Source: Sabellastarte sp. h YS-2021 (Eukaryota; Annelida; Polychaeta; Sabellida; Sabellidae). Taken from it: DNA of 64,000 nt. The notes beneath the pieces were generated by a model. That model worked only from the letters and a program-made list of their open reading frames with translations, did not search any database and was not told where the DNA came from. Positions 1 to 64,000 of this stretch are shown here, piece after piece (positions within the stretch are counted from its first letter, which is position 1; each line of letters starts with the position of its first letter). The stretch covers positions 111,771,793 to 111,835,792 of the forward strand of contig OZ024929.1 of the NCBI GenBank assembly GCA_964017235.1, written 5' to 3'. The translations under genes and the position numbers were made by a program.

Positions 1-820
1 TAATTAGCTATGGGTCTGAAACTTCACCAAGTGAAAGCTCTCCCAAAAGTAGGTGAATGAGTTATTTGACAAAAATTGGCTATCTGCAATACTTTTAGAG
101 ATAATTCGCATTTACTCATTTTGAGTAGGTGAGTAATTAGCTATGGGTCTGAAACTTCACCAAGTGAAAGCTCTCCCAAAAGTAGGTGAATAAGTTATTT
201 GAGAAAAATTGGCTATCTGCAATACTTTTAGAGATAATTCGCATTTACTCATTTTGAGTAGGTGAGTAATTAGCTATGGGTCTGAAACTTCACCAAGTGA
301 AAGCTCTCCCAAAAGTAGGTGAATAAGTTATTTGAGAAAAATTGGCTATCTGCAATACTTTTAGAGATAATTCGCATTTACTCATTTTGAGTAGGTGAGT
401 AATTAGCTATGGGTATAAAACTTCACCAAGGGAAAGCTCTCCCAAAAGTAGGTGAATAAGTTATTTGAGAAAAATTGGCTATCTGCAATACTTTTAGAGA
501 TAATTCGCATTTACTCATTTTGAGTAGGTGAGTAATTAGCTATGGGTCTGAAACTTCACCGAGTGAAAGCTCTCCCAAAAGTAGGTGAATGATTTATTTG
601 ACAAAAATTGGCTATCTGCAATACTTTTAGAGATAATTCGCATTTACTCATTTTGAGTAGGTGAGTAATTAGCTATGGGTCTGAAACTTCACCAAGTGAA
701 AGCTCTCCCAAAAGTAGGTGAATGAGTTATTTGACAAAAATTGGCTATCTGCAATACTTTTAGAGATAATTCGCATTTATTCATTTTGAGTAGGTGAGTA
801 ATTAGCTATGGGTCTGATCA
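1..820. repeat. Tandem array, 133-bp unit, six copies
   Basis: The start of the unit (TAATTAGCTATGGG) recurs at 1, 134, 267, 400, 533, 666 and 799, giving an exact 133-bp period and six full units plus a partial seventh. Units differ at only a few positions, so the array was amplified recently or is being homogenised. The array may continue upstream of the window. A diverged relative of this unit occurs in H3 at about 5560-5680. Confidence 0.92.
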
Positions 821-1325
821 AAATGGCCGCCATTTTTGGCGAGACAAAATTTTTTTGAAAATTGGCATGGCTACTCTGCAGATATACCCTGTGGGTCAAA
901 AATTTCGTCGAAATCGCTCTATCTAGCAGGGTTTTCGAGATATAAGCATTTTTATGTTTTGCAATTTTTGCGAAAAATTCGAAAATTCAAAATGGCCGCC
1001 ATTTTTGGCGAGACAAAATTTTTTTCAAAATTGGGATAACTACTCTGCAGAGATACCCTGCGGGTCAAAAATTTCGTCGAAATCGCTCTATCTAGCACGG
1101 TTTTTGAGATATAAGCATTTTTGTGTTTTGCAATTTTTGCGAAAATTTCGAAAATTCAAAATGGCCGCCATTTTGGGCGAGACAAAAATTTTTTGAAAAT
1201 TGGGAAAACTACTCCGCAGAGATACCCTGCGGGTCAAAAATTTCGTCGAAATCGCTCTATCTAGCACGGTTTTCGAGATATAAGCATTTTTGTGTTTTCC
1301 TTATTTGGAAAATTCGTAATGATTA
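819..1325. repeat. Tandem array, 169-bp unit, three copies
   Basis: The motif CAAAATGGCCGCCATTTT recurs at 819, 988 and 1157, a 169-bp period. Each unit also carries a phrase around TTTCGTCGAAATCGCTCTAT. The array abuts the unrelated 133-bp array directly. Related but diverged units occur at 18930-19220 and 30115-30350. The short open frames across it are repeat-derived, not genes. Confidence 0.9.
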
Positions 1326-1695
1326 ATTAATCATTAATTACTCGGCCATTTCTTGACCAATCAATGCCAAAATCTAATGATTTCCAGATTTTAATAGAAT
1401 GAATGTATTTGCCAAGTTTCAGGTGAATTGATAAAATTCCTTTCAAGTTATCATCCGGACAAGCTTCCCCATCGAAAAAAGACATTTTTGGTCATGTGAC
1501 CTCTCTGATTGGTTGAAATGTCACTGCAGCATATTCAAAAAAATTCCCCAAGGCTACTGCCTAAACCTGCCAAATTTGAAAAGAATCCGCCTAACGGTTA
1601 CAGAGTTATAAGGAAAACAAAATGCGGAGCCGGCGGAGCCGGCGGAGCCGGAAGCTCTCCCATACACAAACAAGCGTCCCGCAAGGGACGCTTAA

Positions 1696-2565
1696 TAATG
1701 ACGCTGTAAAATTTATTAACTGGAGAATAGATGTCAATAGAAATAGCACAATTATTTACAAGTACATATAATAATCAGTTGCAGCAATCCATATATATTT
1801 GTCATAAGAGAAACATGTCTCAAGTATGGCAGGTGAACACACTTTGGCAGAGCCAAAGCTAAGGTCACACCATGATGCACACCTACACCCCTTAACTAAT
1901 GTCTCTATTAAGTGTCAACCTTCTACACCTTACAGAATTCAAGAGACCGGACAAGATTTGAAAACTCATGGTCAATACTTTAAGGTCAAATCAAGATCAC
2001 ACCATGATGTTGCACACCTTCAACTCCCAACCAATGTCCCTACCAAGTATCAACTTGCTACACATTATGGTTTCTAAGATATAGCCCGGACAAGATTTTA
2101 TAGGTTAAGGTCACTACATCAAGGACAAAGGTCAAATGAAGGTCAAACCACGACATTGCACACCTATAACCTATAACCATTGGCCCTACCAAGTATCAAC
2201 TTCCAACGCCTAACAGTTTCCGAGATATAGCCCAGACAAGATTTTATAGGTCAAGGCCATTACTGCAAGATTAAAGGTCAAATCAGGGTCACACAATGAC
2301 GTACACCTACAACCAATGTCTCTACCAAATATCAACTTCCTACACATTACGGTTTCCGTGATATAGCCTGGAAAAGCTTTTATAGGTCAAGATCACTATG
2401 GCAAGGTCAAATGTCAAATCAAGGTCACACCATGATGTTGCACATCTACACCCCCAACCCCCACCCACAATGTCCCTACCAAGTATCAACTTCCTACAAA
2501 TTCCGTCCATCCGGTACCCTGGGTGAAAACAATACCCCAAAAGCCCTTAAGGGCTGTGGGGTAAA
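1696..2565 (+). mobile_element. Family H2 element, copy 1 (3' part)
   Basis: This copy has an array of diverged units of about 130-145 bp, rich in AAGGTCA and CACCATGATG/CACCTACA phrases. It ends in a hairpin: a TACCCC arm at about 2533, and GGCTGTGGGGTA at 2552-2563, followed by AA. The 3' arm is the exact reverse complement of TACCCCACAGCC at 31234-31245, the 5' end of copy 2. The left end here abuts the 3' end of H1, so copy 1 lacks its 5' end. A stretch at 1710-1760 matches copy 2 at about 31385-31430. Confidence 0.6.
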
Positions 2566-3172
2566 AATCAATTTAATATAAATCTGTGTTTATTGCTGGA
2601 AATAGTGGATATTGAACACTGTACATATTTTGTTTACCTAAATACATTCTTGTTTTGTATAAGTTTTGCAACCATTTTTTGCAACCATTTGTCTGACTCA
2701 AAATGGCTTCTATCCTTGACCTTATAGAAACATAGTCATTTTATTATCCAGGGATACTCATAATGAAAACAAATTAAAAAGTATAAATATTTATTAGAGC
2801 TACTACAGATATGTAGTATGATTATGATTTGGCAAAACGTTATTGACAATATAAATAAATGATCATGACAAATTGAGCAAATGAATTTTCGCAATGACCT
2901 TTTGATTTTACAAGTCTTTTACAAAACTTGCTGGAATAATTTTTAAAACACATTGTGTATGGTAAAAATGCATCTTAACCATAACAAGCTTGAAAAACAT
3001 TCTTTAAACTCAACCAAGTGTTTATATTACTTGTAAACAATTTATAAACATTCACTTGTATCACAGATAGAGAATTCCCAATATACACATATTTTATCAT
3101 TAACTCAGATTAAAGATCATACATGTACCAGTTAAGTTTTCCAGTGGATTGGCAAGACATCAGGAGAAGCAG
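2566..3172. other. AT-rich spacer, nothing recognised
   Basis: I see no open frame with family similarity, no tandem unit and no terminal repeats here. The last 30 bases before H3 (3173-3202) match the 30 bases before H7 (49126-49156). Confidence 0.5.
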
Positions 3173-3202
3173 AAACTAGAAAAAGGTTTTTGCTAACAAA
3201 AA

Positions 3203-6044
3203 CAAGCGGCCCGGATGGAGACTTGAGTTAATAAAGCTGTAGTAGTTGTGGTATGAGACTGTAAGGAGAAGGTAAGCTTTACTGTGTTTTGTATCTGATG
3301 GGAAAGTAGATTTTCTAAAAACTGTATCAGTTGCAGTATTAGACTGTAAGCAGAATAACAGCAAGGCTAGGCTTGATAAAGCTCAGTGAGAGTGAACCTC
3401 TCCCTTTTCTTTCAATTTCTTTTTTTTTTTTTTTTTTTGTAAGACAGAAAAGATACACATTGCGCACATATTCTCCTCTGTTTGAATGGGGGGAAGTGAG
3501 ACTTGCAACACACACACCTAATCTTATTTCCCCATCACACTTCACCCCCATCCCCCATACACAGAGGCAATTCTTTTCTCACATGCATTTTTATTTGAGT
3601 GAGGGGAGTGGGGAGGGGGCAGATCTGTGCAGAAAAAGACGGGCTCTTCCTCACTGCCCTCACTGAAATAAGAAAAGGTGAGAAAAAGATTATTTACTGT
3701 AGTAGAATGTTTAGGTTTTACAGCAATTACTTAATTATGCAAGGAGCTACAGTTCTGAAATTTTACTACCGTATTTATTGTAATAAACGCCCCCTCCCTA
3801 TTAATCGCCCCCCCCTTCTTCTCTACCTTTGCAAAGTTCATATTTCGGGGTTTTACATCTCTCTCAACAGCCAACATCTTGGCGATTCCGGGATTCCGAA
3901 AAATGGTGCGTTTTAGTACTTCCCAAGTGAATATCGCTTACAAGAAATAAAGAAAATAAAAACGAAACATGGCAGTTTTGGTCACAGACGCATTGAAATC
4001 TGCAAAAATACAAGATAAAACTACATAATTTCTTCAGATTTAAGGTTTGGTTTAAATATTTTAAGCTGTCTCGCCATTATACATGCTAGCAAGTGAGATC
4101 AAGGCAGCAAGTGTCCATTATCGCCCATTGCCACTGGACTCGAGATATGATTTTGTTGAAAAATGCATCGCCCCGGGGCGTTTATTACAATAAATATGGT
4201 ATGTTATAACTGACACCAAACTAAATCAAAAACACATTTAACAAAATACTCTAAATGTAATACTTTTCAAGTTATAAGTGATTTAGTGCATGAATACATG
4301 AATTTTAATGCATAAAAAATTCATAAAAAATAATTAAGAAAGATCCAGGTCTGATACTCCTACAAGGGAATCTACTGGTGGCCTAGTACATATATGCAAG
4401 ATATGAGAGAAATCCCTGTAATAGTCAATGAGAAAATTGTGATAAATTGTTGAAATTTTCAGGGTACCTCTCTTTTAATGGCTCTGGGGAACAAACAAAC
4501 ATACAGATCTGCATGGATTTTATGATTTATCATCATCGATAGATATCTTTTAAAAGGTATCATTTCAAAAATACAGGATATCTCTGGGTCTTGTAGTTTT
4601 GGAGAAGTTGTTCATGCAGACGTCTCAGAGTGATGCCATAATGTCAGCTGACTGTCAAGTCAACTGACATAAAAACAGGAATTTTAAGGAAAAAGGTCAT
4701 TAAAAGTCTTCCTTAAACTTAATGTGTCAAGTTGAACTGATGTCATTGAACACTTAGTCGGTTGGGAGCTGAGAACCCTCATTTTACTTCAAGGTGGCCA
4801 TGACTTTATTTGTATTGGAACTCCAAGGTGGAAAGAAAATAAGAATGTCCCTATTTTCATCTTTAATAAGTTTGCAAAATTTAACCGAGGTCAGCTGAAC
4901 AATACGATAGCTGGAGAGTAATTACTCCATAATTTCACTGCAAGGTGGCCATAACTTCATTCATATTGGGATTTTAAGGTGACCATAAAATAAGAATGTC
5001 CCTTTTGTCACCCTTTATAAGTGCATAAAGTGTAGCTGAGGTCAGTTGAACAATAAGATACCTGGAAGCTGAAAACTTCCTTCTTTCACTGTAAGGTGAC
5101 CATAACTTCATTTATATTGCGACTTTAAGGTGACCATAAAATGAGAATGCCCCTTTCTGCCAACCTTTATAAATGTGCCAAGTTTTATTTTAAAAATTTA
5201 AACATTAACTGAGCTTAGCGCTGAAAAAACCTATATTTTAAGTTTAAGATGGCCATAACATCATTAATATTTAAATCATAAGGTAGTAAGAGTCTACTTT
5301 TTATTTACTTCAATATCAATATACATTAGATATGGAAAAAGAAAGGGGCCAGACAGCTTTATTCCAAATTTTATGACTTTAGGGGGGGGGGCATAGCTCC
5401 AATTATATTAACAGTTTAAGGTCACCATAAAGTCAGGATAATTCTTCAGTAAATCTTAATATATACACCAAGTTTGGTTGAAAAAAGTGAAAAACTAAGT
5501 AAACTGGAGGGCTAAAAACTCCCTTTTTGACATTAAGGTGACCTTAAGATTGGAGATACAGGGCTAAAACTTCGGCATGTGAAAGATTATCAAGAAGTAG
5601 CTTAATAAGTTATCCAACAAAACGCCAAAATCCTGAGCATTTTTGAGTTACAGACCAAGTACCCATTTTAAAAAAAATACGAAAATAAAACACCTCCCAT
5701 TCAGGGATCTATGGTCTGATTGATCAGAAAATCCTTTCCGACCTGCGGATATAGGTCTAGAATTTACCTGATAAATGTTATAGCACAGGTGTGTGTGGTT
5801 TCTTTCCGAAAAGCGATGACGGGGTGTTCTTGAAAAATGCTTAAGGTTACCTTAAGTAAAGCTTAAGGTCTCCGCAAAGTATCCCCAAAATTTTTCCCAC
5901 TCCTATAGTTTTTAAAAAAGATAAGAAGGAAAGAAAAATTTGAAAGCCCAAGAAGTTATTCAAGGGAGACCATAATACAGCGGCGGCAACGGTGATCAGT
6001 CAAACTTATGTGAAAACAAAAAGTGCCCTTGACGGGCCGCTTAA
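3203..6044 (+). mobile_element. Hairpin-ended element, family H3
   Basis: The 5' end is an A-run followed by CAAGCGGCCCGG (3203-3214). The 3' end carries CGGGCCGCTT at 6033-6042, exactly the reverse complement of AAGCGGCCCG at 3204-3213, followed by AA. A CGGCGGC patch lies about 45 bp before the 3' hairpin. The interior has about four diverged units of 150-170 bp around 4790-5280 (phrases such as AAGGTGGCCATAACTTCAT and GACTTTAAGGTGACC), then a segment like the H1 133-bp unit. A TA-flanked MITE is inserted at 3769-4199. No coding capacity is seen. Helentron/HINE-like by structure (inference). Confidence 0.6.
3769..4199. mobile_element. TA-flanked MITE with inverted ends
   Basis: The ends CCGTATTTATTG and CAATAAATATGG form inverted repeats, extended inward by TAATAAACGCCCC at the left and GGGGCGTTTATTA at the right. 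TA lies on both sides (3767-3768 and 4200-4201). The element is 431 bp with no open frame. TA duplication and short inverted ends point to Tc1/mariner-type mobilisation (inference). It sits inside H3. Confidence 0.75.
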
Positions 6045-6690
6045 TTGCAGTTGACCCACAGCACTAACTGAGCCAAATACAAAGTGTCTCACAACTAAAT
6101 AATTCATCAACACTTACCAAATACTGGGCCCATATTCACAAAAGGGATCAAGGTCAGTCAAGCCAGAAGTGAATCATGATTAACCTTGTAATCTCAAAGA
6201 AGTTGAATTGCATAGAGGTTTACTCTTTAACTTTTAAGAACTTTTTAAGACACTCATCTCTGTGGTTGTGGGTTCAAATCAAATTAATCACTGACACATA
6301 CAGACACATTTCTCTATACTTTAATACTTGTTTTATGTTTTTATAATATAATCATATAATATTAATATATATGTTTTATATTTGATCTATTACAGTATTA
6401 AACTGTAAGCATGAACAAAACCTTTAATACAATGTGTATGATAAAAATAAAGGTGTATACCACAACATTACCCATGTATATCTAATCAATTAACAGAACA
6501 AGGAATACTAGATTAAAATAAACCATGCTTTGGTTAAAATTATGAATGCAATACAGATGACAATAAAGCTTATAATATATAGATCACTGATGCATTATTT
6601 ATACTGACTACATCAATCAGTGAATAACTTAATTAACAATATTGTAAATAGATCTAAGGTTTAAATATATCTGAGCATCACAAAGGATGG
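6045..6690. other. AT-rich spacer with one MITE-like end
   Basis: At about 6128 the stretch GGGCCCATATTCACAAAAG resembles the end of the small MITE at 27518-27637. No matching opposite end is found nearby. Nothing else is recognised. Confidence 0.4.
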
Positions 6691-9600
6691 AATGTATAAG
6701 CTACAAGCCTAAAATGTGGGATTAAGTGCTATCTGGGGTGGTAACTTGCAGCTCAGCCAACTCTAGAAAAATGAACATGTAATGACAGTTGGCCACTGCA
6801 TGGCAGCACCTGCAGCCTGGAGGTGATGTAGAGAGTGACATAGTACACAACTTCCTTCTTCAAATTGGAATTATGCCCATACCCCTCAGCTGTAATACAG
6901 CAGGGAGGTAGGGTGGTACTCTCCTCAGTCCCACATGGATTTTTAATTTTATTATGCTACAATAGTTTACAATGTGGGACCAAATGCTGAATCCAAAACT
7001 TCCATATATCCTCTTGATATTAATGAATTAAATCATCACTCTTTGATAATAAATCACACAAAATGTCCGTATGTAAGATTAAGTTTTTTTTAATATATTT
7101 TGTTAACACAAAGTTTAAAAGAAATGCTTTTTATCATCACAAGTGCTGAATCCAACTGCTAGGCAGAGGGATTACAGCTTAGACCAGATGTATTTTACAC
7201 ATTTTTATTGTGATTTTTATGTATATGAGAATTATAGAACCAGTCTGAGTCCCTATTACAGTGCACATTAAAGTCAAAAACAGGCACTGTAAAAGCCGAA
7301 AACTAGAATGACACAAATAGAAGGCAGCACAATTACTGTCTGGACATATGAAGGAAGTGGTTGATGCCTAAGCTTGATACAAAAACAGGGAAATTGACAC
7401 TATTACCAGATATCCTGTGATGGTATCCTGATGTTTCCAGGTTGTTATACTCTGAGAGACTTCACTGCAGAGGCTGTGTTACCCCCCCACCCCCTTCTTT
7501 TTTCTCCCCCCGAGGATGACTATTCTGAGGGGAAGCATCTAGAACTTGTTGAGATGCTACTAGTGGACCCAGGTACATACTATTGTCATTATCTGACAAA
7601 AAAAAATTGTGAAGGTGTTGTGCGCCTTCCAGTGACAAGCTTGGATGATTTCGCCCACCCAAAACCCCATCATAGAAGCCTTTAGAGGCCACGAAGGCAC
7701 TGATGTCATGAGCTTTTACCTGGACCAAGTCCAGGGCTTGTTGATCTGCTTGACTATAGCACATGATAGTTTGTTTTAACCAAGAAGACGGGGTAGCCAG
7801 TATGATGTGTGAGGTATGACCTTTCTTAAAGGAAATGAAAAGTAAAGAATGATCACTAGTGAGACACTTGGGAACCTTCTCTTCTTAGCTGGTTTTTGGC
7901 TATGAAATCTGAGAGCTGCCTTTTCTACTGCCTAAATTCGACACTTTGTTTGCAACAAAGGCGTGGATTTTGCTGCGGCACTTGCCAGAGGCCAAGGCTG
8001 GTAAGAAGGCAGTTTTAAAGGTTAGATGTTTGAGGTTTGTGTCTTTCATAGGCTCAATGGGTGCTTTTGTGAGCTCATTTAATACAACGGAAAGGTTCCA
8101 CTTAGGTAGTTTTTGGAACTTTTGGATCTATCCCTGTGAAAGCTGAATAGCAACCTGTTCAGCTCCGGGCTTTGAGAGATGGAGCCCCGCTGGGCCCAAG
8201 GAGTCAACTATAGCAGTCCTGTAGCCATCAATGGTTGATGGGCGTCTATTTAGGTCCTGGTACAGGTACATAAAAATGTCTGAGTCTGCGCCATTTTTCA
8301 AATAGGGTATACTTTGACTGTAGACGGTCCTTGTTGATGGGCAGCAATTTGAGGGACAGCATTTCTTTCTGCCACTTCCACAGAGAAAGCTTGTTCTAGG
8401 AGCTGTCCGCTCCTAGACCCCTGACATAAAGGTTAGGATGTTGTGGGTTGTTGTGAAACATTTTGTTGTGGGACTCCTTCAGAAGTATTGCTGACACTGG
8501 TTGTTGGGAGTGGGCTCTCCACTAAGAGTTGCACTAGGTCCTAAAACCAGGCATCCATGGCCAGCCTGGGGCTATTTGTATTATGAGGCAATTGCACTGA
8601 CATATTTTCTGGATCACCCTGTGAAGGAGAGCCATAGGACAGTAAGCGTATGCTGTGAGATCCGACCAGTCTATGTTGAACGGTTGTATTTTCCATGCTT
8701 GTTGGTCTGAAACTGGCGATACGTAGAGACAAAGTTTGTGGTTCAGGCAAGTGGCAAATAGGGCTATATGAGGAGTGAACCAAATTTGATGGATTCGCTT
8801 GAACACCTAAGGGTGTAGTGACCATTCTAATGATTGGATCTGAGTTACTCTGGAATTTGCTTGGCATGCAGTCCTATTTTGCAATGATGACACCAACTCA
8901 TGAATCTCCACAGGAGAACACACATCTGTGCTGCGTGGGTTACTCCCTGTTTGTATATATAGGCTACCACTGTTGAGTTGTTTGTGGCTATCGACACAGT
9001 CTGATTTTGGCACTGAACCCTGAACAGTTTCAGGACCAATAAGACTGTCTTCAGTTCTAGTACATTTATGTGTGGCCATTTTTTGGGCATCTGACCACAG
9101 ACCTTTTACTGAGTCTTGATCTAAATGAGTACCCCAACCTACATTTGAGGTGTCAGCAACGATCTGTATGTTGTGGTCTTGGAGATGAACGCTTCAGCAC
9201 ATTGTGGGGATTTTTCCACCAGTCCAGGTGAGCTGATATCATCTCTGACCAAGGAAGGAGGCTGTCCAGTGACTAAGGATATCTCCAGTTTTCCTTGAGG
9301 TGCCACTGAAAGGTCTCATGTGAACGCAATCCTCTAAGAACATATTTTCTGTTGAGGTAAGCAACCAAATTAGCGACATCAAACATCTTGCAGTCAAAGC
9401 AAACTTTGACTTTCATTTCAGGATCAGGGCCTCTAGTTTTTGCCATCTGTCTAGAGTGGGTTTTGCAAGCGCTGAATCTAGATGGTACTCGTAGCCCACA
9501 AAAGAAAACTCCTGAGTGGGAATCAACTCTGATTTTCCTGGTTGATTGTCCACCCCAAGGATTGTGTTAGGTTCACGATGGTCTTTGTATTCAGTTGTGC

Positions 9601-10973
9601 AACACTTGGGAACTGAGTCTTGATAAGACAGTCATACAGGTATTGATGAAGTCTGATTCCCCTGGTGTGGGCCATAAACTTCAGTTTACTATCATTGTGA
9701 AGACTTGTAGGGCTATGACCAGTCTGAAGGGAGGAGGGGCCACTTTTGGGTGAACCATAGGAACTTCCTTGAGATTATGTGGATGGGGATGTGAAGGTAA
9801 GTGTCTAAGAGGTCTATCAAGGAGACTCATTCCCTGGAATTAGAGAGGTCCTTAAGGGTTCTGGAGTTTTCATTTTCAATTTTTCTACTTTTAAAGAGGG
9901 ATTTAGCCTGCTTAGGTCTATGACTGGCCTCTATTTCTGATGAGGTTTTGGAACTTTAAACAGGCGGCTGATTATCTGTGACTTCTTTGCTAGTACTAGG
10001 TCCAGGATCCAAAATGTTAGCCTAGTCTACCACGGGACCTGAGGGGGGTTTTGAGACTGAAGCTCTAGGGCCCCTGATCTGTTCTTGCAAAGACTCTTGT
10101 TGCTCTGAGATCTTGTTGAAGGCATCCATAATGTATGCCTGGAAAAGCCCCATTTGCTGCTGCATTTGGAGGAGATGCATTTGGGAACCCAAAGACTTTA
10201 CAATTCTTTTTTTTTGTAAGATGGTGCCCAGAGTTTCAGGGACAAAATGGGGTGACTTGTCAGATAAGGCCTCAAAACTCAATTTTTGAGGCCAAAGAGA
10301 GGAAGATTGAATGACATTCGAGGGCTCGGAGGAAACTGATAGAACATCTGTGCCAAATCCTCTAGCTCTTGCTGAGATCCCAAGAACAAGACCTCTCCCG
10401 CCTCAGGGTCACCCAGTAATTTCAATTCCTCTTGAGAGATTTCATGCTTTTTCCTTTGATACTGTTTTCTGATAAAGATCTTGTTCTTTTGTTTGTCAGA
10501 AAACGACTCACTGAGCAGACATGGTCTGCTGCCAGTAAAGCAGGAATCGTCCCTTTTACCTGCCTCTCTGCAGGTAGGCCAGTAGTTAGGAAGGCCAAAG
10601 TTGAAAAATGTTGATGTGAGATGTCTGAGGTGACATGCAGAATAAAAGTCAAAATAAGGAAAGAATACTTATCCTCTCTATGAAAATGCACTGATATGTT
10701 AAACTATGATATAAAATAAAAGAACTGATAAAAATCAACATCCAATAATACGTGTATCCACTAACAAAAAATTAAAATTATCTATGACAAAAATGAGCTT
10801 CTAGCAATATGGTGGCCAATGAGAAGAAGGAAGTTATTTACTCTATCACTATCTACATCATCTTGAGGCAGCGGATGCTGCTGAATGGGCAACTCGGTCA
10901 TTGTGCAGAGCCGCAAGTGGCCACCCCAGATAACACTTAGTCCCACATGGTAAGATATTTTAGCGCAAATAAA
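6690..10973 (-). mobile_element. DIRS retrotransposon, old broken copy
   Basis: This is a fossil relative of the DIRS element at 11214-17533, in the same orientation. Matching parts, in order on the plus strand, are: terminal-repeat and internal-complementary-region remains (6690-7000), the tyrosine-recombinase region (about 7430-8450), the RNase H and reverse-transcriptase regions (about 8500-9950), a short gag-like remnant (about 10020-10400), and the distal terminal repeat (about 10800-10973). It is clearly broken in many places and shorter than its neighbour, mainly in the gag region. By eye over a sampled stretch it is roughly 80 % identical to the younger copy, so it is an old insertion or a diverged subfamily. 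Confidence 0.85.
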
Positions 10974-11213
10974 TAATATCTTGGTCTGTTTGTTGCTCCC
11001 TTTTTATAAAATGCCTACGCTGAAAGAAATCCCGTGACTATGGACACTGATACTGTACTGGGCAATTGAGAATGATAAGATTTACGGAATTTGTAAAATG
11101 ATGCTGCATGAATTGAATTCTTTCTTCACACTTCATTGTATTTACAACTTTACACAGTAGATAAATACAGAAATATGCTTTTAATTATAAAAAAACATAC
11201 CTACACCAGAAAT

Positions 11214-11400
11214 TTGAAAATTTTAATTACTTAAATGTAGCTTTTATAAGCTACAAGCTTACCATGTGGGACTGAATGCTTTACTGGTTGCCGCGAGGCA
11301 CAGACGACCAACGCTCGAGAAAAACAAGCATGCAGTTGGTTCGGCCTCATAGGTTGTCGTGACGTCATCACTTCCTGTGTATCAGCCTCCTTTTCGTTGA
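11214..11400. repeat. DIRS terminal inverted repeat, distal copy
   Basis: The stretch 11256-11399 is the reverse complement of about 17375-17518. The outermost 11214-11256 is specific to this end and is copied in the internal complementary region. Confidence 0.9.
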
Positions 11401-11457
11401 GATTAAACCCATGTCCCCTCAGCTGTAATACAGCGGGGAGGTAGGGTGGGACTCTTC

Positions 11458-11560
11458 TCAGTCCCACATGGTAAGCTTGTAGCTTATAAAAGCTACATTT
11501 AAGTAATTAAAATTTTCAATTTTATTGCGCTACAATAGCTTACCATGTGGGACTGAATGC
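11458..11560. repeat. DIRS internal complementary region
   Basis: Positions 11458-11519 are the exact reverse complement of the outer left end (about 11214-11275). The following 11520-11560 are the exact reverse complement of the outer right end (about 17493-17533). The two pieces meet at one point, giving the circle-junction template expected of DIRS elements and fixing the element ends. Confidence 0.9.
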
Positions 11561-12040
11561 TGAATTCAACCGCCCGGTGGCGGGATTACAGCTGAGACTG
11601 GAAGGTCTGAATGTTGTTTTTCTCGAATTGAGAGTAATAAAAAATAGTTCCAAAAAATTTCCAGTCTGAGTCCCATTTACAGAGTCCCAATCCTGAAGGT
11701 CGGACTTGTAAAGAGCCAAAAACCTGATGAGAATACACAGTGTCGTACACTGTAGGGTGTTTGGAAGGAGGATTGTGTACCCGGAGTACACAGATAGGAA
11801 GAACCCCTAAGGGCTATGACGTCAGAAATGAGGTCAAGGTTCGAGAATTGCTATTTGCAACCTTATTTATAAGACAACCTTATGGTCCCAAGAAGTTAAA
11901 GTTAACGTAAATTTAATATGTGTGACCTTACCTGTAACACCCTGATGAGGTAGCTTATACCTAGACCTGGGGAGACTCCTGAAGGATTAGCTGTAGCGGA
12001 CGTGCCCCCCCCCCCCCCCCTTTAGTTTCCGAAGAAGACA

Positions 12041-13528
12041 TCACTGAGGAGAAGGGTCTAGGACCTGTTGAGCCGCTACTACTGGTCCCAGATACATGTT
12101 GTTGTCGTTGTCCGACCAAGTAAGGTCTTTTAGGTAAAAATTGGTAAACGTGTTGTGAGCTTTCCAGTGACACGCTTGCATGATCTGGTCCACCGATACC
12201 CCACCGTAAAAAGCCTTAGAGGCTGCGAAGGCCCTAATGTCATGCGCTTTAACTTGGACTAAGTCCAAGGCTTGCTGGTCTGCTTGCTTATAACAAAGTA
12301 GAATGGTTTGTTTCAACCATGAAGAGAGAGTAGCGGGTCTGATATCTGAGGTATGTCCTTTCTTGAAGGAGATGAAAAGAAGGGACCGGGACCCTCTCAG
12401 GTCCTTGGTTCGGTCCAGATAGTACCTCAAAGCCCGTACAGGACACAAGGTCCTGTCTTCTTTGAATTGTCTATCTACAATGGTAGTCAAGGCAGGAATA
12501 GTCACCGGAGACACACTTTGAGAACCTTCTCTTGCTAGCTGGTTTTTGGCTATAAAATCTGATGAAGGGAACAAGGCCACCTTTTCCCATTGGCCTAGAT
12601 TAGATACTTTGTTGGCGACCCAGGCGTGGATTTCACTGCGGCGTTTGCCGGAGGCCAGAGCTAGCAAGAAAGCAGTCTTGAGAGTGAGATGTTTGAGGTC
12701 TGTGTCTTTCATAGGCTCAAAGGGCGCTTTTGTGAGCTCATTGAGGACAACAGATAGGTTCCACTGAGGAAGGTTTCTGGAACTCTTGGGGCGATCCCTG
12801 TGAAAACTGGAGAGCAACCTGTGAAGGTCCTCATTATGGGCAATATGCTGGGCCGTAGGGCCTAGAGTGTCAACAATAGCTGTCCTGTAACCATCAATGG
12901 TAGAGGGGCGCCTGTTTAGGTCTTGGTACAGATACATAAAGAAATCTGAGATTTGCTTCACAGATGGTGAGGAGAAATCCACCGAATTATCTCTGCACCA
13001 TTTTTCAAATAGGGCCCACTTTGATTTGTAGATGTTCCTTGTTGAAGACCGCTGAGGTGCAGCAATTCTCTCTGCCACTTCCACAGAGAAGCCTTGTTCT
13101 TGGAGTTGTCCACTCCTAGAGACCAGGCGTGGAGGTTGAGGTGCTGCGGGGAGCTGTGGAACACAAAGTTGTGGGACTGCTTGAGGAGTGTTGTCGACAC
13201 CGGGAGTTGTAGAGGGATCTCTGTTGAGAGCTGCACTAGGTCCCAGAACCAGGGCATCCCTGGCCAGCCTGGGGCTATTAGAATGATCAGGCAGGTGCAT
13301 TGCCTGATTTTTTGGATCACCCTGTAAAGGAGAGCCGTTGGAGGGTAAGCATAAGCAGTGAGACCGGTCCAGTCTATGTTTAGAGCATCTATGTCCCAGC
13401 CCTGGGGGTCTGGGATAGGAGACACGTACAGAGGGAGCTTGTGGTTCAGATGAGTGGCAAAAAGGTCCACGTGGGGAGTGAACCACTTTCGGCAGATCTG
13501 TTTGAACACCTGTGGATGGAGTGACCAT
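12041..13528 (-). CDS. DIRS tyrosine recombinase region
   Basis: The second half of this 495-residue frame matches the tyrosine recombinase family. It has an N-terminal SAM-like core-binding segment (about residues 150-250) and a catalytic part with a GKRRSE-type box and later a VKAHDIR segment and a CHWKAHNTF segment, as in DIRS and crypton recombinases. The first 150 residues overlap the reverse-transcriptase frame in another register, an arrangement known for DIRS elements. The enzyme would integrate a circular DNA copy. It is part of the nearly whole DIRS copy. Confidence 0.9.
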   Translation of the reverse strand: MVTPSTGVQTDLPKVVHSPRGPFCHSSEPQAPSVRVSYPRPPGLGHRCSKHRLDRSHCLCLPSNGSPLQGDPKNQAMHLPDHSNSPRLARDALVLGPSAALNRDPSTTPGVDNTPQAVPQLCVPQLPAAPQPPRLVSRSGQLQEQGFSVEVAERIAAPQRSSTRNIYKSKWALFEKWCRDNSVDFSSPSVKQISDFFMYLYQDLNRRPSTIDGYRTAIVDTLGPTAQHIAHNEDLHRLLSSFHRDRPKSSRNLPQWNLSVVLNELTKAPFEPMKDTDLKHLTLKTAFLLALASGKRRSEIHAWVANKVSNLGQWEKVALFPSSDFIAKNQLAREGSQSVSPVTIPALTTIVDRQFKEDRTLCPVRALRYYLDRTKDLRGSRSLLFISFKKGHTSDIRPATLSSWLKQTILLCYKQADQQALDLVQVKAHDIRAFAASKAFYGGVSVDQIMQACHWKAHNTFTNFYLKDLTWSDNDNNMYLGPVVAAQQVLDPSPQ

Positions 13529-15234
13529 TCGGTCGACTGAACCTGGTTCGACCTGGAAAGTAGGTCAGCCATCACATTCAGGCACCCTGGAATGTGTCTG
13601 GCTTTCAAGATTATGTGATAGTGGTGGCACCAGGTCATGAGTCTCCACAGGAGTGCGCACATCTCCGCCGAGTGTGTTCCCCCTTGTTTGTTTATGTAAG
13701 CTACCACAGTTGAGTTGTCCGTGGCAACTAGCACTGTTTGGTCCTGACACTGGTCTTTGAAGTGTCTCAAAGCCAGAAAGACAGCTTTCAATTCTAGGAC
13801 GTTTATGTGAAGTCCTTTTTCCTGAGGTGACCACAGCCCTTTTGTAGAACTTTGTTCTAAGTGAGCGCCCCAGCCTTCGTTTGAGGCGTCTGTAAAGAGT
13901 TGGATACTGTGGTCTTTGGGATAAAGGTCGGCGCCTATCATCACCTTTGCAGGATTCTGCCACCAGTCCAGATGAGCAGAAATGACTTCTGTCCAGGGAA
14001 GGAGGCTGTCCAGCGACTGAGGAAATTTCCAGTGCTCTTTCAGGTGAAACTGAAACGGTCTCATGTGAAGGCGTCCCTCCGGGACCATCTTCTCCGTTGA
14101 GGCTAGCAACCCAATTAGAGACATCAAACATCTTGCAGTCAAAACATGTTTCGACTTGAGTCGTAGGATCAAATCCTGAAGTTTGAGCCATCTCTCTTGA
14201 GTGGGTTTTACAAGGGCTGAATCTAGGTGGTATTCGTAGCTCACGAACGAGAACACCTGAGTTGGTTTCAGTTCTGATTTCTCTTGGTTTAAGATCCATC
14301 CCAAGGACTGGGTGAGATCTACCACTGTCCGAGTGTTCACTAATGCTTCCTCCTGGGACTGAGACCTGATCAGCCAGTCGTCCAGGTATTGATGAAGTCT
14401 GAGTCCTCTGCTGAGGGCCATGAGCTTCACTTCTTTGATGACCATGGTGAATACCTGGGGAGCTGTGGCTAGTCCGAATGGGAGCGAGGTGAACTGGAAC
14501 ACCTGTGACCTGTGGCAAAATCTTAGATACTTCCTTGAGTTTGGATGGATGGGGATGTGGAGGTAAGCGTCCGACAGGTCTATTGACGCTACCCATTCCC
14601 CCGGAATCAGAGAAGTCCTGATGGACTCTGGCGTTTCCATTTTGAACTTTTCTACGTGTACAAAAGTGTTGAGCCTGCTTAGGTCTATTACTGGCCTCCA
14701 CCTTTGGTGAGGCTTGGGTACAAGAAAGAGGCGACTGTAAAACCCGAGAGATTTTACATTTTCCACCCTTTCGATAGCGTTCTTTAACAGGAGAGACTGG
14801 ATGCAATCGGCCAAGGCTTGGTCTTTTTGAGGGGCCTTGTACTCTGACACAATCAGAGGAAATCTTATCAAGTTTGGCCTTGAGAGGAATGGCAGAACGT
14901 AGCCATTGGTGATGATATTTAACACGTTGGCTGAGCAATTGTTTGCGTGCCAGTCTCTCCTGAAAGAACGGAGGCGACCTCCTACTGGTGGATTGACTGA
15001 GGCTTGATAGGAGTCATTGGGAAGAGGGGTTTCCACGCCCTTTTCCTTTGTTGTGGGGTCGAAAACGACCCCTGGAGCCTCTGAAGTTTGGTTTTCCTCT
15101 AGAAGAGGGAAACGAATAGTTGCTGCTTTGGGAGGAATTGCCCCCAAAGGGGCGTTTCCTGTAGGAGCCTCTTCTCTTATTGTGGTGGGAACCACGAAAG
15201 GGCTTATTTTGGTAGGGTCCGAAACCCTGAGCAT
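12958..15234 (-). CDS. DIRS reverse transcriptase / RNase H region
   Basis: A 758-residue frame. The reverse transcriptase occupies about residues 130-350, with a LPFGLATAPQVF segment and a YLDDWLI active-site box. RNase H follows at about 445-580, with LFTDASNEGWGAH and a later ATDNSTVVAYINKQGG segment. The tail after about residue 590 (around TAYAYPP and APGWPGMPWFW) resembles the region some DIRS elements annotate as a Dam-like methyltransferase; I am unsure of that part. It overlaps the recombinase frame at its 3' end. Confidence 0.9.
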   Translation of the reverse strand: MLRVSDPTKISPFVVPTTIREEAPTGNAPLGAIPPKAATIRFPLLEENQTSEAPGVVFDPTTKEKGVETPLPNDSYQASVNPPVGGRLRSFRRDWHANNCSANVLNIITNGYVLPFLSRPNLIRFPLIVSEYKAPQKDQALADCIQSLLLKNAIERVENVKSLGFYSRLFLVPKPHQRWRPVIDLSRLNTFVHVEKFKMETPESIRTSLIPGEWVASIDLSDAYLHIPIHPNSRKYLRFCHRSQVFQFTSLPFGLATAPQVFTMVIKEVKLMALSRGLRLHQYLDDWLIRSQSQEEALVNTRTVVDLTQSLGWILNQEKSELKPTQVFSFVSYEYHLDSALVKPTQERWLKLQDLILRLKSKHVLTARCLMSLIGLLASTEKMVPEGRLHMRPFQFHLKEHWKFPQSLDSLLPWTEVISAHLDWWQNPAKVMIGADLYPKDHSIQLFTDASNEGWGAHLEQSSTKGLWSPQEKGLHINVLELKAVFLALRHFKDQCQDQTVLVATDNSTVVAYINKQGGTHSAEMCALLWRLMTWCHHYHIILKARHIPGCLNVMADLLSRSNQVQSTEWSLHPQVFKQICRKWFTPHVDLFATHLNHKLPLYVSPIPDPQGWDIDALNIDWTGLTAYAYPPTALLYRVIQKIRQCTCLIILIAPGWPGMPWFWDLVQLSTEIPLQLPVSTTLLKQSHNFVFHSSPQHLNLHAWSLGVDNSKNKASLWKWQRELLHLSGLQQGTSTNQSGPYLKNGAEIIRWISPHHL

Positions 15235-17108
15235 CTTTTGAGGTGCCTTTTTTGAGAAGGAAGTCCTCGCCTTCCTTCACTGACTGGGAGTTGAACAGGG
15301 AACGAGTCCAGAGAGAGGAATTCCTGAGCTCTTGACGTCTGGTTTCCCCTAATTGTGGCTGCAGGTGGGACATTTCGGCTTCGCGTCTAAGCAAGCCGGA
15401 AGTTGCCATTGTGTAAAGTTCCCTTTGTAAAATATGGGCAAGGGATTTGCTCAGGCAGGTTATGGCCTTATGTTGAATAGTGAGGGTCTTCTCCCAGAGA
15501 TCAAAGTAGTCATAGGCCTCATCATAACCACGTTTTACTGCTTTTTCAGGGTCGGCACCTTTCCTGACCTGGGACTTGACCTTCTTGAAGGTTTCTTTTA
15601 GTCCATAACGACACCTCCGCATGGTAGAGTTGCAGGAGGAGGATGTCTTGGCAAAAGTGGTCGTGAAATTCAAAGTGGTTAGATTGTACCTTGCCTGTTG
15701 TTCTAAGTCCTTGAGGACAGAGAGTGGGACCTTGCCTAAAGGGGCCCCCGAAGGTTTAGGAGATATACAGATCTTGGCAAAGTCTGCATTTAAGTCTTGG
15801 AGTTTCTCCGAAAAACAAGGTTGTCCAACCTTGTACCACTTAGAAGTGGAAGGGGGGGGGGGGCTTTGGGTATTTGCCCTCTGCCAGGTTTGCAGCCATA
15901 AGGTCATTGTTGAATTTGTCAAAGGCATCTCTTATACCAGAGTTGAGGGGCAACATAGCTGATGGACCCGTAGGTCTCAGCTCTTGGACGGCCACCTCGT
16001 CATCGATACCTATGATAGCAGTAGCAGGTCTGGGGACTGAATCCCTCGGATCAGGTAATTTGAGGATACGTCGAAAAGTATCTACCTCCTCCGCATATTG
16101 ATTTGGGATGTCAGCCAGAGCCACATCCCTATAGTAGGGCGGATCAAGGTCAATTTGAGGATGTTCCTGATCATCAGAGGCCATTCTCTGGGGCTTGGGA
16201 GACCTGTGTTTACGTCTAGGGGACTGATCCTCCCCAGACGATGAGGGCAAATATGCGGACCTTGACTTATGTTTAGACTTGTCAGAGTGCTTTTTAGGTC
16301 TAGAATATGAAGGGCGATCATGATCGGAATCAGATCCCGAACCTGAGATTGGAGCATGGCTAACCTTGTGAGAGGACGTCTTGGGGCGAACAGACTGTGT
16401 CTGTTCGGAAGAGCTAAGATGAACGTCCGAACCTTGCTCGGCCTGAAGGCGAGGAGGAAGAGAAGGGCCATATTCAATATCCATGGGTTCTGAAGCACTG
16501 ACAGAGGTCTGAGGTTCGGTGCGAACAGCCGAAGAGGTGATCTTATCAGCCAGCCCTTGTTGAGATTTTAGGAAATCTTCACGCATAGATTTAAGGGCAT
16601 CATAGATGTTGGCCTGAAAAACACCAAATTTCTGATCAAATTTGTGGTCCAAAGACTTTTCTACAGAAGAATGGACTTTATGATGTAAGGCTGTACTGGG
16701 AGTGGGAGGAACAGTACGCCCTGGTGTAGTAAGAGGCAAAGGATCGAAAGATAAGGGTCTGGGACGTGGAGGTGAAGTAAACAAATGATCGGCCGCAGCT
16801 TCAAGTTCGGCTTGCGATCCAGAAAACGATTCAAAAGAATCGCCCAGTACCTCGTCCCGATCTTTGTCCGATGCCTGAGAAGTGGGATGTTTTTTCTTGT
16901 ATCGTCTTCTATTAGCAATTTTAGTGGACTGTTCGTCTGTGAAAGACGCACAGATTTGACAAGTACCAGCTTTTGTAACACACAGATCATCGCCCTTCCC
17001 TGCATCTCTGCAGGAAGGGCAATAGCCATGACTGTTGAATGGCTGACAGAAATGATTGCATTTGCTGGATCTGGGTTTATCTTTAGAAGACTGGTGGGCG
17101 GTGGCCAT
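15014..17108 (-). CDS. DIRS gag-like region
   Basis: The start has a cysteine/histidine-rich segment (CNHFCQ...CPSC...CQICASF) typical of the DIRS first frame. A charged, serine-rich middle follows, and the region ends in an Arg/Gly/Ser-rich, probably nucleic-acid-binding tail. It lies upstream of the reverse-transcriptase region, as in the family. It is treated as one part of the fossil element. Confidence 0.8.
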
Positions 17109-17374
17109 GTTTTAATGCAATAAAATATGAAAATACTCCGAACCGTAGATTCGAGCAGTACTAGTGTAGTGGCGAGCACACAACACGCGAAATAAGAAGA
17201 CGTTAAAAAACTGACAAAATACAGCACCGGAAGTGCTGAAAATTGGGTATAAGATTCTATACTGCTAAATAAAGGAAAAGCCGAATTATGGACGAATGAC
17301 AAACAATATATCCAGAGATATAATAGAAAACAGCTTTGAAAACTTAGCAGAGCATCCAATATGGCGGCGACCAA

Positions 17375-17533
17375 CGAAAAGGAGGCTGATACACAGGAAG
17401 TGATGACGTCACGACAACCTATGAGGCCGAACCAACTGCATGCTTGTTTTTCTCGAGCGTTGGTCGTCTGTGCCTCGCGGCAACCAGTAAAGCATTCAGT
17501 CCCACATGGTAAGCTATTGTAGCGCAATAAAAT
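17375..17533. repeat. DIRS terminal inverted repeat, promoter-side copy
   Basis: Inverted match of 11256-11399. The outer end (GCTATTGTAGCGCAATAAAA) is specific to this side and is found in reverse complement at about 11520-11545. In this family the repeat on the gag side is expected to hold the promoter; it contains a GTGATGACGTCAC palindrome resembling a CRE site. Confidence 0.9.
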
Positions 17534-18480
17534 GAGAGAAGTTAACAAGTCTAGCACAATAAATACACTATGAATTACATATTTTAACAAGGTATTTTCA
17601 ATAAGTTTATACATGTATTAATATATCTACAAACTTGGCCTTAAGTGTTTGAAAATTTGTTCTTTGTTATAATATGTAGTTTCTTGCATACATTTTACTT
17701 GGCTTATTAAAGTGGCAAAATTAAAAAACACAAATAATGAATTCATTGCACAGCCCAAAATATTCAACCAAAATTGAGTTAAACACTCAAACAAGTCTTT
17801 AAAAAATCTTTTATATATGTAATACTAAATGTCTCAAGCCATTATGTAGGGTAACAATAAATTATTTTTTGATATGTGCAGTAAATAAAATGCAACAAGA
17901 CAATTCATAAACTGAGAAATCTAACATACACACACAAATATACATTGAGATGCCATTGGGTTTGAAATAAAAACACATATTGATCCCTGAAAAATCACAC
18001 AAAAATGTAATTCTATATTCTAATAGGACTTTTATAGCACTTAATCTCCCAATTTCAAATGGGACTCTAAGACGCAACACATAACAAAAAAAAATGTATT
18101 AAACATCTTTAATTTGATGTTTTATCATTACATGGAGGTTGTACTGACTTAAATTAACGGTTTATCAGGAAAGTTACCATGTGTGATACGAGCAAACATT
18201 TGCAAAAGTTGGGGATGGCAGTTACCAGAATGAAAACAGTGCTGGGTATTTCGGAAAAAAGGACCCCAGTCTAGTTACCTAAATTTTCTTTTCATGTAAA
18301 GCATCTGGAAGCACAATGACAGTGATGCAAAGAAATCTATTAAAAATATAATGTGAAATTACTACTTAAATAGGGAAAAATTATGCTGAAAACAAGTATA
18401 ACAGAAATCAAATTTGACCATATTTTAGTCTGTTTAAAAAAATAATAATAAAAAATTTCGTCAAAATAACTTATTAACTA
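17534..18480. other. AT-rich spacer, nothing recognised
   Basis: Low-complexity AT-rich sequence, presumably downstream of the PXYLP1-like gene. No repeat pair, hairpin or family-like frame was seen. Confidence 0.5.
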
Positions 18481-18785
18481 GAGTATTTGTATTTATACTC
18501 AGCGCAATATCTCCATGTACCACAGGACTCAAAGTGCTATATGGCCCATCCAACTGTACAAGTACAGTCCAAGTTTTAAATTACTGACACTCCCCTAACC
18601 GAAAGACAGAGGCTCGAGGATGACCATTTATCAACGTCCTTGAGATTCTTTAAGCTGGGGATAGGACCCAATGACAGAAGACCGCCATTTTAAGTGGTCA
18701 TCCGAGCCACTATGTATCTGCCTGTACCTAGGATTGAACCCACGTCCTCTGAGTTCCAAGTATCGCTTCGCAAGAGAAAAAGATA
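18480..18785 (-). mobile_element. tRNA-derived SINE-like element
   Basis: Read on the minus strand, it begins with a tRNA-like part containing a B-box-like GTGGGTTCAATCCTAGG (about 18720-18740). A body follows, and then a tail ending TTGCGCTGAGTATAAATACA (about 18485-18505), a common style of 3' end in molluscan SINEs. The A box is weak. No target duplication was identified. Confidence 0.55.
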
Positions 18786-18879
18786 TTTTTTTTTGCACAG
18801 TAATAAAGTGTCCCAATAAGCATTAATGATTTTACTGAAATAACTATAATTTTGCTCTTTTTAATATGTTTTTTTATTT

Positions 18880-19469
18880 ATGCAAAATTTCAACCAACCT
18901 GCTAAAAAATGGCAGGAAAACGCTTTCTTGAAGGAGCACCAGATGACTCTGTGTATACCCTGTGTGCCAAAAATTTTGTCAAAATCACTCACTCTTACAC
19001 CATTTCAGAGATAAATGTGTTTTGAGTTTTACGCACAAATTCAAGATGGCTGACAACAATGGCAGGAAAAGTATTCTTGACAGATGGCTACTTATACCCT
19101 GGGGACCAAAAAGTTTTTTTAAAAATCGCTGTCTCACAACCATTCGGATATCATGCCTTTTGTGTTTTATGCAGCAATTCAAGATAGCCGCCAAAACCAG
19201 CAGGAAAACAATTTTTGACAAAAAGTGGAAGATGATTCCAGACAAGCACACCCCTTTCATGACACATGGCACCCCTTGTCATATGACTTCTTTGATTGGC
19301 TGAAATGCCATGACACCACATTCAGACATTTTTCCCAGGGACACTGCACATATGCACCAAATTTGAAAATCTGCCCATTGGTTGTTGTTGCTATAAGCGA
19401 TAGAAAATGTGGGAGCCTTCGGCCCCTTTCGTGTGAATTTCTCTTGTATACAAACAAGCAATGCTTAAT
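18880..19469 (+). mobile_element. Decayed second copy of family H1
   Basis: It contains diverged 169-bp-type units (ATACCCTGTGTGCC at about 18953 and related phrases to 19220). The following stretch aligns with H1 1490-1695: TGATTGGCTGAAATG, then ACCAAATTTGAAAA, then a GGGAGCC patch and CAAACAAGC...GCTTAATGATT. The terminal hairpin is reduced to a few bases (about 19455-19469). It lies about 120 bp downstream of the PXYLP1-like stop codon. Confidence 0.55.
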
Positions 19470-19586
19470 GATTCAGGAGAGATTTTAAAAGATTAGGGAA
19501 TGGGCCTTTATGAAGCTATTTGCCTTCAGGAATGTTAGGATTGTAAAGTTTGTTTTTTTTCACAAAAGTTAATGATAATCACAATT

Positions 19587-20812
19587 TTAAATCTTCGCAT
19601 TACACAACTTACTATAAGAGTTGTAACCATAATGATTAAAACCAGAGAAGACAAATTTTAAGAAATGCCCCAGTGAGCACAAACCATCATGTAACTCTTC
19701 ACAGAAATCTAGGCTAGCTGTAAGATCTCTGCCATTATACAACACTCTGATAAAATAATGATAGTCCTTTGCATATAATTCAATCACCAGTCTCGAGGCA
19801 TAAGGTGGCCATTTTCCATCATGGACTCCCAAGGCAATAGCTAAAGGTGTCAGTGTCTTGTCATGTCCTGAATATAAGACAAACTTCGGACTAGATATCT
19901 TGCGCGTGATATTTAATAGTCTGTAGGCTATTTCTTGTAATAAGGGATGCACATGTAACATGCTTTTTAATCTCTCTTTATCACTTACATATGTTGAATT
20001 AGACTTACTTTCAATAGCATTCCAGAGTTTTCGCAACAGTTCCTTTGTAACACATTTACCTGTGTCTTTAATACAAGGCAGTAGGTGGCCTTGACAGGCA
20101 TATCCCATGAACACTTCAAGACTCATACCTAGCCATTGTATTTTACCTGCTGAAATGCCTAAAACCTTCCCCAATTCCTCCTTTAACTTATGTGTTTTGT
20201 CCTTATTTGTAATGTCATCTTCCGTCTTATTATCATCACGAAATAGCTCATCTATGTTACCAGTCTCTAATGCCCTACATGAACAAGACTCCTGAGCTAG
20301 TTTGGCAGAACAAACATTTGTAAATGGTGAACCTCTGACTAGTTTATAGGGTGTGTGAGTATTAGGCAACTGGCTAGTTAATCCATACAGAAACCCAAGT
20401 GAACTCTGGAATGTTCTAGAATACTCTGTAGTCCGAGCATATATCTTATCCTTTGTTTTATGTATTTTTTTCATATCATTACCCTGTTTTGACCAACTGG
20501 TCTCATCAAATAATGGCATCCTATAGACTTTACCAAGATACATTCCATTATATATTTGCTGGACTAGGCCCCTGGGTGTGAGCTGGGCTGTCTTGCAGGT
20601 GTCTCCGGTGGGATATTTACTGTGTGGACCCAATTCATTGTTCTTTACCCACTCCAAGTACTGTGCAGAGAGAGAATCTCCTGTAATAGACTGCTCAAAC
20701 TGGCAGGATATGTGGGGATTGTTCACACTGGGAAGGTTGTACATTGTTGTGCGTTCTCCATGGCGGATGACAACATGTACATTAAGAAGAGTGTAGGATT
20801 TATTCACTTCAC
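19587..20812 (-). CDS. PXYLP1: PXYLP1-like 2-phosphoxylose phosphatase, last coding exon
   Basis: A histidine acid phosphatase (branch 2) domain, ending in TAA at 19587-19589. The family member PXYLP1 removes phosphate from xylose in the proteoglycan linkage region in the Golgi, allowing glycosaminoglycan chains to extend. The exon encodes about 407 residues. The phosphohistidine motif RHGER lies about 15 residues in (RHGxR of the family), and the acid-donor motif GHD at about residues 314-316 (LYSGHDKTL). The C-terminal stretch RLVIELYAK...IRVLYNGRDLT...FC closely follows vertebrate PXYLP1. A 3' splice site (TATTTTAG, read on the minus strand) sits just upstream, so the GTG that could open the frame is internal. 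The exon enters with two bases completing a codon, which matches the exon at 24222-24294. The match is by recall, not by a search. Confidence 0.9.
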
Positions 20813-20814
20813 CT

Positions 20815-22270
20815 AAAATATTGAAACATATGGCCTATAGCAAAGCCTGTTTGTGAACAACTTAAAAATATGTTTTCTATATTAATATATTATTGAACAA
20901 AAGTATTCTTCTAGTAATCCTCACATTTTTAATTTGGTTAATTATTCTGTTGCAGTTTTTGAACATAAAATACATTGTACTTATATCATTTTGGTAAATG
21001 ATTATGTTAACTACTGCCAGTAAGCCCCGGCCAAAACATAGAAATGCAAGACCAAAAGGAAGGAAACCAATACAGCGTATATTCAACTGAGAGCATAGTA
21101 CCATAAATAGAGTGCACATGTGGGCTCTTATTCTAAAATTAAGGCATCCTGTCAATAAGGAATCCTCTCAATAAGATGTGAAAGTAAGAGGAGGTTGGTT
21201 TCTACTTTTCATTGACCATTGAATTTTTTATTAAATTTACAATAACCCTAACCAATTTTATTGCATAAATTGTTCTGACATAACTCTTACAAAGGTGAAT
21301 ACAGCATTACTGGAGAGTAGGGTAAATGATATAACACATGAGCAATACATGTATTCTCTATACAAACACCACCAGCAAGTAGTGGGGTCTTGACTTTGCA
21401 GAGGGTGGATATGTGTAAAACCAGATCACTTGGCCCAAAATAAGTAAGCAATAACACAAGTCTACATACTATAAACAGCTACATACAGTTCATCTGTAAA
21501 TTGTTTTTGTGTCTTACAGTCTACCTGTATATAGCTGTATATAGTGCACAGACATTGAGTCAAGATATTGTGTTGCACAAGTGTTTGTCTCAAGACCAGG
21601 GAACCATTATAGTTTATATGGATGAAATCCCACCTTAAGCTGTGTTGTGCAGTCACCATGGGACCCAACTAGCTTATGTTTTGACAGAAATTACAAAATC
21701 CTAAGAGAATATCTAAGAACTGCTTGTTGAAAATGTTAGTATTTTTTAATTAGTCTTGTTAATAGCTGATATCTTCATCAAAAACATTTAATCGTATAAC
21801 TTTGAGACATATTCACAATTTACAAAGACATTTGTAGTTTTAGAAAATTAGCAGATTTCATTCCACTCAAAGTCCTGGAAACACAGTTTGCTTTATGTAA
21901 ATCATTCCACAACTAGTACTGATGGGCTTTGGCAACTCTAAAGCTTTATACTCTTTCCTACATGCCTTTTGTGTAGGGGGAAGAAAAATCATCCTTTTTC
22001 ACTATTGGCCTTTTGATTTAGTTATTCTCCAGAGTATTTATAATAGCAGGAAAAACCTCTCTCAACTCAAGTCAACAGAGATATCAATGATGAGAGGTGT
22101 AAATTGTAATATCAGAATGAAAATCCAAATTAAATTCTGTTTAAAGCTTTATTTCATAGTGTGACACATCCTAGAAGTTGAGACTTGAGAGTCTGATCTG
22201 CTGTCTTCAGAATATCACAGGGCTTCCTCGGGTTCTTAAAAGAATCTGTTAAGGAAGTGACACAAGTGTT
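20815..22270. other. Intron of PXYLP1-like gene, nothing recognised
   Basis: AT-rich sequence between the last coding exon and the remnant region at 22.3 kb. No terminal repeats or coding matches were seen. Confidence 0.5.
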
Positions 22271-23400
22271 GATCTATTCTACAGCAATCTTAAAGTAAAG
22301 CTCTTAAAGTTGTTAACACTGCATATATTTTTATGTCTGATTAGTTGTAGGTGCATCAATAGAAGGAACAAAAGACTAGTGTCACAATGTTGACATATCC
22401 TTTGGGAGCTTTCAGGGGTGTCCATTGAGAGAGCTGTTAAATAGAACCTTTGAGGCCTTTCAAACATCAAAATCTAATCAGAAAATAGAACAGATTTGAA
22501 AGCAGGTCCTTCCACCTCTTTCCCCTCTTGCCTTCTTATGTGTACAGTTTCATATATCTTCAAACACAGAGATGGGAAGAAATGCCATTGAACACCTCTT
22601 GGAAAGTTTCTTCGATAGTCATCTACTACAGACAGAAGGTTGCTAGTCGACTCTACCTCTGGCTTTTTCACCCAGATTTTTCACCCAAAATGTCATGTTA
22701 GAATAGAAATAGACAACTCCGAGCTCGGGGTTATAGGCGATTTTACAACGATTACCACATTAGAATCACTCAGGCTCCGCCTTCGTGATCCTAATATCGC
22801 TAATCGTTGTAAAATCGCCCATAACCCCTTGCTCATCATTGTCTATTTCTATAATATCCTCTCCAGAAATAGTGCTTGGAGTGATAACGCCTCTCAATGC
22901 CTTTCTCCACCTCCCTATCGGAATAACTCTAGATCTCTGCCAATACATCCTGGGATGTTGAATTTCTGTAAGTACTTGAACCGAAATGTCTTAAATTGCC
23001 ACTAGTTCCAGATCAAGCTCTCTCTGTGGCTCTTTTAGGGCTGGTAGATGGATGATGGGTCCTGGACCCGAGTGCCGAAAGCAGAACCCTCACAATAGTG
23101 GATCTGCTGTCTCAACTTGACTCTTTCTTCTCCAAAGTTTTACTATGGACAATGAAGACAAGACCTGTTACAATTCTTTACACTAGGAGTTGTAATGTGC
23201 CTCAAAGGGAATTATTCTGTGAAGATGAAGAAGAATCATCTTCATGTAACAGTGAATCTTCTACAGAGTTTCATACTGAATCAGAAGCAATAGACATAGA
23301 AGCTCTACTGTCACATTTCGTTTTCCTTGGTTCTTTTTGAAGTTGAGCACAAATCTTATGGGCCTTTCTGCCAACTACATCCTTATGTCTTTTGCATTTA
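22271..23400 (-). other. Decayed coding-like sequence of unknown origin
   Basis: Several short minus-strand frames have a protein-like composition, including a Cys/Lys/His-rich stretch near 23340-23400 and an acidic Ser-rich stretch near 23220-23330. The order (basic Cys-rich part, then acidic part) recalls a gag-like region, but I cannot name the family. It is interrupted by the MITE at 22703-22852. Treated as a broken fossil of uncertain type. Confidence 0.3.
22703..22852. mobile_element. Short palindromic MITE
   Basis: Ends ATAGAAATAGACAA and TTGTCTATTTCTAT. The inverted arms extend about 50 bp inward (GGTTATAGGCGATTTTACAA against TTGTAAAATCGCCCATAACC). Total length is about 150 bp, with no coding frame. 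The target duplication is not clear, so the superfamily is open. Confidence 0.75.
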
Positions 23401-23826
23401 TTACAACACAACCACTAATTTTTTAAAAAAGGCTTCTCAAAAACACATGCCATATATTTTCTATATTTCTTATCTTTTGCTGAATCATTCAGCCATTTTA
23501 ACCTTCAGAATTGTGTTATACAGACTAATGTCCTTCAAATTGATGAAAGACAGAATGAGGGAATATGTGCACTCTGTAGGACTGTGTGCTCAATGGGATT
23601 GTACAATGTATCGGTTGCCTTTGGTCTCACTTGTCTGTTTTGACTGGGGAATACTGGCACCACTTGAAAGGATTATGTAACAACAGCTTATGCAATATAA
23701 AAAGTTATGATTTACAAGACATTTAAACAGGAACTTGAATGAAAGCACTTCAATAAGTTATATTTAAATGGAATCACAATTCTTCACATAGAATCAGTTA
23801 TATTTCTTCATAAGTAGAAATAAATA
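23401..23826. other. Intronic spacer, nothing recognised
   Basis: No repeats or coding matches were seen. The 117-codon plus-strand frame here has no recognisable family features. Confidence 0.45.
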
Positions 23827-23986
23827 CAGTAGAACCTCTATTATCCAACCCTCTTGGGGGAGTAACAATTAGGTTGGATAATAGAAAGCCTAAAATAATA
23901 GGTTTAAATGGAGTTGGGAGAGTGGGTTTGAGGTCGGATAATTGAAAATTCGGATAATAGACGGTTGGATAATAGGGGTTCTACTG
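23827..23986. mobile_element. Pogo/Tigger-like MITE
   Basis: A 160-bp element flanked by TA on both sides (23825-23826 and 23987-23988). The inverted ends CAGTAGAACCTCTATTATCC and GGATAATAGGGGTTCTACTG are characteristic of pogo-group (Tc1/mariner superfamily) elements. It has no coding frame and would be mobilised in trans. Confidence 0.88.
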
Positions 23987-24221
23987 TATTAGATTATCTG
24001 AAGGCTGAAACTAAGAAGAAAATATATCTGCTTTGTTTTAATAAAACAGTTTAAATTTGGAATTGAAAAAAAAATACATATTATGCCAGACCTTCATTAC
24101 TGTTGACATTATTAATACAACCATTTACTTCATAGTGCACTTCATGTAAAAATTTCTCCGGTGTTTCAATTAGCTCAATAATGTGGATAGTATACATGGA
24201 TAATAGTGTCTAATTTATTAC

Positions 24222-24294
24222 CTTCAACTCCTTGTAGAATTTTTTTTACTGGACGACAGTAATCCACAGATCCAGTATCCACAGCTGTCTCATT
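24222..24294 (-). CDS. PXYLP1: PXYLP1-like gene, penultimate coding exon
   Basis: A 73-bp exon with acceptor TTCTCTTTAG and donor G|GTAATA on the minus strand. It reads NETAVDTGSVDYCRPVKKIL and continues QGVE, ending one base into a codon; that base joins the GT opening the last exon in frame. The tyrosine-cysteine-x-x-proline stretch followed by the phosphatase domain parallels the vertebrate PXYLP1 stem. Intron to the last exon: about 3.4 kb. Confidence 0.78.
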
Positions 24295-24381
24295 CTAAAG
24301 AGAATAATATACTTCATGAATAAACAAAATATTATTATTATTACAATGATTAAATTTTATTTTTTAAATTGAAAATCAAAA

Positions 24382-27374
24382 CTAGACCTAGCGCATCGGA
24401 AAACCGATGCAAATTGTATCCACCGTAAAGACAATGCACCAAAACCTCTAGGACCAATAATAAGTTATAAGCACTTTTAAGTTTGGCTGTCCTCATTTCA
24501 CCTTCAAGGAGGGGCCCAAGGTCAAATCCGACCACGCCAGAAGATTCCCAGCCCATGATTTCCTACATGTTGGTTTACCATCCCAAACATCTAGGACCAA
24601 TAATAAGCGAGTTATAAGCACTTTTAAGTTTGGCTGTCCTCATTTGACCTTGAAGGAGGTGCCCAAGGTCAAATCCGACCACACCAGAAGATTCCCAGCC
24701 CATGATTTCCTATATGCTGGTTTACCATCCCAAACCTCTAAGTGCAATAATAAGCAAGTTATAAGCACTTTTAAGTTTGGCTGTCCTCACTTGACCATGA
24801 AGGAGGGGCCCAGGGTCAAATCCGACCATGCCAGAAGATTCCCCGCCCATGATTTCCTGTATGTTGGTTTACCATCCCAAACCACTGGGATCAATAATAA
24901 GCGAGTTATAAGCACTTTTAAGTTTGGCTATCCTCGTTTGACCTCGAAGGAGAGGCCCAAGGTCAAATCCGACCACGCCAGAAGATTCCCAGCCCATGAT
25001 TTCCTATATGTTGGTTTACCATCCCAAACCTCTAGAACCAATAATAAGCGAGTTATAAGCACTTTTAAGTTTGGCTGTCCTCATTTGACCTTCAAGGAGG
25101 GGCCCAAGGTCAAATCCGACCACACCAGAAGATTCCCAGCGCATGATTTCCTATATGTTGGTTTACCATCCCAAACCTCTAGGACCAATAATAAGCGAGT
25201 TATAAGCACTTTTAAGTTTGGCTGTCCTCATTTGACCTTGAAGCAGGGGCCCAAGGTCAAATCCGACCACACCAGAAGATGTCCAGCGCATGATTTCCTA
25301 TATGTTGATTTACCATCCCAAATCTGTAGGACCTATAATAAGTGAGTTATAAGCACTTTTAAGATTGGCTGTCGTCAATTTACCTTGAACGAGGGGCACA
25401 AGGTAAAATCCGACCACACCAGAAGATTCCCAGCCCATGATTTCCTATATGCTGGTTTACCATCCTAAACCTCTAGGACCAATAATAAGCGAGTTATAAG
25501 CACTTTTAAGTTTGGCTGTCCTCGTTTGACCTTGAAGGAGGGGCCCAAGGTCAAATCTGACCACACCAGAAGATTCCCAGTCCATGATTTCCTATATGTT
25601 GGTTTACCATCCCAAACCTCTAGGATCGATAATAAGCGAGTTATAAGCACTTTTAAGTTTGGCTATCCTCGTTTGACCTTGAAGGAGGGGTCCAAGGTCA
25701 AATCTGACCACATCAGAAGATTTGCAGCACATGATTTCCTATATGTTGGTTTACCATCCCAAACCTCTAGGATCGATAATAAATGAGTTATAAGCACTTC
25801 TAAGTTTGGCTGTCCTCACTTGACCTTGAAGGAGGGGCCCAAGGTCAAATCCGACCATGCCAGAAGATTCCCTGCCCATGATTTCCTGTATGTTGGTTTA
25901 CCATCCCAAACCACTGGGATCAATCATAAGCGAGTTATAAGCACTTTTAAGTTTGGCTATCCTCGTTTGACCTCGAAGGAGGGGCCCAAGGTCAAATCCG
26001 ACCACGCCAGAAGATTCCCAGCCCATGATTTCCTATATGTTGGTTTACCATCCCAAACCGCTAGGACCAATAATAAGTGAGTTATAAGCACTTTTAAGTT
26101 TGGCTGTCGTCATTTGACCTTGACCGAGGGGCCCAAGGTCAAATCCGACTACACCAGAAGATTCCCAGCCCATGATTTCCTATATGCTGGTTTACCATCC
26201 CAAACCTCTAGGACCAATAATAAGCGAGTTATAAGCACTTTTAAGTTTGCTGTCCTCGTTTGACCTTGAAGGAGGGGCCCAAGGTCAAATCCAACCACGC
26301 CAGAAGATTCCCAGCCCATGATTTCCTACATGTTGGTTTACCATCCCAAACCTCTAGGACCAATAATAAGCGAGTTATAAGCACTTTTAAGTTTGGCTGT
26401 CCTCGTTTGACCTTGATCGAGGGGCCCAAGATCAAATCCAACCACGTCAGAAGATTCCCAGCCCATGATTTCCTACATGTTGGTTTACCATCCCAAACCT
26501 CTAGGACCAATAATAAGCAAGTTATAAGCACTTTTAAGTTTGGCTGTCCTCATTTGACCTTGAAGGAGGGGCCCAAGGTCAAATCTGACCACACCAGAAG
26601 ATTCCCAGCCCATGATTTCCTATATGTTGGTTTACCATCCCAAACCTCTAGGATCGATAATAAGCGAGTTATAAGCACTTTTAAGTTTGGCTATCCTCGT
26701 TTGACCTTGAAGGAGGGGTCCAAGGTCAAATCTGACCACATCAGAAGATTCGCAGTCCATGATTTTCTATATGTTGGTTTACCATCCCAAACCTCTAGGA
26801 TCAATAATAAGCGAGTTATAAGCACTTTTAAGTTTGGCTATCCTCGTTTGACCTTGAAGGAGGGGTCCAAGGTCAAATCTGACCACATCAGAAGATTCGC
26901 AGCACATGATTTCCTATAGGTTGCCTTCACATTGCAAACCTCTAGGACCAATAATAAGGGAGATACAGGCACTTTTAAAGTCCTCTATGTGGGTAACTTC
27001 GGCACTCCGTGGATGACCTTGAGTTAGGAGCTTCAAGGTCAAATGTGTGCAAGGTTGTAGAGGACATGTATATGTGTCATACATATCACCTATGAAGAGA
27101 TTCAACCTTCTACCTATGAGGAACAGCCAGTAGAAAAATGTAGATTATTTTCAAAGAAATGCCCGTGGCGACCATCTTGTTTTTCAGAATGAGGCTATTT
27201 TCCTTCCCAGAGAAGCTTACCCCCCAATGAAGATATCCTGCAAATTTGGTGAACCTAGCTGCTGTTGTTTTCCTCTTAGAGCGTTAACGCCGAAAATCTC
27301 TCTACGCGCGGTGGCGGCGGCGGCGTAGCGAACGCTAAACCAAAGTATCCACCGGATGCTTCCGGTGGATACAA
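24382..27374 (+). mobile_element. Hairpin-ended element, family H4
   Basis: The 5' end is an A-run then CTAGACCTAGCG (24382), a small hairpin GCATCGG/CCGATGC (24393-24410), and the motif GTATCCACCG (24416-24425). The 3' end is a perfect 12-bp hairpin, GTATCCACCGGA (27345-27356) and TCCGGTGGATAC (27361-27372), followed by AA. The distal arm is the reverse complement of the 5' motif. A GGCGGCGGCGGCG patch at about 27312-27325 precedes the hairpin. The core is a 147-bp tandem array. A 3' module at 26990-27110 (GTGGATGACCTTGA, TAGAGGACATGTATATG) is shared with H7. It sits in an intron of the PXYLP1-like gene. Helentron/HINE-like by structure. Confidence 0.7.
24480..26930. repeat. Tandem array, 147-bp unit, about 17 copies
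   Basis: The phrase GTTATAAGCACTTTTAAGTT recurs about every 147 bp from 24465 to 26815. Each unit also has GGGGCCCAAGGTCAAATC, CCAGAAGATTCCCAGCCCAT and GGTTTACCATCCCAAACC. Neighbouring units are roughly 90-97 % alike by eye. Because 147 is a multiple of three, long frames stay open across units by chance. Confidence 0.93.
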
Positions 27375-27517
27375 TAAACATCAACTTTGCCTTGTATATA
27401 TTGACTAATATTGACATATTAACTGTACCAGTAAATCATCAGTTGAGAGATAATGTGTGTTTAAGTAATGTTGACCAGACCTCGTGCACTGGGGAAATGA
27501 TACGTACAAACACCCTG

Positions 27518-27637
27518 GGGCCGTATTCACAAAAGCTCAAGTTGAGCCAAATATTGGCTCAAGTTTAGTATAAACAGCTGTTAACTTGAGCTGATTTTTG
27601 GCTCAAGTTGAGCTTGATCCATTTTGTGAATACCAGC
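27518..27637. mobile_element. Small MITE with TATTCACAAAA ends
   Basis: The left end GCCGTATTCACAAAA pairs with the right end TTTTGTGAATACCAGC. Inside, GCTCAAGTTGAGCC at the left and GGCTCAAGTTGAGC at the right are themselves near-palindromes. About 120 bp, non-coding. The target duplication is uncertain. Confidence 0.65.
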
Positions 27638-28505
27638 ACTGGGCAGCAAGTACTTTAACCAGCACGCATTCTGGGAGTATACAGTTTTTAGTTTGTCTAA
27701 CCTCAATTAACCTTGAACAAGGGGTCCAAGGTCAAATCAGAATTAGACAATGTGGTGATTTATGCATCATCTTGTTCAATGATATAGAAATAGGTAAACA
27801 TGATATAACTGCTAACAATAACACTTAAATTGTGCATCACAATCAAACCTAGGAACTTATGGGTCAACTGATACAAGAAGAACGGTTACAATTAAAAACA
27901 GATGTTTCTTGAATGAAGTGTTACATTATAAGTAAGCTACATGCTTTTAATAGATTGTTAGACTGTTTATGTAACCTTTCTACAGTTTTTTCAGGGGACT
28001 TAGAGCAGTAGCTGTAATACATTCTCTAGCCCCTTTGAGATTGTGCTTTTTGAATCTCACCCTTGTCTTGTCAATCGCTTGCCAATGACCAATAGATCAC
28101 AGTTTAGAAGCTTTATCAACAAGTATACATAGGTTCATCCACAGTGTTTATCTCAATTTTCTCACGTCATGTTGAGAAAAGATCTTTGAAGTATGTTGAA
28201 TTCAACATTAAAATCAATTGAATCCATTACCTTAGATCAAAAAGAATATTTATATAAAGATTATAAAGGAAAGTAAATTAGTAAATTAAACTAGAAATAG
28301 GACGCCCTGTTGATAGTAGACGCGAATAGAAACAGGATAGCATAGAAGAACACACATTATCATGTGTAATGACTCCACCCCATGAATCTTTTGCCAAAAT
28401 TGTACAGTAGTCTTACAAGACCCTGTTTCATTTGTAAAATATATCAATGATGCTTAAATATTTATTAGTGTAGATGTAAATTATTTCAGCTTCATGCCTT
28501 TTTGC
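27638..28505. other. Spacer with a decayed H4-unit fragment
   Basis: Positions 27695-27745 (CCTTGAACAAGGGGTCCAAG and following GTCAAATC) match one H4 147-bp unit. Nothing else is recognised up to the hAT element. Confidence 0.45.
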
Positions 28506-28513
28506 ATTGGTTG

Positions 28514-30104
28514 TAGTGTTAGGAATCGGTCTAAAAAATCAGAATCGATTAATCGGTAACTCTGAGCAATCGATTATCGATTATAATCGTTTTTCTGCTT
28601 GCTTTGTAAGAAAGACAGAATATTCTTTTTTACCAAATATAAGAACAGTAGTCTTCCGATAGGTCAGTGGTGAAAAAAATCTAGGTTATTTGTTTACATT
28701 TTGGGGTAGGGAAGGGGGTATGTTAGGAAACCAGTAGGTTGAAGAGTCAACAAGTATGTGTATCAGCAATAATATAATAATCTATTAAGATGGCCTTAAC
28801 AGTTACAAAATAATATTTATTTTCATTCTCCCTTTTCATCAGCTAAATCATTTACAGTGTTTGAATGTAACATCAGCAGATTAGCAACCAATCATGCTTA
28901 AAATAAACAATATTTCAACCCTAGACTTTCTTCAAGTCCTTTTTTCTAAGGTATTATATGAGGACTGTATGACTTTATACTAGAATGTGGGGCTGACAAC
29001 AGTACTGTTTCAGCATAGAGAAGGATTTTTCCCTCCTTAAGTGGATGTATAATGTTTTCATCTATGTCAGATTTAGTGGGATGAGAAATACAAAGACTTG
29101 GTGCAAGTCTATTTCAACCCCTTTTGTTCAACATCACCATGTGGTACACCTGTGTTGTGAACTCAGGACACTTTGTATACATGCAACAAAGAAGAATAGA
29201 ATATCTGCTTATCATTATCATATGTCAAGAACAGTGACTGCCAAGCAGCTTCTGAAAATTATCCTGAATAAAATGCTTCTTTGGGAACTAAACAATACAT
29301 AGACATGTGTTCATGGAAATTTCCTTCCATTTTTAACTCAGGACACTTTTCAAAGACATGCTACTTTCATTAATCAAATGGAAGAGTGACTTTTATTGTT
29401 TCTGGTCAATATTGATGTTTTGTAATATATACTAGGTTATACGAAACAGTTTGGCACAAGTGAACATGTATTTCAGCATTGTCACTCAAGTTTATGTGTA
29501 TTGGATGGGGTCTGGAAAATCTGACTCTTATCCTGAAAACAATATTCCATGAATTTCGTTTTTTAAGCAGATCTTCATGACCTATTCATTTCATATAGTT
29601 ATAATTTCTTAGATACTGTAAAATTCTAAGTATGGCAATGTAGTAAACATTTTAGTTTTCTTGTTCAACAAAATTTGTCAAAAATATTCATGGCAGACTG
29701 CTGAAGTATTACAGCAGTGTGATCTCTCTCCACTTGATTTATGGCCAAGGTTATTATTCCCCATTTATAGGGAGTATACATGTTGTGTGTGAAGCAGTGA
29801 AAGTTAAATTTAATTTAGGTTGAACTTAGTTTATTGTATTAAAAGATCTTCTAAATACCTACAGAAATTTTGAGTTTTAGTTGTAATCAACAGGAAGTAG
29901 ATACCAGTGAAAGAAACATGGCAGATAATGTAAACAAATGTTACGAAAATAAAATGTTAAACATCTGTAGAAAAAGGGAAAATTAGGTGGTTTATAAGTC
30001 TTACTTTCGATTCACAATCGATTCTTAAAATGAGAATCGATTTTCTACATCGAAAGTTTTAAATAGACGATTAATCGATTTTCCGTCTAATCGTAGGACC
30101 ACTA
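28514..30104. mobile_element. Non-autonomous hAT element
   Basis: A 1591-bp element flanked by a perfect 8-bp duplication, ATTGGTTG (28506-28513 and 30105-30112). The imperfect inverted ends start TAGTGTTAGGAATCGG at the left and TAGTGGTCCTACGATTAG at the right (reverse complement). Both ends carry clusters of AATCGATT-type motifs, which probably serve as subterminal transposase sites. No transposase frame is visible. An 8-bp duplication and TAG/CAG termini are hallmarks of hAT. Confidence 0.85.
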
Positions 30105-30737
30105 ATTGGTTGGGTCGAAAATTTTGACGAAATCACTCTATCTTGCACGGTTAAGAAGATAGAAGCAAATTCCTGTTTTTCTATTTTTGGCAAAAATTCG
30201 AAAAATCAAAATGGCCGCCATTTTTGGGGAGGGGAAAATTTTTTGAAAATTGCAAAGAGTACATTCCTTAGATACCCTGTGGGTTGAAAATTTCGACGAA
30301 ATCGCTCTATCTCGCACAGTTTAGGAGATATGAGCACATTTGCCTTTTTCAGTATTCAAAATAGCTAATTACTCATTTATTTAATTAATTACTCACTCAT
30401 CTATGAAGCAATTCCCCCCAAAAGCAATCCCATACAAGCTATTACCCAATGAACCTCCATACCAAATTTCAGAAAGCTCGGCTTAATAGCATTCCTCAAA
30501 ATGTCTGGAAACCAAAGAGCTACTCAAAAGTAGCAAAGTAGCTATTACTCAGTTAGCTATAGAGCTATCATCACCAAAAGCAATCCCATACAAGCTATTA
30601 ACCCAATAAACCTGCATGCCAAATTTGGTAAAGATAGGATAAGAACTGTTGCCTAAAATGTCTGGAAACCAAGTGGGACGCCGGACGGCGGAAAAAGCAA
30701 AAATAGTATGTCCACCCCCCAGTGGGGTGGACATAAA
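30105..30737 (+). mobile_element. Family H5 element, 3' part
   Basis: Two diverged units related to the H1 169-bp repeat (TTTCGACGAAATCGCTCTAT at about 30290), then a stretch with duplicated phrases (CAATCCCATACAAGCTATTA at 30427 and 30583). A GC-rich patch GACGCCGGACGGCGG lies at about 30678-30692. The terminal hairpin is TATGTCCACCCC (30707-30718) and GGGGTGGACATA (30724-30735), twelve pairs, followed by AA. No matching 5' end was found. The hAT at 28514-30104 is inserted at its left side. Confidence 0.6.
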
Positions 30738-31220
30738 TATACTAAAGTTAACATGCACACCACAATATTTACCAAATATTTTTCAGGAAAGAAAAGTCAA
30801 AAGATCTGCTTTGAGACAACCGTTCAACAATATTCAGTCTTTGTCATAGTACACATTTTTTAACTGTTCATGAACAATGAGACTTTCAGATAAATCTTTT
30901 ATGAACAATGTCTCTGGCATCCACTGATACAGTAGTCTCTGTATGACATCAAACTTCACTCTTCTTCAATATGCACAGTATTTTGTTCCGGTTATGGCAT
31001 ATACCTTAGTCACACCTGTTTGTGCCGCGGTCAAGAGCTACAACCAAACGGGATGGCCTACTTTTGTTTCTTTTTCAGTTTGTCTCTTCTTTTGGGGTAG
31101 GACATCTTCGATGTGATTCACTGGATTCACATTTGGGCAGGTGGCCTTTGGGGGAATTTGACACAACTCAGAATATGTTTTCTATTCGAAACCGCTTTTT
31201 TAAATGATTGAAAAATGGCA
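30738..31220. other. Intronic spacer, nothing recognised
   Basis: No repeats, frames or hairpins beyond background. Confidence 0.45.
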
Positions 31221-33710
31221 CCAGAGATGCCCGTACCCCACAGCCTGGGGAAATATTTTTCAACACTGTGAGATATAGAAGTAGTGAGGCAGTATACAGA
31301 TTGGGATACTTTCAGAGCACTGCATGTAAAGATTAAGTATTAAAACAAGACAATTCAGTTAACTAGAAGTTATGCAGCTGTAAAAACTCTTAACTGGAGA
31401 ATAGCTGTCAATGAAAATATCACAATTATGTATGGTCGAATTATGGTTTGAATGTTTTGAATATAACCCATACATACAGTATCAAATCACGGTCACTACA
31501 TGACGTTACACACCTACACCCCCTAACCAATGTCCCTACAAAGTATCAACTTCCTACACCTTATGGTTGCTGAGATATAGCCCGGACAAGATTTTATAGT
31601 CAAGGTCACTACAGCAAGGTCAAAGGCCAAATCAAGGTCACACCATGACGTTGCAGACCAACAACCCTTAACCAATGTCCCTTTCAAGTAGCAACTTCCT
31701 ACACCTTACGGTTTCTGAGATATAGCCAAGACAAGATTTTATAGGTCAAGGTCACTACAGCAAGGTCAAAGGTCAAATCAAGGTCACGCCATGACGTTGC
31801 ACACCTACACCCCCTTACCAATGTCCCTAGCAAGTATCAACTTCCTACACCTTACGGTTTCTGAGATATAGCCAAGACAAGATTTTATAGGTCAAGGTCA
31901 CTACGGCAAGGTCAAATCAAGATCACACCATGACGTTGCACACCTACACCCCCTAACTAATGTCCCTACCAAGTATCAACTTCCTACACCTTATGGTTCC
32001 CGAGATATAGCCGGGACAAGATTTTATAGGTCAAGGTCACTACGGCAAGGTCAAATCAAGGTCACGCCATGACGTTGCACACCTACACCTCCTTACCAAT
32101 GTCCCTACCAATTATCAACTTCCTACACCTTACAGTTTCCGAGATATAGCCCAGACAAGATTTTATAGGTCAAGGTCACTACGGCAAGGTCAAAGGTCAA
32201 ATCAAGATCACACCATGACGTTGCACACCTACAACCCCTAACTAATGTCCCTGTTGGAGCCCAACTTAGGAGTCAGCCCATCTTAAGATGGGCTATAGCC
32301 CAACTTAGGATCCTAAGTTGGGTAGCCTATCTTAAGATGGGCTAGCCCATCTTAAGATGGGCTAGAACATATCAGCCCAACTTAAGATAATAAAATTCCA
32401 GAAACAATTTTTACTCTTGCTATACTAAGAAATGTTTTTTTGCATGTGCAAATGAAAGGAAATTATAAAACATTATTATGAAAAAGAAGACATTATCATT
32501 GGTCTCCTTGAATGTTCCTTGAACAGGACTTTTGCCTATACATTCTTTTTTTATTTTGAAAAAAATATGTTAAATTTTATCAAAGCTCAACAGTCTTTAA
32601 TTACAGAAACTAAAATGAATTGTGTTTCCTGAGCCCTGAGAAGCATTACAATATTCCTTTGATGTTGATTTGTTTGTCTATATTGGGATGATTTCTTTAT
32701 TGGATTTGTGGCTATTGTTTCAACATTCTATTGATGTTGATTTGTTTCACTTGGGGTGGGTAAAGTGCACAATAGGAAAACCTCAATCATAAAGTGAAAC
32801 AAATCATCATAAAAGTAATATCAAAACACAAAGAGGCTTAATCCTATCAAACCTTTATGGGGGACAACCCATATGTGATTTTATGGGTGAGTCATAGTAT
32901 AAAATTTAGCGAAGTTTTATAAACAGCACTTTATTTTCACAAAAAAAAATGCAAATTACATTTTTAAAATTACACTAATTATTGCTAAAATGTAATTTAA
33001 TCAAACAAGTGAATCTTATGTATTCGGTTAAACAGCAGTAATTGTCTACTTAAGAACCTAGCTTTGCTTTTAACAATTATGATTATGTTAATTGTTTTCC
33101 TGAAACAGGTAAAAATACCTTAAAGAATCTTCGAACAATACCTATTTAATCCTGTCAGCTAGTCACTCAAGCACAAGTGAAACAAGTCAAGTTCAAAAGT
33201 AATGCTGGGACAAAAGGTAAATCTTAACACTAATCCAGATAACAGTTCACACACATAGTCAAACAAATCAACATAAAAAGAATCTTGAAACAATAGATAA
33301 ATCACAATGTAATCCAGTTGCCTAATCACTCCCCAGAAGTAAAACAATTAAGCTCAAAGGAGTGGTTGAACAATAGACATCTTGTCAGCTAACATATTAA
33401 CTGCCTTGGAATGACAAATGAATTCAGACTATATATATCTGTCAATTCATCTTAAAATAAGCTATGGACATTCTATCTAAAAGGATAATATTAAATTTTA
33501 GATTTAAAAACCTTCTTGTATTTTATTATCCTAAGTTGGGCTAATATGTTATAGCCCATCTTAAGATGGGCTAAGCCCATCTTAAGATAGGCTACCCAAC
33601 TTAGGATCCTAAGTTGGGCTATAGCCCATCTTAAGATGGGCTGACTCCTAAGTTGGGCTCCAACATCCCTACCAAGTATCAACTTCCTACACCTTTCCAA
33701 CACCAGTCCA
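31221..33710 (+). mobile_element. Family H2 element, copy 2, split by a transposon
   Basis: The 5' end is CCAGAGATGCCCG with TACCCCACAGCC at 31234-31245, complementary to the 3' hairpin arm of copy 1 (2552-2563). It is followed by about five units of 138-147 bp (31480-32251) built on TCCCTACCAAGTATCAACTT, GAGATATAGCC and TCAAGGTCACACCATGACGT. The array resumes for about 40 bp at 33666 after a 1414-bp insertion and then stops without its 3' hairpin, so this copy is 3' truncated. It contains two perfect AGGTCA-A-AGGTCA direct repeats. Confidence 0.6.
32252..33665. mobile_element. Palindrome-rich TIR transposon with 4-bp duplication (Ginger-like?)
   Basis: A 1414-bp element bounded by TGTTGGAGCCC and GGGCTCCAACA, with TCCC on both sides (32248-32251 and 33666-33669). 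The uninterrupted H2 units confirm the target as AATGTCCCTACC. The inverted ends are about 140 bp and are made of smaller palindromes: AGCCCATCTTAAGATGGGCT several times and CCCAACTTAGGATCCTAAGT. The interior has no transposase frame. TGTNR ends with a 4-bp duplication fit Ginger-type elements, but the target is not the CCGG/CCGT typical of Ginger1, so the superfamily is tentative. Confidence 0.8.
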
Positions 33711-33861
33711 ATTTATAATAATTATAATAACAACAACAATAACAATGACAAAGTGTTTGATTTCTAGATCTCAAGAACGATTATATTTGAACCTATATTG
33801 AATATCCACTGGTTCTATTTGTACATGGTTGTACTATATATGGGTGGAGCATGACACTTAC

Positions 33862-33937
33862 CAGTGACCACTGGGCTAGAGTTTCTTCATTACTTGACAC
33901 CCGTTGAAACATAATACTATTCAAAAGATTGTTGGTC
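33862..33937 (-). CDS. PXYLP1: PXYLP1-like gene, internal coding exon
   Basis: A 76-bp exon on the minus strand between acceptor TCCTTCACAG and donor CTG|GTAAGTG, both strong consensus sites. It begins one base into a split codon and reads TNNLLNSIMFQRVSSNEETL then AQWSL, ending on a codon boundary, as the next exon (24222-24294) requires. This is probably the low-conservation stem between membrane anchor and catalytic domain. I rely on splice sites and phase, not on family similarity. Confidence 0.65.
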
Positions 33938-34202
33938 CTGTGAAGGAGAAAGAAAACAACATCTTAAATATGTAACTGGTTTGCAGTATATAATCAAGTA
34001 TGTGTTTCACAAGGCTGGTTACTAATGATTAAACTTTGATGGTGCCTAAGAAAAAAAGTAATGAGAAAAACATTATCTAAAATATAAAATGTAACCCTGT
34101 AATGTTATACAATCTATGGGCAATGTAGTGGCTGCAGGTAGACTATGGTCAGAAATATAAACCAGTGGAATTTTAGAACATTTCAGAAATACGTTAACAT
34201 AC

Positions 34203-34266
34203 CTAAGACTTGAATCTGTTTTTGTCTTCTGCAATGTTGGAATAATCTGCTGCTGCACACTGACAT
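34203..34266 (-). CDS. PXYLP1: PXYLP1-like gene, internal coding exon
   Basis: The donor TTAG|GTATGTT ends the exon two bases into a codon, matching the entry phase of the exon at 33862-33937. The reading is DVSVQQQIIPTLQKTKTDSS and then L. The acceptor is not certain: TGTAG before ATGTCAG gives 34203-34266 and phase agreement with 47331-47389, but the CAGCAGCAG run just downstream offers alternatives. Stem-region sequence with no domain. Confidence 0.55.
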
Positions 34267-34436
34267 CTACATGTAAACCAGGAATATCATTTTAATTCAT
34301 AGCTTAGAAATTATTCTGATTTTTCATATATCAGAAGTACAAATTACCAAAAAAAAAAGGTTAAGCAAACAAAAAGAAATAACCTTGGATTTTTCTTATT
34401 TTCAATAGTTCATAAATTCATCAAAAATTATACAAA

Positions 34437-35348
34437 CAAGAGGGTCAGAGGTGCCCCAAAAGGCGGGTTGCGCACGCAGGAAACAAGGTTAGCAACTGCT
34501 CTCATTAAATTTAGGAACAAGGAAAGAAATGTTAGGTTACCCACTTAAGGTAAATGTGTTCGACGTGCTAAGAAATGTAATACTTCTAATCTAAAAACGA
34601 ACAAATGGACAGAAACAAGACAAATGAACGGACGGATTTACACCAATTTCGAAAGGAACCTAGCTATGATGGTGATGTATGTCCCTGTGAAGTTTGAATT
34701 AGATTGGAGTAACCGTTTTCGAGTTAGAGTCCGGAAACAAAAATGTGGACGGACAGATGGATGGACAGAAAAACGGACAAAAACGAAGAAACGGACGGAA
34801 AAACGGACAAACAAACAGACAGAATTTCACCAATTTCGAAAGGAACCTAGCTATGATGGTGATCTATCTCCCTGTGAAGTTTGAATTTGATTGGTCAAAC
34901 CGTTTTAAAGTTAGAGTCCGGAAACGAAAATGTGGACAAACAGATGGATGGACACACAAACGGACGAAAAACGGACAAACGAACACACGGAATTTCACCA
35001 ATTTTGAAAGGAACCTAGCTATGATGGTGATCTATCTCCCTGTGAAGTTTGAATTTGATTGGTCAAACCGTTTTAAAGTTAGAGTCCGAAAACGAAAATG
35101 TGGACAGATGGATGGACAGACAAACGGACGAAAAACGGACAAACGAACACACGGAATTTCACCAATTTCGAAAGGAACCTAGCTATGATGGTGATCTATC
35201 TCCCTGTGAAGTTTGAATTTGATTGGTCAAACCGTTTTAAAGTTAGAGTCCGGAAACGAAAAATGTGGACGGACAGACAGACAGACGGACAGACGGACGT
35301 CGGACACATCAATCTAATAGGCGGGTTGGTTACACGCAACCCGCCTAA
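34437..35348 (+). mobile_element. Hairpin-ended element, family H8
   Basis: A short, apparently complete element. The 5' end is AAA|CAAGAGGGTCAG, with the motif AGGCGGGTTGCG at 34461-34472. The 3' hairpin is AGGCGGGTT (35319-35327) and AACCCGCCT (35338-35346), then AA. CGCAACCCGCCT at 35335-35346 is the reverse complement of the 5' motif. The core has four units of 165-190 bp (GAAAGGAACCTAGCTATGAT at about 34649, 34839, 35007 and 35172), separated by GGACAGA/GGACGGA simple repeats. The 145- and 197-codon frames over it are repeat artefacts. Confidence 0.68.
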
Positions 35349-35779
35349 AAATGATTACACTACCCATATAATAACTAACTCCATGCAATACACCTTTAAT
35401 AAAATCATGAAACCTGATGTTAACAAATACTCCACATTAGAGATTGACTTAAGGTTGCACATAAATAGAAAATGTTTTATGAAAAATTACAATATGAAAT
35501 CTGTACATGACTTTACAGAAATCTCACTTTGTACAATCCAGTATACAGGAAGGCTGAATAAGATGAAGATAAAGCCGAGTGATAACTTGAAATACGACTC
35601 CATTTTACTTCAACGCCAGATCCTTCCTCCACTGCATCTCAAAGTATTTTTCTTGGGCCTTCTGAATCAATTTTCATTCCCTTATAACTGAAATGAAATT
35701 CATAAGATCATTTGTCCTCACACAAAGGAACAGTTAGTTGTGTATTTTAATTATATTACACTAAGTATAGACTGTCCTG
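35349..35779. other. Intronic spacer, nothing recognised
   Basis: No repeat pair or family-like frame was seen between H8 and the LINE. Confidence 0.45.
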
Positions 35780-36010
35780 TTTCAGCAGTTCGAGTCGAAT
35801 ACCTCTCCGAGGTTCTTGACACTTTGTGCTGGTGAGACCTGATTACCAAGTATATTGATTGGGAAGTGAGGAAGGAGTTGTTTACGGTTGTTTTTTGAGC
35901 CTATCAAAATAAACTCGGTTTTGTCAGGATTGAGTTTTAATTTATTTGTGAGAATGAAATTTTGAATATCATTTAGGCAGTTCTTTAATGTTTGTATAGA
36001 CTGAGAGAAA
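35780..36010 (-). pseudogene. CR1/Jockey-type LINE, 3' half of RT (split by H6 copy A)
   Basis: The minus-strand frame reads FSQSIQTLKNCLNDIQNFI and on through NKLKLNPDKTEFILIGSK, the stretch just after the catalytic box in CR1/Jockey-group reverse transcriptases. The upstream half is at 42201-43100, on the other side of H6 copy A. The LINE stops soon after and lacks its 3' end. Confidence 0.82.
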
Positions 36011-36566
36011 CTAGATTGGGCCAACTCGGCGCCAACATATCCCCAGACAGGTCATCACTCACGCCACAGGTTTTGATCGGGAATTTTTAAAAACATAATT
36101 ACCCATTATTATATGAACTTCAGCACATCAATCTACTCTGTTTATATCTTCCAAGGAAGATGGTGTATCCCCAGACGCCGAATACATAACTCAAATTATA
36201 TTTTCAATCTTCCTGCAATGATAACTCTAAACCTATTTTCAAAGTATTTAAATGATTGATGATTGAATGTCCATTCTAAAATAATAATCCCAAAAGAGCA
36301 TATCTGTTTCTATATTTGTTGACAAATAAAATATTATTTTTAACTCAACTCATCATACTTTTCAATCTTCCTTCAAAGTATTTAAATGATTGATGATTCA
36401 ATGTCCATTCTAAAATTCATAATCCCAAAAGCGCATATCTGTTTCTATATTTGTTCACAAATAAAATATTATTTAAAAAAAAATTATTTATATTATTATT
36501 TTATTATATTATTTTTAGAATTTGCAAATTGTTTTCAGTTATTCATTTCCTCTATACCTATATATG

Positions 36567-39032
36567 GGAGGACAGACAAAAAGAAACCAGACAAAAAGAA
36601 ACTGTACAAAAAGAAACCAGACAAAAAGAAACCGGACAAAAAGTTTTACTAGTAGGACAAAAAGTTTTTATTTTAAAAAAGTTTCTTTTAACAACATAAA
36701 AACACTATACAACATTTAAACATGAATATTCACAACAATAGCACAAAAATTAGCTCAGAAATAGTACAAAGCTCCATTTGGTAATTACTTAAGCAAGTCT
36801 GTAAACATACAATTGAAACATGTCACACTTTAATGAGTCTTATGGAATGTCCTACACCTTTCAGGAACTCCTCTAGTGATTTGTTGCCACTTTTTATCTC
36901 GGAACACAAGTAGCTGAGGCGCTGTTGGAGATCTTTAGTTGCTTTTTTCACCCATTTTCTTGGTGGCTCCCCTCTTGAGTCTTGGCAGATCTGTAGTCTT
37001 GAGAGGGACTCATCTTCTTTAATATGCGTGAGAAGTCTCCAAACTGATGGATGTTTGTGCCCAACAAGCTGTGAAAAACTATTGTTCCAGGTTTCACATA
37101 GGTTATTTGTACGGGCTCTCACCTCTCAGGGTAGCATTGTGCACATTCCACATCTGTGGAGGAAAAAGTGGAGGCATTTTCCTCAATCTGATGGTTGGTT
37201 GGTCTTCCCCATCCAACATTCCACAAAAATGTCTAAAGCTGCCATTTTCCTTGTAATATTGACTGAGCCCTAATTCTTGTACTTTCCTCCAGGTTGCATG
37301 GGTAAGGTGATAGAAGCAGCCAAGGGTCAACACATGGGGGCCAAAAGTAGCTTTGACTGCATTTATTGCTGCTTGCTCAAAATCCAGATGAACTGTTGTA
37401 GGATCAGGAGTGAAACCAAGCTCTTCGCATCTTTTTAAAAACTGCTTGCATGATCTCTTCATAGTGTGATTGGGATTTTCCAGTCAGTAGGGCATAAACA
37501 CAAGTGACTGCAGAATTCCCTAGTTTGGCCCGGATGATGTAGAGTTGCTGGAATATCTTTGGGGAAAGGCTGAACGTTCCATCAATGAACCACTCATCTT
37601 GCCTGGCCAGGTGTTTGAGAGCTTCATCACTGGCAAAAACCACTACGCGGGACTGGCTCTCTGATCCACTATCATGAATGAGAAATCTTTGGGATCCTGT
37701 TGTCTTGGTCCACTCATCTTCCAGTTTGAACTCTGTGATGGTCTTGGGTTCCTTGGGTAGTGTACCCCTCTGACATCTGCGAATGGACCTCTTTATGCTT
37801 TCCACTCTACCACATTCAGCTCGGACTTCATCATTGACTGCAGACAGCGTGGTTGCTAAGATCTGGGCTGGTCTGTCTCTGGATGAAGTACCTTTCTCTT
37901 TCAAGCTAGCCTTTAACTTAGCCACCTCAACTGTTGTTGAACTGCTTTCATGGCTGTGTTCTTTGACAAGTTCTGGATTGTTATTCTGAAAATAGAAAAT
38001 GCAAAAAAGTAAGCTACAGTATAGTTTTAAAAAGGTCATCAAAATAATCTTATTGTTTATGGATGACTTTAGTCTCTGAACCTAGAACAAAGATATTTCT
38101 GTATTCTCTGATGAGCAGTGGATTATCATTATCAATCAATTTATATCAAAATAGAAAACTTACATCAAGACCTGTTCTGAGAACTGCTTTACATGATAAA
38201 GCAACCTTTTGTGAACACTTCCAGAAAATAGAAGAAGACTTCACAGAAAGCTTTGTGTACATGTATCCATCCATGCATATCTTCAAACCACCTTTATTGC
38301 TTTTTATTATCTCCATAGTTTAAATGGTAAGATGTCAATGATATCAGGAAGAAAATTTAAGCCTTTTATATACAACTTAAATTGTCCTGAGTAGGTAGCT
38401 ATTCCTTTCATTTCTACTCAGTAAACCTACTTCAAGGGAAGATTAAAGTCACAACTCAACTCAGGTACATAAAAGATCATAGGATGATTAAAATAATGCA
38501 ATGTAAGACATTTACTTTAATCAATCAATCAATGGATTAATTTGAATAGAATAAAGGCTGCTTACCTGAATTGAGATTGTATGAATTGGAAGCCAGTTAT
38601 CAATTGACAGTTATGTGTGATTGGAAGTGGCTTTCCTTTTATCCCTTTTTGTCCAAAGAATACAGGGTGAGGGGGTCTATTGGTAAATATAGTTACACAA
38701 AATGCTCATTTAACAATAAATAAAGATTATTAATTGACAAACAGAAGAAGCTATTGATTGGCACACATCCCTTTTTCACTTTATGTTTGACTAAGAGACA
38801 GCAAATAGAGAAGTCTTTTCTTTACAAGAGTAATTGCTATTATGCAAGTTTGACACAAGGTGTTTATAGGAGCCTTAAAGTAATTAGCATTTTTTGAAAA
38901 TTTAATTGAAATTTAAAGTTAATTTTATAGTGAAACTTTTTGTCCTAGTAGTAAAACTTTTTGTCCGGTTTCTTTTTATCTGGTTTCTTTCTGTCTGGTT
39001 TCTTTTTGTCTGGTTTCTTTTTGTCCTACATT
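36567..39032 (-). mobile_element. MULE (Mutator-like) DNA transposon
   Basis: A 2466-bp element with a perfect 9-bp duplication, CTATATATG (36558-36566 and 39033-39041), the size typical of Mutator. The inverted ends of about 100 bp consist of repeated GGACAAAAAGAAACC-type units. H6 copy B at about 43855-43880 has a single CTATATATG and nothing else, so it is the natural empty site. It carries a decayed transposase on the minus strand. Confidence 0.92.
36823..37985 (-). pseudogene. MULE transposase, decayed
   Basis: Three overlapping frames together cover one Mutator-type transposase body. The first (to about 37430) has the catalytic FIDGTFSLSP and the QLYIIRAKLG segment. The second has HLDFEQAAINA with the second aspartate, and GCFYHLTHATWRKV with the C-x-x-H signature between catalytic residues. 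The third has RARTNNLCETWNNSF, the usual C-terminal segment. One-base shifts lie in the A-run near 37434 and at about 37120, so the gene is broken unless these are sequencing errors. A splice acceptor (TTTCTATTTTCAG) precedes the first frame at 37986, and a possible donor for a non-coding first exon lies near 38570. No FLYWCH finger is seen. Confidence 0.85.
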
Positions 39033-39309
39033 CTATATATGTGGTCCATATATATGCACCCTAAATATGTGACACAATCTCAGTTCTGACTCCCCTTTGT
39101 GTTATATGTAATGAAGCCCACCACCTCCCACCCCCACCCCTCTCCCCTTCTCCACACCTCTCTCACTATTACACAAGATCTGCAACCCCATTGAGTTCTT
39201 TGTTTCTCATCTGATATCATTAAATACCTTTGTTTATTTAGTGTCACTCAATATAGCTGGAGGTCCCAGAGGTGGGTGGGGGGAATCCGGGTGGGGGATG
39301 TGGGTTGGG

Positions 39310-39850
39310 ACTTAGTTTAGTTTATTAGTTTATTATAGTGACATGTATTATGTTGACAAGGATTATACAAAAACTATTGAAGTAATACCCAGCCCTATAT
39401 GGGCTTATAAGTCACTTTAAATAGAGAGTTAATAACAAACAGAGCAAACATATTTTGAGGTAAGATACAGTAAATAAAGACAGCAATTCAATACATAAAA
39501 ATTAACAATATAATTTACTTTTTCTTTCTTGCCACAAATCAAAAATAAAATTAATAACCATATTGACATTCATATGAGTTAATACCCTTGATAATTGATC
39601 TATTAATAATTCAGATTTATCTATATTTAAAATTTTGAAATATTTCATACGAATCAGCTCTAAAGCTGGACAAACACAAACAAAATGTATCTCATCTTCT
39701 ACATCTTTTTTACACAGTTTACATGTTCTCTCAAAGAGATGGAGTGCTACAGCATAAATGGTAAACAAACAATCTATATAAAAGGGGTACTCAAATACAA
39801 AAAGAATTGAGAATTTTAAGTATGTGATTATCAACTGAAATGAGTTCATA
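39310..39850 (-). pseudogene. LINE 3' fragment captured in H6 copy A
   Basis: The minus-strand frame at 39502-39849 (115 codons) has the post-RT cysteine motif CKLCKKDVEDEIHFVCVCP followed by an RMKYF helix and DLWQERKSKLY, as at the C-terminus of many LINE polyproteins. The flanking 39310-39420 resembles a LINE tail also found at 59335-59410 (CCCAGC...GGGCTTATA.GTCACTT). The same piece is in H6 copy B (44150-44690), so it was captured before the copies separated. Confidence 0.65.
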
Positions 39851-40189
39851 ACTGTAGGAGCTGTGTCAAAATGAACTGAGGCAAGTTGAATAAAACTGGG
39901 CTAGTTGAGGGTTAAAAATCCCCTAGTTTTACTACATACGGATATAATTTCATTAATATTGGGACTTAAAGCTCACTTAAAGTGTCCATTTTGTCAACTT
40001 GAATATGTTTAACCGGCGTTTAACCAGTTTCATTTTAAAAAGTTAAAAACTCAGCAAGCAGAGGTATAACACACAAAAATAAGTTCTTAAAAGACTAAGA
40101 TAGCCATAACATTATTAATATTCAAAATTTAAATAGACAGGCATTTCCTTTTAAAAATTCAAAGATTTCAGCTCTATAACCCACATAGT

Positions 40190-41960
40190 TTGACAGTTAC
40201 TGGGCTTTAAAGTGGCATAATGTCCATAAATTGGGTTTCTGTGGGCATTTTACAATTGTTAAAGAGACCTTAGCAATTAAACTACAGATCTGAAACTTTT
40301 TGGGGGACATACATAACAAACAAAAATTATATATAATACAGTTTAAGACTTGTCACACTAAGCATTTCCAAATAACAGGGCAAAATACGGAAAAAATGTC
40401 CAAAAAGGCACTTGGGCGAGTGTCTATGGCCCTCATACACAGGTTAAATGTCTACTAAAAACCTTGATTTTCGCCATATGTAAAAAGGACATAATAATGC
40501 ATTCCCAGATGGGATTTCAGCTCCATCAATCACATAGTTTAACAGTCACAGGGCTTAAAGGTGGCAAAAAGTCCAAATATTGGGTCTCTGTGGGCCTTTT
40601 AGAGATCTCGATGTGGCTTTCAAATTAAAGCTTCAGACTAAAAATTTGTTACATACTAAGATTACACATAGAATATGTATCTAATAAAGTTTGAAACTTC
40701 TCAGACTTACCATTTCCAAGTTACAGAGCAAAATATGTGAAAAATGTCTTAAAAGGGTCACTCAGGTGGGTGTTTAAGGTCCTCATACACAGGTTAAATG
40801 TCTACTTGAAGCCTTGATTTTTGGCACATGTAAAAAGAACATAATAATGTATTCCCAGATGAGATTTCAGCTCTATCAGTCACATAGTTTAACAGTCACA
40901 GGCCTTAAAATTGGCAAAAAGTCCAAATACTGGGTCTTTATGGGGCCTTCTAGAGACCTAAATGTGGCCTTCAAATTAAAGCTTCAGACTTAAAATTTGT
41001 CACATACTAAGATTACACATAGAATATGCATCTAATACAGTTTGAAACTTCTTAGACTTACCATTTCCAAGTTACAGGGCAAAATATGTGAAAAATGTCT
41101 AAAAATGGTCACTCGGGTGGGGATTTATGGTCCTCATACACAGGTTAAATGTCTTCTTAAAGCCTTAATTTTTGGCACATATATAAATAACATACTAATA
41201 TCTTCCCAGATAGGATTTGAGCTCTATCAGTCACATAGTTTGACAGTCACAGGGCTTAAAAGTAGCAAAAAGTCCAAATATTGGGTCTTTGGTAGCCTTT
41301 TAGAGACCTCAATTTGACCTTCAAAATTAAAGCTTCAGACTTAAAATCTGTTACATACTAAGATTACACACAGAATATATATCTAATACAGTTTGAAACT
41401 TCTCAGACTTACCATTTCCAAGTTACAGGGAAAAAGATGTGAAAAATGTCTTATAAGGGTCACTCGGGTGGGTGTTTATGGTCCTGATACACAGGTTAAC
41501 TGTCTATTAAAGGCCTAAATGTTGGGGCACATATAAGAAAACACATAGATATATTCCCAGATGATATTTAACTTAGATGAGAGACATAGTTTGAAAGCTA
41601 CAGTGCTTGAAAGTGGCAAAAAGTGCATAAATTGGGTCTCTGTGGGCACTTTTGAGACCTTAAGTCGAACCCTTTGGGTAAACCTACAGCCCTAAAATTT
41701 TCTACAGACAAGGATTACATATCAAAGTTATACCTAGCACAGTTTGAGACTCATCAGAATTACCACTTCCAAATTATAGGGCAAAATATGTGAAAAGTAT
41801 AGCAAAAAATCCCTAAGTGGGGGTATTTATGGGCCTCAAAGACAATTTTCTCCTCAACTTAAAGTCGTGATTTTCGGCACATGTACTAAGAACATATTAA
41901 TGTGTTGTCAGGTAAAATTTCAGCCAGCTGAGCATCATAGTTTGTGACCTACAGGGCTCT
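40190..41960. repeat. H6 core repeats, about 350-bp unit, five copies (copy A)
   Basis: The phrase CACATAGTTTRACAGTCACA with GGCAAAAAGTCC recurs about every 350 bp, as do TACACAGGTTAAATGTCTAC and CTTACCATTTCCAAGTTACA. Units are diverged from one another but match copy B position by position, so the array predates the duplication of H6. Confidence 0.85.
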
Positions 41961-42200
41961 AAGTGGCCAAAAGTGCAATTTCTGACCTTAAGGTGGCCAT
42001 AAGTTCTTTTTTACTGGGAGTTTAAGGTCACCTTAAAATAGGGATCTTCCTTTGGGCACCCTTAACATGTGTACCAAGTTTGAAAAAAAAATATTAATTT
42101 GTTTTTGAGTTATCGCGTCCACAAGGAAATTTCTACGGCGGCGGCGGCGGCGCGACGGACCTGAATCCAATATATCCCCGACTTTCGTCTGGGGATATAA

Positions 42201-43100
42201 TTAGCTGTTGAGAATGTTATATATAACTGGGTATCATCGGTGGTAACTGATATCGCTGTGAGGTTGAATGATTGAGTTAATTGGGTTTGTATGGAGAGAA
42301 AAAAGAATTGGACTAAGGACGCAGCCCTGGGGCACCCCAAACTGGAGCGCAGCAGGATGTGAGAGTGTGCTACCTACCTTGAACGAGTATGTCCTTACCA
42401 ACAGGTATGATTTGAACCAGCCAATGCTAGTTCACGGATTCCATAGTAAAAATTAAGTCTGTCAAGGAGAATGGCGTGGTCAAAGGTATCGAAGGCGGCG
42501 GAGAGATCCACTAAGGTAAGGGCTGTGACAGACCCTTTGGACATGTTGAGAAGATCGTTCTGAATATTAAGGAGGGGACTTTCAGTAGTGATATTTCTAT
42601 AAGCAGATTGAAAAGTGGTCACGAGGCTGGCTTCATCAAGGTGAATTTGTAGCTGGACTGCTACTACCCTTTCAAGTATCTTTGAAATAAAGTTAAGATT
42701 GGAGACATGCTTGTAGCTCAAATCTGCTTGGAGTCCAATTTTTGAAAACTTCTTTGTCTAAGGATGATTTTTTTGAGGATTGGGGTAAAACATGGGTCTG
42801 TTTGAAGAAGTTAGGACACTTACTTTGTTCAAGAGAGGCATTAATTATTGAAGTGATGGGGGTGATGAGGATGTCCAGATAATCAAGGACAAGAAAAGTG
42901 GGCCAAGGGAGCATGATTTACTTGGAGATTTCATAATGACTTTGGTAACTTGATCCTCGGTTACAGTGGAGAAAGTGGGAAACATGGTGGGAGGGGAGTT
43001 CGGGGTGATGTGTTGAGAGCTCAGGGAAGCAGGGAAAGTTGAGCTGTTTTTTTCAATTTTACCTATGAAGAACTCCACAAATCTGTCAGCCAAAAGCTGA
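42201..43100 (-). pseudogene. CR1/Jockey-type LINE, 5' half of RT (split by H6 copy A)
   Basis: Minus-strand frames in order: a pre-RT linker (ADRFVEFFIGKIEK), then a pre-palm segment (DILITPITSIINASLEQSKC), RT fingers and palm (SKILERVVAVQLQIHL, FQSAYR, VDLSAAFDTFDHAILLDRL), and a TTDDTQLYITFSTAN box where the family usually has YADD. The frame changes at least three times, so it is an old dead copy. The remainder continues at 36010-35780. Confidence 0.85.
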
Positions 43101-44149
43101 GGTGCATTTAAATGTATGGAAGTAATTTAATTGAAACACTTTTTGTATAGAGGTAAGCTGGGAACTGATGATTATTTATGATAAAGAAAATGACAAGAAA
43201 ATCCTCAGAAAGTACTTTGACACATTTATAAAACTTTTTTTTTTTTGCTAGTGATTATCTGTGTTAAGTATTGAGGAGATAAAGTAAAAGTAAAGAACCT
43301 AAAAAGAGAAAAAAACTAGATTGGGCCAACTCGGCGCCAACATATCCCCAGACAGGTCATCACTCACGCCACAGGTTTTGATCGGGAATTTTTAAAAACA
43401 TAATTACCCATTATTATATGAACTTCAGCACATCAATCTACTCTGTTTATATCTTCCCAAGGAAGATGGTGTATCCCCAGACGCCGAATACATAACTCAA
43501 ATTATATTTTCAATCTTCCTGCAATGATAACTCTAAACCTATTTTCAAAGTATTTAAATGATTGATGATTGAATGTCCATTCAAAAATAATAATCCCAAA
43601 AGAGCATATCTGTTTCTATATTTGTTGACAAATAAAATATTATTTTTAACTCAACTCATCATACTTTTCAATCTTCCTTCAAAGTATTTAAATGATTGAT
43701 GATTCAATGTCCATTCTAAAATTCATAATCCCAAAAGCGCATATCTGTTTCTATATTTGTTCACAAATAAAATATTATTTTAAAAAAAATTATTTATATT
43801 ATTATTTTATTATATTATTTTTAGAATTTGCAAATTGTTTTCAGTTATTCATTTCCTCTATACCTATATATGTGGTCCATATATATGCAACCTAAATATG
43901 TGACACAATCTCAGTTCTGACTCCCCTTTGTGTTATATGTAATGAAGCCCACCACCTCCCACCCCCACCCCTCTCCCCTTCTCCACACCTCTCTCACTAT
44001 TACACAAGATCTGCAACCCCATTGAGTTCTTTGTTTCTCATCTGATATCATTAAATACCTTTGTTTATTTAGTGTCACTCAATATAGCTGGAGGTCCCAG
44101 AGGTGGGTGGGGGGAATCCGGGTGGGGGATGTGGGTTGGGACTTAGTTT

Positions 44150-44690
44150 AGTTTATTAGTTTATTATAGTGACATGTATTATGTTGACAAGGATTATACA
44201 AAAACTATTGAAGTAATACCCAGCCCTATATGGGCTTATAAGTCACTTTAAATAGAGATTTAATAACAAACAGAGCAAACATATTTTGAGGTAAGATACA
44301 GTAAATAAAGACAGCAATTCAATACATAAAAAATAACAATATAATTTACTTTTTCTTTCTTGCCACAAATCAAAAATAAAATTAATAACCATATTGACAT
44401 TCATATGAGTTAATACCCTTGATAATTGATCTATTAATAATTCAGATTTATCTATATTTAAAATTTTGAAATATTTCATACGAATCAGCTCTAAAGCTGG
44501 ACAAACACAAACAAAATGTATCTCATCTTCTACATCTTTTTTACACAGTTTACATGTTCTCTCAAAGAGATGGAGTGCTACAGCATAAATGGTAAACAAA
44601 CAATCTATATAAAAGGGGTACTCAAATACAAAAAGAATTGAGAATTTTAAGTATGTGATTATCAACTGAAATGAGTTCATAACTGTAGGA
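44150..44690 (-). pseudogene. LINE 3' fragment captured in H6 copy B
   Basis: The same captured LINE C-terminal piece as at 39310-39850. The frame is 145 codons here because of a substitution near its end. Confidence 0.65.
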
Positions 44691-44999
44691 GCTGTGTCAA
44701 AATGAACTGAGGCAAGTTGAATAAAACTGGGCTAGTTGAGGGTTAAAAATCCCCTAGTTTTACTACATACGGATATAATTTCATTAATATTGGGACTTAA
44801 AGCTCACTTAAAGTGTCCATTTTGTCTACTTGAATATGTTTAACCGGCGTTTAACCAGTTTCATTTTAAAAAGTTAAAAACTCAGCAAGCAGAGGTATAA
44901 CACACAAAAATAAGTTCTTAAAAGACTAAGATAGCCATAACATTATTAATATTCAAAATTTAAATAGACAGGCATTTCCTTTTAAAAATTCAAAGATTT

Positions 45000-46770
45000 C
45001 AGCTCTATAACCCACATAGTTTGACAGTTACTGGGCTTTAAAGTGGCATAATGTCCATAAATTGGGTTTCTGTGGGCATTTTACAATTGTTAAAGAGACC
45101 TTAGCAATTAAACTACAGATCTGAAACTTTTTGGGGACATACATAACAAACAAAAATTATATATAATACAGTTTAAGACTTGTCACACTAAGCATTTCCA
45201 AATAACAGGGCAAAATACGGAAAAAATGTCAAAAAAGGCACTTGGGCGAGTGTCTATGGCCCTCATACACAGGTTAAATGTCTACTAAAAACCTTGATTT
45301 TCGGCATATGTAAAAAGGACATAATAATGCATTCCCAGATGGGATTTCAGCTCCATCAATCACATAGTTTAACAGTCACAGGGCTTAAAGGTGGCAAAAA
45401 GTCCAAATATTGGGTCTCTGTGGGCCTTTTAGAGATCTCGATGTGGCTTTCAAATTAAAGCTTCAGACTTAAAATTTGTTACATACTAAGATTACACATA
45501 GAATATGTATCTAATAAAGTTTGAAACTTCTCAGACTTACCATTTCCAAGTTACAGAGCAAAATATGTGAAAAATGTCTTAAAAGGGTCACTCAGGTGGG
45601 TGTTTAAGGTCCTCATACACAGGTTAAATGTCTACTTGAAGCCTTGATTTTTGGCACATGTAAAAAGAACATAATAATGTATTCCCAGATGAGATTTCAG
45701 CTCTATCAGTCACATAGTTTAACAGTCACAGGCCTTAAACTTGGCAAAAAGTCCAAATACTGGGTCTTTATGGGGCCTTCTAGAGACCTAAATGTGGCCT
45801 TCAAATTAAAGCTTCAGACTTAAAATTTGTCACATACTAAGATTACACATAGAATATGCATCTAATACAGTTTGAAACTTCTTAGACTTACCATTTCCAA
45901 GTTACAGGGCAAAATATGTGAAAAATGTCTAAAAATGGTCACTCGGGTGGGGATTTATGGTCCTCGTACACAGGTTAAATGTCTTCTTAAAGCCTTAATT
46001 TTTGGCACATATATAAATAACATACTAATATCTTCCCAGATAGGATTTGAGCTCTATCAGTCACATAGTTTGACAGTCACAGGGCTTAAAAGTAGCAAAA
46101 AGTCCAAATATTGGGTCTTTGGGAGCCCTTTAGAGACCTCAATTTGACCTTCAAAATTAAAGCTTCAGACTTAAAATCTGTTACATACTAAGATTACACA
46201 CAGAATATATATCTAATACAGTTTGAAACTTCTCAGACTTACCATTTCCAAGTTACAGGGAAAAAGATGTGAAAAATGTCTTATAAGGGTCACTCGGGTG
46301 GGTGTTTATGGTCCTGATACACAGGTTAACTGTCTATTAAAGGCCTAAATGTTGGGGCACATATAAGAAAACACATAGATATATTCCCAGATGATATTTA
46401 ACTTAGATGAGAGACATTGTTTGAAAGCTACAGTGCTTGAAAGTGGCAAAAAGTGCATAAATTGGGTCTCTGTGGGCACTTTTGAGACCTTAAGTCGAAC
46501 CCTTTGGGTAAACCTACAGCCCTAAAATTTTCTACAGACAAGGATTACATATCAAAGTTATACCTAGCGCAGTTTGAGACTCATCAGAATTACCACTTCC
46601 AAATTATAGGGCAAAATATGTGAAAAGTATAGCAAAAAATCCCAAAGTGGGGGTATTTATGGGCCTCAAACACAATTTTCTCCTCAACTTAAAGTCGGCA
46701 CATGTACTAAGAACATATTAATGTGTTGTCAGGTAAAATTTCAGCCAGCTGAGCATCATAGTTTGTGACC
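45000..46770. repeat. H6 core repeats, about 350-bp unit, five copies (copy B)
   Basis: The phrase CACATAGTTTRACAGTCACA recurs at about 45010, 45360, 45710, 46063 and 46413. It is colinear with copy A. Confidence 0.85.
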
Positions 46771-47019
46771 TACAGGGCTCTAAGTGGCCAAAAGTCCAAT
46801 TTCTGACCTTACGGTGGCCATAAGTTCTTTTTTTACTGGGAGTTTAAGGTCACCTTAAAATAGGGATCTTCCTTTGGGCATCCTTAACATGTGTACCAAG
46901 TTTGAAAAAAAAATATTAATTTGTTTTTGAGTTATCGCGTCCACAAGGAAATTTCTACGGCGGCGGCGGCGCGACGGACCTGAATCCAATATATCCCCGA
47001 CTTTCGTCTGGGGATATAA

Positions 47020-47330
47020 TTATATTATGAATGCTGGCTTAGATATTTCAGTTTTAATAAATTGAACAAAAAAATAGATACAGTATATAGATTTGTTAAG
47101 TAGTGTTCACAACTTCAGGGTGTAAATTTGAAGTTGTGTGTTTCAATAGTATTAAGTTACCTCTATAACTGAGTAATTTATTTTTCAACATTCAATTTTT
47201 ACAAATATAATTTAAAATGGTTCTATAGGCAGGGTATATGCAACTCCAGTTTCCCAACTTAGTCTCCTTCCCTCTTGGTCACACCAATAACTCCGATCAC
47301 TGACCTTGACCACCCCTCGACTCTCCTTAC
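47020..47330. other. Spacer between H6 copy B and the candidate exon
   Basis: A GC-richer stretch at about 47230-47330 (ACCAATAACTCCGATCACTG, GACCTTGACCACCCC) stands out from its AT-rich surroundings and may be a repeat fragment. No structure was found. Confidence 0.35.
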
Positions 47331-47389
47331 CATAAACGATTTCTGTTAACCAGTGCACGGAGTTTCCCTTTATGGGGAAGATATTGCAC
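47331..47389 (-). CDS. PXYLP1: Possible upstream coding exon of the PXYLP1-like gene
   Basis: A 59-bp stretch on the minus strand between acceptor CTTTTCAG and donor TATG|GTAAGGA. It reads CNIFPIKGNSVHWLTEIVY in the one frame that stays open, entering one base into a codon and leaving one base over. That base joins the AT of the exon at 34203-34266 (taking the TGTAG acceptor). There is no domain or membrane segment, so the support is splice sites and phase only. The intervening 13 kb is filled by H8, the LINE, H6 A/B and the MULE. Confidence 0.45.
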
Positions 47390-48522
47390 CTGAAAAGCAG
47401 TAGATTAGATCAGATACATTTTATCATAAAATTACTACTATAGTTTTAGTAACTTCGAAACCTATACAATGCCTTTCATGTTTCGCTTAGTTTCAGGCTT
47501 AACTTAAGAGCTTTGGGTACTACACATGCAGGCATCTCAATTTACTAGTAAACAATTCAATTTTAACCAACTATAATCAGGCCTAGCTTGGCTTTTGTAA
47601 GAATAATGCTTCTTAAAGTTAACTGTTTTTTGTGTGGGGGTGTGTTTGTGTGCTGGGGTGTGTTTGTGTGTGTTTTAGTCAAGACAAATTACTGACTGCG
47701 GGAAAGAACCAACTGTTTAATTGTCTCTTGAATGGCACTAACTATTGTTTATATTCAACACTGTGTATGGTGCTTAATTGCTTATACTTAGCAATTTCAG
47801 ATCTATTAATTGAGCACATATGATTACAAAAATATGATTTAGAAAAAATTGTCTAAAAGCCTATCAAAAAACTACTCAATATTAATAAGGCTAACACATA
47901 TTACAAAGAAAACTGAATAACATTATATTTATTTTTTATTTATCATTAAATAACAATAAAGAAAAATATCCAAATATATGCATACATGAAATATTTATTT
48001 ATGACATCAAATATATGTTGGACAGCCTAAGGACGCAATTAAACAAAAGCATATCATAAGCACTCAGCCCTGTATAGTGTGTATTGGGAAAAATATCACT
48101 TGATTGATAATTTAGTAACGATTGCAATGTTGATTGATTGCAATGAGTATTAAGTTACTCGGTTGGGTGTGGAAGCTTTAACACATATACAGTATGACAA
48201 AACCTCATTTAATTATGAAGTTGTATTCTGGAAAAACTGACAGGAACATCACTTTACTTTTGCTATAAGTAACTTAAAATATATATTGACAGTGTCAATT
48301 TGACACAAGTGTAGCAGCAAAAATCAAATCAGTTAGCACTACGGTAACATTTTACAGCACTTTTGAATGGGCTAAATTAGTTCTGAAACTCTTCACTATT
48401 AGGTTTTTTGTGTGGTTTTTGTTTTCTGGTACCTGGACTGAGAGGGGTGAAAATGCATACCAAGCTGTTCTTGAATACAGCTGTATCAGTTTCCAATCAA
48501 TTCACACAACTACCAATAAGTA
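47390..48522. other. AT-rich spacer, nothing recognised
   Basis: A short GTGTGTTTGTGTG-type tract lies at about 47630-47680. Otherwise there are no repeats or family-like frames. Confidence 0.45.
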
Positions 48523-48759
48523 CTGCCTTGCTACCAGTTATCACCAGTTACCAATTATCACCAGCATTAAATAAACTGTTCCTCATATTTCAGTAATGGC
48601 CAAATAATATGAAAGCTTTTTGCTGTATATTTGTTCCATTCACATTGGAAATAGTTTAACCTTATTTGCTAGACATGGGATGTACTTTTGGTCAAGTTAT
48701 GTCTATTTGAAATTGCCTGGCGATTAATTGCCACCTGGCAATAATTGGTAGCAAGGCAG
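48523..48759. mobile_element. TA-flanked MITE with CTGCCTTGCTACC ends
   Basis: The inverted ends CTGCCTTGCTACCA and TGGTAGCAAGGCAG are extended inward by diverged (TTATCACCAG)-like motifs. TA lies at 48521-48522 and 48760-48761. 237 bp, non-coding. Tc1/mariner-type mobilisation is likely. Confidence 0.78.
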
Positions 48760-49156
48760 TAATAAACGGATTTATATTCTAATGCATCATGTTCTGTGCT
48801 AGCTTTATGGGACCAATTCATTCAGTCACTGATTGTTTGTATAAATTTAAATTGAAATATCTTGCTTATTACAATGTGGTTTCACAGGAATTCAATAGAA
48901 TAAAGAATATACTTATACAAATAGGTGTGAGAACAATTCTCTAACCACATGGTTTTATACAACATAGACAATAGGTATAAGAACAATACTCTAACCAGAT
49001 GGTGAAACAATACACATTCCCTTCTAGTAAGTGACAGATGACATGGAGGTTGACCTAATAATTATATAATTACAATTTATGATATAACTCTATTGATAAA
49101 GCAATTACATACTTCAAACATAAACAAACTAGAAGAATGTTTTTTGCTAACAAAAA

Positions 49157-52100
49157 CTAGAGATTGCGTCTCGACGCAGTGTATCCCCGGACGGGACATA
49201 GTTAAGGCGTGAATGTGTCAGGCTTGAGCCTGTTTCCTGGAGCACCAGGTCAGGATTCTCCATAGTACCAGATTACTTCCAAAAGCTAATCACTAGTTGT
49301 TTCACTTATATCTGTCTTTAAAAATTACATTTCATGGATCCAGAAGATCCATATAGTGATCCGGATCGCTTCCAAAACTCAATCATTTCATCCTTTTACC
49401 TTTTCAGACATATTCTAAAAATTTCATCAAAATCCATAAGTTTTTGAGTTATCTTGTACACAGACACATCTGGCAGCCTGGATCCACATGATCCAGACAG
49501 TGATCCAGATTACTCCCAAAATCTAATCACTTGTTCTTTGTCCCATTTAAGACATTTCCTGAAAATTTCATAAAAATCCATTCATGACTTTCTGAGCTAT
49601 TTGTCTTTAAAAATTACATTCACGGATCCAGAAGATCCAGATAGTGGTCCAGATCACTCGCAAAATTGAACCATTTCTTCCTTTTACCACTTCTTCCTTT
49701 TTACCATTTGTAACATATCCTGAAAATAGTAAAATCCATTCCAAGATTATGTGCAAGCCTGGATCCAGATGATCCAGATCACTCCAAAAATGTAATCACT
49801 TGTTCCTTGTACCATTTAGGCCATTTGCTGAAACAATCCATCCATAATTTTTTGAGGTATCTGTCTTAAAAAATTACATTTCATGGATCCAGAAGATCCA
49901 TATAGTGATCCGGATCACTTCCAAAATTCAATCATTTCATCCTTTTACCACTTCTTCCTTTTACTATTTGTAACATAGCCTAAAAATATCATCAAAATTC
50001 ATCATAAAATCATGTTGCAGGTTCGATCTAGATGATCCAGACGGTGATCCAGATCATTCCAAAAGTATAATCACTTGTTCCTTGTACCATTTAGGTCATT
50101 TGCTGAAAATGTCATCACAATCCATCCATAACTTTTTGAGGTATGTCTTATTACATTTCACGGATCCAGAAGATCCATACAGTGATCCGGATCACTTCCA
50201 AAATTCAGTTATTTCATCCTTTTACCTTTTCAGACATATCCTGAAAATTTCATCAAAATCCGTCCATAAGTTTTTTTGCTACAATGTACACAAACACATC
50301 TGGCAACCTGGATCCAGATGATCCAGACAGTGATCCAGATCACTCCCCAAATCTAATAACTTGTTCCTCGCACCATTTAGGTCATTTGCTGAAAATGTCA
50401 TCACAATCCATCCATAACTTTTTGAGGTATCTGTCTTATTACATTTCATGGATCCAGAAGATCCATATAGTGATCCGGATCACTTCCAAAATTCAGCCAT
50501 TTCATCCTTTTACCTTTTCAGACATATCCTGAAAATTTCATCAAAATCCGTCCATAAGTTTTTTTGTTACAATGTACACAAACACATCTGGCAACCTGGA
50601 TCCAGATGATCCAGACAGTGATCCAGATCACTCCCCAAATCTAATCACTTGTTCCTCGCACCATTTAGGTCATTTGCTGAAAATGTCATCACAATCCATC
50701 CATAACTTTTTGAGGTATCTGTCTTATTACATTTCATGGATCCAGAAGATCCATATAGTGATCCGGATCACTTCCAAAATTCAGCCATTTCATCCTTTTA
50801 CCTTTTCAGACATATCCTGAAAATTTCATCAAAATCCGTCCATAAGTTTTTTAGCTACAATGTACACAAACACATCTGCAACCTGGATCCAGATGATCCA
50901 GACAGTGATCCAGATCACTCCCCAAATCTAATCACTTGTTCCTTGCACCATTTAGGCCATTTGCTGAAAATGTCATCACAATCCATCCATAACTTTTTGA
51001 GGTATCTGTCTTTAAAAATTACATTTCATGGATCCAGAAGATCCATATAGTGATCCAGATCACTTCTAAAATTCAACCATTTCATCTTTTTACCTTTTCA
51101 GACATATCCTGAAAATTTCATCAAAATCCGTTCATAAGTTTTTGAGCTTTATTGTACACAAACACATCTGGCAGTCTGGATCCAGATGATCCAGACAGTG
51201 ATCCGGATCACTCCCAAAATCTAATCACTTGTTCCTCGTCCCAATAAGGACATCTCCTGAAAATTTCATCAAAATGCACCCATAACTTTTTGAGCTATCT
51301 GTGTTTAAAAATTAAATTTCATGGATCCAGAAGATCCAGACAGTGATCCGGATCACTCCCAAAATTTAATCACATCTTCCTTTTACCAATTTGGACATAT
51401 CCTGAAAATTTTATCAAAATCCGTCTGTCAGTTTTTGAGTTATCTTGTTTACAAACAAACAAACAAATAGAGGGCCCAAAATGACCCTCGGTCAGGTACT
51501 TTGGCGGTCAGTGGATGACCTTCAACGAAGATCTGTAACCGGTCAGCCTGGATGCTGGTACTCCATCATGTACTCAACCTCAAAAGCCATTTTCAATAGT
51601 TTCCACGCAATGTAGTCAGCATTAAGTGTGAAAATATTTCCAAATATGCCAAAAAATGACCCTTGGTCAGGTACTTTGGCGGTCAGTGGATGACCTTAAA
51701 TGAAGATCTGTAACCAGTAAACCTGGATGGCAGAAGTCCATCATGTACTCAACCTCCAAAGCCATTTTCAATAGTTTCCATGCAATATAGTCAGCGTTAA
51801 GTGTGAAAATATCTCCAAAAAGACCAAAAATGCCCCTCGGTCAAGTACTTTGGCGGTCAGTGGATGACCTTCAATGAAGAGCTTCAAGGTCAAATTTCTG
51901 CATGGTTATAGAGGACATATATATGTATTATATATACCAGCCATAGGATGATCTAACTTTCTGTCTTGGAGAACTGGGCCAAAATGTGCAAAAATGGCCA
52001 AAATCTGACCTTTAAGTGGCCACCAGTGACCTTGAGATTGAAGGTCAAGGTCACAAAACAATAGCGTTCGTGGCATTGCCCATATATACCCACATACCAA

Positions 52101-52220
52101 ATTTGAAAGTTCTAACTAAAATATTTTTAAAGTTATCGCGTCCAAAAGGAAATCTCTGCGGCGGCGGCGGCGTGACCGTACTGAATCCTAAGTATCCCCG
52201 ACTTTCGTCCGGGGATACAA
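49157..52220 (+). mobile_element. Hairpin-ended element, family H7
   Basis: The 5' end is an A-run then CTAGAGATTGCG, a small palindrome GCGTCTCGACGC, and the motif GTATCCCCGGACG (49181-49193). The 3' end has GTTATCGCGTCCAAAAGGAA, a GCGGCGGCGGCGGCG run (about 52158-52172), then the hairpin GTATCCCCG/CGGGGATAC with AA. CGTCCGGGGATAC at 52206-52218 is the reverse complement of the 5' motif over all 13 bases. The core is a GATC-rich array, then three units of about 175 bp (AGTGGATGACCTTCAA...) at 51477-51900 and a 3' module shared with H4. No coding capacity. Confidence 0.72.
49330..51430. repeat. GATC-rich higher-order tandem array, about 288-bp period
   Basis: Two alternating subunits of about 145 bp form a 288-290-bp higher-order unit: CATCTGGCAACCTGGATCC recurs at about 50299, 50587, 50875 and 51165. 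One subunit carries the 16-bp palindrome AGTGATCCGGATCACT (about 49912, 50182, 50470, 50758, 51343) and the other AGTGATCCAGATCACT. The first part (49330-50050) is more diverged than the middle. Confidence 0.9.
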
Positions 52221-53318
52221 TAAGTTGTTTCATTAAATTTAAAGATTTTATTGGTATTATTCTCTTGCGAAGAGTAAGGTCAATCTTCCTCCGTTTGGAG
52301 TCAGGTCAATGAACTCAGGACAAAAACTTAAATTACCAATATGTTGCGGAAGAACCTTAAAATTGCCTAACAAATTGTTACATGGGGGCATGGAGCTGGG
52401 ATTTGTTATAAATATTTTAGGGCGCAACCTTCACAAACTTTAAATAAATAAAATAAGTCAATAAGTCAATGAATAATAAAAAAATGCAATAAATGGGGAG
52501 ATGAAATTAGTTCAAATTACGAATAAAAAAATTTAAAAAGAAATTTAAAAATAAACTTATGATTCCTTCTTCATTTTTCCATGAATTTAATGTAATAAAT
52601 CGAGCAGAAGCTGTCTAAAATATCCTTGCGTTGCCGGTTTTCGACGGTCTTGCGCATTTTAATCCATTTTTGTTTCTTTCATCAGTCCCTACGGTATTTT
52701 AAACTTAAAATTTAAAAATATGCTGTTTAAGTGGCGAGAACAAATATAATGGATTAAATATTTTAATTAATTTTTTTTTATTTGATTCAATTTCTATGTG
52801 TATAGTGTTTTTATTTTACAAATGGTTGTCCGTTATCGACGGTAAAATAAAGTCAATATTAATGGTATTCACAATATATTCTAAACTTTTTAGTTTCTAC
52901 ATGGTCCTCTGTAAAATGATAATTTAGCAAATAAATGGAATAATTGTTGCAATTATATCATAAAAATTTCAAATAACATTCTTTCTTGAATGTGTGGACA
53001 TAAAATTATTTTTGTTGACTATTACATCATTAAATTTTAAAGTTGGTTTTGAAGACTGTTTCTTCCATTTTGTGTCAAGACAAAGCACGTGATTTTATGT
53101 TAATGAGCATGGGCATGGTTTATTTTATTATAGCATCCAAAAATCAAAATATTTTATTGCACCTTTTTCTTATATTTGCTTCTGAACTAAAGCATGCTGT
53201 CAGTGAAAATATTTGAGATAAAGGTTAATAATTAAAAAAATATGGCATTTTATTTTTAAAAATAAAATCTTATAAATCTATTTGTCTTTTACAAAATATG
53301 TTATAACAGTATTTTAAC
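52221..53318. other. AT-rich spacer, possible old element flank
   Basis: The stretch TTCGACGGTCTTGCGCATTT at about 52638 and its rough inverted counterpart near 54940-54965 (TTAATGCGCAGCCGTCGATA) may be the ends of an older element that contains the hAT at 53319-54656. Support is weak. Confidence 0.35.
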
Positions 53319-54656
53319 CAGACTTGTAAACAAAGTAATAGAAGTAATAGAAAAGTAATAGATTGGAGTCAACTTCGATGTAATAGTAATAGTAATAGAT
53401 TGAAATTTTTCAAATGTAATAGTAATAGATTGAAATTCTATCTATTACATCTATTACTTTCTATTATTTTTCTATTACAATTTACCCTTTGCTATTTTTC
53501 AGAAGGAGGTTGTAGAAAAATGATCACTTAACATGGACTTTAATTCTGTAATGAATTAGTTTTCATATAAATTAATACTTTAAATGGACAATAATGAATT
53601 AGTTGTCATAAAATCATCACTTTAAATAAACTTCAAAACAATAATGAATTGATTTTGTAGCACTCATAAGTCAAATTCATTTTAAACTTTCATACATAAA
53701 CTTTTCAAATAATCAACTTGTCATCAAAGAATACTAAATATAACACACAAATGTTAAAATAAATAACTTTGAAATATCAAGGGACCTTTAATTGTCCCTC
53801 TTTGATTGAATGTTCTAAAACAACTGTCTTTGAGGTGGTATTATTAAAGGCTTAAAGAGGCCAATTTAACCTTTGGAAGGATTAACTAAATGTTCCTGAG
53901 TAAGGAGAAACTGTGACACATGAAAGGCAATCACACAGGTCACTATTGTGTATAATAAGGGCAGCATTGTGGCATATGTTAGCTGTTTCACTGATTTACA
54001 TAAAATTACCAGAGTTATTATTTTCAAACATAAATGTCACTCTTGAATCATTTTGAGGTGGGCTCTGCATGCAAAGAATTTGAAAGAAAGGGGTTCTTTG
54101 AATGCAGTGTTTTCTCAAGTATTTCTCATAATAATAAGAGTTTTTCAAATCTAACAACTCATCATAAAGTGAATAAATATGAGAATTGTTTTACAACAAT
54201 GTATTTTCCCCCAGATAATATTTACTGATAATAACATATTTTTCAGCATTTAAAAAGCTTTGCATGGAATTTGCCAGAAATATACCTCTCATTGCAAAAT
54301 TTACAGCACTTAAGTGGCTTTGTATAGAATTTTCATAAATTCTCCAAGTAGTCAAGTCATTCTTAAAAAGAATAAATACGGGATCTATTTATTTAATTGT
54401 AAATATACCAAGTGATATATTTGTGATATTTTATCCTTGTATGGCATAATCTGAAGCATTTTCAATAAAATTAGATGTATAAAGTATCCTGTCAGTTTTA
54501 TTTCTGTGTTAAAATTACCTCTCAAGTTTGCGCCAAATTGTAATAGAATGTAATAAAGTAATAGAAGTAATAGATGCCAATGTAATAGTAATAGATTGAA
54601 TATTTTCAAATGTAATAGTAATAGTAATAGATTGGCTGTAATAGATTACAAGTCTG
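53319..54656. mobile_element. Non-autonomous hAT element with TAATAG clusters
   Basis: A 1338-bp element bounded by CAGACTTGTAA and TTACAAGTCTG, flanked by a perfect 8-bp duplication ATTTTAAC (53311-53318 and 54657-54664). Both subterminal regions are dense in (GTAATAGTAATAGATTGAAA)-type motifs (53340-53475 and 54540-54640). No transposase is visible; the 64-codon frame at 54034 has no recognised domain. hAT by ends and duplication length. Confidence 0.88.
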
Positions 54657-54664
54657 ATTTTAAC

Positions 54665-56045
54665 GGGATGAAATTTGCATATTTCACGGAAATTTATGAG
54701 TGTTACCAATGACAACCATATTTTATTTTGCTTTGAACATTCATATTATATTTCACCTAACAAAATCAGGATTTTACTGCACCATGTAATAGAAACTTTA
54801 TTTTATAAAATTCAAAACAATATTTGAATTTAATATCTCGTAATACCGGTATATTTTAAAATAAGGTCATTATATTTATTTATATCATTTTTACTGACAA
54901 TAAAAGCACGTGTACAGAACTACAATGTATTAATGCGCAGCCGTCGATAATGGACGACCGTCAATAATAGATGACACAACGATACCTTTCCAATGATGTA
55001 TATAACATACTTATTAGTTAAATATTTTTGGAAATATAAAAAAAAATGAGGCCTAGCTTATTGATGAATTTGTAACACCAGTTAAGCTACAACTGGGTGA
55101 ACATAGGGGATTCATATTAAAACTGTCACAAATATCTCAAACAAATTCCATATTCTTCACTAGACCGATTAATCTGTCTCTCAGCCAATTTTTAAAAGAT
55201 GGATGTATTGGCGAGAAACAGATGGCATAAGTATGCAAAAAACATAAACGTCCTGAAGGGCAACAAACGGTACACATCCTGACATTACACATGTACTAGG
55301 CTACCACCTTGAGTATCAAGGATGTGCCCCGCATTAAACTTTTGCATAGTTAATGGATACGTTTACCAAAATTTATTTCACTTACAAAATTTCATCATTG
55401 TTTAAACAAACAGGAAGTGCAGAAAAAGTGTCTATATTACTGCAAACAAAGAAAATTGTGTTCCTACATCTAAATGCTTTATACTGTTAATACATTTAAG
55501 TGGATATTTTAAAGTTACCATCCATCAGTTTTAAAAAGGCACATTTTGGGACAGAAAACTCGGTCTAATTCTTCACAGAACTAATTTGTATAATTTATAA
55601 CACTATTTCCATTATATTTTAATAAGATAAATGCATATATAAATAGGATTCACATAATTATATATTTGCTACTTCCTGGTTCTTCTGTCACAGACGTTTT
55701 TGTTTTTCCCGATACCTTCTCAGGATGCTTTGCGCGAATCGAAATGCTGATTACAGGTGAAGAACCCCAGTACACAAAGATAAATGGATACGAAGATAAA
55801 CGGTCTTGAGAGTTTGCATGGCTTATCTTAGTGGATTAAATTTCACAAAATAAATAACAAATGTCTTGATAAGCTTAACTTGAGAATATTCTGTAACTTA
55901 GTTCATTCAATTTTGTTGCTTAGACTATTTTTCCATATTTCTACACATATTGCCACTAATATAAAGTGTTATTTGCATTCTTTGAGGCATGTATGTGTGC
56001 TGTTCACTCATATTTAATGCATATCTTATTGGTATGTGTATATTT
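54665..56045. other. Spacer, nothing firmly recognised
   Basis: A CpG-containing stretch at 55685-55770 has splice-like signals on the plus strand (CTTCTGTCACAG before it, ATTACAG|GTGAAG after it) but no supporting frame. Confidence 0.35.
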
Positions 56046-56118
56046 CAACACATTTTAAAAATGTCAACAAAACTTCACAACTGTTGTGAAGTTTTGTTGA
56101 CGTTTTTAAAATGTGTTG
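56046..56118. repeat. 73-bp near-perfect palindrome
   Basis: Arms of 36 nt (56046-56081 and 56083-56118) around a single T, with one mismatch that would be a G-U pair in RNA. The arm starts CAACACATTTTAAAAA and ends CAAAACTTCACAAC. It could extrude as a cruciform or fold as an RNA hairpin if transcribed. Confidence 0.92.
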
Positions 56119-56393
56119 CATTTGAAGGTAAATTATTGTAGTTCATTGTGTTTTTATTAGAATCAACTGGGTGCAGTGATGGCCAAATTATTATAACAAG
56201 TCTTGGCTTAGTGTAAAATATAACAGATTTTTGGCAATGAAAATATATAAATATTGTTATTTAAAAATAATTTAGTAAAAATATGATATTCCTTACAATA
56301 TAAAGGGACTTTATTGTAGGTTGTACACCTTTTTTCTTTAAGTTTGCTTGTATTTTTAGTTAAGATGTTGTGTATGCCTGATGTAAGTAAAGA

Positions 56394-56561
56394 TGTTAGT
56401 AAAGTAAGTCCAGACTTTGAATGTTTTTTCTTTTATTTCTGGATAGATAGTAAAGTAAAGTAAGTCCAGACTTTGAATGTTTTTTCTTTTATTTCTGGAT
56501 AGATAGTAAAGTAAAGTAAGTCCAGACTTTGAATGTTTTTTCTTTTATTTCTGGATAGATG
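56394..56561. repeat. Minisatellite, 56-bp unit, three copies
   Basis: CCAGACTTTGAATG recurs at 56410, 56466 and 56522. The units are essentially identical, which suggests recent slippage or duplication. Confidence 0.9.
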
Positions 56562-57435
56562 TTAATGCTATAAAAACAACATAAACATTGTTCAAATACC
56601 TGTCTTATGATATTTGTCTTTTGCTATTTTTTGTATGTGGGTAAAGTATTTTTAAAATATTTGCAAAAGTTTAACATCTCATGCTGATGACCTCCTTCAT
56701 ATTGGAATTTGGCAGAAAATGTTAAATGTTCAGCTAAGTAGCATTTTATGTCAGTACATATGGAAACACACCAACCGGATGCCGGATGCCGCATGTATGG
56801 AAATAGGCCTTTACACTTATCCAGAAAAGTGGTGGGAGTATTATTCTCCAGCACATGACAAAAACAGAGAAGAGGAGATTTCCTAAATTAGGGAATTCTT
56901 TAAAAGTTGTTGATAATAATATTGCAGTTTTAAAGACCTGCGTGACAGACATAAAGTTTGTTATGACAGTTAAAGTTTATGTACTATATACTGATTGACA
57001 TAGAAACAGAATCTTGATGTGGTGTAAAATTATAAACTTTTCAAAGTATTATGGACTTCTACCTTGTGTGTAGGACTGTAAAAGTGAAAGTAATTGATGG
57101 GTTAATTGGTACCAATGTTTACTTTCAAATGTTTATAAATTTCTGTAATTAAAGACAGGTAAACTGTAACACTAGTTCTTTCCTAAGGGTATTACTTTCA
57201 ACATTAGCAAATTGTTAAAGTTACATTTTCCATTATTTGTACAACACACAAAAATCTTCCACCCTTTTACAATGGAAGACTGAGAAATCACAAGGTAAGC
57301 CTTTAAAATATTTAATAACACATAATCAGTTATATGAACTTGTACATATTTATCACTTATTCCAATGAAAAAAAGGAATAATAAGGTAACAAAGCATTTA
57401 CTTAACTATTTTAATATGCAACATACTTAATACAT
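56562..57435. other. Spacer, nothing recognised
   Basis: A GC-richer phrase near 56770-56795 (CCGGATGCCGGATGCCGCAT) may mark an old repeat. No frame or paired repeat was found. Confidence 0.4.
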
Positions 57436-57439
57436 GTAC

Positions 57440-57515
57440 CACAGACCTAAGTGGGAATCGAACCCACAATCCTAGTGTACAGCACGAAGGAGAGGGCTAG
57501 GCCTAATCACCTCTG
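57440..57515 (-). mobile_element. tRNA-like sequence (SINE head or tRNA pseudogene)
   Basis: Read on the minus strand it has a well-formed T-arm, GTGGGTTCGATTCCCAC (about 57447-57463), with a perfect B box. It is preceded by an anticodon-arm-like segment and a weak A-box region (GTGATTAGGCCTAG). The acceptor stem does not close cleanly, so a functional tRNA is unlikely. A tRNA-derived SINE head is the better guess. Confidence 0.5.
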
Positions 57516-59334
57516 AAGCCAATGGTTTATGGTAGACAGACAACATCTTGACTAATACTTATGTTGATAAAATTTCCTGTTAACTAAATTTATTACCTAA
57601 AACCATTGAGTCCACAGCATCTGAAAATATGCATTCAATAGAACTTTATTGTTTCAATTACTGGAGGAGGGCATTATGAATATGTTGAAGTGAGCTAAAT
57701 TCATATATGCCATCTGGGACGTTTTTTTTATTACATTTATAAAGTATAAATAACTTAAAAATAAGTAACATAAAAAAATGGAGTTTTATTTTGTGTTGTG
57801 GTATCATTATGTCATAAGACATAACAATGGTGTGTCTGCCAAATGCACACAAAAATAATTTCAAATACATTTTTAAATTCAATTTAATATAATCTTTAAC
57901 TTTTAAGCATTCACATTAATTGATACTTTACCTAAACTGTCTATCCATGTCCCCAGTAAGAAAATGGCTGACATGATACATATTGGAACGTTGCTATAAC
58001 AATGCAAGAACTTTGAAAAATCTATTGCATGTACCGTACATAAAAGGTATAAACATTACCTATACTTAGAAACTAAAGGAAAAATTCTTTCTATGCTTAT
58101 TGAATGGTTTATTTGACAAACTGTTGAAAAACCGTCTATCCATATCCCCACCCGTGTACGTACAAAATAAATTTCTGGCTTTCAAAATCTGCTTACTGTA
58201 ACAACATATGTATTATAAACTGGATATATGTGTATAGTCATAGCAAGGACATTATTAAGTAAATGCAAAAATTGCCTGCTTTTCAAAATTCACACAGAAA
58301 ACAGGTACGTACATGGGAACTCTGTCCCTCGCCATTGTGTCCAGCAGTATATCAATAGCGACGGGACAGAAACTCGGTCTATCCTCACTGCTGAGCCATC
58401 CGGAACCTTCACTCGCACATTGAAATTTTAGTTTATACAAGTACCAGCGTTTTGCTTTTAAATGAGAGCCGGTTTGTTTTAGTGTCAACGTTTATTTCTA
58501 CTGTACCAGTAGTGCTGTTTCATGTTTGACTTTTGACAGCTGACTTGCAAAGTACTACTAATATCCGAAATAATTGTACGTACCTAACACTGCTTGCTAA
58601 AAATCGGAGTGGTGCCGTTGACTTAGAACTCTACACTGGAAGTAAATTGAACACTTCCACCAAACTCACCTGTTTCTTAAATGTTTTACAGATTCCATGT
58701 TTTTTCCACATATTTACAAAAAAGGGGAAAAAGTCAGCTATTATTGTCATTATGATGCATTTTGTATATGAAACAAGTTGCCTAATAACTTCTAATATGC
58801 TTTCTCTTATATCCTATTGATTAAAATTAAAATCCTTTTCTGCAAGGCTTATCCAACTTAGTTTATTTTATTCTATGTTGTTTCCATCTTGCTTATCCCT
58901 TGGATATTTAACTCTTCTGACTCCAAGCTACTGGGTTTGTTTTGACTGAGAATCTACATTTTGCATAGAAGTATGCCTTTAACATACTTATCATTTCTGA
59001 TCCTTATAGCTAAAATTTCAACAACATTAATTAACAGAAGGGTAGTAGTAGTAGGGTAGACAATAACTTGTCCTTATTCCTCTTTCTAGAGCTAGAAACT
59101 CTGAAGATTTGCCTGCACTTGTCACACAACTTTTGGTGTCTTTCAAAATGTCTAAAAAATGAAAATCCTCTATCTTGGTTTATATTTTATATTTTCTGTG
59201 CACTGCAAACTAGAGACAGAGTTATACTCATTTAAACTAAAAAGGAACAATCATGATAAATTCATAAGGAAAATACTTCAGAGTTTATAAAAAATATATT
59301 TTGTTAGATAAGATAGACAGATAAGATTTTATTT
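57516..59334. other. Spacer with a CpG-rich candidate first-exon region
   Basis: At 58290-58420 on the minus strand a GC- and CpG-richer stretch contains ACAATGGCGAGGG, a good start context, followed 23 bases on by a possible donor CCCAT|GTACGT. The rest is AT-rich without recognised features. Confidence 0.25.
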
Positions 59335-59410
59335 ATTACAAAAAATAATACAATACAAAATGCATTACCCAGCGCCCATGGGCTTATATGTCACTTAAAA
59401 TTTTAAAAAA
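59335..59410 (-). mobile_element. LINE tail fragment
   Basis: It resembles 39310-39420, including ATTACCCAGCGCCCATGGGC and TTATATGTCACTT, and is probably the 3' end of the same LINE family in reverse orientation. Only about 75 bp is recognisable. Confidence 0.4.
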
Positions 59411-59815
59411 TAATAATAAATCGATTTTAATACCTTAGTAAAAAATGATGTAAGGTAATGTAGTAACTAATCCTGCTGGACTTATTCAAAATATGGCTGG
59501 AATATCATATTTGACACTGAGTAATATGCAACAGCCAGTTACATGTGAGAAACAAAATATATCCATTATTATTCATCTTACCTTTCTAGCAACCAGTTAA
59601 AACTGAGGCAGTAGATAGGTAGAAAACCAGTTGAATCACGCTGATTTTTCAAAAGTGCCAATTTAGTTTATAAGTTGATATCCAAGCTATTTCAGTCCTC
59701 TTTTGTCTATTTGTTGTGGAAGATATGGCACAAGATATAACCATCCAGATAAAAGGTTCCTGGGGGTTCCTCAATAGTACCCATATGTACACAAGTAAAA
59801 AAAAACCCACTTTGG
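59411..59815. other. Spacer, nothing recognised
   Basis: No repeat or frame of note. Confidence 0.4.
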
Positions 59816-60062
59816 TCACAGTTTTGCTTTTGATGCTCCACAGTATGGAACAATTTACCTGATGCTGTTTGTGCTGGCCATACTCTTACCCGTTTTAGCA
59901 AAAAGTTAAAATCTTATCTCTTTAAAAAGGCATTTCCCACTTTAGCATATAAACTATCCAGCATCTCCATGGTATCAACATGGCTATATCTATGAAATGA
60001 TGATTACTGAATTAGACCTGGTGCTGCACCTTAGAGTCTGCCTTGACAGAGATTAAGCACTT
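59816..60062 (+). pseudogene. CR1/Jockey-type LINE, extreme 3' end
   Basis: The plus-strand frame reads STVWNNLPDAVCAGHTLTRF and on through SKKLKSYLFKKAF, the standard C-terminal end of CR1/Jockey-type polyproteins. A 3' UTR of the usual style follows (CTTAGAGTCTGCCTTGACAG, AGATTAAGCACTTTTAAAG). A stop interrupts the frame just before it. Everything upstream is absent, as in 5'-truncated copies. Confidence 0.8.
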
Positions 60063-61045
60063 TTAAAGTACAGAACAGAATAATATGTGAAACAACCAGC
60101 CCATGAATTCTTTCACCAACCAGACTCTTTCTCGGTCAGTTATCTCTTTATTCTGTTCCAGCTTATTTTGATTGTTCATCCTCTTTACTGGATGGGAACA
60201 AGAAAACTGACTGAGAAAAACTAAAATCTGAACTCCTGAAAGTGTCTGGTTGATTATCAGCAGAACCAGTAAAGGTAGTTTCCTGAACATAAGACTGATG
60301 AGTAGAGTAAACATGAGCGGTAGAAGGGCTGGTCTGACTGGCAGCATTGTCTAGACCCTTCGGAGCAGAGGCCTTATAGCAGCAGCACCAGGCTGAACTG
60401 GTGGAGAGCATTATTGGTTCCTGTTGAGTGTTATCTTCAGGCTCCGGACAGTTGTTGACTTTGTCTTGCACAGGTACTGGCTTAGATTTGTCAGGTTTAT
60501 GCAACTTTTTTTCCTGTCTGTCTCTTTTTTTGTCATTACCTTTTTGTTAAAAAATCACCCACTTGATACCTCACCAAAACAGTGGGTTAGGAGGATACAG
60601 AGTCAATGAAAGGAGCTTTTGACACAAAAAAACTTTAGCTTTTGGTGAAACTGGGGATTTTGGTAACCTCAAGACGGCAGAGCCTCAAATCTCCCAAAAC
60701 TTTCATCTCAGTGTTTCAGAGACATACTGGGGCTCATGTGAAGAAATAGCAACTGGTTGTGCATACACAGAAGGGTCCATGCTTTCTTCTTCAGGATCAA
60801 CAACCTCAAGAACTTCAACCTCTATTGGGGAGACGAGGACCCCAGACTTTTGTCCTTCCTAACCTGATGCTTAAAAGTTGCTAGCAGTTCTTGCTGGGTT
60901 TCTGTGAAACCATCACAAATTAAACAGAGCACCCCCAACCACACAAGGGTCCTTTCTCAGACCTTTGTTTCTACACATCACAGATTTATCATTAGAGTCA
61001 AACACTGCCATAAAATGGCAACATGACTCACACCTTGTAATGGAG
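60063..61045 (-). mobile_element. DIRS-type gag-like fossil fragment
   Basis: Several minus-strand frames have the composition of the DIRS gag-like region: a Cys-rich start (near 60910-61035, with a CDGFTETQQELLATF-type segment like the CQICASFTDEQ segment at 16.9 kb) followed by acidic and Ser/Gln-rich stretches. It is broken in several places, and no terminal repeats or enzyme regions were found. Assignment by resemblance only. Confidence 0.45.
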
Positions 61046-62364
61046 ATGGCATAATATTTCGTATAGATCATAATCCAGATTATGAGCTAACACATTCAAG
61101 ATGACCAAACATTTTAATAATGAGATAACTGACAACCAAATTTTGGGATGTGAGGGTGCTGGGGCAGCGAAACAACTGAGTCACATAATAGAAAATTTCA
61201 ATAAAGCAGAGTGGATGAAAGTTTGTGATACCCACATGCTGATAGCTTTGAAAGCCAAATTTTCACAGAATAAAGATCTTTGCTCCTTCCTGAAGAGCAC
61301 TGGTGAATGTGTTTTAGTGGAGGCAAACCCTAGAGATAAATACGGGGGGGGGGGGGGGGGGGGGGGGGGGGGTAGAGATAAATAAACTTGGAGGGAACTT
61401 CTTGCAGAAGTGAGACAAAGTATGCAGTAGAAACCCAGTTTATTGGTGTATTTCAAACTTTTCAAGAATACAAATACCCTGTTAAATATAATTTTATAAA
61501 CACATAATTCTTATTAGTAATATATGCAAGTATTTTAGTTTAAATACTCATTTTGGTTTGTACATTATTATTGCTCTTAGCAATCCTTAATTATATTTTC
61601 ATTTTGTCATCTATTTCAACACCTTACAGCTGTTTTACAGAAAAACAAAATGTTATTCTCTTGTTTTGTTGATGCTGTGTCACAGTGTCCACATTTTATT
61701 TACAACATGAGAAAGTATAAGTGTATTCATGAAATTAGAAAGAACACTGTTTAGTATTTCATTTAATTAAAATACAAACTTCAATTGTCAATATTCCAAG
61801 TTTGGTGAGAAAATGACAGGCTGCGGCAGAATTAATGCAACAATCTGTAGTAATCAGGCAGAAACTCACTTATTCTTATGACCTTTACCGAAAATAAAGT
61901 TTGCTAATAGCTTTTAAAATGCCAAAATATCTTTTTGTATTAATTATTCATTGTGCATATTATTTCTCACATTTTCTTCTGTGTATTGGTCTAAACACTT
62001 CTCTGTATTAATACTCTTGCAGTATCTCTCATTGGAATGTGTTTGTTTGATAGTGTACATTTTGTTACAGGTTATTTTTGTAAATATAGGTACCTTTAGA
62101 AACGACAAATTAATATTTCAACTTTTGTATTGTGTACTGTTGCTTATATTTTCATATCTATGCTGATATTTTTGGCAGACTTGTTTACTTTGTTTAATTA
62201 CATATTTACAGTCAACTCTTTAAAAGGCATTATTAACAGCTGCCTTTCTGTGTCAAGTCACCATAGTAGATTGATTTCACATTTGTATGCATCTTTAAAG
62301 ATGCCATGTTTCCCACTGTGTGTTTAAAAATATAAATTCAATACTTTGAATATATACTCTTTAA
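61046..62364. other. Spacer with a 29-G run
   Basis: A run of 29 G (61344-61372) lies between two copies of TAGAGATAAATA. The remaining sequence is AT-rich with no recognised gene. Confidence 0.5.
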
Positions 62365-63175
62365 ATGCTAGGGTTTGTCTGATAAAAATAAAAGAGTTGC
62401 TGTATTTTTGTGGCTGAAATCAAAAGGTTCCGGAATATTTTTTATCCAAGAAAGTCACTCTCTTTCACTCACAGAAACACAATGGAGAGATGAATGGCAA
62501 GCTAAAAGAGAATTTGCACATGGTACAACGAATGCTAGAGGGGTTATGATTACTGAAGATATATCTATTGAAAAAATATTGAAAGGGCAACTTTGGCCGA
62601 TTCTTGTTACTTGAATGTTTAGTCAGTGATTCAGAGTACATATTGATCAATTTGTATGCCCCTATAATTGATAAAAGATTTGATCAGAGAGCTTTTGGTG
62701 AATATGTATATTCAAAATTAGAATCACATATTGGAAAATCCATGGTCATTGTAGGTGACCTAAATATTTGTCTTGATGATATTCCAAAGGGATTCAATAA
62801 TTGCAACAAGATTTACTTAGACTCTTTACAAAAAATTATACACAACTTTGACATGGTAGACATTTAGAGGATCAAACATCCAGATGCGAAGAGATATACC
62901 AGGCATCAGAAAACCAGGTTTGGTTTCACACAATCAAGAATAGACTATTTTTTAAATCTCTTGTCATCTTGAATTTATAGTTGTCACTACAGAAATTCTT
63001 CCCAGTATAAAATCAGATCATAGTTTATTAAAACTGTCGCGGACTTCCACAAAAGATCATATTAGAGGGAAAGGGCTTTGGAAATTTAATGCTAGTCTCC
63101 TACATGATAACGATTTTATCGATCTTATAAAAGATACTATAAATAATTCATTAGAGGACACTAAAACTTAGTCAC
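62365..63175 (+). pseudogene. L1/Tx1-type LINE, endonuclease region
   Basis: The frame from about 62370 reads LSDKNKRVAVFLWLKSKG, then FFIQESHSLS, and HGTTNARGVMI: the N-terminal part of an APE-type endonuclease. After a frame change near 62604 it continues with LINLYAPIIDK, VIVGDLNICLDD, a stop where the family has W in DIWR, then SRIDYFL and SDHSLLKL, and finally GKGLWKFNASLL. The order matches L1/Tx1 elements. It is truncated before the reverse transcriptase, and dead. Confidence 0.8.
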
Positions 63176-64000
63176 TAAAGAGTTAACATGGGACTACTTG
63201 AAATGTCGCATGCATAGGTGTAGGACCTGGGGGGGCAGCGGGGTCGGAGATATCTTTTTTTGCCCCCCAACTTTTGCAATAGAACTAAATTCCAATTTTG
63301 AAGTTTATGTAAATTTTCACAGGTAACTCAATAATTACACTTTTACCCTATTCACTGCTCACATGTACGATTGTGTAAGCTACCATTTAAACTATAAAAT
63401 TTTTATTTTTTAATGATTTGTAAAAGGAACATTTTCAGTTAACCTGTCATGGAATTTGTAAAATTCTGTGAAACGTTTCACTTATGCAGATCAAAATCAT
63501 ACATATAGTAATCTTCTACATTTAATTTACCATATTGCTAATTATTTAGAACTTAGACATGTAGTTTCAAATTCACACAGAGCAACGGTTTAGCACTGCA
63601 ACTTGTCAGCTGATAAGATTTTTCCCAGAAAACTCTTCTTTCTTTACTGTGTGTTTATTGGACCTAGCCAGTCCAATGATTATACACCCCCTTCAATTTG
63701 GGGATTAACCTTGCTAAAAACATATCTTGTATCAGCTCGGCACTTGAAGGAAAGGTCACATATTCTGGAAACATGTAGTCAATATATTAGAAATACCTTT
63801 CAAATGCAGAGGTGACTATATATATTTCTATACCCGGACAAGGTGGGGGAAACTTAGGATTAATGTCAGTCACATTGTCGTCACAAAGATTTCCTTTTGT
63901 AAAGGAACTTAAAAATATTTTAATTGGACCATTTGAATTTCTATATTACCTACATGCAATACATTCTGTAAAATTAACCAAAATTGTTAGACATCATAAC
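63176..64000. other. Spacer, nothing firmly recognised
   Basis: A GC-rich stretch at about 63215-63280 (GTAGGACCTGGGGGG, then TTTTGCCCCCCAAC) looks like the end of an unknown repeat. The 70-codon frame at 63603 has no recognised features. Confidence 0.35.

Follow-up and report, generated by a model that had tools for sequence, protein, structure and literature searches.

Non-autonomous Helentrons with matched subterminal repeats in a repeat-rich window of a Sabellastarte genome

The repeat families H1–H4 and H6–H8 in our window, a 64,000-nucleotide stretch of Sabellastarte sp. DNA, are very probably (roughly 0.9) non-autonomous Helentrons, that is HINEs or DINE-like elements with Helitron2-type ends, in both identity and anatomy. 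A large share of this repeat-rich window can thus be assigned to one known transposon group, and one HINE family, H8, is tied to a coding parent. The families are largely ordinary as further members of the known Helentron/HINE layout, which is already in print for flies, mosquitoes and oysters; earlier work already contains subterminal inverted repeats (subTIRs) specific to families, a hairpin arm that is only partial, compensatory changes and a model of 5'-3' pairing (Yang & Barbash 2008; Bao & Jurka 2013; Thomas 2014; Vojvoda Zeljko 2020). A first-pass annotation of this DNA had read the ends as Helentron/HINE asymmetric terminal inverted repeats, rightly, as a full-length Rep–PIF1–endonuclease element carries the ends of H8.

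Elements and their ends

We placed H1–H8 by motif search, with no H5 identified; every feature below lies on the minus strand, and negative positions are upstream of the window. H3 (3176–6044) has a CTAG 3' end with a GTTTTTG..CAAAAAC palindrome, subTIRs at 3204–3213 and 6033–6042, and an imperfect 5' hairpin. H4 (24382–27374) combines CTAG with a GCATCGG/CCGATGC palindrome, subTIRs at 24416–24425 and 27363–27372 and a perfect 5' hairpin, and its interior holds a 147-bp array (17.3 copies) and a CGG microsatellite. H8, only 0.9 kb long (34437–35348), has a CAAG 3' end, subTIRs at 34461–34472 and 35335–35346 (the latter in the 5' hairpin) and a GTCY-type microsatellite. H6 is present as copy A (36011–42200), with a CTAG end, subTIRs at 36037–36048 and 42187–42198 (5' hairpin) and a 351-bp array, and as copy B (43316–47019; subTIRs at 43342–43353 and 47006–47017), which has the same ends at another insertion site and lacks about 2.5 kb found in copy A (about 36566–39033). 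H7 (49157–52220) carries CTAG and a TGCGTC/GACGCA palindrome, subTIRs at 49181–49193 and 52206–52218, a bulged 5' hairpin, a 148/288-bp array and a CGG microsatellite; an extra H3-like 3' tip (49129–49156) abuts its 3' end and is missing beside a second H7 copy upstream.

H1 (1–1695) is cut at the left window edge, the whole element running from about -1405 to 1695 with 133-bp and 169-bp tandem arrays. Its canonical 5' hairpin, AAGCGTCCC-GCAA-GGGACGCTT, occupies 1672–1693 and is followed by AA, and its partner lies at -1354, the sole AAGCGTCCC on that strand within 20 kb. The inner motif there is 51 nt inside the CTAG tip AAAAACTAG, further in than the 35 bp or so originally given; across the families this distance is 24–51 nt. 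H1 splits H2 copy 1, whose hairpin-side (5') part covers 1696–2565, with the hairpin at 2533–2563. H2 copy 2 (31222–33699) shows an inner subTIR (31234–31245) and a tandem array and is split by a foldback element at about 32252–33665; we looked for its hairpin end and did not find it. An orphan HINE-like 5' hairpin end, ATGTCCACC..GGGTGGACATAA, adjoins CGG-containing DNA at 30708–30736, and a matching inner motif was not found for it within 124 kb.

Several shared features underlie the assignment to Helentrons. First, subTIRs are present at both ends: as had been reported, the inner motif and the distal hairpin arm are exact pairs in H3, H4, H6A, H6B, H7 and H8 (10–13 nt), with AA after and CTAG or CAAG before, and the repeat is 9 nt in H1 and differs by 1–2 mismatches within H2 copies. 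Second, the terminal 5' subTIR folds with an adjacent partial inverted repeat, a Helitron2-type feature whose direction is taken from the relatives of H8. Third, by inspection, a palindrome separating the 3' subTIR from the terminus is clear in H1, H3, H4, H7 and H9 and imperfect in H6 and H8. Finally, microsatellites and central tandem repeats are present, if not both in every element. The flanks looked at are T-rich with variable sequence outside, which would be compatible with insertion between T and T and no target site duplication. Canonical Helitrons (Helitron1), which have a 5' TC, one 3' hairpin and no terminal inverted repeats, share only the 3' CTAG, and the 5' hairpin, subTIRs and 5' T-run led us to reject that class; a TIR transposon or MITE is likewise rejected, with the inner motif lying inside the CTAG/CAAG end rather than at the terminus.

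Chance controls and imperfect pairs

Short inverted matches and hairpins are common in AT-rich repetitive DNA, and pairs chosen by eye could be products of chance. A motif match alone is indeed weak evidence, because the 89 pairs found in the window without the full grammar come mostly from AT-rich DNA and tandem arrays, and pairs also arise, at 2–17 per 64 kb, in 20 order-2 Markov controls. With the full paired-end grammar applied to 324 kb, however, 17 hairpin sites pass, compared with 0–5 (mean 1.5) in each of 20 order-3 shuffles. Thirteen of the 17 were accepted and four, which look spurious, were set aside as array or low-grammar matches; among the 18 pairs at these sites, those set aside were three with A at 6156 (minus strand), one at C3 168676221 and the cross-pair 36037/47017. 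Moreover, boundaries agree to the base between copies at separate sites: H6A, H6B and an H6 copy on contig C11; H7 and its second copy; and H8 and three full-length relatives. The partner of H1, finally, turned up outside the window. We therefore reject pure chance, which is scarcely credible against the survey counts.

Orientation controls weigh in part against these counts. Exact 9-nt matches in the grammar survey numbered 18 in the tested mode, with 3 in the reversed, none in the complement and 10 in the forward control, and the six forward-control matches listed all fall inside GGTCA-type repeat DNA. The end search around Rep matches gave 10 one-mismatch and 10 exact matches in the tested mode, where overlapping registers count separately, 14 one-mismatch and no exact matches in the forward control, and none in the reversed and complement controls. 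From a hairpin listing of 51 rows we kept the seven (six sites) with a microsatellite flag, adding H2 copy 1 by hand and leaving out tandem arrays, the foldback element, isolated hairpins and H4's own 3' palindrome. Over 124 kb, an exact partner of 9 nt or more was found for nine of 12 hairpin ends.

The first-pass annotation had the two motifs matching perfectly in every case, which fails for the H2 copies, the second H7 copy, the outer ends of two of three full-length Helentrons and the orphan hairpin. Its H2 pair was a composite, with the inner motif of copy 2 and the hairpin of copy 1, and we reject H2 as an exact pair. Nested inside H2 copy 1 are H1 and a third H2 copy (about -3279 to -2187), the ends of which differ by two mismatches, one private change per end. 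Copy 1 most likely pairs with the tip at about -3431, where the motif, at -3403, has one mismatch; the tip at -3269 was dropped as a candidate once the nested copy was recognised. An H2 copy on contig C3 (tip 189219069, hairpin 189217157) also has one mismatch, so that none of the three H2 copies read at both ends has an exact pair of its own (1, 2 and 1 mismatches). CCAGAG is a doubtful H2 start, because GAAAAAT(A/G)GCA or a near match is common to four H2 tips just outside it. In the second H7 copy, 12 of 13 nt match.

Full-length relatives of H8

A 12–13 kb Helentron with H8's ends, the autonomous Rep/helicase element that the first pass suggested seeking, is present in three copies (contigs C3, C2 and C4), the long matches being 98.6–99.1% identical. 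H8 is 97–100% identical to these copies over their last 159–174 bp and is a deletion derivative of the full-length element. The C3 copy codes for DUF6570, Helitron_like_N, PIF1 and Exo_endo_phos matches, combining Rep, a PIF1-type helicase and an endonuclease in one protein; Exo_endo_phos scores 21.6 bits in the whole protein, below the 24.5 cut-off, and 26.5 bits, above it, when scanned alone. A solved-structure search with the endonuclease part returned no matches. Two scanned stretches of the C2 copy gave Rep and PIF1, with no endonuclease match.

The Rep domain is read towards CAAG, away from the hairpin, in each of the three full-length copies. The hairpin-plus-AA side is the 5' end and the CTAG/CAAG side the 3' end, because of this reading in the relatives of H8; the other families are assigned by layout. 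This corrects the direction of the elements, since the hairpin had been taken for the closing end.

Of nine Rep neighbourhoods searched for matched ends, three gave a full-length pair, all of H8 type, and a further neighbourhood on C11 has an H6 copy adjoining a Rep match and two H8-type 5' ends. No full-length parent for the families besides H8 was found in the Rep neighbourhoods examined. The three full-length copies have two 5' ends, in unrelated flanks. Two of the three have one mismatch in the outer 5' motif, and this motif is identical in the two copies, which lie at different sites. The shared change lies at a CpG and could be recurrent.

Matching of the ends and known systems

We propose that Rep–helicase–endonuclease Helentrons would move these elements in trans. 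Read on the minus strand, each element begins at a T-run| boundary with a subTIR that folds on a partial inverted repeat to give the 5' hairpin. In most cases a microsatellite and tandem array come next, and each element closes with the other subTIR, a short palindrome and CTAG or CTTG|T-run. Rep would most likely nick at the 5' T|subTIR, after which the strand would presumably be displaced, with the 3' palindrome and CTAG ending transfer. In such a displaced strand the two subTIRs are complementary to each other, and 5'-3' subTIR pairing, or binding of the inverted pair by the family's Rep, could displace the 5' hairpin and join the ends, perhaps with circle formation; this is the most likely cause of the matching. 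We give nearly even odds to the subTIRs being an intramolecular base-pairing device, in which the 5' subTIR would leave its own, often weaker hairpin to pair with the 3' subTIR. In all six families compared (with H2 entered as the composite), the distant motif and the distal arm are the same sequence. The proximal arm is imperfect in five of the six, and isolated arms are predicted to form a duplex stronger than the hairpin in five. A lagging proximal arm is not general, because the hairpins of H1 and H4 are perfect and H8 and H9 show no mismatch across the outer 10 nt.

Over those 10 nt in eight families, 80 positions in all, the distant motif matches at 78 and the proximal arm at 68. Covariation of the 5' and 3' motifs, a test suggested at the outset, was examined by permuting the pairings of these families: only one of 40,320 reaches 78, in a set that includes H9 and H10, which come from searches requiring matching motifs (for H9, with one mismatch allowed). 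The families were also described as unrelated-looking, which overstates their differences, as the hairpin-side flanks of H6 and H7 are 84–86% identical over 94–97 bp; H4 matches these flanks more weakly, partly through CGG repeat. A scan of IMG/VR with the H6/H7 hairpin string gave no matches.

The same matching would be expected from Rep binding at both ends. Strands need not pair if each family's Rep binds the same sequence twice and Rep specificities differ, a reading we consider a real but rather less probable possibility. It is favoured by H8, which has the very subTIR sequence that its full-length relatives carry at their 3' end and at their inner 5' end, and motif classes drawn by eye (TAYCC-like, AAGCGNCCC-like and others) could track Rep lineages. 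Against it, the 5' flanks of H6 and H7 are closely related, yet two subTIR positions differ at both ends. Their common proximal arm, TATCCCCGAC, is one base short of the subTIR, and at the region of the missing base they differ in the distal arm and, correspondingly, in the distant motif; one differing position is the base that the hairpin arm lacks, and the H7 bulge can be placed at one or the other of two adjacent bases. Bao & Jurka 2013 (PMC3627910) also report that two related Culex elements differ by compensatory changes, which argues against recognition alone. If pairing is the true cause, subTIR sequence would be free to drift while complementarity is kept, and the joint change of distal arm and distant motif beside a constant hairpin arm in H6/H7 would be a clean signature. 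The families are a natural set for asking whether Helentron ends act by strand pairing or protein recognition.

The earlier suggestion that each family needs a matched pair is weakly supported: nine of the 12 hairpin ends are partnered, but a perfect pair may be unneeded, because one and the same outer 5' motif, with one mismatch, occurs in two full-length copies that lie at different sites. The other suggestion, that the hairpin is rewritten during copying, would have the distal arm copied from the distant motif, or the reverse, in each round by template switching or conversion. Agreement of distal arm and distant motif beside a lagging proximal arm in five of six families would fit such copying. 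The mismatches, however, fall on one side or the other in the second H7 copy and the three H2 copies, as in decaying copies, the outer-end change recurs in two full-length copies, and Vojvoda Zeljko 2020 (PMC7492417) reports that in most C. gigas HINEs one mismatch is the most frequent state. We reject rewriting as very improbable; one-sided mismatches are explained by selection on active copies together with decay.

Known systems share most of this anatomy. In Helitron2-type elements (PMC3627910), as here, the 5'-ATIR forms a 5' hairpin with bases downstream of it, the 3'-ATIR lies just upstream of a 3' hairpin, and two related elements differ by compensatory changes; 5'-3' ATIR pairing was proposed there to break the 5' hairpin. 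Those hosts are algae, a mosquito and others, whereas we find nine families (H1–H4, H6–H10) in one genome, and the endonuclease in H8's full-length partner stands apart from the Helitron2-type description. DINE-1 (Yang & Barbash 2008, PMC2374699) likewise has 13-bp subTIRs that vary by species or type (one species is listed with a mismatch), a partially complementary 5' inverted repeat, a GTCY microsatellite, variable central repeats, a 3' stem-loop and TT insertion. By contrast, our families differ more from one another within one genome, end 3' in CTAG/CTTG and in several cases carry CGG instead of GTCY.

Thomas et al. 2014 (PMC4067079) describe non-autonomous deletion derivatives of Rep/helicase/endonuclease elements, as here, and define a family by at least 11 bp of identical subTIR; we add further families, with an autonomous partner shown only for H8. 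The Pacific oyster Cg_HINEs (PMC7492417), 11 elements in one bivalve in which one mismatch between subTIRs is common, have the same order of subTIR, IR and microsatellite, satellite-like array, then subTIR and palindrome. In the account given there, oyster HINEs could not be related to the autonomous Repbase elements found, whereas H8 is linked to one here. Finally, a self-insertion model for the Fusarium Helitrons FoHeli, set out in PMC5148889, leads to an element with two 5' ends, the arrangement seen here in three copies with unrelated flanks.

Matched ends and their chance expectation

The first-pass annotation had described exact 5'/3' motif pairs in several families of HINEs, non-autonomous Helentrons with Helitron2-type ends. 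Because it gave no coordinates, we placed H2, H3, H4, H6, H7 and H8 by motif, and H1 as the element cut by the window's left edge; H5 is left out. We confirmed exact pairs for H3, H4, H6A, H6B, H7 and H8, but the H2 pair joins the inner motif of copy 2 to the hairpin of copy 1.

A loose search, for exact 10-nt inverted matches beside any weak hairpin, returns 89 pairs in the window, mostly in tandem arrays and AT-rich DNA, while 20 order-2 Markov controls returned 2–17 apiece; such matches are common in this sequence. Searching 324 kb with the fuller end grammar (AC(T/A)AG 15–59 nt before the motif, hairpin, AA, G+C at least 40%) yields 17 hairpin sites, against 0–5 (mean 1.5) per shuffle in 20 order-3 shuffles; we accepted 13 and set aside four as array or low-grammar matches. 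Independent copies reach the same terminal bases. The partner motif of H1, AAGCGTCCC, lies upstream of the window at -1354 (negative positions precede its start), 51 nt inside AAAAACTAG, and is the sole occurrence on that strand in 20 kb, where ~0.08 would be expected by chance.

Twelve hairpin ends, a list partly selected by matching, were counted in the 124 kb around the window: those of the second H7 copy, H1, H2 copies 1 and 3, H3, H4, an orphan, H8, H6A, H6B, H7 and H10. The partner is exact over at least 9 nt in nine of them; one of these, the second H7 copy, differs from its partner at position 12 of the 13-nt motif. Both H2 copies (2/12) have mismatched partners, and the orphan end, at window 30708–30736, has no partner motif in these 124 kb. 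Among six sites chosen by hairpin and microsatellite, ignoring the partner, five have an exact one (at least 9 nt).

Several arrangements were seen in passing. Twelve HINE copies or ends in the 124 kb point the same way and H10 (-26853 to -27127) points the other way, a post hoc count from a single region. By eye, a central repeat sequence is common to H10 and the H7 array, with differing ends, which may reflect module exchange between families. An H3-like 3' tip (window 49129–49156) adjoins the H7 3' end, and the second H7 copy has no such tip.

Nested H2 copies and neighbouring features

From the reading order of its matches to copy 2, H2 copy 1 runs from a tip at ~-3431 to a hairpin at 2563, and within it are inserted both a third H2 copy (~-3279 to -2187) and H1 (-1405 to 1695); the nested H2 elements span -3431 to 2565. 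One position differs between the two ends of copy 1, two between those of the third copy (each end with a change of its own), and one between those of an H2 copy elsewhere on the same contig. The exactness of the composite H2 pair is as expected of a family consensus.

The window, on contig C3 of the 1.79-Gb genome, also contains a 2-phosphoxylose phosphatase-like host-type gene, whose best named relatives are molluscan (~30–34% identity) and whose closer relatives reach 52%. A foldback element with long inverted arms (32252–33665) sits within H2 copy 2. A putative retrotransposon at 11210–17533 has reverse transcriptase, RNase H and 144-bp inverted terminal repeats; its tyrosine-recombinase match is weak (E 0.0085, below cut-off), and we take it to look like a DIRS-type element.

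Full-length Helentrons and the parent of H8

The genome has at least 24 matches to PF14214 (Helitron_like_N). Reading 200 kb around nine of them, we find full-length elements of 12–13 kb with H8's ends in three neighbourhoods, on contigs C3, C2 and C4; these copies are 98.6–99.1% identical in long matches, and their outside flanks are unrelated. In all three the Rep domain points away from the hairpin and towards CAAG; what had been called the start of the elements is therefore their 3' end. A 2088-residue open stretch in the C3 copy (within locus L010) has matches to DUF6570, Helitron_like_N, PIF1 and Exo_endo_phos. The Exo_endo_phos score falls short of its cut-off (24.5 bits) when the whole protein is scanned and reaches 26.5 bits for that part alone. 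PIF1 helicases and the Helraiser structure are matched by part of the protein. The gene of the C2 copy is split over two overlapping open stretches.

H8 aligns with the full-length copies at 88–90% identity over ~550 bp beginning at their inner 5' end, and at 97–100% over their last 159–174 bp. Against the C3 copy the 5' alignment comes in two parts, one starting at H8 position 85 and one of 63 bp at the 5' tip. Matching them at both ends, H8 is a deletion derivative of the full-length Helentron, and it alone among these families has a known parent.

The full-length copies (loci L009–L014 and L024) carry two 5' ends in tandem, 600–770 bp apart. The outer motif of the C2 copy is exact; those of the C3 and C4 copies each carry a single mismatch. 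Because these two copies sit in unrelated flanking DNA, either an element with an imperfect pair was transposed or a CpG mutated on two occasions. A double H8-type 5' end, with a spacing of 440 bp, also occurs on contig C11.

Basis of the matching ends, and known systems

With H2 taken as the composite, the distal hairpin arm (5' subTIR) equals the distant motif (3' subTIR) in 6/6 families, and the proximal arm is imperfect in 5/6, H4 having a perfect one; the H1 hairpin is also perfect. In five of six families, all but H4, the isolated arms are predicted to form a stronger DNA duplex than the hairpin does, by energies that ignore end-to-end distance. Over the outer 10 nt of eight families, the distant motif matches 78/80 positions and the proximal arm 68/80, the latter matching fully in H4, H8 and H9 (a further family with two copies, C2:137350202–137353811 and C5:143530060–143526659, both with a CAAG end and a TGTCAGCTGA motif). 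Only 1 of 40320 permuted pairings reaches 78, in a test that excluded H2 and included H9 and H10, which came from searches requiring matching or near matching; it shows that the 5' and 3' motifs belong together.

The H6 and H7 proximal arms are identical except at the first base and lack one base of the subTIR (in H7, either of two neighbouring bases, the bulge placement being ambiguous). At that base the two distal arms differ, and the distant motif changes likewise. Upkeep of the hairpin alone would not yield such a matched change; the pattern, from one pair of families, is compatible with end pairing or with common recognition of the ends. Any account of how these elements move is drawn by analogy with related systems.

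SubTIR sequence differs between Drosophila species and types, and the 5' inverted repeat there is partly complementary (Yang & Barbash 2008, PMC2374699), and families are defined by subTIR identity (Thomas 2014, PMC4067079). Bao & Jurka 2013 (PMC3627910) gives asymmetric repeats, two hairpins, a pairing model and compensatory changes between two related elements; our literature search returned no paper on such changes under the name 'Helentron', and theirs covers the point as Helitron2. Vojvoda Zeljko 2020 (PMC7492417) reports the same layout in 11 oyster HINEs, with no link to autonomous elements achieved. Because the layout, compensatory changes and pairing model are already in print, the families here are further members of the described Helentron/HINE type. 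The self-insertion model for Fusarium Helitrons (FoHeli, PMC5148889) predicts two tandem 5' ends, as in our three full-length copies.
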